In this document: piece by piece, positions 1 through 64,000 of the stretch
Layout: each line of letters opens with the position of its first letter
Numbering within the stretch: the stretch's first letter is position 1
NCBI GenBank assembly: GCA_004123355.1
Contig: SCHM01000003.1
Coordinates: 7,211,058 to 7,275,057, forward strand
DNA length: 64,000 nt
Direction: 5' to 3'
Source: Amphirosellinia nigrospora
Lineage: Eukaryota > Ascomycota > Sordariomycetes > Xylariales > Xylariaceae
The notes under the pieces: generated by a model
What the model saw: the letters and a program-made list of their open reading frames with translations, nothing else
The model's database searches: none
Told to the model about the DNA's origin: nothing
Position numbers and translations under genes: made by a program

Positions 1-667
1 TAATACATTTCATGCATTAGTGACTCGCCGTCGGAAGCAACATCTCTAGGAGATGCTTTTTTTTCCGGTAGAGTTCAAAGATTGTATGATAACAGCACTG
101 CACTGCTTTTATTTCTGCTTCGTCCCAGTTCGTATTGTAATATAAAATTGTGTAGCTACTGACATGATCTTGAAGGCCGGGGCGATCCGTCTGTCAACAG
201 TTGGATAGTAGGTGAAGCCTGGGCTGATGCTTCGCCCCCGGCACCTCGAGTACTTATAAGCGAGAAAGCGAAGGCTGTTTGAAACGATTTCCTTAAGCCA
301 GAGTATTCGACGGTAACTTGCTAGCTTGCGTTTCGTTATCGATTTTTGATAATGGACAATCGGGTAGATGCCTTCTGGTGCTCGATACCTCATACAAAAT
401 GTAAGGTATCCCCAGTTTTGTCGATGATGCACCATCCTTCGGGAGGATCGACATAGGCAGGCCTGAGATAAGCTACGGCTTGATGATTGTATGGAATTGA
501 CTTCCTCGAATGCTTTAATCGAGCTCGATAGAAGGCTTGGCTTAGAAGCTAGCGACAATGCGGTTTCGATTGACTAAGGTAAAAACAGTGTCAGAATTTG
601 AAACAACAAGGGGTCCAGGATCCTCAAAGAATTGCGCTTAAAACACCTCGTGTTTGCGCAACGCCCG
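1..667. other. Left flank without a recognised gene
   Basis: This stretch has normal base composition and lies 3' of the STAND-type gene, which is on the - strand. A 149-codon reverse frame (558-109) is open but matches no family I recognise. An adjoining reverse frame reads AYVDPPEGWCIIDKTGD near 480-410 and looks more protein-like. The two are in different frames. They may be a decayed 3' continuation of the 668-1385 gene through another intron, but I cannot show that. Confidence 0.3.
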
Positions 668-1385
668 TTAAGTGATTAAACCTACATCTAACGGTACTGG
701 AGGTCCCCTGTTTATTGTCCCTGGAATCTCGCGAGCTGTTGTCAAAGACATGGAAGCCCCTCCACTCTGCGATCGTAGGCTGGTCTGCGACTGAGACAGG
801 GATACAACCAGACTATGGACTTCCCGTATCTGGTTCGCCGAAGTGATAGCGACGTTCCTACCCGGCGTAAGCCATATTTCTCCGTATATTGCAATATTGT
901 GCCTGTCACTCTGCATATTTCGATGGTCTTCGAGTTACTTACAGTTCTGTAACTTGCAGGGCCGTCTGAAGGGTACTGTTGACTTTGGTAAGCCTGTCCT
1001 CGAGGCGGCTGATTTGTGATCGCTCGAAGGGGTAGGATAGCTTTTTTTTGGTATGTTCCAACCTGGATCGTAAACTGGAGCCGGATGGGACTGGTTGGGA
1101 CAGCTCAGACAAGTGCGCGTGGAGAGCGCCTAGTTCAACGTGGCAAGATGTTACGTGGCGCTTTACTGTGGTCGCAGATGCGGGCCAATTGCTCTCTACC
1201 TGCGGCAAAATATCTTGAATAGTCAATAATAGATCTTTCATCTCCGTAGCTCCTTGTTTGGCCGATCTTAGATCTTCTGATCGCCCTGTTACGGCATCCA
1301 AGTAATTGGTCAACCCGCTAACGACTTGGAGCCCAAGGGATATCACGCCAGTCACAAGACCGGCGATTGAGAGAGGATCTGCCAT
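668..1385 (-). CDS. Fungal STAND-type N-terminal domain protein (two exons)
   Basis: The predicted protein is about 210 aa, from exons 1385-943 and 857-668. It starts MADPLSIAGLVTGVISLGLQ, the typical opening of the fungal N-terminal domain found on STAND/NLR-like proteins (Helo-like_N type), with an amphipathic first helix. Charged helices follow, ending in VNSTLQTALQVTEL. The 85-nt intron (942-858) has donor GTAAGT, a CTTAC branch-like site and acceptor TAG. Splicing continues the domain as TELNVAITSANQIREVHS, as expected for this family. Relatives normally carry a much longer C-terminus (NACHT, ankyrin or ubiquitin-like). This one stops soon after exon 2 begins, so it is either a stand-alone signalling domain or truncated. 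A further intron near GTAGGT just before the stop could extend it. The role in incompatibility or innate signalling is inferred from the family. Confidence 0.7.
858..942 (-). other. Intron of the STAND-type gene
   Basis: The intron is 85 nt, with donor GTAAGT, branch-like GCTTACG and acceptor GGTAG. Removing it keeps the frame (633 nt in both exons together, including the stop) and joins two parts of one conserved domain. Reading through instead hits a stop three codons after QVTEL. Confidence 0.75.
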
Positions 1386-1619
1386 GTCAAGTACGGATGA
1401 CGATCAGAGAGCAAAAAAAAGATGTTGGGTGAGAAGCCCAAATATATCATGATGAGGGGTATGTCTGGGGAGATCTTGAGAAGCCCAGTCAAGAAGCTCA
1501 GATAAGAATTAATTGCATGCAATAGGCAGACTGAAATGCCACCCACGTGACCACTGAGCGTCTATTCGTCGATGTAGTGTCGCTGCGCAGATAGGCATTT
1601 GAGCAAGGCAGATTTATCG
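1386..1619. other. Upstream region of the STAND-type gene
   Basis: This is the gene-free 5' side of the reverse-strand gene, up to the target duplication of the first solo LTR. It has normal composition and no RIP. I see no clear promoter element. The LTR insertion lies about 240 bp upstream of the start codon. Confidence 0.4.
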
Positions 1620-1624
1620 CAGGT

Positions 1625-1779
1625 TGCCATGGACCTTGCAAGAGTAGGGTGTAGACACGTGATGCTGCACGGAGAATCAGTGAAGTCATCTCCGTGGCCT
1701 CTCTGTGACTACTTGACTATATACAGAGAGTTTCTTCGTCTTGGTTTGATGCGTCCGTCTAGATCCCTGTTTCCTGGCA
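1625..1779 (+). mobile_element. Solo LTR (copy A), retrotransposon fossil
   Basis: This is a 155-bp unit starting TG and ending CA, bounded by perfect 5-bp duplications CAGGT at 1620-1624 and 1780-1784. It aligns along its whole length with 63241-63385; a shared core is GTGAAGTCATCTCCGTGG. No internal retrotransposon sequence adjoins it, so it is a solo LTR left by LTR-LTR recombination. It is not visibly RIP-mutated. Its divergence from copy B means the two insertions are separate and not recent. The orientation is arbitrary, but it is the same as in copy B. Confidence 0.88.
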
Positions 1780-1803
1780 CAGGTGGAGTGGTGGAGGAGA
1801 AGG

Positions 1804-2012
1804 TGTGGCTCCAGGGTGGCGACTGGCAGAGCCCTGGCGGCACTGCAAGCCAGCCCCACCCCACAGCTATAAGTATTTAGCCTATTACAGAAACTAGACT
1901 TAGCCCTTTATTTAATTAATTAATTTAGTATATTAAGACCTGATCTATATAGCTTAAACTATAATAATAAAAGCTTTATAAGTTATTTAATATAGGTTAA
2001 TAAATACGTATA
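1804..2012 (+). repeat. 5' LTR of E0
   Basis: The first part, to about 1895, is GC-rich and unmutated (TGTGGCTCCAGGG). The rest is AT-rich. It is homologous to 7245-7449, so the RIP boundary runs through this LTR. Confidence 0.8.
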
Positions 2013-5000
2013 AATAGCTATTTATATAGCTTTATAGCTTTTATTTAAAACTAGTTATACGATTATAAATAATTTATATATAACTAACTTATAAAAATTT
2101 AACTTTATAATTACGTTAATTAAATATTTTATTAAAATTTATTTTAAAATATACTTATAATATTTATTTTATATATAGCGGACTTTATAAAAGCTTATTT
2201 CGAAATAAAAATAATAGCTTTATAATAAATATAAATAATTTAACGTTAAATAATTTAATAACGTTTTATTAGTTATAAATATAATAAGCTATAATATTTA
2301 TATTAACGTATTAATAATTAATAGCTAAACGAATCGATTAATTAAAAATAAAAATAAATTTATAATTTGAAGCTATATTAAAAATAAAAAAAGTTTTTAA
2401 AAACTAAGTTTATAAAACTAAAGTAATAGTACTATAATTATATTAATAAATATAATAATAAACTAATAATAATTTTAGCGCTATTAGTTTTAATAAATAT
2501 ATTAATAAATTTATAATAAACTTTTTATATATATTTATAAATATTAAAAATATATATAATAATAATTAATATAACTAATTAAAATAATTAAAAATTAATA
2601 ATATTAAAAAAATTTATTATTAAATTTATAAAAATATAAAAGTTTAAATTTTATTTAAACCCGATAAAAAAATAAATTTAAGCTATTTTTTTAATATATT
2701 TTTAGCGAATAATATTATTAAGCTAAATAAATATAAAATAAAAATAAAATAATTATATTATTTAATTTATATTTAATTCGAGCTAATTTACTATATTAAA
2801 TAAAATATATTAAATTTAAATATAATTAATATAAGTTTTAATACTTTATAAACTATAAACTAAAAGAATTATATTTAAATTAATAAATAATTTTTAATAA
2901 ATAGCGCTTTATTAAAAATAATAATATAATAGCTATTTAAATTAATTTTCTAAAAATAATAATTTAAATATTAAGTATTTATAACGTATTATATAGCTTT
3001 TTAATAATATTTATAGGATTATTATTAGTTTAAAACGAAATATATATAAGCTATTTTTAAAAACTATAAAAAGCTTTTTATTAACTATTAAAAAATATTT
3101 AAAATATTTAATATATAATATTATAATTAATAAGCTTATTATATATAAATATTTAGCTTAATATAAAATGTTTTAGTAAAAAATAAAATATAAGCTAAAT
3201 TATAAAAAAAATAATATAAATATTAAGAATAATTATTATAATTTTTATAAAACCGAAAATTTATAATATTTTTAAAATTATTATATAATTTTAAAATATA
3301 ATAATATTTTATTATAATTATAATATTATTAGAAATATAATAAGCAAACTTATTATAAGCTAGATTTAGTTAGTTAATAATATAAAAATAACCTTAAAAA
3401 TATTAATGTTTATTATTTTAAACTTTTATATTAATAGCTAAAAAGTTAGCTATATTATTAAAATTAATAATAATAATATAAAATAATAAATTTATAATAA
3501 TAAATATATAATAAAAATAGCGGATAATATATATTTTAATTATAATAAACTTAGTTATTAAGTTAAAAATTACTATAAAAAAATATAATAGCTTAAAATA
3601 ATAAAACTATAAAACTAGTTTAATTAATTTATTATAATTAAAAATATATATATAATAATTTAATTAATAAGTTTAAAAAATTTAAACTAAATATAAATTT
3701 TTTAAAAATAAATTATAAAAATAAATATATTTTATAAAAAATAATAAAAAAACCTTAAAAAACTTAAATAAAATATAAAATGCTTAAAAAATAACTAAAT
3801 CGATTAAAAACTAGAAAATTTATTTAATAAAGCTTAAAATAGCTTTATTTATATAGTTAAATTAAATAAAAATAATAAAATAACTTTAAAAAAAAATAAA
3901 AATATAGTTATAATAATTATTATAATTTATTTTAAGTTTAATTAAATAATAATAATATTTATAATATTTTAAGATTATAATTATATAAACTATTATATTT
4001 TATAATTATTAGCTTTAAAGTTTTAATTTTATAAATTATAAAAATAAAATATTATATATAATATTAAAAAAATTAAACTAATAATTATAAAAAACTATAA
4101 AATTATAGTATAGTTTATAATAATAAAAAATATTATAAAACTTTAAACTATAATTAAAAACGTTATATTAAACCGTACGTTTTTTAATAATATAATTTTA
4201 AAAAAATATATTTTATAAATAAAGCAGCGTTTTTAGCTATATAAAAAATATTAAAATAATTAAACTAATAAAATTTAATAGAATATTTTTAATTAAACTT
4301 TTAAAACGGTTATTAGTTAATATAGCTATAAAAATAACTTATAACGTAAAAAAAATAAAAAAAATAAAAATAATTTAATATAAAAATATACTAAAAAACT
4401 TTTAAATAATAAATAAATAAATAACTAAAAAAATTTTTCGGTTTATTTAATTTAGTTAAATAATATATTAATATATAGTACGTATAAAATATTATATCGA
4501 TATTAAAAATAGCTTATTAATAAAACTATTTTATAAATATAGCTTTATATAAAAAAAAGCTATAAAAAATTTATTAAATATATTTAAATATTTATATTAA
4601 AAAAAATATAAAACTATAAAACGCGCTAATATTATTAATCCCGAAAAAATAACTTAATAAAACTATTAAGCTTAATTTAATAATTTAAAAAAATATATAT
4701 ATAATAATTTTATTATAATTATAAAAAACTAAATAAAGTTATAAAAAAGCAAGCTATTTATTATTAAACGTTACGGACTAAATATAAAAAGTTATAAATT
4801 ATAAATAGTATATTTTTATAAATTTTAAAAATAAATATTAATATATAAAATATATAGTTTTTATTATAAAAAAATAATATTTATAATATTTTTTAGGATA
4901 TATAAATAGCTAGTTATATTTTTAAACTTTATAATATACTAGCTATTTTTAAGCTTTAATAAAAAAATTATAAATTTTTAAAAAATAGCTAGCAAGTTTA

Positions 5001-7244
5001 TTTAATAATATTTATATATAAAAAAAAAAAAAAAACTATATTAATAATATTATATATTATTTAAATAATTAGCGTAATATATATAATAATTAATTTTATA
5101 AAATTTTAATATTTATTAATTAAAATATATTTTTAAAATTTTATATATTTTAAAAAAAAATTAAAATAAACTTAGCGAAAATAATTATAATAAAAAATAA
5201 ACTAATACTAAAAATAATTACTAAAATATATAAATTTATAAATATAATAAGTTATTTTAAATATTTAATTAATAAATATTTATTAATTATAGTATTATTT
5301 ATAGTATTAATAAAAAAACTAAAAAACTAATTAGTTATATTAAATATAAAAATTTAAAAAGTTTAGCAAATAATTAAAAATATAATAACTATAATATTAA
5401 TAATTAAAATATTTAATTAAAAGTTGCTTTTTATAATAAATATAAATTCTAGCTAATTATACGTTAAAGTATATTTAATATAGCTATATTTTTATAAAAA
5501 AAATAATATTTTATTTAATAATATATTTTTTTAAAAAACTAAATAACTATTAAACGTATTATTTAGTATAAAAATAAAAACTTTTAGCTATTATATTAAT
5601 ATTATAATATTAAAAGTATTAAGTAAAAAAAAAAAAATAATTGTTTATATTAATTATAAGTTATTATTTATAATAAAAATAAATTAAAATAATTAGCATA
5701 AATAGTTCGATTTTTAAATATTATCGAGCATTATAATATATAAATTATATATTATAAAGCAAATTAAACGTATTACTAATTAGCTATTAAATTTTTTAAA
5801 ACGATTTTTTTAATAATAAATATAACTTTAAAACATAAATATTATTAAATATAAAAAAATAATTAATTAAACTATTATAATAGCTAAACTATATAAATTT
5901 ATAAACTATATTTAAGTTTTTAAAATTTAATAGCAAATTATTATTAAATTTAAAAGTTTAATAAATATTTAAATATTTATTATATAAAAAAAAACTATAT
6001 AAAATAGCTTAATATTAATAAACTTTAAAACTTTTATATTTTATAAAAATAATATATTAAATAATACGCTTTTAAAGATTTTAAAATATTAAAATTATTA
6101 TAAAAAGTTAAAAATATATATTAACCTAAAGTACGTTATAATTAGTACTTTAATATATAAAATTAATAAATAATATTAATATTTAAAAATTATTTTAATA
6201 ATATAATAAACTATAATAAAATATAAACAATATTAATTAATAAAACTATTATTAAATAATATATTAAATTTATAATTTATATATATTATTTTTATAATAC
6301 GTTAAATAATAAACTATATTTTATAATATAATTAAAAATATTATATATATAAAATATATATAATATAAATAAAAATAGCTATAATTAATATATTATTTTT
6401 AAATATAATATTATTAATTATTAAAATCGGGAAATTTTAAGTATTTAAAAAAATAAATTAATAATAATAAAACGTTTATAAATAAAAATAATTTAATAGT
6501 ATTAAAATAAAAATTTATAATTAAACTTATTATATTTAAAAAACCTAAAAATAATAATAAAATAAAAAAAACAAAATAAAAACTTTAAGCGAATTATATT
6601 ATAAAAAAGTTTAATATATAAATATTTTAATATAATTTTATTATAAATAGCTATAAATATTTATAATTAAATATTAAAATATAAATTAATAGCTATTTTT
6701 TTTATTTAATATTTAATTTTTTAATAATAATTATTTATTAAATTTTTAAATATATAAAAAATTTAACCGAAAAAAAAAAGTCGAATTTTAATAAAGCTTA
6801 ATAAAAACTATAAAATATTATAATAAAAAACTATTTTAATAGTTTAAAAGTTTTTAAAAACTAAATTAAAGTTTATTTATAAAAAAAAAAAATTAATTTA
6901 AACTTATAACTAAAAACTAAATATTATAAATATATTAACGTAATAATAAAATAAAACTTTTTTATAATAAATTATAAGCTATAATAAATTATTATTATAA
7001 TAATATTTATAAATTATAAAGCTTTAATAAAATTTAACTATTAAATAAATATAATAAAACTAATTTATTTTTTACGTATATAATAATAATTATTTTATAT
7101 AAAACTTATAATATATTAGCTAAATAATATTAAAAACAATTAAAAGCGCTTAAAAGCAATAATAAAATAGCTAAATTATAAATAGTTTTATTATAAAATA
7201 TATTAAAATAAATAACTAAAAATAATTATTTAAAAAAAAAATAT

Positions 7245-7449
7245 TATAGCTTTAAAATAATAATAATAAAGCTTTAGCAAGCATTATAAGCTAGCTTTAC
7301 TTTATAGCTATAAATATTTACCTATTATAAAAACTAGACTTAGCTTTTATTTAATTAATTAACTTAATATATTAAAACTTAATTTATATAGCTTAAACTA
7401 ATAATAAAAGCCCCGTAGGTTATTTAATATAGGTTGACAAGCATACATA
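7245..7449 (+). repeat. 3' LTR of E0
   Basis: It starts TATAGCTTT where the 5' LTR has TGTGGCTCC. The outer part, from about 7411, is unmutated (GCCCCGTAGG), while the inner part is RIP-mutated. This mirrors the 5' LTR. Confidence 0.78.
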
Positions 7450-7665
7450 AAGGTAGGCTTAGCTGTGGGTACTAACATATGCAAGTTAATAGAGCCGTTG
7501 AGTATATTCAAGATGAAGTAAAAGAGAAACCTAGAGCTTGGAGGGCCTAGGAAGTGCATATGTATAGTAGCGTATATTATGCAAGTTGGCATACTGATGT
7601 GTCATGAAACAATACGTGTTACTGCCTAAAGTTCTCGCTAATGACTGGATAGTAACTGTGTACTA
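7450..7665. other. Unmutated single-copy spacer between E0 and E1
   Basis: This roughly 216-bp stretch has normal composition between two RIP-saturated elements. It ends in TACTA, the target duplication of E1, so it is host DNA that once joined the sequence now at 55424. A 64-codon reverse frame here (7592-7398) runs into the LTR and is not a credible gene. Confidence 0.7.
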
Positions 7666-7811
7666 TGCTAAAGTAATACTAGGTCAAGGAGTCACCACAG
7701 GTACTATACAAGGGCACAAGCATCCATTGTATATATAAACAGGTTATTTTACTTACTTTATTATATAGTTAAATAGCTAAATAGTACGCTTATATATTTT
7801 TTATTTTAGTA
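7666..7811 (+). repeat. 5' LTR of E1
   Basis: This is a 146-bp repeat starting TGCTAAAGTAATACT. Its outer half is unmutated and its inner half is AT-rich. It is collinear with 55273-55418. Confidence 0.92.
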
Positions 7812-9059
7812 GGTTATAAGCCCGGAAATTTTTTTACTAAATAACTAGCTAAATATTTTATTTATAATTTTTAAATTAATTAATTAAAATATAAGCTTAA
7901 GCCTAAATATATATTAAACCGAAAATAATAAAATATTAAATATAATATAAATAAATATAAATTCCGCGCTAAAAAAAAAACTATTTTATTATTATTTTAT
8001 TTATTATATAATTAAAAATAATTATAATAAAAAACTTAATTAATATAAATAAAAAAAATAAAAAATAAATAATTTATTTATTATTATTTAAAAATTATTT
8101 ACTATTAATAATTTTTATATTTAGTAAAAAAAATCTAATTATAATAAAAATATAATAATTTATAAAAAAAAACAAAAAAAACTTTTTTATATAAATTTAT
8201 TTAAAAAAATTAATAATTATTAATTTAACTTTAATAATATAAATATATTATTTATATTTAATAGCCGAAAAATTTTTAGTTTTTAAATTAAAATATTAAA
8301 ACTAGCTATTATAAACTTTAATAAAAATTAAAAAAAAATTAGTTTTTTTAATAGTTTAAGTTTTAAAAAAACTAATATTTTTAAAAATTTATAACTATTA
8401 AAGTTAAATTTTCTATAATTATTAATTTTTTAAATTTATAGTAATTTTTTTTAATATTTAGTTTATATATTATTAATATATTTATTAAATAAAAAATAAC
8501 AATTTAATTATAACTATTATAAATAACTTTAGTATAATAAACGCTAATATTATTAAAATATTTAAAGTTAATATAAATATTATAAAAATTAAATCTTTTA
8601 TAAAACTAAAAAATTAAAAAAACTATTATAAATAATATTTTAATATAATAATTATATTAAAAACTTATAACGTTTATAAATTTATTTTAAATAAATTATT
8701 AAAAAAAAAACAAATATTTTTAATATTAAAAATAAAATAAAAAACTTTTTAATAAAAAAATATAATTAATAAAAAATAGTTTAAACTATACGTTAAACTT
8801 ATATTTTATATATATATAATAATTTTAAAATATTCGATTAAATAAATAAAAAATTTAATAAAAAAATAATTATTATTTTTTTTTTAAAAAAATAACTTAT
8901 TAAAACTAAATAATTATAAAAAATTTTTTAACGGCGTATAAACTAATAAATAAAATTAAAACGATTTAAAAAAACTACGCTAAAATTAAGCTAAAATATA
9001 TTTTTTAATAATTATTTTATAGTTTATTTTATTTATAGTTTTAAAAAAAAAAAAAAAAA

Positions 9060-9252
9060 TATTATAGGTTATAAAATAAAGCTTAATTTAAGGAAAAAAA
9101 TTTATTATTAAATTTACGTAGTAGATCTAATAATAAATTCTTTAACTAGTAGTATGCTAGCTGTTTATTTAAATATAGTATTATTAAATAGTTTTTTTTT
9201 ACGCTTTACATAAAGAAGCTACTAGTAATATAAACTTTTAAAAGCTTTATTA
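9060..9252. repeat. Left LTR of E2
   Basis: It is collinear with 47627-47818; a shared stretch is AATAAATTCTTTAACTAGTA. It is RIP-mutated throughout. Confidence 0.82.
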
Positions 9253-10269
9253 AAAATATTAAAGTATAAAAAAATTTTGCTAACTTTAGTAAATTAATTT
9301 AGCTAAGCTATATTATAATTATAGTTTTTTTTATATAATATTAAATAATATTTTAGTTTATTTTATTTTTTTTATTATTTTATAAGTAGCTATAACCGAA
9401 AGCTTTAATAAAAAGCAAGAAATTTATTTATAAACGTATTAATAATAATAAAAATATCGGCAAAAATTAATACTAAAATAAAAACTTTAGTTATTTTATA
9501 TAGCTTTTTATAAAAGCGCTTACTAGGTTTAAATATAAATAATAGTTTTATAAAAAGCTGCTTTTTTTTTTTTTTAATAATATAAAATAAAGCTATATTT
9601 AAACTAATATTTATTAATAAGTTTTATAAGTACTAAAAATAATATATTAAATATTAATAGTTATGTTTATATTTTTTTTTTTTTATTTAATTAAATAATC
9701 GAAGTTATTTTTTTTTCGGTTAAAATAATATTTAAATATAATTTTTATTTTATAAATATTATTTTTTATTATTATTAAAAATATTAGTTAGCTTTAATAA
9801 ACTTTAATAATAATATTATTTGTTTAAAAAAGTTTTTATTTATTTTTATATAGTTATAACTATAATAAAATAATAAAATATATATAATAATATTTAAAAA
9901 AATTTAATTTATAAGCTAAATTACCGATTTTACGTTTAATAATTTAAAGTTTAATAATTATATTATAAATATTTTTTAAAAATTATATTAAATAAATAAT
10001 AACTATTATATAAATAAAAAAACTTTATTATTTAGTTTAAATTTTAATATTTAATATTTATTATTAAAATATTTTTGCTATAATAATAGTAAAATTTATA
10101 GCTAATTTAATTTTATTGTAAGTAATTATATAAAGATTTTATATTTTTCGAAATTATATATATTTATTTAGCCCGTAAATATATTAAAAAAGCTAAAAAG
10201 TTTAAACTTAAATAATTATTTATATAAAATAAATTATATAGTTTATAAAAATATAAAATTAAAATTTAT

Positions 10270-10407
10270 TGTTACGATTAGCGTTCTTAGCCATTACATA
10301 GTTTATGTTAACCTTTTGTAAAAAAGATATGGAATACTAAAGTAAAGGCTTAGTATTTTATTAGTAGCTATATTAGGATCTGTTCGTATAGTGCACTACT
10401 ATAACTT
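10270..10407 (+). repeat. Left terminal repeat of the TRIM-like element
   Basis: It starts TGTTACGATTAGCG and is a direct repeat of 10610-10742 with substitutions of both RIP and other types. The 3' limit is approximate. Confidence 0.6.
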
Positions 10408-10609
10408 CCTTTTTTTTTATATAAGGTTTAGTCTTTTAAACCTTAGCTCTTTTTTTTCCCCCTTTTTTATAGGGGCGGTTAAGTAGGGCTGCTAGGTTGA
10501 GCGTTTAAAGTATTTGTGTGCTAAGGGAAGTAACCAATATATATACCTGGAAAAGGCTGGGCTTTATTACTTATAGGGCTTGAACTTGCAGGCTATAGTT
10601 ATTTGGTAT

Positions 10610-10742
10610 TGTTATGATTGGCGTTCTTGCTATTATGTAGTTATGTTAACCCTTTATAAAAGGGATATGGAATACTAAGGTGGAAGCTATTCGTTTATTA
10701 GTGGCTATATTAAAATTTGTTCGTATAAATACCACTGTAATT
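10610..10742 (+). repeat. Right terminal repeat of the TRIM-like element
   Basis: It starts TGTTATGATTGGCG and matches 10270-10407. The 3' limit is approximate. Confidence 0.6.
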
Positions 10743-13700
10743 TTTATTATAAAATAAAAATTATATTAAGCTAGTTCAATATTTAAAAATATATAGTTAT
10801 AAAAACGTATATAATTTTAATTATTAGTTTTTTTTTTAAATAAATTATTTTTTTACAAAATATATAATAGTTATTATAATTTTAATATTTAATACTTTTT
10901 ATATATTTTTTTAAAAATTAAAATAAAATTTAATTATAATTAAAAATAATTTTTTTTAAAATATTTTAATATTTAAAAATAATTATTTTAATTAAAACTA
11001 TTTTAGTTTTTAGATAAGTATATATTACTAAAAATTATAAACGTTTATTTAAATATATAATAAAAAACTATTATTATATAATTATATATATTAAAGCTTT
11101 TTAATTATTATAGAAGTATTTTATAATTAATAAATAATAATAAAATAAAATTAATTATAATTATTTATATTAATAGTATATTTTTAAGTTTAATTAAATA
11201 TAAATTATTTATTATTTTATTTATTATTATAATTAATATTATTTTAAATAATAATTTATAATATTTTTTAATATCATTTATAACTTTTTATAAATTAAAT
11301 ATAGTTTAAATTTTTATTATTAATTAAGTCCGAAATAATACTTTTTTTATTATAATATATAATATTTGTTCGTATATTATATATAAACGTAAATCGTTTA
11401 ATTTTTTTTATATTATTATAAATTAAACTATTTATAATAAAAAATAAATATTTAGCTTTAAAAAAAATAATAATATTTTTATATTATATGTTTATAAAAT
11501 TTAGTTTTAATAAAATTTATTTAAGATTTTTTTATAATAAAAGTTTATTTTATATTTTAGTTTTAAAATTATATTTAAATATATTATTTATTATTATTTT
11601 TATAGTATATTTTTATTATATTTTATATAAAATTTAATATTATAAGTTTTTATAATTATTTAAATTTATTTTTTAAAATTAATAATATTTTATATTATAT
11701 AGCTAATTTAATAATTATAAAATATAATTAAAACATTTTAATAAATAAAATATTTAAAAACTATATTATAATAAATATATAAATTAAATTAATAAGCCGA
11801 TTATTTTTTTATCGTAAAAAAAATTTAATAAAGTTTAGTTAATAATATTTTTTATAGCTAAATAATTTATTAAAATAATTATATAATATTTATTCGAATA
11901 AATTATAATATAAAGCTTTTTTATAATTTATATAAAATATATTATTTTTATTTAAAAAGCTATTTTTAGTTTTAGTTTATAATAAATATTAATTTAAATA
12001 TTTATTAGCTATATTTATATAAAAAATATAAATTTATTTAATTTTTATTTAAAATTTAGTTTAATATAAAAAATTATAACGTTAAAATTTTATTTGAAAA
12101 TATTATTAATTTATAAATATAAAATATAATCTAAGTTATAATAATAAATATAATTTTAAAATAAATAACGTTTTAAATAATATTAAAAAAAATTATTTTA
12201 GCTAATATAAAATTATAATATATAGTTCGTACGTAATATTTATAATAATTTAAGTTATTATTTATTATTTTTTTTTTTAATAATTTTTAATAAATAAAAC
12301 TATTTTATATTTTTATAAAAATTAGCTTATTATATATAATAAAAAAAATTACAGAAAAGTTTATTTATATTAAAATATTATTTAAAAGCTTAAAAGTTTT
12401 TAAAAAATATAAACTATTTAAACATTTATATATATTTAATAATAATAATATTTTTAAAATATTAATATAAATTTAAAAAATTTAATAAAAAAATAATTAA
12501 TAAAAAATTTTTTTAATAATATAGCGATATTTTTAATTAAAATAAACTAAAAATAATATTTAAATATTAATATATATTTTTCGAACGTATTAAAAAAAAA
12601 ATAATATTATTAATAAAATAATAATAAAAATAAAATAAAAATAAAAAAATTTATTTATATATTTTTAAATATAATTAAAAAATTTATATATTTTATTAAT
12701 ATTATTTAAATTATTTTATTTTTATAAAACTAATAATAATAAATTTATTTTTATAGTTAAAATAAACTAAAAATTAATAAAAAAACTAATTACGTTAATA
12801 TAAATAATATAAGCTTTTTTATAAAAATTTCCGATTATTTATTTTATAAAAAAAAAAAATAACTAATAAAAATAATAATTTTATTAAATTATAAATTAAT
12901 AATTATTTAGCTTTTATTTATACTATATAATTTTTTTTAAAATAATAAATATAAATATATAAATATATAGTTTTATTTATTTAAATTATACGATTTATTT
13001 TTATAAAATTAGTTATAAATTTCGTTAAAAATTTTTATATTTTTTTAACTAAAAAATAAACTTTTATATTAAATTTTTATTTTATTAATTATTAATAAAA
13101 AAAATTTTAAATTATTTTATTTTAAAAATATTAATTTTATTTTTATTTATTTAAATATTATAAGCTTTAATAATTTAGCAAATTTAGCTATTTTAAAAGT
13201 TTTTTTAATATAAATATAAATATTATTATTAATTATATTTTTAAAAAATTTATAAACTTTTTAATATTTAAAATAAAATATTTTAATAACTTAAGTTTAA
13301 AAAGTTTTTTTAATATTAATATATATAGTTTTTTTAATAATAGCGTAGTTTTAATATTAATAATAAAATTATATATTATATTAATAAAAAAAATATTTAA
13401 AAGCTAAATATTAAAAATATTAATAATTAAAATAAAAATATTATTTTTTATATAAAACTAATAATATAATTATTAGTTTTATTAAACGTTATTATAAAAA
13501 TAATTATAAAATTAGTTAATTTATTTATAAATATTAGTTTTATTAATATTATATAATTATAATAGCTATAATAATTAATATTATATTAAATTTAATATTT
13601 ATAATAATAAATAAATTTAAAATAGCTAAAAATTTTAAATTAACTATTTTAACTAATAATATTATTAAAATAATTATTATAATAACTAGAGTTTTTATAG

Positions 13701-13860
13701 CTAATTTTTATAAACTAATATATATATTATTATTATAATTTTTATAAATTTATTTTAGTTTAATTTTTTATTTATTTAATTAAAATATTTATAATATTAA
13801 TAATTAAAATAATTTTAAAAATTTTTATATTTATTATAATATTTATTATATTTTTATATA

Positions 13861-15794
13861 CTAAAGCCCTTAAGTTAGGGGCAAAAAAGCTTAAGTTTTT
13901 AAAATTTATAAGTATATTTTAGTAAGTTAAGGTTACCGGTTATATCGGCGTAGTTTTTCCGAACAAATTACTTTTAATATGTTTTATTATTTTGCTTTAA
14001 TTTATAAAAGCTTTTTTTCTTATATAACTACATTAATAATATTTACTTGCTTTATCGATAATAATAATATATATTAAAGCTATATTATCGTTTTATAAAT
14101 AAACTATAAAATTTATTCGATTTTTTTGCTATAATAATAATAATATATTCTAATAAAATAATAACTAGTAAATAATATTTAGTTTTTTTTATAACAATTT
14201 TTTTATATATTATTATTATATAATAAAATTATATTTTTTATTTGTATTTTTTTTTTAAACTTTTGCTAAATATAAAAATACTATTTTTTTTAAAAAATTA
14301 ATCTTTTTTTTTTATCTTTCGATATTTTAAATAAATAATATAATAAAAATTCAATAATAATAAAATAAACATATTTTATACGTTTTTAAATATAATATAT
14401 ATTTAGTAACCTTTTTTCGAATATAAAATAAAAATAACGATTACTTTTTATTAAGTAAAATAACTTAATAAATAACTAATATTTTAAATAGTTTATACTA
14501 TTTTATTAGTTTATTGTTTATATATAAAGTTAAAAATAAAATAGCAGCTTTTAAAACCTAATTTGTTATTATATTTAATAAGCTAGTATTAAAATCGTTA
14601 AATTCGGAATATATTTATAAATAACAGCCTATATAAAATATTAGTAAAAAAAACTATTTAGCAGTTTATAAAATATTATATAATATAGCTTAGCCTTTAT
14701 ATAACTTTATATTTATTTTTTAATAATATCGTATAAAACTTTTATAAATAGTTTCTATTAATATAAGCTATATTTTATTTAATTTTAACAAGCTTATTAT
14801 CGATAGTTTTATTTGTTATATTTTTATAATATATACTATAATATTAAACGTTAGTTTTTTCGAAAAAAAAATTCCCGGTTATAAATATAACTTTATAACT
14901 TAAAAATTACTTATAAATAATCTTTCCTATAGTTTTTAAAATATTTATATTATAAACTAACTATAAATAATCGATTATAATAAACCGTATAATAATAAAT
15001 AAATAAAAATAAAATATAATAAACTATTAATTAATATATAATTATTTAGCTATTATTTAGTTATAACGTTTAATATATATAATAATCAAATTATTATTTA
15101 ATAAAAGCAATATTTAAAATAATAATAATAATAAAATAAATAAATATTTATATTATAATAAAATAGTTAAAACTAAAAATATAGTTAGCGGTTAAAGTTT
15201 ATAAATAAATAAATAATATTTATAAATAAAAAAAATATACGAAAAAAAATAATAATAAATAAAAAAAAATAAATATTTACTAGTAATTATACTAAAAACG
15301 ATAAAATTACTTACTATTAAAAAAAATAAACTCGGTTAAAAACAATACTAATAAGCCTAAATAAATCCTTAAAAAAGCTTTAAAAAATAAAATAAAATAT
15401 AAATAAAACAAAACTTCGGAATAAAATAAATTAATAAAGCTTAAATAGCTAATTAATAATTAGCAATTAGTAATAATAAAGTTGTAAGTTCTAAATCTAT
15501 ATTATTTTTAATATTAAAATATATAAATAGTTATAAATATAAATAAATATTTTCTAAAAAATTACCCGAATTATTAGTATTAAATAAAAATAAAAAACGT
15601 AAAGCATAAAACCTTAAATATTAAATTATACGTTAAGCATAAAAAATAGAAAAAAGCCTTAAATAATAAAGTAGTTCTTAATTAAAATAAAAGAATTTCC
15701 TATTTAAAATATAAAGCCGGATAAAAAAATTTTTTTATCGACAAAAAAAAACCTTCCTTTTACTTAGTTGTACCTCCCTTATAAAACTCAAGCA
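13861..15794 (-). mobile_element. R element, inverted copy inside E2
   Basis: The reverse complement of this stretch starts TGCTTGAGTTTTATAAGGGA and ends with the hairpin GCCCCTAACTTAAGGGC plus TTTAG, as in the R copies at 51.7 and 53.6 kb. Both ends and at least part of the interior align with them. It is longer (about 1.93 kb), so it has extra or different interior sequence. It keeps several GC-bearing patches. No coding frame is visible, so it is presumably non-autonomous. Confidence 0.7.
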
Positions 15795-16818
15795 TTATTA
15801 TAAAATAAAAGTTATAATTAATAAATAATAGTTTATTTTAATTTATAAATATATACTTTTATTAGCTATAATAGTTATAATATATATATTAATAATTTTT
15901 TATATATATTTATAACTATAAATTAAAACTTTAAAATTAATAATAAAATTATTAAATTATAAAAAATAATATATTTTTAAAATAATCGATAAAAATTTTA
16001 TAAAAATAAAAAAATTATTAATAATTAGTATATTTAATTATAGTTTTTTTATTTATAACTTAATTTTTTTTTTATATTTTATAATTTTAAGCCGTTTATT
16101 ATTATTAACTTTTTAAATAAAAAACTTAAATTTAGCTTAACGTATTATTTTTACGCGCTTATTTTTAATAATAATTATTTAATTTTTATATTTTTTTATT
16201 ATATATTTTAATATATTAAAATATTTATTATTAATTATAATTTTATTTATATTTAAATTAATATATTTTTATATTTTAACTAGTTAATAAAACGTATATA
16301 TAAAAACAAAATATATATAGTTTAAATATAAAGCTTTATTATACGCGTTTATATTTAACGCTTTAAATATAAATATTTTTAATTTAAAAATTTTATTTAA
16401 TTTATTTTATATAAATAATAAATTATTATTAAAATATTTTATTTTTTAACTGTATTTTTTTTCGCTAATTTATATTAGTTTAAATATTAAAAAAGTTTAT
16501 TTTATAAAATAATATTTAAATATAATATTTATATTATATCGTTTAAAAATAATAAATAAAAAAATATTAATACGTGCTATATATTTAATAAAATATATAG
16601 CTTATATTTTTATATATATAAAATAAAATATCGGATAATTTATATTTTTTATAATATTTATAATAAATAAAAGCTAAACTAAATATATAATAAAAATATT
16701 ATTATTATAATATTTTTTATTATATTATATTTAGATTTTTTTTATTTAAATATATATTATTAGTTTAATATATATTATAATAATTATTACGTTTTTTTAT
16801 TATAATAACGTTTATAAT

Positions 16819-17077
16819 TATTATAATAAATATAATATAAGTAAAAAGTTTAAACATTTAATTTATTTTATATTAAAGCTAATATTTTATTTAAAAAAAA
16901 GAAAAAAAAATACTAGTATATTAATTTATAAATAATAATTATTATTATAAATATATGCTTTATATTATTAATATTATTACTTTATACTATTTAGCTTAAT
17001 ATTGCTATATATTCTTTATAAAGTAATTATAATATAGCTATAGCTTTAAATAAATAGGTTAAAAAAATAAAGCTATA
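16819..17077. repeat. Left LTR of E6
   Basis: This is a 259-bp repeat identical in length to 38305-38563; shared blocks include TAAAAAGTTTAAA and CTATAATATAGCTATAGC. Confidence 0.88.
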
Positions 17078-20000
17078 ATAACTTTTTTTTTTTAAAAAAG
17101 ATTTAACTTAAGTTTATTAGTATATATAAAGCTTTAAAACTATAGGTTTATTTACTTTATATATAAAGAATTAAATAATAAGTTTTTAGAATTAATATTT
17201 TTAAGCTAAAAAGTTTTTTTTAGTTTTTAATAACTATAAATTTATAAAGCTTTTTATATTTCTATTATATTATTAACTATTTAAATAATCGATTATATAA
17301 TAATTATATTGTTTAATATATTTTATTAATTATTATATAAGTTTTATATTTTTTTATATTTTTTATACGTTTATTTTATAAAGTAGTTTTATTATTATTT
17401 ATATTTGCTATAAATTTGTTTTTTTTATAGTTTTTAGCTATTTATTTAATTATAATAGTAAACTTATTATTTTTAAGTTCGTTTTATAGTATTTTTTTAG
17501 TTTTTTTATAAAATTTTTTAAATTTATAGCTAAATATTATTTATTATTATATTTTTAGTTTTTTATATTATTTTATAATATAGCTTATAATAATAAATAT
17601 ATAAAAAAAAATATTTTTAATTTTTTATTTTTTTTTTTTAAAACTAAAGTTTATTATTTCGTTTTTAGTTATTTATATTTTTAGCTTAATAAAAAATTAT
17701 TCGAATATTTTATAATTAATTAATATAAAATTATTTGCTTTTACGCTAGTTATTAAATAATTATAGCTAAAAAATATTAAAATTATTTAGTTATACTTTT
17801 TTAATTTTATAATAATTTTTTTTATAAATAGTTTAATTTATTATTAAAATAATTAGTTTATTTATTTTTTTATATAATATATAAATATAGTTTTTAATAG
17901 TAAATTAAAGTTTTTTTTATTTATTAGTTTAAATAATTATTTTTTACTATGTTTTTTTATATTTTATTTAATAATTTTAATATATTTTTATATACGTTTA
18001 TAAATATTTAAGTTTTTTTTTAGTTTAATTTTTTTTAGTTAAATAATTAATTAGTTTTTTAGTTTTAACTTTTAATTAAATATTATTTTTATTAATTAGT
18101 TTATAAAGATTTTTTTAGCGTTAAATTATTAAAAAACTTATAAAATAAAAATATTTATTATATTTAAAATAAATAGCGTTTTTAATTAATTTTTCTATAA
18201 ATAGTTTATAAAAAGCTATAGTTTTTAGTTTATTTATTATATATAATTTTAATTTATTTAGTAGTTTGTTTATATTTAATAAAAAAAAAGTTTAGTTTTA
18301 TTTTATATATTTTAAAGAATTTATTTATAAAATTAATTATAAATTATAATTTTTAATTATTTATAAATAATTTTAGCTATTTAAAAACTTAATAAAAGTT
18401 TTAATAATATATTTTAGCTACTTTTTTAGTAGTAATTTACTTTTATACGTAATTATTTAAAAAATTTTAATTAATTAATTAATAATATAAAAATTATATT
18501 ATTTTTATATTTATTTTAAAAAAACTTTAAAATTAATAATAAATATTATTAAAAATTTTTAAGATTTTTAATAATATTAGCTTTTTAAAAGTTTTATTAC
18601 GTAATATTTTAAATAGCTAATAATAATAGTTATAATATAATGTTTAATATTATTATATAGCTTTAATTATTAATATTTTTATAATATTATATAATACGTT
18701 TTATTTTATTTAAATATGTTATTATTAATCGGTTATATATTTTTTTAATATATATATTTTTAAATTATTAGTTTTTAAACTATAAGCTTATTTTTATATA
18801 AAAATAAATTATTTAGTATTATTTAGTTAAATATATATTAATATAAATTTAAAGCTAATATTTATTAAAACTAATATTTATATAATTAACGGCTAAAATA
18901 ACGTTAGTTAGTATTATTTTTAATAATAATATTAGTTAAAGTTTTTAAAATATCAATTATTATTATTTTTAATAGCTATATTTATAATAAGTTTAAATAT
19001 AGCTATTATTTATTATTTATTTATATTTATTTTTATATTTTATATTTTTATAAAATTAAAATAAAATATTAGCTATAATATTTTTTAATTTTAGCTAATA
19101 AATAATTATAAAATTATATTATATAATTAGTTTAATTTATTTAGTTTATTTTAAGCTTAAAACTTTTTTTATATTAAAATATTTAATACGGCATAATTAA
19201 TAATTATAATAAAGGTTTTTATTTTTAAAGTTTTATAAGCTTAGCTTTTTAATATAAAAAACTTTTAATTATTATTAATATTTTTTTATTAAATATATTA
19301 TAATTTAATTTTTTATTTTATAATATTTTTAAATAAAAAACTATTAGTTTTTAAAAGTTATTAAGTTTATTATATTATAATAATATATTTATAATAATAT
19401 TATTTAATAAGTTAGTTTTTATTTAGGTTTTAAATTTATATAAAAATATTAAAAAATAAAAATAAAAATTAACGTTTTTTTTAATACGTTAAAAACTTAT
19501 TAATATTTTTTATTATATTAAGTTTGTTTTTATTATAATTAATTATTTAATAGCTTAATAATTTATCCGTACTTTTTAATAAACGTTTATAAAAATTATA
19601 AATTTAAAAAAAAATTAAATTTTTTTTAATATAGTTTATTATATTTAATTAGCGGTTATTAATAATTAATTTATTTTATTTTAATTAATTTTTAATATTA
19701 TAATATTTATAATAAAGCTTAAAAATTTCGTTCGAATAACTAAAAATTCATACTTTTTTAAAATTAGTTTATAGTTTAGCTTTTTAAAATAAGCTAATAT
19801 TTTATTTATATATATTTATATTTTAATTTATTATTAAAATAAATTAAAATATTATTAATATATACTATATAAAAATATTAAATATTTTTTTAATATATTA
19901 TTAATAAAACGTTAAAATATAAATAAACTATTAATAAATTTAAATAATAATATTTTAAACTAATAAATATTATATTAAATATAAAAAACTATTAGTTATT

Positions 20001-21734
20001 TATTATTTTTAATAATAAAATATAATAAAAAACTTAATATATATTAATTTTAATATAACTTTAGTTTTAATTAATTAAAATAACGTTTTTTTATTAATAA
20101 AAAAAATACTAATTTTTTTAAATTATATTTTTTAATTTTTAATAGTTTAATAAAATTATAATAATTTATTATTTTTTATAATAAATAATATAAATATAAT
20201 TTAATATATTTATTAATTTTATAAAGTTTTTAAATAAGTTTTTTTATATATATTTCCATATATTTTAGTTTTATTTAATATATTTTATATATATTATAGC
20301 TTAAAAATATTAGTTTTTTTTATAATAATTTATAGTTTATTTTTAATTGCTAAAAAAAAGTTTATTTAAAGTTATTTTATTAAAAACGTTTAAATATTTA
20401 TAATATTATTTAAATATTTCGCAATAAGTTTTTTTATATAATTTTATTTATTTTTAAATAATAATTTTTTTTTTTCCGATTAATTATTTTTCGATTTTAT
20501 ATAAAAATATAATATTATATTACTATTATTATTTAACGTAAAATTACTATAATAATAAGCGCGTTAATAGTAATAATTTATATTAATTTTTATTTATATT
20601 AATTAATAATATTTTTTTATAATATAAAGTTTATATTTGTTTTTAATAACTTTTTTAGTTAGTTTATTTATAATTTTTATATAAAATAAATTTTATATAT
20701 AATAATTATAATTATTTTTATTTAAAGCTTTTATTATATAATTAACTTTTTATTATATACGGTTATTTTTTAAATTAAAATTAGTTTATAAAAATTATAA
20801 AATTATAATAAATATTTTAAAATAATAAGCTTTTAATAAAAGCTTTTTTAAAAGTTTTTTAGCTTTTTATTTTAATTTTATAATTTATTATATAGCTATA
20901 CTATTATTTTAAATATAAATTTTATATATTTTTTAGTTTTTAGCTTTTAAAAATATATTATAATAAATTTTTATTTATTTTATTAATTTATAAAGTATTT
21001 TTTTTAAGTTTATTTTTAATAATAATAATAGTTATAGTTTTAAAATAATATTAATAGTTTTTTCTATATAACGTTTTTAATTTAAATAATTATTATAATA
21101 AGTTTATTTTTAAGTTTTATTATTTATTTTAACGATTTATATTTTATTAATAATTAAAGTTTTAAATTAAGTTTTTTATTTTATTTATAAATATATTTTT
21201 TAAATAATATTTAAGTTTTTAATTAAAAAAAAATAGCAATTTTTTTCGGCGGTTATTTATTAATATATTTAATAATTAAAAAACTTTTTCCGATAATTAA
21301 TTATATTTTATATTTATTATTAAAAACAACGTATTAAATATAATACGTTTTTAAACTTAAAAATATAATTAAAAAGCTAAGTTTATAATTTAAGTTATTT
21401 TTTTATTATATTTAATAATTATATTAAACTAAAACTTTATTATTTTTTTAGCTTTAAATTTTATAATTTATATTATAAAGTTATATTTATTAATAAATAT
21501 ACGTTTGTTTTTATATTAAATAAAGCTAATATAAATAATATAAGTTTATTATTATTATTATATATTTTATAAATAAAAGGTTTTTTTTTAAAAGCTTTTT
21601 AAAAAGTTATATAGAATTTTTTTATATTTTTTTATTTTTAACGCTAATATTTTAATTATTTTAAAAAAAAAACTAATTATTTTAAACGTTATTTTTTAGC
21701 TATTTATTTAAATAAATATTTTTATAACTTTTAT

Positions 21735-22018
21735 TATTAAGTAGCTAAAAAGTACAATATTATACGTAATAATAGGTAAAATAAATATTTATATATATTG
21801 ATTTATTTTTTTTAACTATTTATATAAAAGCTAGGCTTTTATATAAAGAATTTTTTATGCAAAAAAAATTCTACTATAATATATTATATAACTAAATTAA
21901 ACAAATATATTAGCTTAATTTTATTATATAAACAACTAATATTATAATTAATAATTAGCTATTATACGTAGTTAATATTAATATAATTTTATATATAAAT
22001 AATATTATAATTATAATA
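21735..22018. repeat. Left LTR of E3
   Basis: This 284-bp repeat starts TATTAAGTAGCTAAA and ends ATAATTATAATA. It is homologous to the three other LTRs of this family at 24.5, 31.6 and 36.1 kb. Confidence 0.9.
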
Positions 22019-22355
22019 TTAGTTTTTTTTTTTTAGCTATAATATATTTTATACGATTAATTTTTTAATATAAAAAATTTAAACGTAAAAAAATATTAAA
22101 TATATTATATAACAAGTATATAAATAAAAAAGCGCTTAATAATATATTAAATTGTTATTTTTTAAAATACCCGGTGTTTATATAACTATACGTAAAAAAA
22201 AAGTTAATAAATATAAATAAAAAGCTAACTTATATATAACTATTATACGTAATTTTTTATTTAATTTATTTAAATATTTTAAAAAATTAAATAATACGTT
22301 TTTTTATATTTATTACTATTATATATAAATTAAATTACTTTTATATTACTTTTTT

Positions 22356-22396
22356 ATTTTTTTTTTTTTTTTTTTTTTTATACGTGTATTTATATT

Positions 22397-22434
<38 letters not shown>

Positions 22435-22564
22435 ATATACTTTATATATATACTTTAACTTTTATAAACTTATATAATATTAAATTTAATAATTATTATA
22501 TATAAATATAATATTAACAATAATATTAACAATAGCATTAATAATATTAATAATATTAATAGCA

Positions 22565-22620
<56 letters not shown>
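22356..22620. repeat. Low-complexity tracts in E3 (poly-T, AT and ATT runs)
   Basis: A poly-T run, a TA-dinucleotide run (about 22398-22430) and a long ATT-trinucleotide run (about 22563-22621) follow one another. E4 has the poly-T and TA runs at about 25147-25228 but a broken, mixed trinucleotide tract at about 25306-25392, so the tract lengths changed independently. Confidence 0.8.
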
Positions 22621-22628
<8 letters not shown>

Positions 22629-24533
22629 AAGCTTTTTAAGTTTTTTTTATTATATTAATAAATAATTAAAATAAAATTATTATTAATATTAATAATAGCC
22701 GCTATAAAACCTACTAATTTTATTAAGGTTTTTTATTTACGCTTTATATTTTTTATTTTTAGTAGTATTATATAATTCTAAAATTTCGTATATTTAAAAA
22801 ATAATAACGCTATTAAAGTTTATAACTTTTTTATTAAAAATTAAGCTTATAAAGTTTTTATATTAACGTTATATATAAATATATATATATTTTTATTATT
22901 ATTTTATACGAATAATTTTAATATATATTTTTAATTTATTTATTAATATAAATAAAAAAAATACGATTATTTTTGCTTTTTTATATAATATTATTTTCTA
23001 AGTATTATTAACTATTATTTTATTAATATATAAATAAAATTTATACGTTAAAAAAAATATTTTTATATAATTTTATTTAAAATTATAGCTAAATTATTAT
23101 TTTATATTAAATAATTTATATAATAATTATATTAATTATTAAAATATTTTATTTAATTAATATTATATAATATTAAGTTTTTAAAATAACGTTTATAACG
23201 TTTATATATAATAATTATATAATATTTATTATTTTTACTATATATAATTTAAGTTTAAAAAAAAAAAAAAAATTTAATTTTAATTATACGTATTATTTTT
23301 TAAAATATAAATTTTAATCGTTATTTTTACTATAATTTTTTAACTTTTTTATTATTTATATATAATATTTGTTTTTTTAAATGTTTATATATAATATATT
23401 TTTATTATATTTAGCTATTTATTATATAAATATATTTTTTATAATTTTTAATAAATATTTTAACTTATATAAATAGCTTATTTATAAAAACTAAAGTTTT
23501 TAATATTTAGTTTAGCGTATATTTAATAAATATATTAGCTAAATTATTTTTATTATTAATTTATTATATTTTAAAGATTTTTTTTTTTTATATAACTTTT
23601 AAAAAATATAATATTTATTATTAATTTTTTTTTTTAAATTATTTTTAGTTTAACTAAACAATTATATAATAATTTAAAATGTAAATATAAATAATAAATA
23701 TTAAAAATAAATTAAATATTTTTTAATTTTTAAAATATTATATAAAAAATAATAATATTATTAAAACTATTAATTATACTATATAATTTGTTAGCTAAAA
23801 TATTTTATATAATTTTTTTATATTTATTTAAATTTTAATATATAATATTATTTTCGATTTTAAAATTTAAATTATTATATTTTTTATATAAATTTTAATT
23901 ATAAATATAATAATAAATTTAAACTATAAAATTATATTTATATTATTTATAAATAATTTATTTATAAAAATAAAAAGCTTTATATAATAAATTAAAAAAA
24001 AAAATATAATAGCTTTTTTAATAATAATTTTTATTTTTATATTATTTATTATATTATTTAATATTATATAATTATAGCTTAATAATTTAAATTATATATA
24101 ATAAAATATATAGTTTTAAATTAATATATATTATTAATATATATTTTTTTAATTTATTAAAAAATATAAGCTTAAATAAATTTTTTCGTATAAAAATTAA
24201 TTTTAGCTAAATTTTTAGTTTAGTTTTTTTAAATTATTATAATATTTTATTTATATAAAAAAATTTTTTTACTATTAAACTTAAAAAAATATTTAAAAAA
24301 TAAAATCTTTTTAAATTTATATAAAATTTTATTTATTTAAGTTTTTTTTTTTTACGTAATAAAAGTTTAATATAATAAAGTTTAATATATTATTTGTTTA
24401 TATTTTAATTATTTTAAAAATATTTAAACTATTATATAACTAATAAATATAATTTATATAAATATTTATATTTTAAGTTTTTTTAATAATATTAATAATA
24501 TATTTTAAACTAATATAGTTTAAATTTAGCTAA

Positions 24534-24814
24534 TACTAAGTAGCTAAAGGGTATAATATTATACGTAATAATAGGTAAAATAAATATTAGTATATTAATT
24601 ATTTTTTTTAATTATTTGTACAAAAGCTGGGCTTTTATGCGGAAAATTTTTTTATACGAAAAAAATTTTACTATAGTATATTATACGACCGAATTAAGCG
24701 GATATACTAGCTTAATTTTATTATATAAATAACTAATATTATAATTAATAATTAGTTATTATATATAATTAATATTAATATATATTTATATATAAATAAT
24801 ATTATAATTAAATA
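24534..24814. repeat. Left LTR of E4
   Basis: This 281-bp LTR is the least mutated of the four family LTRs. It keeps patches such as AAGCTGGGCTTTTATGCGG and CGACCGAATTAAGCGG. Confidence 0.9.
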
Positions 24815-25146
24815 CTAGTTTTTTTTTTTTTAGTTATAACGTATTTTTATACGATTGTTTTTTAAATATAAAAAATTTAAACGTAAAAAAATATTAAATA
24901 TATTATATAATAAAATATAAATAAAAAAACGCCCGATAATATATTAAATTACTATTTTTTTAAAGTGTTTAATATTTATATAATTATATATAAAAAAAAA
25001 ATTAGTAAATAAATAAAAAAACTAACTTATACGTAACTATTATATATAATTTTTTATTTAATTTATTTAAATATTTTAAAAAATTAAGTAATATATTGCT
25101 TTATATTTACTATTATTATACGTAAATTAATTATTTTTATATTATT

Positions 25147-25188
25147 CTTTTTTTTTTTTTTTTTTTTTTTTACGCGCGTATATTTATA

Positions 25189-25229
<41 letters not shown>

Positions 25230-25392
25230 TTTATATATATACTTTAACCAATCTTATAAACTTATATAATATTAGGTTTAATAATTATTATATAATAAAT
25301 ATAGCATTAGTAGCAATATTAATAATAATACTAGTAGTACTAGTAGTACTAATAATATTAATAATAATATTATTACTATTATTGCTATTATT
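25147..25392. repeat. Low-complexity tracts in E4
   Basis: This is the position in E4 equivalent to 22356-22620 of E3. It holds poly-T, ACGCGCGTA, a TA run, then AGT/ATT-type trinucleotides with more GC left (ACTAGTAGTACTAG). Confidence 0.75.
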
Positions 25393-28300
25393 TATTATAT
25401 ATAAAGCTTTTTAAATTTTTTTAAATATTATACTAATAAATAATTAAAGCAAAATTACTATATTATTAATAATAGCTATTGCTAAACTTATTAACTTTAT
25501 TAAAGTTTTTTATTTATATTTTACGCTTTTTACTTTTAATAATATTATATAGTTTTAAAACTTTATACGTTTAAAAAATAATAGCGCTATTAAAGTTTAT
25601 AGCTTTTTTACTAGGAGTTAAGTTTATAAAGCTTTTATATTAACGTTATATATAAACGTACGTATATTTTTATTTATTTATTTTATACAAATAATTTTTA
25701 ATATATTTTTAGTTAATTTATTTTATTATATAATAAAAAAAAAAAATATAATCGCTTTTGCTTTTTCGTATAATATTATTTTCTAAATATTATTAACTAT
25801 TATTTTCGCTAATATATAAGCAAAATTTATACGTTAAAAAAAATATTTCTATATAATTTTGTTTAAAATTATAGCTAAATTATCGTTTATATTAAAACAG
25901 TTTATATAGCAGTTATATTAATTATTAAAATATTTTATTTAACTAATATTATATAATATTAAGTTTTTAAAACAGCGTTTATAGCGCTTATATATAACGA
26001 TTGTATAATATTTATTATTTTTATTATATATAGTTTAAATTTAAAAAGAAAAAAAGAAATTAATCGTATATATTATTTTTCGGGGTATAAATTTTAATTA
26101 TTATTTTTACTATAATTTTCTAACTTTTTTACTGCTTATATATAATATTTGCTTTTTTAAATATATTATAATATATTACTTTTATATATATTTAACTATT
26201 ATTTATTATATAAATATACTTTTTATAGTTTTTTAATAAATATTTTAATTTATATAAATAGCTTATTTATAAAAACTAAAGTTTTAAATATTTAGTTTAA
26301 CGTACGTTTAATAAATATATTAGCTAAATTATTTTTACTATTAATTTATTATATTTTAAAAATTTTTTTTTTTTATATAATTTTTAAAAAAATATAATAT
26401 TTATTATTAATTTTTTTTTTAAATTATTTTTAGCTTAATTAAATAATTATATAATAATTTAAAATTTAAAGATAAATAAATATTAAAAATAAATTAAATA
26501 TTTTTATAATTTTTTAAAATATTATATAAAAAATAATAATATTATTAAAACCGTTAATTATATTATATAATTTATTAGCTAAAATATTTTATATAATTTT
26601 TTTATATTTATTTAAATTTTAGTATATAATATTATTTTAATTTTAAAATTTAAGTTTGCTATATTTTTCGTATAAACTTTAACTATAAATATAATAATAA
26701 ATTTAAACTATAAAATTATATTTATATTATTTATAAATAATCCGTTTATAAAATAAAAAGCTTTATATAATAAAAATCGAAAAAATAAACGTAAGCTTTT
26801 TAATAAGTTGTTTTTTTATTATTTAATCCGCTTATTTAATACTTTAATATTATATAATTATAGCTTAATAATTTAAACTATAATAATAAAATTATATATA
26901 GTTTTAAATTAATATATACTATTAATATATATTTTTAGTTTATTAAAAAATATAAGCTTAAGCGAATTTTTTTATATAAAAATTAATTTTAGTTAAATTT
27001 TTAGTTTAGTTTTTTTAAATTATTATATATTTTATTCGTACAAAAAATTTTTTTACTATTAAACTCGAATAAATATTTAAAAAATAAATTTTTTTAAGCT
27101 TTATATAAAGTTTTATTTATTTAAGTTTTTTTTTTCGCGCAATAAAAAATCAATAAAAAAACTTAATATATTATTTATTTATATTTTAATTATTTTAAAA
27201 ATATTTAAACTATTATATATAATTAATAAATATAAATTATATATAAATATTTATATTTTAAGTTTTTTTTAATAATATTAATAATATATTTTAAATTAAT
27301 ATAGTTTAAATTTAGTTAAACTATATAAAAGTTATATAATATATAAAATAGTTTTTAAAAAATATTTTTTTTTAGTTTTAAAAATAAATAAATATAAATA
27401 TTATATAATAATTTATTTTTTAATTAAATATAATTTAAATAATATTTTTAAGCTTATATAAAGCTTTAAAATTTTATATAAAAATAAAACTAATTATTAA
27501 GATTAACTATTAGTTTATTTATTAAATTATTAATAATTAAATTAAAATAATATTTTTTTCGATATTATTATTTTTATATAATAAGTTTAAACTTTTTATA
27601 TAGTTTTATAGTTTTTTTTTAACTTTTTATATAAATAAAACTTAAAAATATATTTTTTTTATAAATATTTAATTATATATAATAAATTTAAAAACGCTTT
27701 ATATAATAAGTTTATTAATTTTATTACGTTTAATTTTTTAAATAGTTTATTAAAAGTTATAATAATTTTATTTGTATATAATTTAATTATTAGTTTTAAA
27801 GCTTACTTTTTTTTTTTTATTAAAAAAGTTTATAATATTTAAATATTATATAATAAATATATTTAAACGTTATATAATAATAAAGCTAAATTTTTTTTTT
27901 TTAGCTAATTATGTTTTTTTTAATAATTATTAGCTATATAAATTATATATTATTTTAGTTTAAATTATCCGCTTAAATATTTTTTATATAATAATATAGT
28001 TTAATTTATATATATTAAAAACGTATTAATTTATTAATCGAAGCTATAATTATATTTAATTTTTCGATTGTTTTAATTTATACGGTTTTTTTTTTTATTT
28101 TTTTTTTTATATTAAAATTTCGTTTCGAAAAAAAAATATAAATATATTATATAAAAATAGTTTATTTCGCTTATTAATTATATAATTAATTTTAACTTTT
28201 ATATAGTTTTTATATAAATTTTTATTATTTTTAAATAACTATTTTTTTATATAAAAAAAAATAAAAAAGATTTTTATTAATAAAAAATAAACTTTAAAAA

Positions 28301-31300
28301 TAAAAAAGTTAATATAAAACTATTAAGTTTAATAATATTATTTAATGCTTTATTATTATTTATAAAATTAATTTATTATTATATTATAATTTTTTCTTAA
28401 AAAATATATATATATTTAAATAGTTTATATATTTATTTTATTTATTATTATTTAATATGCTTTAATAAATATTTTATAATATTATACGTTAATTATTTTT
28501 AATATTTTTTAAATTTATTTAATAAAAAATTTATTTTAAAATTATATATAATATTATTTAAAAGTTTTTAAAATATTAATTTAATATTTATATAATATTT
28601 TTTATACGTTTATATAAATATTAATTTTAAAAAATCGCCGCTTAAAATAATATAGCAACATTAATAATATATAATACGTTTTATTACTTATTATATAATA
28701 TTTATAATTATTTCGTAGTTAAATTTATAGTTATTTTTAATTATAAATTTAAATTATTATAAAGCTTTATTATACGTTTAATAATAATAATAAATTTTTA
28801 AATTTTTTTTAAAATAAATTATTTAATTTTATATTTTATACGAAATAATATTTTATATAATTTTTTTATATAAAAATATTTAAATTATTTATATAAATAG
28901 CGTAGTTTAGTTTTTATAAAATAATTAGCTATTTTATATAAGCTAATATTAAAAAACAAATAGCTTTATTTTATATAATAAAAATATATTTTTGTTTTTT
29001 TATATAATAATATTTTTTATATTAAAATATATTTTAAGCAGTTTATATTTTTTAAAAAAATAAAAATAAAATAAAAATATTTAAAATATAAAATATTATA
29101 TAGCTAATTTAGTTATTAATTTTTATTTAATTAAAGTTATTATATAGTTTTTATTAAAGTTTATTTTAGCTATTTTAAAAGTTTAAATAATTTTAGTTTT
29201 TAAGTTTTTTATATATAAGTTTTTATTTATAGTTTTTTTATAGTAAAAAATTTTAAAGCTTTTATATTTTAAATAAATTTTAATATTTATATAATATTAA
29301 TTATTAAATATAAATAAATTAAATAATTAATTTATAATTATTAATTAAATATTTTTTTTTATTATATAATATATAAATATATTGTTTATAATATATTATA
29401 TAATATTTTTATTTTATATATCTGAATTTTTTTTTTTTTTTATTATATATTTAAATAGCTTTTATATTTAATTAAATAAGTTAAAAATTTTTAAAATTAG
29501 TTTATTTTTAAATATTATTTCGTACGTATTAAAATATTAATTTTTCGCGCGAAACTTTTTTAAAAAATATAATTAGTTAATAATTTTTTTTTTTAATAAA
29601 TAAAATATTTTTTATTTATACATAAGTTTTTCGGAAAATAGCTATTTATATAATTTTAACTAATATATTATTTTTAAAAATTTTTAAAATATTATATAAT
29701 ATTTTTATATTGTACGGAATAATAATTAATTTAGTTATATTATTAATTTATATAATAAAATCTTTTATTTTTTATATAAAATATTAAATTATTAGGTTTT
29801 TTTTAATTTAAAAATATAAACGAAAATTTAAAAAAAATCTTTTATATATAAGTTTTTAAAAAATAAATACTATTTTAAATTCCGGAATATTTTTATATAC
29901 GCGTATAATAATTATATTTAAATAAATTTTTTTTAAATATTTTGCTTTAAATATTTTTTAAGCTTTAAATAGCTTATTAATTATAATTTCTAATATTTCG
30001 TATAAAAATAGGTTTTTTTTTATTTATATATTTATATAAAAATAATATTAGTTTAATCGGTTTAATATTAATTATAATTTATAATTATATTAAAATATAT
30101 ATTTATAATATTATATGTTTTTTTATATATAATTAAAACTAATATAATATATATAATAATTTTTTATATAGTTAATTAATATTATAAAAAATATAATATA
30201 AAACTAATTTTTTATAATTTTAAACTTTTAATAATAATTAACGAATTATTATATTTTATTATAAAATAAGTTATATAGCTTTCCGGAGTAGTTTTTTTTT
30301 TTTTGCTAAGTTTTTAAAAAAATTTAATATTTTATAAATAAAATAGCTTTATTTTAAATATTATATATAAAAAAGATCTAAATTTTAAATAAAAATACTT
30401 TTATATTTAGTATTATATAATAAATAAATTATTTTAAAATTTAAAAAAATTTTAAAAAATTAAATATTTTATTATATATTAAAATAAATATTTTTTGCTT
30501 ATATAAAAAAATAAATTATTAATTAAAATAAATAATAAATAACGTTTAATAATTATAAAAATTTTTAAAACTTTATTTTTAATATTTTATTTTATATATT
30601 TTATTATTTAAAATTAAAAGGCTAGCTTTTAATTATATATATAAGTTATTTTATAGCTGTTTTTTTATTTATTTTTTTATTTTTTTTTTATTTGTTTTTT
30701 TATTTAAAAAAAAAAATTATAAAGTTATTTTATTATATAAAAAAACTTTATTAATTTTAAAATTATTAATTTAGCGTAAAAAACGTAAATATTATTTAAA
30801 ATAATTATATAAAAATTTAAAATCTATACGCTAAAGTATATTTATTTTTATAAATTTATAATACGGTTTTTTTTTAATTATTTTATAAGTTTTTAATTTA
30901 AAACGCTTTTTATATAAAAAACGTTATAAATTTTTTAATAATTTAAATATTAATTTTATTAAATATTTTAAGTTTTATTATTTTAAAATTTTCTATTAAT
31001 ATTTTTTAAAAGTTTTTTAAATTATATAAAATATAATTATATTTTATATATAAATATACTATTTATATATTATATTTTTATAATAGTTATTTAAAATTTT
31101 ATAAAATATTTTATATATATAAAATTAATAGTTTTTTATATAAAACTTAAAAATATACTAGTTTTTAGGCGATTTTTTAACTATACTATTATATAAAATA
31201 TTAGCTAAAAAATAAAAATTGCTTTAGCTATTTTTTCGAAAATATAGCGTTTTTATACGTTTGTTTATATTAACTATTATACGATTAGTTATTATTTTTT

Positions 31301-31582
31301 ATTATATTCGAAAATATTATAATAAAAAAGTTATTAAATTATATACGAATTTTTATATAGTTCGTATAATAATAATTAAAAAATAATATAATTACGCGCT
31401 ATTAATTAAACTTCTATATAAAAATATAATATTAAAGTACGTTAAAATAATTAATTTTTTTTTTTATTAATATAGTACTAAAAAAACTAAAATATAATAT
31501 AAAAACGTAGTTTATATAACTAGGTTTAAATTTTATTTTTATTTTTACTAATTTATATTTTTTAGCTAAAAATATTAATTAA

Positions 31583-31865
31583 TATTAAATAACTAAAAAA
31601 TATAATATTATATATAAAAATAAAATAAATATTAATATATATTAATTTATTTTTTTTAACTATTTATATAAAAGCTAGGCTTTTATATAAAGAATTTTTT
31701 TATATAAAAAAATTCTACTATAATATACTATATAACTAAATTAAGCAAATATATTAGCTTAACTTTATTATATAAATAATTAATATTATAATTAATAATT
31801 AGCTATTATACGTAATTAATACTAATATATTAACTTTATACGTAAATAATACTATAATTATAATA
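31583..31865. repeat. Right LTR of E4
   Basis: This 283-bp LTR is followed directly by the GCTAA target duplication and the resumed E3 sequence. Confidence 0.9.
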
Positions 31866-34800
31866 GCTAAACTATATAAAAGTTATATAATATATAAAAT
31901 AGTTTTTAAAAAATATTTTTTTTTTAGTTTTAAAAATAAATAAATATAAATATTATATAATAATTTTTTTAATTAAATATAAGCTTAAATAATATTTTTA
32001 AGCTTATATAAAGTTTTAAAATTTTATATAAAAATAAAACTAAATATTAAAATTAATTATTAATTTATTTATTAAATTATTAATAATTAAATTAAAATAA
32101 TATTTTTTTTAATATTATTATATTTTTATAATAATTTAAATTTTTTATATAGTTTTATAATTTTTTTTTTAATTTTTTATATAAAATAATATTTAAAAAT
32201 ATATTTTTTTTTATAAATATTTAAATTATATATAATAAATTTAAAAACGCTTTATATAATAAATTTATTAATTTTATCATGTTTAACTTTTTAAATAGTT
32301 TATTAAAAGTTATAATAATTTTATTTATATATAGTTTAATTATTAATTTAAAAGCTTATTTTTTTTTTTATTAAAAAGTTTATAATATTTAAATATTATA
32401 ATAAATATATTTAAACATTATATAATAATAAAGCTAAGTTTTTTTTTTTTAGCTAATTATATTTTTTTTTAATAATTATTAGCTATATAAATTATATATT
32501 ATTTTAGTTTAAATTATTTATTTAAATATTTTTTATATAATAGTATAATTTAATTTATATATATTAAAAATATATTAATTTATTAATTAAAGCTATAATT
32601 ATATTTAATTTTTTAATTGTTTCGATTTTATATAGTTTTTTTTATTTTATTTTTTTTTTTTTATATTAAAACTTCGTTTTAAAAAAAATATAAATATATT
32701 ATATAAAAATAGTTTATTTTATTTATTAATCGTATAATTAATTTTAACTTTTATATAATTTTTATATAATTTTTATTATTTTTAAATAATTATTGCTTTT
32801 TATATAATAAAAAAATAAAAAAATTAATATAAAATTATTAAATTTAATAGTATTATTTAATTTTTATTATTATTTATAAAATTAATTTATTATTTATATA
32901 TATATCGATTTTTTTTTAAAAATATTATATATACGTTTAAATAGCTTATATATTTATTTTATTTTATTTATTACTTAATATATTTTAATAAATATTTTAT
33001 AATATTATACGCTAGTTATTTTTATATATTTTTTAAATTTATTTAATAAAAATTTATTTTAAAATTATATATAATATTATTAAAAGTTTTTAATAAATAT
33101 TAATTTAATATTTATATAATATTTTTTATATTTTATATAAATATTAATTTTAAAAAATTATTTTAAATAATAATAAATAATATATAATATATTTTAATTA
33201 TTTATTTATATAATATTTATAATTATTTCGTAATTAAATTTATAATCGTTTTTAATTATAAATTTAAATTATTATAAAGCTTTATTATATATTTAATAAT
33301 AATAATAAAATTTTTAGATTTTTTTTAAAATAAATTATTTAATTTTATATTTTATATAAAATAATATTTTATATAATTTTTTTATATAAAAATATTAAAT
33401 TTATATAAATAATATAATTTAGTTTTATAAAATAGCTAGCTATTTTATATAAGCTAATATTAAAAAATAAATAGTTTTATTTATATATAATAAAAATTTT
33501 TTTATTTTTTATATAATAATATTTTTTATATTATTAAAATATATTTTTAAATAGTTTATATTTTTTAAAAAAATAAAAATAAAATAAAAATATTTAAAAT
33601 ATAAATATTATATAATTAATTAATTATTAATTTTATTATATTAAATAATATTATTATATAATTTTTATTAAAGTTTATTTTAATTATTTTAGAAGTTTAA
33701 ATAATTTTAGCTTTTAAGTTTTTTTATATATAAGTTTTTTATTTATAATTTTTATAATAAAAAATTCTAAGCTTTATATTTTAAATAATATTTTAATATT
33801 TTATAAATATTTAATTATTAAATATAAATAAATTAAATAATTAGTTTATAATTATTAACTAAATATTTTTTTTTTTTATATAATATATAAATATATTATT
33901 TATAATATATTATATAATATTTTTATTTTATATATTTAAATTTTTTTTTTTTTATCGTATATATTTAAATAGCTTTTATATTTAATTAAATAAATTAAAA
34001 ATTTTTTAAAAGTTAATTTATTTTTAAATATTATTTTATATATATTAAAATATTAATTTTTACGCGAAACTTTTTTTAAAAAATATAATTAATTAATTAG
34101 TATTTTTTTTTTAATAAATAAAATATTTTTTATTTATATATAAGTTTTTTAAAAAATAATTATTTATATAATTTTAGTTAATATATTATTTTTAAAAATT
34201 TTTAAAATATTATATAATATTTTTATATTATATAAAATAATAATTAATTTAATTATATTATTAATTTATATAGTAAAAATTTTTTATTTTTATATAAAAT
34301 ATTAAATTATTAGGTTTTTTTTAATTTAAAAATATAAACAAAAATTAAAAAAAATCTTTTATATATAAATTTTTAAAAAATAAATACTATTTTAAATTTT
34401 AAAATATTTTTATATATATATAATAGTTATATTTAAATAAATTTTTTTTAAAATTTTATTTTAAATATTTTTTAAGCTTTAAATAATTTATTAATTATAA
34501 TTTTTAATATTTTATATAAAATAAGTTTTTTTTTTATTTATATATTTATATAAAAATAATATTAATTTAATTAGTTTAATATTAATTATAGTTTATAATT
34601 ATATTAAAATATAATTTATAATATTATATTTTTTTTATATATAATTAAAACTAATATAATATAATAATAATTTTTATATAATTAATTAATATTATAAAAA
34701 ATATATATAAAATTAATTTTTTATAATTTTAAGCTTATAATAATAATTAATAAATTATTATATTTTATTATAAAATAAATTATATAGTTTTTTAGAATAA

Positions 34801-36077
34801 TTTTTTTTTTTATTAAATTTTTAAAAAAATTTAATATATTATAAATAAAATAGCTCCGTTTTAAATATTATATATAAAAAAAATTTAAATTTAAATAAAA
34901 TATTTTTATATTTAATATTATATAATAAATAAATTGCTTTAAAGTTTAAAAAATTTTTTAAAAAACTAAATATTTTATTATATATTAAAAATATAATATA
35001 TTTTTTATTTATATAAAAAATAAATTATTAATTAAAATAAATAATAAATAATATTTAATAGTTATAAAAAGTTTTTAAAATTTTATTTTTAATATTTTAT
35101 TTTTATATAATATTTTATTATTTAAAATTAAAAAGCTAGCTTTTAATTATATAATAAGTTATTTTACGGCTTTTTTTATTTGTTTTTTTATTTAAAAAAA
35201 AATCGTAAAATTATTTTATTATATAAAAAAACTTTACTAACTTTAAAATTATTCATTTAACGTAAAAAATATAAATATTATTTAAAATAATTATATAAAA
35301 TTTAAAATTTATATATTAAAATATTTATTTTTTATAAATTATATATAGTTTTTTTTTAATTATTTTATAAGTTTTTAATTTAAAACGTTTATTATATAAA
35401 AAACGCTATAAATTTTTTTAATAATTTAAATATTAATTTTATTAAATATTTTAAGTTTTATTAATTTAAAATTTTTATTAATATTTTTTAAAAGTTTTTT
35501 AAGCTATATAATAATTAATTATATTTTATATATAAATATGCTATTTATATATTAATTTTTTTATAATAACTATTTAAAAGTTTTATAAAATATTTTTATA
35601 TATATAAAAGTTAATATTTTCGTATAAAGTTTAAAAATATATTAATTTTTTAAGCGATTTTTTTAGATATAATTTTATATAAAATATTAGCTAAAAAAAT
35701 AAAAAACTATTTTAACTATTTAATTATTTTTTAAAAATATAATATTTTTATACGTTTATTTATATTAACTATTATATAATTAATTATTATTATTTATTAT
35801 ATTCGAAAATATTATAAATAAAAAATTATTAAATTATATTATAAATTTTTATATAGTTTATATAATAATAATTAAAAAATAATATAATTATACATTATTA
35901 ATTAAACTTTTATATAAAAGTATAATATTAAAATATATTAAAATAATTAATTTTTTTTTATTAATATAATATTAAAAAAACTAAAATATAATATAAAAAA
36001 TATAGTTTATATAATTAAATTAAAATTTTATTTTTATTTTTATTAATTTATATTTTTTAGCTAAAAATATTAATTAA

Positions 36078-36363
36078 TATTAAATAGCTAAAAAATATAA
36101 TATTATATATAATAATAAATAAAATAAATATTTATATATATTAATTTATTTTTTTTAACTATTTATATAAAAGCTACGCTTTTGTACGGAAAATTTTTTT
36201 ATATAAAAAAATTCTACTAAATATATTATATAACTAAATCGGGCGGATATATTAGCTTAATTTTATTATATAAATAATTAATATTATAATTAATAATTAG
36301 CTATTATATATAATTAATACTAATATATTAACTTTATATATAAATAATACTATAATTATAATA
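36078..36363. repeat. Right LTR of E3
   Basis: This 286-bp LTR is followed directly by the TTTAT duplication and the resumed E6 sequence. Confidence 0.9.
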
Positions 36364-38304
36364 TTTATAATAATTTTATTAATATAAATAATATTTAATC
36401 GTTTTTAATTAATTTTTATAAAATAAACGTTACTATAATAATTTTATTTATAATAAATAAAATATTAACTTTTTATTATTAATAATTTTATTTGTTTAAA
36501 ATTAAGCTTAATATATACTTTTTATTTATTATTAATAGTTTTTATTTAAATAATATATATATAATATTTAAAATATAATTTTTAATAATTATTATTTTAA
36601 AAATAAGTTTTAAATACTATATTAGTTATAGCATTTTTTTTGTTTTATTAATAGTTTTATTTTTTTTTTTTTTTTTTATTATTATTTTAAAAAGTTTTTT
36701 TATTATTAATAGTTATATATAATAATATAATTATAATATTTTAAAAAAATATATTTAAATCGTTAAGTTTAATAATATAAAGCTTATTTAAATGTTAAAA
36801 TAATATTATATATATTATATTTATATTTAGTTTTATTAATTTATATTAGTTTAATTTATTAAATAAATTAAATTTTAAATTTAAAAAACTTATTAAAAAC
36901 TTTTATTATAAAATATTTATATTATAAATATATTTTTTTATATTTATTAAAGTTATAATATTAATTATATAAATATTTTAAAATTTTATTATAAATTATT
37001 AATATAAATAAACTATTAAAGTTATAGCTTTAAATAAATAATACTAAATTTTTAAATATAATTTTTTTATATAATTAATAATATAATTAATTTGTTTTTT
37101 TTTGCTTAATTAATAGTTAATATTTTTTAAGCTTTTTTTTAAAAAATATAAACTAATATTTAAACTTAACTTTAAATTTATTATTTATAAGCTTATTAAA
37201 AAAAAATAAAAAATATTTAATTTTAATAAATTAATTTTTGCTAGTTATAAACGTTTTTATTATATAAATCGCTTTAATATAAATAATTATTAAAATATTT
37301 TTATGCTTAAAATATAATATAATAAAATAATTATAAATTGTTTAATAATAAGTTTAATTTTTATAAATTTTATAAAAACAGCTAATTAAACTTTATTTTT
37401 AAATATATTAATAATTTTTTATTTTTTTATATTTTTACGTAAAATAGTTCGGTTATTTTTTTTAAAGCAATATTATATATTATAGCTTTATTTATTAAAA
37501 TTTAGCTTTATTTAAATTATAGTTTTTTTAAATATAAATAAAATAACAAATTATTTTATTAAAATAATATTTTATATTTTATAATAATATTTATAATTTT
37601 TATAATATTATATAAATTTTTAATAATATTATTATTTATAATAAATAAAAAAATTTAATTTTATATTTATTAAAAAAAATATTAAAGTTTTTTTTAAATA
37701 TTTTAATAAATTAAATAATTATTATAACCGAATTAAAAATAAACTACGTTTTTTATTTTAATATAATAATAATATAAAAAAAATTATAGCTTTTTTATTC
37801 GTTATAAAATATTTAATAAACGTTTTAACTTTTATTTTTATTTTTTTTATTTTATATAGTTTATACGTATAAATTTGCTTTTTATAATTAAAGCAATAAA
37901 TCGCTTATAATATTCTATAGTTTTATTATTTAATAAAATATTATATTTATTATATTAATATATAAGTTTTAAGTTTAATTAATTATTATTTTTTTTTTGT
38001 AGCTTTTAGTTATAATATATTTTCGATTAATTATTTTATTTATTATTTAATAAACAAATTAATAAAACTTATTTAAAAATCGCGCTTAAATATATTATTA
38101 TTAATAAAGCTTATTTTATATAAATATTCTTTAGTTATATAATTTATATTAAATTATATTAATCGCTAAACTATAATGATTATTTTTTATTAAAAGCTTT
38201 TTTAAACATTTTATTATATAGTTAGTTAAACTTAACTAATTTGGTTTTTTTTTATTTTATAAAAATTTATTATTTTTTTAAATAATAATATAATCGAAAT
38301 AAAA

Positions 38305-38563
38305 TATTATAATAAATATAATATAAATAAAAAGTTTAAATATTTAATTTATTTTATATTAAAAGCTAATATTTTATTTAAAAAAAAAAAAAAAATACTA
38401 ATATATTAATTTATAAATAATAATAATTATTTATAAATATATACTTTATACCGCTTAATATTATTGCTTTATACCGCTTAGCTTAATATTATTATATATT
38501 TTTATAAAGTAGCTATAATATAGCTATAGCTTTAAATAAGTGGGTTAAAAAAGTGGGGCTATA
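38305..38563. repeat. Right LTR of E6
   Basis: This is a 259-bp repeat that keeps GTGGGGCTATA at its end where the left copy is mutated. It is followed by the duplication ATAAT. Confidence 0.88.
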
Positions 38564-38565
38564 AT

Positions 38566-38645
38566 AATTACTACTATAATTATAGCTATAGTTATAGCTA
38601 TAATTATAGTTATAGTTATAGTTTTAGCTATTATTATAACTATTA
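38566..38645. repeat. Short tandem TATAGT/TATAGC-type repeat
   Basis: Repeated TATAGCTATAGTTATAGC-like hexamer units start right at the right end of E6, in the resumed E2 sequence. A copy of the motif (ATAGCTATAGC) also lies inside the E6 LTR. Confidence 0.6.
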
Positions 38646-40260
38646 TTATGTTTTTTATTTTTATTATTATGTTTTTTTTTTATAAATATTTTTTTATTAT
38701 TTTTTTATAATAGCTATAATTTTTATTATAATCGTTATTATATTATTTATTATATTTATTATTAAAATAATAATAATATTTATAATAAAATTAATATTTA
38801 TTTTTAATTAATAATAATTAAAATATTTATAATTATTATATTTAAAACGTAAATTTTAAAAGTTTTTATTATTATTTTTTAAATAATTATAAAAAGTTTA
38901 ATATTTAAAAACTTATATTTTGCTTTTTATTTTAATCCGTAATATATTTTATCGATTTTTTTTATATATTTGTTTAAATATTTTTTTTTAATAAATAAAT
39001 ATAATTAATAATTATTTTAACTTATTAATTATAAATATTTTTATAATATTTTATTAATTAAAATTATTTTACGCTAAAGTTTTATTTTTATAAATATATT
39101 ATAGCTTATATTAAACAAATTAAATAAATATATTTTATTTATTTTATTATATTAAATAAAAAAAAATTATTTTTAAAAAACTTTTTTATAACGTATTTAA
39201 AATATATTTTAAAACGTTTTTTTAGCTTTTTAAATATTAAGCTTAAGCTTATTTTTATTAAATATAATAATTAATATGCTTAATTTTATTATTTATTATA
39301 AAAAAGCAAAATTTATAAAAAAATAATTAAATAGTTTTAAAATTTAATTATTATTTAATAATTTTATATTATTAAGCTTATATATAATTTAAATATATTA
39401 AAAAATATATATATATTTATAAAATAATATTTTTTTATTTATAATAATTTTTTTATTTTTTAAGTTATTTTAATTAAAGTTTAAAACTTTAATATTTTTA
39501 TATTTAATTTTATAAATTTTTTTATATAAATATAAAAATAAAGTTTTATAATAATAACGTTTATTATAATTATAGCTATTAAAGCTAGCTTTATTGTTTA
39601 ATAAATTTAAATTATTATTAAAATTGTTTGCTTTTTATTGTTATTTTTATTATTATTGTTTGTTTCGATTAAAAAATATATTTTAATATTTTTTATAATA
39701 CTTTTAAAACAATAAAAAAGAAGCAAAAGTAAAAGTATTATTGCTACGCTTATTATATTTAAAAATAAAAGCGGGAGCATTATTATTATTTTTTTTATTT
39801 ATAGCTAATTATTAAAGTTAATTGCTATATTATAAAAAGCTTATTAATCCGATATAATTAAAAATAAAATATTAATAAAAATATAATATTAATTTTTTTA
39901 AAATTTTATAAAAGCATTAAAATTTTAATTTATTTATATAATTAAGTTAAATTTATTATTAATTTATTTAATATTTTTTTATAGCTTTTTTATATTTAGT
40001 TTAATTTAATTTTATTTAAAATTATTATTTTATTATTATTTTAAAAATATATTTATAGTTTCGGCGTTAAATTTTAAATATTAAATTAATTTTTTAAATA
40101 AAAATTTTATAAGTTTTTAATTTATTATTATTAATTAAGCTTTATTAATATTAATATTAATTTTAGTTATTTTTATATTAATTTTATTTTTTTTGTTTTA
40201 TTTCGACTTTTTAAATTATATTATCGGACGATTTATAAGCGTTTTTAATAAAGCTTATAT

Positions 40261-40557
40261 TAGTTATAGATTTGTAGGCTTTAGTGGTTATGCTTTATTA
40301 TTAGCCATAGCACTTATAATTTTTATTTGTAATAACTGCTATTTATAGTAAATGCGTAATTATTGTTTGTAATAAATATAATTATAGTAAATAAAAGCAA
40401 GCATTAATAATAAATATAGCTATTTTATGCAAATATTTAAACAGCTATTTATATTATAAATTTAAACTTTTTTTTTTTTTATTTTATTTATAAATTTTAT
40501 ATATAATATATTATATATACTAAAGCTTTGTTTTTTTAAGTATATAAAGCGTAACTA
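40261..40557 (+). repeat. 5' LTR of E5
   Basis: This is a 297-bp repeat with moderately retained GC in the first 100 bp (TGTAGGCTTTAGTGGTTATG). It is collinear with 46689-46982. Confidence 0.87.
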
Positions 40558-43500
40558 TTTATAAATTATTTAAAATATTATAAAATATTAAAATTGTTTT
40601 TATAATATTTTTTAATTAAACTAAATAATTAATTTAATTTAAAAATATTAAAATGTTTTTTAAAAAAAAACTAAAATAATAAACACGTATAGTTATACGT
40701 ATTAAAGTTTTATTAATATTTCGGACTTATTTATTTTAAATATTTTAATAAGCTTTTTATAATAAAACTTTAGTAAATAATAAAAAAATATATTTATTTT
40801 AGCTTTTTTAATTATATAAAAACTATAATAACAAGCTATAAAAACTAACTATTTTTAATTAATTTAATATAATATTTTATAGTACTATTAATAATTATAT
40901 ATTTAAAAAAAAAATTCGATATAAATATTATTAATTTTAATCGAATAGTTTAATATTTAGTTAATAATTATATAAAACTATAAATAAAAAACGCTAAGTT
41001 TAGCTTTTATTTTAAACTAATAATATATTATAATAAAATAATTTAATTTAGCTTTAATAAAAATATAAACTAAACTAATATAAATAATATATATAAAACT
41101 TTATTATTATTTTCTAAAAATAAAAATATATACTTTTTTAATAATAGCTTATTATTATTTTATTATTAATTTATATATATTTATTAAAAAATTAAATAAA
41201 TAAAATAAAGTTTTATTTAATTAAGCAAAAAAATAAAATAAAATTATTATTTTTTATAATAAAATATATATTATATTAATATATATTATTAATATTTTTT
41301 AATTTATAATTAAAAATAATTTTAGCTAATAATAAACTAATTAGTAAACTATTAATCGATTATTAAATAAACTATAAAAATAATTAAATAATATAACTAT
41401 ATTTAAAATAATTTAAATATTTTAAATTAATAAATAGTTAATTTATTAAATTATTATAAAATAATTTTTATTTTATTAAATAATAAAAAAATAACTAACG
41501 TATAATTAAAATATTAATATTTATTTTTTATAATAATATAATTAAATATAAATTTAAGTTTAAAATATAAATTCAAACTATATAAAATCGTTTTAAATTT
41601 AATATTAATTAGTTTTATAATAATATAGCTAAAATAATTAATATTAAAACTTATATTAAAAGCTATATAGCTAAAAATTTTTTTTTTATTTTTATTTAAT
41701 TATTTTAATATATTTATTAATTTAAAAGCTATTTTAAATATTTTAAAAAAATCTATATTAATATTAATTATAATAAAAAATTAAAACTAATTTTTAATTA
41801 TTAGTTTTAATTAATATATATTAGTTAAATTTTTTAAGTTTTAAATTATTTTTATTTATTTATTTAATAAAACTAAATTTAATAAAATTAAATAAAAAAA
41901 AAATTTAAAAATAAACTATTTTTTTAATTAATAATTAAAATTATATTAAAATATTTAAAAAAAAATATTAATTTTAATATTTATATAAAATATTATTTTT
42001 AAATAGTTTATTATTTAATAATAATTAATTATAAACGAAATAAAACTTATAAAAAAAAACATAAAAATTTATTATTATAATTTTTATTTTTTTTTTTATT
42101 TTTATTTAAATAATTTTTTATTTTATTTTAAAATTAAATAATAATAATAATAATTTTATTTAATTATTTAAACTTAACGTTAATAAAATATAATAATTAA
42201 TTTTTAATAATAAATATTTTAATTATTATTAATAAAAATATATTTCGAAAAAATATTTTTTAAAAAATTAAACTTTAACGAATAAAAAAGCTTAAATTAT
42301 TATTATTTTAACTATATATAATATATTAAATATTAAGCTAGCTAATATAAAAAAATAAGCTTATAATAAATATAAAAAAAAAAAATAATTTTAAAAAAAA
42401 TAGCTTTTTTTTAAAAAAATATTTTTAAAAAATATTATTAATTATAAAATAAATTTAATAAAAAAATATTTAAATAAAAAACCTTTATTATATATTTATA
42501 TTTTATATAATAATAGATTTTTTTAATTATAAATAATTTTTTTAAAAATATAAAAAAAATATATATATAAATATAAACTAATAATTTATAAAAAAAATTA
42601 TTAAACTATTTAATTTTATTATTATTATAAACTTTTTTATTAAAAAAGTTATAAAATATAATAATAAAAATAAAAAAAATATTAATTAAGTTTTTTTATT
42701 ATTATTAAAAATATATAAAAAAACTTTTAAAAATAAACTTATAATTATTATTAATTTAATTTATAATATTATTTTAAATAAACTATAATTTAAATATTAT
42801 AATATTTTATTAAACTATTAATAAAACTATTTAATATTTTTATTTTAATTATTTTTTAATTATAATATAAAATATTATTTAATAATAAATAAAATAAATA
42901 TATAGCTATAATATTTAATTTATTAATTTAACGCTAATTAATAAAACTATAATTTTAAAATTAAAAAAATATAACGTTAATAATAATAAAAAAAAACAAA
43001 ATAATATTTAAAAAATATAAAACTAAAAATATTTATTTTAAAATATAATAATTTAATATAAAAAGATTTTAATAAAATAAAATAAATAATATTTAATTAG
43101 TTTTTATTAGAACTTATTTTTAAAAACATAAACATATTTTTTTATAAAAAATATAATTTTAATTTTATTTAAAAGTTTAATAAAAAAATCTTTATCGTAT
43201 AAAATAAAATAATATTAATTAATATAAAAAAAAACTAATAATTAAAATATTTAGTTTAAATATAATTATTTTTAATATAATAATAAAAAAAAACTAAATA
43301 AAAAACGTTTATATTATTAATATTAATAAAATTAATAAAATAATTAAAAAATTAAAAAAAAATAAAAACAATTTTTAGAAAAAAAAATAAAAAGTTAAAA
43401 TAAAAAAAGTAAAAAAAAATATTTAAAAAATATTAAAACTTAATATATTTTTAGCTAAATAAACTTTAATATATATTATTATATTATTTATAAATAAACT

Positions 43501-46500
43501 ATAAAATAAAGTTTATTAAAATAAATTTAAAATTAATTTAAGCTATAATTTTATATAAAATATTATTAAATAAACTAAAAGCTATATAAGAATTTTTAGT
43601 CGAAAATTTATATAAAAGTTTTATTAAGCTTAATAATATTTTATATAATATATTTATTTTATTTATAAAAAAATAAATAATAAGTTTCGTTTTTATATAA
43701 ATTATTATAAGCTAAATAAAATTATAAAAAAAACTAATATTTATTTTTTTTATTAAAAAAACTTTAGCTTATATTATTAAAGCAAAAATCTTTATTTAAT
43801 TTAATATATAATAAATATTTAATTATATTTATATATTATTTAAGAATAAAAATTATATAACGTTTTATATAAAATATAGTATATATTAATTATTAATATT
43901 ATTATTTAGTTTTATTAATAGATTTTTAATATTTTAATAATATATTAATAAATATATTAATTTTTTAAATAACTTTTATAACGTTTATATAAATAACGTT
44001 ATTATTTATTCGGAAATAATAAAAAAATATATATTTATATATATTATATATTAAAATAATTAATTTAAGCTAAATTATAAATTAATTTAAAAAAATCTAA
44101 ATTTTATATTATTAAAACTAAGTTTTTAAGCTATATTATTAATATTAAAAAAATTTAAATAAACTTTATTAAAATTAATATTATATTAAAATAAAAAACT
44201 TTTATATTAATTAAAAACATATAATTTTTTTTAAAATTTTATAACTTTTATTAAAATTTTATTAATGTTTAAAGTTACGTTATAACGCTTTTAAACCGAT
44301 TAATACGAAAAAGTATACTTTTCGAATAAATTAAAAATATAAAAAATTATTTTATTAGTTTAAAAAAGCTTTAGTAAAATATTTTTTATTAAAATATTTT
44401 AATTATAACTTATTAATAAAAATTAAAACTAATTTATTTAATAACGTTAGCTTTAGCGTATTATTATAACTATATAATAAAATTTAATATTTATAATATA
44501 TTTTTTAAAAATATTTTATAACGTTAAATTAAACTATAATATTTATAATAAAAAATTATTAATAATTATGCTATATTTTAAAAAATAAAAACCCGAATTA
44601 ATTAGTAGCTATAATAAGCTTTTTTTAGTATTTATTAATAATTAAATATTAAAGTTTTTTAGTAAAAATAATATTTTAATTTAAAATAAGCTAAATAAAT
44701 TAACTTTTTTTTAAAATATAATTTTTTAATATTATATTACTTTAATAAAAATAATATATTAGCTAACGCTTTATTATAAAATAAAAAAACCTAACAATAT
44801 AAAAAGCTAAAAAAAAAATATAATATTATTTTATAATATTTTAGCTAGTAAATAATATATAAACTAATTTTTATATAAATAAAGTTATATTAAATAAACT
44901 TTATTAAAATATATAATAAATTAAATATTTTATAAAATTATAATTAATCGACGAATTTTTTAAAAAAAACCGTAAAAAATATAAGTATAAAAATTTTACT
45001 AAATTAAATAAAAAAAATAACTAAAAACTAAAAATTAAAAATAAATTAACTATTTTTACGGACGTTTAATTATTTTTAATTTTTATATTTATAAATATAT
45101 TTTATTAAAAAAATATTATAAAATATTTATTATATATTTTAGCAAAAATAAAACATATAAACTTATTATTAAATATAATAGCTAAAACTAAAAAAATTAT
45201 AATTATTATATAATAAACTATATAAAATATAAACTTATTAAAATATTTAAAAATAAAACTTTTAATAAACTTATATTTTTTTTAATATTTAATATATAGC
45301 GCTATTTTATTATTAATTTTAAATAAATATTTAAAAAAATAAAATATAATAATAACTAGTTATAATAAACTTTAAACAAATAAACTTAAACTATACTTTA
45401 TATTATAAAAATAACTATAAAAAACGCTATTAAAATATATTATAAAAAACTTTTTTAAATTTTTAAAATATTTATAACTATAACTTTAAACCGAAAATTT
45501 AGTTTATTTTTATTTTTAACAAACTATATAAGCTAATAAATATAAAATATATACTAATTACTATAAATATTATAAAACTATAAAATAAATAAAAATTATA
45601 AATAAATATATTAACTAAAAATTATAATTATATAAACTATTATTAAAACAATTAATTTAAACATATATTTATTATAAATTATATATAAACTTTAATTTTT
45701 TATATTTAATAAAACTATTATTTTATAAAATAAAAATAAATTTTTAATATTATTTAATTTCGATTAAAAAAATCGGACCGCAAATATAAAACTATAAAAG
45801 TTTTTAAAAAAAAAAAACGATTCGAAAAATATATAAAAAAAATAAAAAAAATAGCATAATTTATTAAATTAGCTAAAAAAAACCTATAATATATTTAAAA
45901 ACGTATAATTAATAAGCTAATAAAAATTAATATAAACTTAACTTTAATATAAAAAATTATATATTAATTTTAAAAAAAAAACAGTTTTAAAAATAAACTA
46001 TTTATCGAATAAGCTAAACTTTTTTATAATATAATAAAAATTTAAAATATAAAAAAAACAAAATATTTTATATTAAATATTTTTATAACTTAGAAAATAT
46101 TAAACGTTATTATATAAATTAACTATAAAAATATTTAAATAATTTATTATTAAATTAAAAAGCAAAAAACTTAAAAAAAAAAAAATAAAACTAAAAAAAA
46201 AAAATTTACTATTAAAAAATATAAACATTTTAACTTTATTATTAAAAATTATAATATTAAATAAATTAAAAAAATTAAAACTTTAATAATATAATATTTG
46301 CAAAAAATTTTAAAAATAGTATAAAAATACTAAAAAACTTTTATAATATAAACTTTAATTTAGTTAAACTTGTAAAATTGTAAATATAGCTAAAAATAGC
46401 GCAAAAAAACAAATTTAATAAGCTATATTAAATAATAATAAAGCTATAGCATAAAAAAAAAAATAACGCGAAAAAAAAACGCATAAAATAAAAAAATATA

Positions 46501-46688
46501 TAAATACTAATATTTAAATATTATATTAAATAAAAAAACTTTAAATAACGTATAAAAAAACTAATATAATAACTTAACGGTATAAAAGCTTTATAAAAAA
46601 TTATATTAATAAAAACCTAAAATTTTTTTTTTGCTAAAAAGTAGTTATAACTTTAACCCCGGTTAAATTATTTTTTTTTTAAAAAAAA

Positions 46689-46982
46689 TAATTATAAATT
46701 TACAAGCTTTAATAATTATACTTTATTATTAGCCATAGCACCTATAATTTTACTTATAATAACTACTATTTATAATAAATATATAATTGCTATTTATAAT
46801 AAATATAGTTATAATAAATAAAAACAAGCATTAATAATAAATATAGCTATTTATATAAATATTTAAATAGCTGCTTATACTATAAATTTAAACTTTTTTT
46901 TTTTTATTTTATTTATAAATTTTATATATAATATATTATATATGCTAAAGCTTTGTTTTTTTAAATGTGTGAAGCGTAACTA
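46689..46982 (+). repeat. 3' LTR of E5
   Basis: This is a 294-bp repeat sharing TTATTATTAGCCATAGCAC and AAGCGTAACTA with the 5' LTR. It is less mutated at its outer end (AATGTGTGAAGCG). Confidence 0.87.
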
Positions 46983-47626
46983 TATTATAATAATAATATT
47001 TATTTTAATAAATTATTACGTTAAAAATTAAAAAAATAACTTTAAATAAAAGTTTTCTAATAATAAATTTAACGTTTAATTTAATAAATAACTAAATATT
47101 TAAAAAAAATATTATTATTATAAATAATAACTTAAAAATAAAATAAACTATATATAAATAAAAATAAAATAAAATATATATAATTTATAACTATATTTTA
47201 ATAATAAAATTAATATATTTATAAACTTTAATAGCGAATTAAAACGTTTAAAAATTTTATAATAAAATTAAAATATTTAAAACGATTAATTAATAAGAAT
47301 TTATAACGTTTACGATTTATAATAATTTTAGCTACGCTATAAAAACTAATATATTTAAAATATAAAAATGTTTTATTAAGTTTTTTTAAAGCTAAATAAC
47401 TAGTTTATTTAAAAGCTTTATAAAAAATATAAAAATAAAAATATAAAATAAATTAACGCTAAAGCGTAATATTTGCTTTAATTAATAAATACGTATAAAT
47501 TATATATATTAATTACTATTAAAAAAATTAATATTTTTAACTTTAAAAGATTTAAAAATAAATAGTTTTTAATATAGTTTAATATTTATAATAAAACTAC
47601 GTAATAAAATATTATTTTAAAAAAAA

Positions 47627-47818
47627 TATTATAAATTATAAAATAAAGCTTAATTTAAAAAAAAAAATCTATTATTAAATCTTCGCAGTAAATCTAATAA
47701 TAAATTCTTTAACTAGTATATTAGCTGTTTATTTAAATATAAGTATTGCTAAATAGCTTCCCCCTGCGCTCCGTGCAAAGAAACCATTAGTAACATAAAC
47801 CCTTTAAAGGCTTTATTA
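47627..47818. repeat. Right LTR of E2
   Basis: It matches 9060-9252. A patch at about 47758-47815 keeps original GC-rich sequence (CTTCCCCCTGCGCTCC) where the left LTR is fully mutated. Confidence 0.82.
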
Positions 47819-50800
47819 AAGAATTTAAAACTTAAGCCTAAGTTTTTTAAAATATAATAAAACTAAAAATATTATAACTAGCTAACGTAGTTTAAACTAT
47901 AAAAACTAAAAAAACTTATTAAAGCGATTATATTAATTATTTAAACTTAACATTATAGCTATAATAGCTAAAACTAATATTATAAAAAAAAAAAAATAGA
48001 AATTAATAATTATTTTACTTATAAATAAAAAATTTATTTTTATAAAAAAGCTTAAATATTTATATTATAAAAAAATTAAATATATAAAATTAAATATTAA
48101 AATCTATATTTAAAGTTATAAAAAAAGCAAGCAAAAAAAAAAAATATAACAAAAAAATAACAAGCGTAAAAAAAAAAAGCTTTATTAATAATATATTTAA
48201 AACTAGAAAATAATAATAACGATTTAAAAAATATTATTTAAATTATTAATTTAAACTACTATAAATATTATTATAAAAACTTTAATAACTATTTTATTTA
48301 ATAATAATATTATTTATTTATATAGTTTTAATATTTTAATTTAAAAAACTTTAAATTTATTATTTAATTATTTTTTATTATAGCTAAAATTAATAGTTTT
48401 TTAAAAACTTATAAAATATTATTTTTTATAATAAGTTTAAATATTAAATTTAAACTACGCTTAATATATATAAAGTAAAAATAAACTAATTAATTATAAA
48501 AATTTATTTTAGAAAAAATTATTATTATAAATATTAAAAAAATAAAAATATTTATAATAAAATAAAAAATCTAATTAAAAAATATATTATAAAAAATAAC
48601 TATATTAAAATTATTTTTACTAACGTTTTATATATATTAAAATTAAAAGTTAATTTTATTTTAATTATTTTATTTTTTAATAAAAAAGCTTTAATATTTT
48701 TAATAAAAAATAATATTATATTTAATTTTTTTTTTTAAAAATATTATAATTTAAATAATATAATTCGGGAACTTATTTATATTAAAAATAACCTAAGCAG
48801 CGCTACTAGCTTTAATAGTATATATAATAAATTTATTTATAAAACTAATATAAATAAATAAATTATTTTAGCGAAAAATTATTATTAAAGTTAAAAAAAA
48901 TTATATAAAAAATAAATAACGCTTAAAGTTATTATATTTATAAACTTTATATTTTTAAATAAATATATAAAAAACTATATAAAAAAAACTATTTAAAAAA
49001 AATATTTAAAAAAGGTTATATTTATTAGCGTTTACGGATTTTTTTATATTAAAAATTATAAAAAAAAAAATATTAGTTTATTTAAATCGATATATATAAT
49101 AAGCTAAGTTTATTAAAACTTATAAAAAATAAAACTAATATATAAATATTATTAATAAATTTATTAATAACTTTATTAATTTCGAATTATAAAAGTAAAA
49201 ATACTATATTATATATATAAATAAAACAAACGAATTCATTTTAAAAAACGCTAATAAATAAACTATATAAAAAAAAAAAATTTAAATAATACTAATAAAA
49301 CAATATAAAAATAATAGTATAGCTAAAAGTTTTAATATTATAATATATAAAAAACTTTTATTTATAATAATAAAAAATATTATTAATTCGAAATATTAAC
49401 TTAAAATTATAATAACTATTAATTATTTATATAATAAAAGCTTATATAGCGTATTTAATATTATACTTTTTAAAAAAACCTACGGTTAAAAACTTAATAT
49501 TAAACTATAATATTTATTTTTAAATATTAAATAAAAAAACTAAATCTTAAATTAATATTAAAAATCTTAATTAAATATAATAATAATTTTATTTATAAAA
49601 TAATAATTAATAATAATAAAGTTATTAAAACTACGAAATAAAAATATATATTTTAATATTAAATAAAACGTTATAATAACTAGTAAAATTTATAATTATT
49701 TAATATATTATAAATAATTTTTATTAATATTTAAATAAATAACGCGGCTAATAAAGTTATAAAAATAAAAAAACTTATATTTTTATTAATAAAATAAAAG
49801 CGCTAAAATATTATTATTTCTAGCTAAAATATATAATAAATTTAATTATAAACTTTTTACTATATTTTTTAAATAAAATTATATTATTTATTAAAAAACT
49901 ACCGGATTTTAAAATTATTAATAAAATTTTTAGTAAACTTAAACTTAAATATTTATTTAAAAGCTTTTAATTTTTATTTTTTAATTTAGTTTAAATATTA
50001 TATATTATATTAGCTTTAGTAGTTATACTAAATTATAAAATAATAAAATTAAACTTTTTTATAAAAAAAAGCAAACAAAACTTAAACAAAAAAAAATAGT
50101 TAAAAAAAATAAAAGTTAAATTTAAATTTTTAGTTAAAAATAAAACTTAAACGTTAATAATATATATTATAAATATATACGTATTAAAAAAAAAAAAATA
50201 TATAAACTTAAATATAGCTTTAATAATAAAATTACTCGCTATAAAATAAAATAAATAGTTTAAAAATCGAACAAATTAAAAACGTTAATTATTTTAAAAC
50301 GTTTATTTTAATTATTAAACTAATAAGCTATAAAATTTTATTCGTTATAATAGCGGTTTAAAATTTAAAAATAAAATAAATAAACGTAAAAATAACGTTT
50401 TTTTATAAAAAAATAAAAAAAATATTCATATTAAATAACTATATAAATTTAAAAAGTATAAATAAGTTTATAAGTTAAAAAAAGCTTTATATAGCTTAAA
50501 ATAAGCTTTAAAAGTTTAGTTTAAAATATTATTTAAGTTTTTTATTATATTAAATTATAAGCCGATTAACGCTAATTATATATATTTATAAACAATAAAA
50601 TAAAAATTTTTATTAAAGTTTATATTAATAATTTATTTATAATAAAAAAAAATAAGCTAAAAATTATAATATTAAAATAGTTTTAAATAAAAAATTCTAA
50701 ATAATAAACCTAGGTTTATATTAATATTATTTAAATATTTATATATAATATAATAAAACAAATAAAACTATATATTTTAATTAATAAAAATATATCGATA

Positions 50801-51650
50801 AAATATTTATATAATATAAATTAAAAAACTATAAACTAATAAATATTTTTATAATAATAATAAAGCTATAAAAAACTAAGCTAAAATAAATATATTTAAA
50901 AAGCAAAAAATAAAAATATTAATCTAATATAAAATTATTAATATTTAATAATAAAAACTTGGCTAAATATTATATATATAATATTAATAATTAATTATTA
51001 CGCTTTAAACTTTATATTTATTTATAAAATAACGGTTAAATAAATTTTTAAATATTTATTAAACATAAAAAATTACTATTTTATTTTTTAAAAACTATTA
51101 TAGCTTTTAATAAGCTAAACTAATATAAACTAAAAAAAAATCTAAATATATAAAAATTAACTTTAAAATATATTTTTAACCTTAGTAGTAATATAATTAG
51201 CTAATTATTAAAATTATAGCAAATTATAATATTATTAATATATAAAACTAAATATTAAAATATAACTAATATAATTAAAAAAATAATATAGCTTTTATAA
51301 TTATATAGTAAAAATAACATTAGTTATAAAAAAAACAAAAAAGCAGTAAAAATACTAAAAAAACTTTATATAATAATAATTTATAATAATAACTAAAGTT
51401 TATTATATTTATAAAAAACTTAATATAATATAATAAAAATAAATATATAAATATTTAAATATATTTTATTTATAAATAAACCGAGCAAAAAATAATATAG
51501 CTAAAATAACTTTATATAAAAATATAATAATAAATAAATTAATAAAACTACTTTTTAAAAATATATTTAAAAAATTTAAAAAAGCGCTAAAACTAAAAAT
51601 AATCCCCGGTAATTAAGCTTAACAATTTTTATAACTTAATAATTTAAAAA

Positions 51651-53270
51651 TATTTAAATTTTATAAAAAAAGTATAACTAAATAAAAAGAAAGTTTTTTT
51701 ATCGATAAAAAAATTTTTTATTTTTTATATCTTAAATAAAAAATTTTTTTACCCGAATTAAAAACTTTTTTATTTTTATTTACTATTATATATACTTAGT
51801 TTTTAGCATTTATTTTTTATTATATAAATAACTATAAATTTAATAAAATAATTTAAAATTAAATATTTATATTAAAATAATAATATAATATAAATAAATT
51901 ATAAAATTTTATTTTTAATTTTTTTTTTATTATAAGTTATATTAAATTTAATTTTATATTAAATTTAATTATTTAATAATTATATATTTTATTAAACTTA
52001 ATTATTTAATAGTTATTATTATATTAAATATAATTATTTAATATTATTTATTTAATTATGCTTATAATTATTTTATTTTTTTATTTTTTTAATTTAATAT
52101 TAATTTAAATATTTATTATTTTTAAGTTATAAACTAATATTATTATCGTAAACTTTGCTTAAATATAATTTTTATTAAATTATTTTTTAAAAAAACTATA
52201 ATTATTATAAAATTAACTATTATATTAGTATAATAAATATAATAATATTTTTTATAAAATATTTATTTATAACTTTTTTTGTTTATTTTTTTATTTTTTA
52301 TTATAATATTTTAAACATAGTTTTTAAGTTTTTAAAGATTTTAAAGCTTTAAATCGATTATAATAAATATATTTTTTAAATCTTTAAGTTTTTTTTTTTT
52401 AAACGTTTAGCTAGTTTATAAAGTTTTTTTTAAACTTATTAATAAGCTTAAGTTTTTTTAAAAAGTTTTTTTTTTTAAACGTTTTAATTAATTTATAAAA
52501 TTTTTTTCGGATTTATTAGCAAGTTTAAGCTTTTTTTAAAAAGTTTTTTTTTTTTAAACGTTTTAACTAACTTATAAAGTTTTTTTTAAATTTATTAGCA
52601 AGCTTAAGCTTTTTTTTAAAAAAATAAAAATTTAATATATTATAAAAATTAATATATTTTATAATAACGCTATTATTTAAAATATAAAATTCGTAATTAT
52701 ATTTAAAATTAAAAATAGCTTATAGTTATATTTAAAATTAAAAATAGTTTATAGTTATATTTAAAATTTAAAATAATAACTTATATTTATTAGAAAACTT
52801 TTTTAATTTTATTTGGGTTAAAAATCGTTTTAAAAATCTTAATATTATAATAAATCTTTTTTATTTAAAATAAAAATTAATTATTCGCTATAATATTTAA
52901 TTCTTTAATTTTACTTTATAGCTTAAAATCGTAATTTAATTATAAAATAATAATATAACTTTAGCGTATATTATTACTATTAATAAAACAAATATATAAA
53001 AAATACTATATATTAACGCTTATATTTATAAGCAAATTTATTACTACTATTAACTAAACGGCCGAATATTTTTATAATATAATTATATAGTTACGTAAAA
53101 AAACAAAATATTATAATTAATAAATTAAAATAAAATAATAAGTTCTACTATATATAACTTATTAAAAAAAAGCGAACTAATATAATTAGCAACTATAACT
53201 TATTTATTAACCTAAATACGTAGTTCTTAAAAACTTAAGCATTTTTGCCCTTAAATTAAAAGGCCTTTAA
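51651..53270 (+). mobile_element. R element copy 1 (in E1)
   Basis: This copy is about 1.62 kb and collinear with 53562-55069, with mostly RIP-type differences. It starts TATTTAAATTTTATA where copy 2 has TGCTTAAGTTTTATA, and ends at the decayed hairpin GCCCTTAAATTAAAAGGC plus CTTTAA. It exceeds copy 2 by about 110 bp, which one extra 75-bp and one extra 29-bp tandem unit explain. There is no coding frame. R1 and R2 are head to tail, separated by 291 bp of E1 sequence. Confidence 0.75.
52390..52620 (+). repeat. Minisatellite in R copy 1, three units of about 75 bp
   Basis: The units carry TTTAAACGTTTTAGCTAG-like, TTATAAAG and ATTAGCAAGCTTAAGC-like blocks in order. There are three units here against two in R copy 2. 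Confidence 0.8.
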
Positions 53271-53561
53271 TATATAAAAAAAACCTTAAAAAAAAAATAC
53301 TTTTAAAATTTTATAAAAGCTTATTAAATAAAAATAAATTATATAAATTTAAAAATTAAATTATTAAAAAAACGTTACTAAAATTATATAATATAAAAAC
53401 TTAATATATATAATTTTAATAACTTTATAACTATTTAATTTAATAACTATAAAAACTACTATTTTTTTATTATTTAAAGCAAAAAAAAAAAATTACGCTA
53501 AATATTAAAAAACTATACTTTATATTTAATTATAACGTTAATAAAAACAAACGATAAATTT

Positions 53562-55069
53562 TGCTTAAGTTTTATAAAGGAGGTATAACTAAGTAAAAAA
53601 AAGGTTTTTTTATTAATAAAAAAACTTTTTATTTTTTATATTTTAAATAGGAAATTTTTTACCCGAATTAAAAACCCCCCTATTTTTACTTACTATTATA
53701 TATACTTGGTTTTTAGCATTTATTTTTTATTATATAAATAACTATAAATTTAATAAAATAATTTAAAGTTAAATATTATATTAAAAGTAATAGTATAATA
53801 TAAATAAATTATAAAGTTTTATTTTTAATTTTTTTTTGCTATAAGTTATATTAAATTTAATTTTATACTAAATTTAATTATTTAATAGTTATATATTCTA
53901 TTAAACCCGATTATTTAATAATTATACGTTATATTAAACGTAATTATTTAATATTATTTATTTAATTATATTTATAGTTATTTTATTTTTTTATTTTTTT
54001 AATTTAATATTAATTTAAATATTTATTATTTTCGGGTTATAAACTAATATTACTATTATAAACTTTACTTAAATATAATTTTTATTAAGCTACTTTTTAA
54101 AAAAATTATAGTTGTTATAAAATTAGCCGTTATATTAGCGTAATAAATATAGCAGCATTTTTTACGGGGTGTTTGTTTATAATTTTTTTTATTTATTTTT
54201 TATTTTTTATTATAATATTTTAAGCGTAGTTTTTAAGTTTTTAAAGATTTTAAAGCTTTAAATCGATCGTAATAAACGCGTTTTTTAGGTTTTTAAGTTC
54301 TTTTTTTTAAACGTTTTAGCTAGCTTATAAGGTTTTTTTTAAATTTATTAGCAAGCTCGGGCTTTTTTCGAAAGGTTTTTTTTTTAAACGTTTTAGCTAG
54401 CTTATAAGGTTTTTTTCGGACTTATTAGCAAGCTTAAGCTTTTTTCGAAAAAAATAAAGGTTTAATACGTTATAAAAATTAGTAACTTTATAATAGCGCC
54501 GTTATTTAAAATATAAAATTCGTAGTTATATTTAAAATTAAAAATAGTTTATAGTTATATTTAAAATTTAAAATAATAACTTATGCTTATTAAAAACTTT
54601 TTTAATTTTACCCGGTTAAAAATTGTTTTAAAGATTTTAATATTGCGGTAAGTTTTTTTTACTTAAAGTAAGAATTAGTTATTTGCTATAATATTTAACT
54701 TTTTAATTTTGTTTTATAGCTTAAAATCGTAGTCTAATTATAAAGCGATAATATAACTTTAGCGTATATTGCTACTATTAATAAAGCGGATATATAAAGG
54801 ATATTATATACTAACGTTTATATTTATAGGTAAATTTATTATTATTATTAATTAAACAGCCGAATGTTTTTATAACGTAGTTATATAGTTATATAAGAAA
54901 ACAAGATATTACGGTTAATAAATTAAAATAGAATAGTAGGTTTTTACTATACGTAACTTATTAAAAAAGAGCGAACAAACATAACCGGTAATTATAACTT
55001 ATTTACTAACCTAAATACGTGGTTCCTAAAAACTTAAGCATTTTTGCCCCTAAATTAAGGGGCTTTTAG
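53562..55069 (+). mobile_element. R element copy 2 (in E1), Helitron-like ends
   Basis: This is the best-preserved R copy (about 1.51 kb). The 12-mer TGCTTAAGTTTT at the left end (53562-53573) occurs inverted at 55029-55040. It is not at the right terminus but just before the hairpin GCCCC/GGGGC (55046-55063), after which the element ends in TTTTAG with T next. A terminal-left, subterminal-right inverted repeat with a 3' hairpin is the arrangement described for non-canonical (Helitron2-type) Helitrons, including fungal ones. No Rep/helicase frame is present, so it would be non-autonomous. The class assignment is an inference; the repeat itself is certain. Confidence 0.7.
54299..54452 (+). repeat. 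Minisatellite in R copy 2, two units of about 75 bp
   Basis: Two units contain TAAACGTTTTAGCTAGC, TTATAAGG and ATTAGCAAGCT blocks. A neighbouring 29-bp tandem repeat (TAGTTTATAGTTATATTT-type) near 54520-54580 also has one unit fewer than in copy 1 (52690-52780). Confidence 0.8.
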
Positions 55070-55272
55070 TTAAAATATTTAATTAATAAAATAAATAATT
55101 TAATTATAACTAATATAGCTAACTAGTATAAAAACTATAAAAACTATAAAATATAAAAATTATAAAAGTTTTTTATTTTTATAAATTTATAACTTATAAT
55201 ATAAATCCTTAGTTAATTAGTTAATAAAAACAAATAAATTATTTAAACTTATAATATTTTTTTAAATAAAAA

Positions 55273-55418
55273 TATTAAAATAATACTAAATTAAAAAATT
55301 ACTACAAGTACTATATAAAGGCACAAGCATCTATCGTATATATAAACAGGTCATCCTACCTACTTTATTATATAGTCAAATAGCTGAATAGTACGCTCGT
55401 ATACCTTCCATTTTAGCA
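55273..55418 (+). repeat. 3' LTR of E1
   Basis: This is a 146-bp repeat whose inner half is RIP-mutated and whose outer half is intact, ending CCATTTTAGCA before the TACTA duplication. It marks the right edge of the AT-rich block. Confidence 0.92.
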
Positions 55419-55423
55419 TACTA

Positions 55424-55715
55424 TTAATTTCAGTCCCACTATCGTCGTATTTGCTGGCACGCACCTATTCTAAAGTTTTTCGGTCGTGGCTTAGTTCCCC
55501 AGCCACGCAGCACAGAGCACGATGACCAGAAAATATGCCTTGCGCATATAGGTCTCCTACTCCCGAGCGCTTAAATATGTTGGTTTTGCACAGCTAGGTT
55601 ATATTACTTAATACATCAGAGCTTTACCAAAAAATTAATCGCGCTCGTGAACCCTACCACGTTTCTTCTGTATTATTATATATTGTTACCTAATTTGCAA
55701 CCCCACATAGCCAGT
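55424..55715. promoter_or_regulatory. 5' region of the HET-ankyrin gene
   Basis: About 290 bp of normal-composition DNA lies between the end of E1 and the first ATG of the HET-ankyrin frame, and must hold what is left of its promoter. It contains a perfect 7-bp inverted repeat CGTGGCT/AGCCACG (55485-55491 and 55501-55507). I see no convincing TATA box. E1 inserted here, separating this stretch from 7450-7665. Confidence 0.4.
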
Positions 55716-58700
55716 ATGTCGTCGTTTAATCCGGCCGAGATTGTGGGACTATTGAAGAAAGCTGGAGATAGGAATCTTTGTCCACGTCGCATTTGGCAGG
55801 CCTGTGCACGGATCGAGGATTGGTCATTCAAGCAATTGATGATCCAGGAGATATTCGACGCTATTGCTTCGAAGGACGCCCTGCAGCACGAGAATCACTC
55901 CGCATGCAATATAAACTTTTGTGAATTTTCGATTCGCAACTTCACGGCGGTACGGCAGTATCATGAACCATTGTCTTTTGAACAAGGGAACCAGGTGGAT
56001 ATTGCGGAAAGCCACACTCAGAAAGGACTCTGCGTTGCTCTTCGAGGATTATTCACTGAAGACAAGTTAGTCAAAGCAGTGCGATCGAACAAACTAACTG
56101 CCTGGAATCTAGAGGGATCGGCAATTCTTGATTATCCGCAACCTTTTATGGCAATCTCACACGTTTGGTCCGACGGAACTGGTACAGGAGCTTGGCCCTC
56201 AAAACAGATAAACTCGTGCCTGTATGACTATTTCAAGACGATTGCCAAACGATTCGAATGTGAGGGCATCTGGTGGGATACAATATGCATACCGAACGAC
56301 AGATATGCACGTAGCGCGGCTATCAATATCATGCATCGTAATTACGAATACGCCCGAGTAACGCTGGTTCACGACCGATTTCTTAGGAATCTAACATTTC
56401 AAACACCAGGAAGGGCATGTATTGCTATTATCTTATCATCATGGTTTAGTCGGGGTTGGACGGCACTAGAATTGGTGAAATCTCAAAAAGTCAAGATTGT
56501 TTTTAAGGACTCTATCCGGGACCTTGATGAAGAGATCCTGTACGAGAACGACAGTTTGGCTGCCAAAGTCATCCAAGATCTTCGAAACGACAGGTTCTCC
56601 GATATTGGAGACCTCCTTGCTACATTGGGCCCTAGGCATACGTCGTGGCCTAGAGATCGGGCCTCTATTGCTGGTCTCCTAGCTGGTATTCAGCTTCCAT
56701 ATACAAGGAAGGACAATTTCCAACAAGAAATTTATCAAAAGATTCTGACAAGAATAGGGAAAGTATCATATGATCATCTTTTCCATCAATCTGTTACAAT
56801 GCCAAGGGGTTTCAGTTGGTGCGCCACGAGTCTCTTTCAATTACCTCAAACAACCACACAACCAAAACTGAAGATAAACAGACTCGGAGAGGTTTCTGGC
56901 ATGTGGGAAGTAATCCCTGTTGATGAAGTCACCCCGGAGCAATGCCTCTGGGGCATGTCGCAGGAGCTCATTGAGATGAAACTTAAACACGCCCTGAGAA
57001 CTGAGGGTAAAAAGCATGTACTATTAGCCGAGCCAGCTGAGTTGGGATTCGGTATCGATACTCGCAAACAAGTTGTCCTTGTGAAGCTGTTAAAAAGTCC
57101 TTCCCAGAAGACGCCGCGCTTCAAGTGCCAATTTGTTGGTTCTCTATATTTTCATTCCCTTCCGGCTGCGAACAAATCATTCACGAGGGAAGTAACGATC
57201 GGCGACACGGAAGCTTGGGAGGAGTTGAATGAATATGAGGATGCGTGGCATATAATGAAGGAGCACGATTCGTCAGTAGACGATCGGAATTACAGGTTCC
57301 AACGATGCATCAATTCGCCCACGAGTATATCAACGACTAAACCTCGGTCGTTAGACCTCCATCGTGCTGCCTGGCTAGGTGATTTAAGGACAGCAATTAT
57401 GATTGTGACCTACTTGGTTAAGCTGAATAAAGATCATAAGCTGGCCTTGATACAACAGCGAGACATCTTAGGACGACAAGCGATACACCTAGCCGCTGAA
57501 CGAGGGCATACCTTGATTGTTAAGATGTTACTTGAGAGAAATGGCGACCCTAACTCGCCGGTCAAATCCAAATATAAAAGGCCTGATAAGTTGCAGACTC
57601 CACTCCACCGCGCAGCTTAGGGAGGCTCCGTGGAGACTGTGAAGTTGTTGCTGGAAAAGGGAGGCAACGCCGATGCTGTAGATGGGGTGGGAAACACAGC
57701 GCTACATATTGCAGCCGACATGGGCTTTTGGGAAGTAGCCGGATACCTGTGCGATCATATACGTGTTGAAGCACGAGGGCGGAATGGGTTGACACCACTA
57801 CATTACGCAGCCCTTGGTGGGCACCAGAAGATCGCCGAGTTGCTCCTTACATGCAAAGCGACTGTCGACGTAAAAGCTGGTAAATTTGGTTTGACGCCGT
57901 TACACTGCGCCGCGAAGAATGGCCATACATCCGTGGTCCAATTATTACTCAACCATAAGGCCAGCGTTCAAGAGACGGACGATAGGCTTGGCTGGACCTC
58001 ATTGCATTTCGCAGCTATGAACGGACACAAAGCTGTCACTCAGATACTTATCGACGAGGTGAACATTAACAAAGAAGACAACAGTGGTTTAACGCCATTA
58101 ACATTTGCAGCAATAAATGGCTATATTCCAGTTGTTCAAACGCTGCTAGACTATGGCGCGACTATCAGCAACGGCATCTTTGAGTGGGACCTAGAGGATT
58201 TGAAGAGCTCCAACACAGTATTCGAACGCCTTAAGAGGAATGCCGTGTAATTCAAGCGCCTGCTGAGTTCCACGATATGGTGTCGGGCCTATTTAGCAGC
58301 AATGAACGGGGTGATCAACACCATCAGCTTGGTTGGGGATGGCGATATAGGTATTCGCGAAGGGAGTATTGGAAAAGGTGATGACTTGATACATTGTGCG
58401 GCATGGGACGGACACCTCAGAACGATGCGCGTGTTAATACAATTAGGCGTCAGCAAGGACGTTAAAGACAACAATGGTTGGACACCACTGTGGTGGGCAG
58501 CAGAAGCGGGGCATCATCACATTTCCCAGGCACTTGTTGAGGACATTATTCCGAAAGGTTTAAATAACCTGCTGTTCGACGCAATACACAAAAACCATGA
58601 GAGTGCGGTTCGAGCACTACTTAAACTGGGCGCTGATGCAGAGGCCGAAAACTGGACGGGACGGAAGCCTCTAAAAAATGCGCTTGATATGAGACACGGC

Positions 58701-58853
58701 AGTATTATTAAAATATTACTGGAGGCGGGCGCTGATCCAATGCTGCTTTGGCAAGAACCAGAATCGTGGGCTCGGCATGGAGTTTCTGGGCAAAGGAAGT
58801 ATGAGACTATGTCAGAGTTAGTAGGAATGTGGACAAATGTAAGACATAGGTAG
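55716..58853 (+). pseudogene. HET-domain protein with C-terminal ankyrin repeats, two in-frame stops
   Basis: One continuous frame runs from ATG 55716 to TAG 58853 (about 1045 codons). An upstream extension to 55647 begins with GTG and is not a likely start. The HET domain is clear: FMAISHVWSDG at about residues 144-154, WWDTICIPND at 186-195, then MHRNYEYA and SSWFSRGWTALEL. From about 57350 on there are ankyrin repeats (TPLHRAA, GLTPLHYAALGGH, GLTPLHCAAKNGH, GWTSLHFAAMNGH, GWTPLWWAAEAGH). The frame is broken by TAG at 57618-57620, inside an otherwise perfect repeat, and TAA at 58248-58250. Each is one C-to-T step from a glutamine codon, the RIP direction. No splice sites would remove them. 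If translated, the first segment would keep the HET domain and lose most repeats. HET proteins trigger heterokaryon-incompatibility cell death; the partner is unknown. Confidence 0.8.
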
Positions 58854-58990
58854 TAGAGATAAGTAATTTGATATACTTGACACATTAATGATGGCAGGGC
58901 GCCGAATCAACTAGTATTTTTATCCTAAAAGACCTGCAGGCACGGAGGAAAGTAATCCTTCTCATATTTACTATCAATCATATCTGCCGG
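58854..58990. other. Convergent intergenic spacer
   Basis: This 137-bp spacer separates the 3' ends of the two HET genes, which face each other. It probably holds both polyadenylation regions. No distinct signal is resolved. Confidence 0.5.
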
Positions 58991-60965
58991 CTATTGTAAC
59001 CATTTAGGCCAAGGAATAAGTAGGTTTCTGAGGTGTTCCTTGTTATTGAAGAAATTGATTCCGTTCATCCATCTCTTTGGCACAATTTGTTCACTGGCAG
59101 GATCGAACCTAACTTCCATTGAAGCCACCCAAGCATTCTTTCTTGCGAGCTTCGCGCCACGGTCTGTGAGCTCATTTTCTGTTTCCCTAGCCGTAAATGC
59201 GAAAGAAACGACCCCCGAGACATCGAAAGGATCGTCAGGTATGAAGATAGCGAGCCATGGAGTCCATTTTCTTGGGATGTGGAGGCGCGAAAGCCACAAC
59301 GCTCTGCCCTCTGCAATTGCTCGGCAGGTAGCTTTTGCCATCATCACCTGTATATGGGACAGGCTCCAGTATTGCGCTGACCTTCCCGCGGCATTGTCGG
59401 CCGCTTGCGCATCCAGAAACTCTTTCAACTTTGTGTGAAGCGCATCACCACCCTCCCTCATTGTTTTCAGGCATGCTATCAAGGTCCTAAGTAGGCGCAT
59501 TTCAGCTTCGTTGAGAGTCGTCGTCAGAGTCGTGTCGTTGGTCTTCCTATAAAGTTCTCGATCTGAAAGGGAGACTTTGACTTTAATCTTCTTATCTAAG
59601 CGTGACAGTACGCCTCTGACCATGAGTCCTTCCGGCTCCATGCTGACGGCGGGAAGGCGGCACATCTTGATAAAGATCAACTCTCCTGCCGGTACCGGCG
59701 GCTGGATAGCAAGTTTGGCAGTGCTGAGACATCTAAACACCGTTTTGGTTTAAAATAAAGTCTGGTAATATGTTGTGCCGCAATATCTCCCCATTGAGCA
59801 CGAAAAGGGTTAGAATGGCGATACTCAAACTCGCCTTGAGATGATTTAAGTCCTGTGAGTTCAGTCGAGTGACATACCTGCAGCAATTTGCAGCTATAGC
59901 CAAGGTATCAGACGGCACCGTTATCCCACGGACACTGATATCTTCAAATATCGCTGGCGACATAGCCTTGATCATCGTGCCGGGCCCTGCTGTATACTTG
60001 CTCCGATATAAGAAGGTGTATCGCCGTGCCTGCTTCAGGATCTCGCCACACCGGTCTCGTACAGCTTCCTCGGCATGTTGGCATAGCGCAAGGCAGAAGA
60101 CGGTCACCTCGGTTCGGAAGTTCAGCGGTCGCACTTCGATCTCACCCGCAGTTTTCCCGTAGAGGTCAACACCATCTTCGTTAGTTTCGAATAAGCCTGT
60201 CCGGTCCAATGTGCAGCGCATGAGCAGGATCATATGTCTAGAGGCAAGAAACTCCTCCTGGAAAATCCACGCCCTATGCCACCAGTTGTCACTTAAGATA
60301 AATTCAATGAGGTCAAGTATGGGAATTGCCTCCTCCACCGACACCAGGAGCTTGGACTCATTGTCAATATTCTTGGCAAATTTGCTATCCAACAATCCCC
60401 GGAGCATCGTTAACTGGTCAATCGTCTCGATTTCCAAAAATAAGAGGCCTAGCGAACATCCGATAATCCGCACTTTCCCATCAACAACTACCTTTCTGCC
60501 ACTGTACTGATATACTAGATCCATGGAGTGAACAGCTAACTCCTTCTCTTCACTGACTTCTTGATTGATGCATATCTTGTCGACCCAAAAAGGTGTATTC
60601 AAATAGTCCGAATTGCAGAGTTTGAAATTTAGGATGCGACCGAGGACAATATCCGGGGGCATGATGACTCCGGGCGGCTGCTCAGGGACAAATCTGTAGC
60701 GACCAGAGACTGTGTCGTGGCCCGGAACGTACCACGGACAAGAGATTGCGATGTATTCGTCCGACTTATGGTGCCGCAACTCAATTGGGTCTGTTCCGCT
60801 TATAGGATTGTTGTTCGCACTCATGTCCACTTGCACACATAGTCGCATCGCCGTCTTATGCAGTACGAGCTGCGATCTTTTCTGCAGCTCAAACATCCTT
60901 GAGCTCAACGACTCGGGGGATTTGGCTCTCAGCTCACTGAGAAGACACTCTGTGTCATGCTCCAT
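58991..60965 (-). pseudogene. HET-domain protein, frame-shifted once
   Basis: From ATG 60965 the frame carries a HET domain: YIAISCPW (residues 71-78), FWVDKICINQ (126-135), MDLVYQYSG (148-156) and WWHRAWIFQEE (228-238). After these comes the usual later region SDTLAIAANCCRYVTRLN and LNGEIL. The frame ends at a stop at 59733-59735, but the protein continues one frame over from about 59740 (AIQPPVPAGELIFIKMCR) to WPKWLQ at 58991. No intron with usable ends fits the junction, so a single small indel near 59735-59745 is likely. A sequencing error is possible. Total length, about 655 aa, is normal for the family. Likely role: heterokaryon incompatibility, by family. Confidence 0.78.
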
Positions 60966-62541
60966 TTTTGAGAATTTCAGATCTTAAGATTTGTTGACGA
61001 AAACACTCGTAACTCTATACACTGGGAATGCTAAAATGTAAGATTTGGCTCGGTACGGTCGCATTTACCCACCTTTCGCGACGGATCTCTCGGTCTTCAA
61101 TATCATTTTCAGCTTGAGAAGAATACCCCACTATCGTTTGGTGGCGTCTTCAATCACACCACCCCTTTTCGCAGCTGAAGAACTTGTTGACCAGGATGGG
61201 ACTAGTTCAACGGCGGTTGGCTAATTTCACGCTATTTCCAGAGACAACGATGCACGTCATTCTGGGGTAGCAGGAGGCCGAGTGCAAGGCGTTGGACGAA
61301 TCTGCCTCAGGCTCATTCATGTATGCCTTATCGATTATTCGTATTTGTCATACCCGGAAAGAATGTTTACGAGCAGACTAGGATCACCAGTAAATCGGTC
61401 GCATAACCCGCTGTCGGTGAACTAGGCTTTTCGCGAGGCGCAAAAGGATACTCAGATATAGATATCGTGTAGCATTTTGTCTTGAGACCAATGCCCCTCT
61501 TTTCTCCCGCTATTAACATATAGGTGGGCTACTGTAAATCATCGTGTTAGCCCTCACCCCTCCTCTAGCGGCGGTAGCAACTTCACGTACTTACCTAGAT
61601 TAGCGTAGCGTGGTGTCATCCCTGAGCGTCCTAAGTGCGGCCCGTTGCGGAGCAAGCCTCGGCCGGAGTTAAGTACACAACGGCCGGAGTTATGCTCTTG
61701 TGGAGGCCATGTAAACCCATAGCCGGACGATGGACAAGCCAACCGATCTCGAGTGCCGCTATGCAAATTGCAATTGTCAAATTGAGTAATCACGGGCTTA
61801 GAGCTGGGAATGAGGAGATATATTACCGTGCGGAAAATCTATTAAGGCACTATCCAGCGATATACCCCCTCAGCCTACGTTCTTGGGGTCCTAACTGTTT
61901 TCGCTGTTACGCTTCATACCATCGCCCATAAGCTAAGAGCCTAGGACTAGCATAGTCGGCGGATGAGCCACCCATTGATCTCATTACATTCTCCGTAAAG
62001 AGGGAAGGCTTACAATTGAACAATTGAGCGGGCGCCTTGTGCCCTTCTCTAGTACATATTAAAATTCAGTGACGTATTATTCTTTCGACATTGAAAAAGC
62101 AGCAATGATCCAAGGGCGAGAGCGGCGGAACGCAATGCGGGGAGCGCCAACAGGAAACAAATGAATGCATCCCCAGGATCAATATAACATGGCCAGTAAT
62201 TCTCTGAACACTCGTATCCAAAGACTTAAAATACTTCGCTGAGATACGAAAAGGTACCTATGTCATGAATCGTACAACGTTATGCAGCGAGAAGAGATAC
62301 TCAGGTCGCCTCAATGTTAGCTAGCCGCAGTTAGGCGTAGAGCTTTAGGTACTTAAGGTATCCCTAAAAGCTAAGACTAAACCCCGCCTGCCCTCATCCT
62401 ACTGCCGAGCGCTCCACTCCAGCTACAGGGCCGCAGTAGCGCTGTCTGTTGCACATAATCAATGTCAACAATTCTGCGAAAGCCAGGCGGCAAACTGCAA
62501 ACTCGTCCTTTACCATCAACAAAGCAAACCTACAAAACATC
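60966..62541. other. Gene-poor region between HET and kinase genes
   Basis: About 1.6 kb of normal composition lies between divergent genes. I find no gene: frames at 61554-61793 (-) and 61635-61931 (+) overlap and match nothing. The 12-mer CGGCCGGAGTTA occurs twice (61660-61671 and 61681-61692). No tRNA is recognised. Confidence 0.45.
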
Positions 62542-62780
62542 ATGTCACTGCTCCTTAAAAGGCCCGCAGAGCTTTCGATGTCGTCCCTGGAGAAGTTGCC
62601 TGCATCACGCTTCCTTGGTTCCTCCGCCGTCTTCTTCCGAGTCAAGCCAGGCGTCGTTCTTAAAGCCCCGGTGACGGTTTCAAAGGACAAAACGATACGA
62701 GAAAGGCCGAGCGTTGCCAAGAACTACATCGTAGAAAGGCAGATCTTTGACAGGTTGGGACAGCATCCTAGGATCGTAAG

Positions 62781-62831
62781 GTGTGTTGAGTGGCCCTGTG
62801 AGAAACCTAAGCAACGCTAATATGGTTCAAG
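62781..62831 (+). other. Intron of the kinase gene
   Basis: It has donor GTGTGT, branch-like GCTAAT and acceptor CAAG. At 51 nt it is a typical Pezizomycotina intron. Without splicing the frame meets TAA at 62818-62820; with it, conserved kinase sequence is continuous. Confidence 0.75.
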
Positions 62832-63240
62832 ATGTCTCGGCTGGGTGACCGAATTCCCGACAGGGCTCCTATTGGCCGAAGCCAGCCATGGAAGTCTCCA
62901 GTGCCTTATTGACACCGATAATGAAGCCATTCCTCTTTCGCTACGAAAGAGGTGGGTTCGGCAGGCAATCGAAAGTCTAGCTTACATTCACGACAGGGGC
63001 GTGATACATAGCGATCTGCGGCCAGATAACTTCCTAGTCCATGGCAACGACCTCTGGCTCTGCGACTTTGGTAAATCAGCATGCGAGGAGCTTGGAATAT
63101 TTGGTGGGGGTGTGCCAGACGCCGGCTTCTTTGACCCAGCTCGCCCTGGGAATCGACCCCTAGCACCGACATCTTTAGCCTTGGATCTGTCCTTTATACC
63201 ATCCTTAGGGGCACTGGCCGTATCGAACACAAAGTGGTTC

Positions 63241-63385
63241 TGTCACGATCCACGCAAGGGTAGGGTGTAAACATCTGTTGTTGCACAGAGGACCAGTGAA
63301 GTCATCTCCGTGGGCTCTACGTAACCATATAGCTATATACGAGGAGTCTCTTTGTCTAACTAGTCTCTGATCCCTGTTCCTAGCA
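63241..63385 (+). mobile_element. Solo LTR (copy B), retrotransposon fossil, inside the kinase gene
   Basis: This 145-bp unit runs from TGTCACGATCC to CCTAGCA, with perfect 5-bp duplications GGTTC at 63236-63240 and 63386-63390. It is homologous end to end with 1625-1779 and in the same orientation. Kinase coding sequence resumes directly after the duplication. It is not RIP-mutated to any visible degree. No internal sequence remains, so it is a solo LTR. Confidence 0.92.
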
Positions 63386-63568
63386 GGTTCATTTACGACA
63401 CTAGAGGAAATAGACCAATATGCAGTACATGCTGAAGATCTATTCAGGCAAGGTATATTCCCCGAGGTTAGGGATTTGTTTGGAGGAGAAATCATTCTCG
63501 GCTGTTAGACGAAGAAGTATGCAACTATGCAGGATATCCTAAACGAAAAAGTACTACGCGAGTGTTGA

Positions 63569-64000
63569 CCTCCACAACCTTACCTTCCTAAGGGTAAGGG
63601 CTAGGTTGATAACAAGGTACCGGATCAATGATAGTTCACGAAGTCGTCAAGACATTGACCATACAGGTAATTCCGAGAACTAGATGTATGCTTTAGATTG
63701 AATAGTCAATTAAGGAAAGACTAAGATTAGTTGACATAGGAAAGTCTCGCATCGATATCTTATTTGATTCCCTCACTCAAATGCCTGGAGCCCTCCGGTT
63801 CACCGTGGTCGCAGTGAGCCTGGCTCATTTGGATCACGTCGCTCCTAGGTGATCCATTAGGCCTTCTTCCTATTAGTTCGTGACAGAAGGCTAGTAATTA
63901 TCAGCTAGCTTATGTGGTCAGCACTGACATGTTGAGGGAAGAATGGATCGACTTGCCACTAGGGATTTCTGCAATCATAGCGGCCGCACTTCGAGCCTTC
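63569..64000. other. Right flank without a recognised gene
   Basis: This is normal-composition DNA beyond the kinase remnant. No open frame or RNA gene is convincing up to the window edge. Confidence 0.4.

Follow-up and report, generated by a model that had tools for sequence, protein, structure and literature searches.

The window, the whole 64,000-nucleotide stretch of Amphirosellinia nigrospora contig SCHM01000003.1 that was analysed, contains a 48-kb gene-free desert bordered on the right by a HET domain (PF06985) and ankyrin-repeat gene (55716..58850, plus strand). This neighbour, named in a first-pass annotation, proved real: three consecutive open stretches, which introns or stops may separate, share one reading frame, and the gene's first in-frame Met codon is some 290 bases beyond the right target duplication of the outermost nested element, E1. 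The AT-rich stretch begins not at E1 but near 1.9 kb, where its first member is a separate RVT_1 element, E0 (~1804-7455, plus strand; LTRs ~1804-2016 and 7245-7455). For E0, no exact duplication was found at unambiguous ends. Between E0 and E1 lies a 204-base island (7457..7660), unique DNA that was spared and keeps 40% GC. On either side of this island stand the two founders of the whole AT-rich stretch, E0 and E1; growth from one unique site upstream of the HET gene, as first proposed, applies to E1 and not to the stretch as a whole.

Repeats were located by self-comparison of the window. Under permissive scoring, base composition led blastn to match the entire desert against itself at 60% identity, and this result was discarded. 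Seven LTR pairs stood above shuffled controls, with raw blast scores of 107 (E0), 111 (E1), 149 (E2), 177 (E4), 290 (E6), 300 (E3) and 305 (E5); peak scores were 54-76 in 20 second-order Markov shuffles of the desert and 68 in an initial shuffle. All six pairs of the first-pass annotation were thereby recovered in place; it had missed E0 and three Helitron2-like repeats, T1 and T2 in E1 and T3 in E2. Nine elements (E1-E6 and T1-T3) occupy the E1 site. That the desert consists of LTR retrotransposons nested in one another and then stripped of most C and G by RIP was confirmed.

E1 is flanked by exact TACTA duplications (7661..7665 and 55419-55423) at TG...CA LTR ends. Its left (5') LTR (7666..7811, plus strand, 146 bp, TG...TA), whose start is shared by copies elsewhere, is followed by GGTTATAAGCCCGG, a primer-site-like sequence with a presumed matching tRNA. 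The right (3') LTR (55273..55418, plus strand) ends in TTTTAGCA and is identical to the left one at 117 of 146 positions, with 29 transitions and no transversions. RIP-directional DNA comparison placed a heavily RIPed RVT_2 reverse-transcriptase region at 50060..51036 (plus strand; an un-RIPed RVT_2 locus scored 241 here, a shuffled control 70), with 322 RIP-type changes, 14 reverse changes and 159 transversions relative to this distant relative. E1 is a copia element on these grounds. After the LTR, E1-family copies carry GGTTATGAGCCCGG-like letters, presumably similar to the complement of the anticodon arm of the initiator tRNA. Exact 5-bp duplications flanked solo-type E1-family LTR loci elsewhere in eight of nine cases, two of these with the same flanks. 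The RVT_2 reverse transcriptase and short LTRs agree with Ty1/copia elements of filamentous ascomycetes as described in PMC5445492, where the site in fungal GalEa elements is a conserved hairpin, in contrast to the GGTTATGAGCCCGG-like letters of the E1 family.

Inside E1, the left LTR of E2 was placed at 9052..9256 (plus strand; left end uncertain within 9052-9060, right end within 9249-9256; copies elsewhere) and the right LTR at 47619..47822 (plus strand). The near-match duplication previously reported for E2 was not exact at consistent LTR ends, and a search for exact duplications gave seven matches whose offsets disagreed, a result compatible with chance. Reverse-transcriptase stretches scored 32-67 against E2 (controls 52-60), and no protein match was found in this comparison. 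Copia loci scored 45-95 (control 33-44), but on both strands, which was read as composition. The blurred left end, the lack of an exact duplication and the lack of a protein match are points against the nest reading at E2.

E2 carries two insertions, E6 and E5. E5 (40261..46984, plus strand; LTRs 40261-40558 and 46689-46984; copies elsewhere) contains an RVT_1 reverse-transcriptase region (43565..44229, plus strand) that is 99.4% identical to an un-RIPed relative when RIP-type changes are ignored. The exact-duplication search at its ends gave four matches, again with offsets that disagreed and compatible with chance. E6 is bounded by a left LTR at 16819..17078 (copies elsewhere), preceded by ATAAT (16814-16818), and a right LTR at 38305..38564, uncertain at its end by a few bases and followed by ATAAT. 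It was read on the minus strand because of a poly-T just inside its left LTR. E6 is a relative of E5: the reversed element scored 468 against E5 (other, unrelated element pairs 29-57), and its reverse-transcriptase-like region (19669..20279, minus strand) scored 163 against locus L099 (control 35). Purine runs, base skew and reverse-transcriptase matches agreed on the orientations of both elements. When 12 RVT_1 stretches were compared with the desert, four matched clearly (L099 in E5; L101, L105 and L107 in E0), L102 matched E5 weakly (96, control 52), and seven were at or slightly above control, six of them falling at 7.2-8.0 kb, where GC is higher, and the seventh at 10.5 kb. Overall, RIP-directional comparison found a reverse transcriptase between the LTRs clearly for E1 (RVT_2), E5 and E0 (RVT_1), and more weakly for E6. 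None of the 12 stretches had its best match in E3 or E4, where no match exceeded controls; this, too, speaks against the nest reading.

E3 lies in E6 on the minus strand, with LTRs at 21731..22020 (preceded by TTTAT, 21726-21730) and 36074..36365 (followed by TTTAT, 36366-36370). It is interrupted by E4 (24534..31865, 7332 bp, minus strand; LTRs 24534-24816 and 31579-31865), which is flanked by GCTAA at 24529-24533 and 31866-31870. By their alignment E3 and E4 are assigned to one family: with E4 set aside, E3 aligned to E4 end to end, with identity at 6568 of 7136 aligned bases; the remainder were 526 transitions and 42 transversions, and there were 358 gap columns. Reading frames are destroyed, and a Pfam profile scan of E4 in three frames gave no family. 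The self-comparison showed tandem-looking direct repeats (21738-24533 with 24537-27319; 27313-31865 with 31864-36363), such as a tandem array arising by unequal LTR recombination or duplication at 21.7-36.4 kb would give. Units of such an array would run from LTR to LTR; the outer E3 is instead split at 2.8 kb into complementary parts, GCTAA flanks E4 exactly, and E4 itself carries the unsplit copy of the stretch that it hit (27283..27350), a natural empty site against which the joint in E3 is seamless once E4 is set aside. A query across the E3-E4 junction matched in full in the window alone among 40 scored matches; of the other 39, 22 stopped at most 10 bases from the junction, 17 ran 26-67 bases further and none spanned it. 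We consider a tandem array extremely improbable. One further self-insertion was observed 22 bases away, at locus L111. It was absent from the junction query's scored matches, so the match list is incomplete. With these two cases, a self-insertion hotspot is possible.

The insertion of E4 into its sibling completes the order E1 > E2 > E6 > E3 > E4. This five-deep nest, proposed from the first reading, is supported in its order by the LTR pairs, their ends and the exact duplications, which were present at LTR-defined ends for E1 (TACTA), E6 (ATAAT), E3 (TTTAT) and E4 (GCTAA). In simulations with fixed ends, a single exact 5-bp match arose by chance in 1.7%; four of seven had a chance of 3e-6, or of 0.004 when each end was allowed a 1-base slide. 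ATAAT and TTTAT are frequent words in the desert (2.1% and 2.5% of positions), so the E6 and E3 duplications are weak taken singly. After subtraction of insertions the elements measure 5.9 (E1), 8.3 (E2), 7.1 (E6), 7.3 (E3), 7.3 (E4) and 6.7 kb (E5), ordinary sizes. The assembly was taken as given, and long repeats of 91% AT are hard to assemble; a nest produced by collapse or misjoining is nevertheless very unlikely, in view of exact duplications at four junction pairs and of 21-52 RIP-type changes within every LTR pair, which show that the two LTRs of a pair are distinct copies, not a duplicate placement of the same sequence.

Another check proposed at the outset was whether repeats elsewhere in the genome end at different positions. 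In the E1, E3/4, E5 and E6 families, the resemblance among fetched copies broke off at a shared LTR start. Mean pairwise identity was higher over the first 40 bases of the LTR than over the 40 bases preceding it, rising from 0.43 to 0.92 (E1, 19 fetched loci), from 0.59 to 0.76 (E3/4, 11 loci), from 0.59 to 0.84 (E5, 9 loci) and from 0.54 to 0.84 (E6, 9 loci). Among the matches listed, 27 of 38 other main matches to an E1 LTR query with 66 flank bases started at most 2 bases from the LTR start. Starts were looser than for E1 in E2 (18 of 39 others within 52-57) and in E6 (18 of 38 within 53-63, LTR start 60), again among the matches listed. In each DNA search 40 of 251-1250 candidates were scored, and genome-wide counts are lower bounds.

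T1 (51653..53271, plus strand) and T2 (53562..55071, plus strand), of 1.5-1.6 kb, were recognised in E1 by self-comparison and terminal repeats. T3 (13860..15793, minus strand), in E2, has both ends but not the middle in common with T2 (the ends scored 103 and 104, against no more than 37 in three shuffled controls). T1, T2 and nine outside copies have asymmetric terminal inverted repeats, with TGCTTAAGTTTT at the left end and its complement roughly 30 bases short of the right end; the left-end repeat is RIPed in T1 and in locus L073. Judged by eye only, the copies have no target duplication. Helitron2/FoHeli elements of Fusarium oxysporum, as described in PMC5148889, likewise have asymmetric inverted repeats, of which the 3' repeat stands some 20-40 bp short of the terminus, and the copies here sit between T and T, as with the Helentron target 'TT' of that source. 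The T repeats differ from FoHeli as described there in their terminal letters (GCTTAAG...CTAG) and 3' hairpin.

Compared with close un-RIPed relatives, E5 had lost 87% and E0 84% of C/G. CpA sites were lost at 154 of 155 positions (75/75 in E5, 79/80 in E0), and sites in other contexts at 71-88%. RIP-type to reverse transitions numbered 293 to 1 in E5 and 280 to 1 in E0, and identity apart from RIP losses was about 99%. RIP is near saturation, and these two tested stretches give a clean measurement of its strength. With about 85% of C:G and practically all CpA lost and the rest about 99% unchanged, extreme AT-richness need not mean age. The desert looks young, because the LTR pairs differ by 237 transitions and only 4 transversions in total; other alignment scoring gave slightly more LTR transversions (1 in E0; 9 over a longer E4 alignment reaching beyond the LTRs). 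GC was 9.7% in E1, 9.2% in E2, 7.9% in E6, 5.7% in E3 and 8.8% in E4, with no trend towards weaker RIP in deeper elements of this series. The cytosine methyltransferase family PF00145 gave five matches at three places in the genome, candidates for RID/DIM-2.

The history that best explains the locus, and which we regard as very probably correct, is E1 insertion into unique DNA, nested LTR insertions with Helitron2-like entries, and then RIP. E1 would have entered about 290 bases upstream of the HET/ankyrin gene; E2 would next have inserted into E1 and received E6 and, separately, E5; E3 would have followed into E6 and E4 into E3, and Helitron2-like repeats would also have entered E1 (T1, T2) and E2 (T3). 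At each LTR insertion an integrase would have made 5-bp staggered cuts, as the duplications show for four elements and as we infer for the others. RIP, as judged from composition and comparison with un-RIPed relatives, would then have turned most C:G pairs into T:A through presumed enzymes, fading within the outermost LTRs and leaving flanking DNA near normal. Desert growth would thus have occurred by insertion within its own elements and not by tandem duplication.

Nested RIPed clusters have already been published, and this desert clearly exemplifies a known phenomenon; a literature search on the exact theme of the analysis found little or nothing. For Mycosphaerella graminicola (Zymoseptoria tritici), PMC4522978 describes 78 nested clusters spanning 7.5-63 kb and verified 4-6-bp duplications at base elements; in one cluster, 47 kb long, the duplication is TGGAA. 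LTR base elements, nested insertions and a GC drop are common to those clusters and this desert. Those clusters hold 2 to 7 different elements, the deepest bracketing in Table 4 giving four levels including the base, against a five-level LTR chain and nine elements in the E1 site here, counts that are not strictly like for like. The same source places nested clusters of some fungi mainly in putative centromeres, and the contig carries more desert near 7.30-7.37 Mb. Were the desert a centromere core and its nesting due to centromere function, the same families would not be expected in many places on at least 8 contigs, nor 40-53% GC at sampled points at 7.155-7.205 and 7.280-7.290 Mb; we hold this explanation to be highly improbable. 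Large RIP-affected regions of Ascomycota (PMC7882544) are, as here, long, GC-depleted and repeat-filled. Across the eight species for which Table 2 gives values, their averages range from 14.9 to 33.0% GC; the 15.2% of Zymoseptoria tritici compares with 8.8% in this desert, although a single desert and species averages are not strictly comparable or like for like.

Flanks elsewhere differed between families. E1-family loci with an LTR followed by the primer-like site had genic flanks in eight of nine cases, and fetched follower relatives (E3/4 11, E5 9, E6 9) had desert flanks in 29 of 29; these relatives were the best among the 38-39 other matches listed for each family, and one flank was measured. 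Tentatively, and a shade short of probable in our judgement, deserts here may grow by succession: E1-family copia elements would found them in genic DNA and, once these are RIPed, the E3/E4, E5 and E6 families would follow and insert nearly exclusively into DNA that is RIPed and heterochromatin-like, sibling copies included. A chromodomain gypsy identity, if true, would account for follower behaviour. A seemingly featureless 48-kb desert thus becomes an ordered history in which one insertion has a built-in empty-site control, and the founder/follower pattern, should it hold up in a genome-wide count, would allow steering of retroelements to heterochromatin to be tested against mere survival there.

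The window (C5:7211058–7275057 of a 48.1-Mb genome in 11 contigs) has 45–49% GC per kilobase at both ends versus 8.8% across 2001–55272, the AT-rich desert. A HET/ankyrin gene lies to the right of the desert, adjoined by a second HET-domain frame (59736–60983, minus strand). A further AT desert (C5:7300000–7370000; GC 0.04–0.17 in seven of eight points sampled at 7.300–7.370 Mb) starts 15–25 kb right of the window's end.

Seven LTR pairs were scored by strict blast (E0 107, E1 111, E2 149, E4 177, E6 290, E3 300, E5 305). Top scores in 20 Markov shuffles of the desert were 54–76, below all seven (107–305), so these pairs stand out, the six claimed in the first-pass annotation among them. End-to-end alignment, with scoring that disfavours transversions, gave 52 (E0), 29 (E1), 31 (E2), 21 (E6), 29 (E3), 40 (E4) and 35 (E5) transitions, summing to 237 transitions, 4 transversions and 47 gap columns over 1657 aligned bases. 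Other alignments showed one additional transversion for E0, and nine for E4 where the aligned stretch was longer and extended past the LTRs. Both copies in each pair carry changes, as expected if repeat-induced point mutation (RIP) struck the two LTRs independently.

Coding remnants were compared with un-RIPed loci using a RIP-directional score favouring C-to-T and G-to-A from the un-RIPed locus to the window. Matches were obtained for a copia RVT_2 in E1 (50060–51036; score 241, control 70) and for RVT_1 in E5 (43565–44229; 536, control 45) and in E0, a separate element left of E1 (4601–5255; 521, control 58). The E6 match was weaker (163, control 35); E6 is a relative of E5 in opposite orientation. 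No protein match was found by these comparisons for E2, E3 and E4.

Against its un-RIPed relative, E5 showed 293 RIP-type changes, 1 reverse transition and 3 transversions over 664 bases, with loss of 87% of C/G and of 75/75 CpA. Corresponding values for E0 were 280, 1 and 6 over 654 bases (84% of C/G; CpA 79/80), and for E1, against a distant relative, 322, 14 and 159 over 939 bases (82%; 79/87). When RIP-type changes were ignored, identity was 99.4% (E5), 98.9% (E0) and 81.6% (E1); from the first two, about 90% AT was reached at about 1% other divergence. RIP fades within the outermost LTRs, the left E1 LTR being intact on its left side and the right LTR on its right side. The 204 bases between RIP-saturated E0 and E1 (7457–7660) have 40% GC, so RIP barely leaks into unique DNA; CpA loss is not visible there (CA+TG 28, AC+GT 27).

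PF00145 methyltransferase matches occur in three places in the genome. Taken with the HET/ankyrin gene, the RIP signature suggests an ascomycete. Five stop-free RVT_1 matches had equal score (C1:5499608, C1:12638343, C4:2326918, C4:7647740, C4:7655988); the one compared belongs to the E0 family, and RIPed and un-RIPed copies thus coexist within one family. Two small contigs, C9 (1.33 Mb) and C11 (0.25 Mb), make up about 3% of the genome and contain 18/32 RVT_1 and 7/16 RVT_2 matches, some being pieces of one element. Loci fetched there were mostly 47–57% GC, as if sheltered from RIP.

LTR starts were compared with those of copies elsewhere. Among main matches listed, 27/38 others begin at query 65–67 for E1 (LTR start 67; five short inverted matches omitted), 31/39 at 56–65 for E5 (start 62; query excluded), 18/38 others at 53–63 for E6 (start 60; remainder elsewhere) and 18/39 at 52–57, within an A run, for E2. 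The query for E3/4, the joint family of E3 and E4, starts at the LTR start and its match starts are uninformative for the outer end; mean pairwise identity was therefore measured across the LTR start (40 bases outside/first 40 inside), giving 0.43/0.92 for E1 (19 loci), 0.59/0.76 for E3/4 (11), 0.54/0.84 for E6 (9) and 0.59/0.84 for E5 (9). Nine of the 19 E1 loci fetched elsewhere were solo-type, eight with exact 5-bp duplications, two of these sharing identical flanks.

The exact 5-bp target duplications previously claimed for E1 (TACTA), E6 (ATAAT), E3 (TTTAT) and E4 (GCTAA) are present at the LTR-defined ends. In simulation, four exact duplications among seven elements arise by chance with a probability of about 3e-6 when the ends are fixed, and of 0.004 when each is allowed to shift by one base. 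No duplication could be fixed at the LTR ends of E2 and E5, and that of E0 is a near match at best.

By position, E3 (21731–36365) is nested in E6, while E2 holds both E6 and E5 and is itself contained in E1; E4 (24534–31865) lies within E3. Once insertions are deducted, element sizes are an ordinary 5.9–8.3 kb. Judged by sequence, E3 and E4 are of the same family: E3 minus E4 aligned with E4 over 7136 bases (6568 identical, 526 transitions, 42 transversions). The target split in E3 (AAATTTAGCTAA...GCTAAACTATAT) is present unsplit in E4 (AAATTTAGTTAAACTATAT). A first-look self-comparison had suggested two tandem duplications here, an appearance that insertion of sibling into sibling produces; the tandem reading is very unlikely. 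Among 40 matches scored out of 1169 candidates, the E3–E4 junction query matched in full in the window only; of the 39 other scored matches, 22 end within 10 bases of the junction, 17 extend 26–67 bases beyond and none spans it. A second same-family self-insertion (C1:7638200–7638700) has the same orientation and lies 22 bases from the window's 24534 site in the element's frame. Among 40 main E3/4 LTR matches listed, only these two same-family pairs are <7 kb apart (spacings about 2.80 and 2.83 kb). From two cases, a self-insertion hotspot in this family is possible.

Two repeats inside E1, T1 (51653–53271) and T2 (53562–55071), were overlooked in the first-pass annotation, as was T3 in E2 (13860–15793, other strand), which shares their ends. 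The family of T1 and T2 has at least 38 other long matches among 40 scored out of 1250 candidates, and its termini do not vary (T|GCTTAAG...CTAG|T). Some 30 bases short of the right end stands the complement of the left one, with a GCCCCT...AGGGGC hairpin between; no target duplication was seen by eye. T1 and T2 are consistent with the Helitron2 type that PMC5148889 describes in Fusarium. Short tandem repeats of roughly 75–78 bases occur at 52386–52621 (T1) and 54295–54450 (T2). Another head-to-tail pair of repeats from the T family, about 265 bases apart and resembling T1 plus T2, lies at C6:6217644–6221249.

The account of nested clusters in PMC4522978 reports 78 RIPed transposon clusters with verified duplications, up to 63 kb, in Zymoseptoria tritici. 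It cites such clusters from Leptosphaeria and Epichloe, and also from Fusarium, Neurospora and Magnaporthe, where they sit chiefly in putative centromeres. Large RIPed regions in Table 2 of PMC7882544 average 14.9–33.0% GC, versus 8.8% in the present desert. Five LTR levels and this GC lie at the far end of the range in the literature compared, but are of a kind already known.

Flanking composition was measured in one kilobase outside the LTR, on one flank, at loci that were best matches and thus non-random. GC was 42–55% in 8/9 other E1-family loci with LTR and primer-like site, and 3–15% in 29/29 fetched E3/4, E5 and E6 loci outside the window. The E1 family may thus be a founder of such deserts and E3/4, E5 and E6 followers, through targeting or selective survival.
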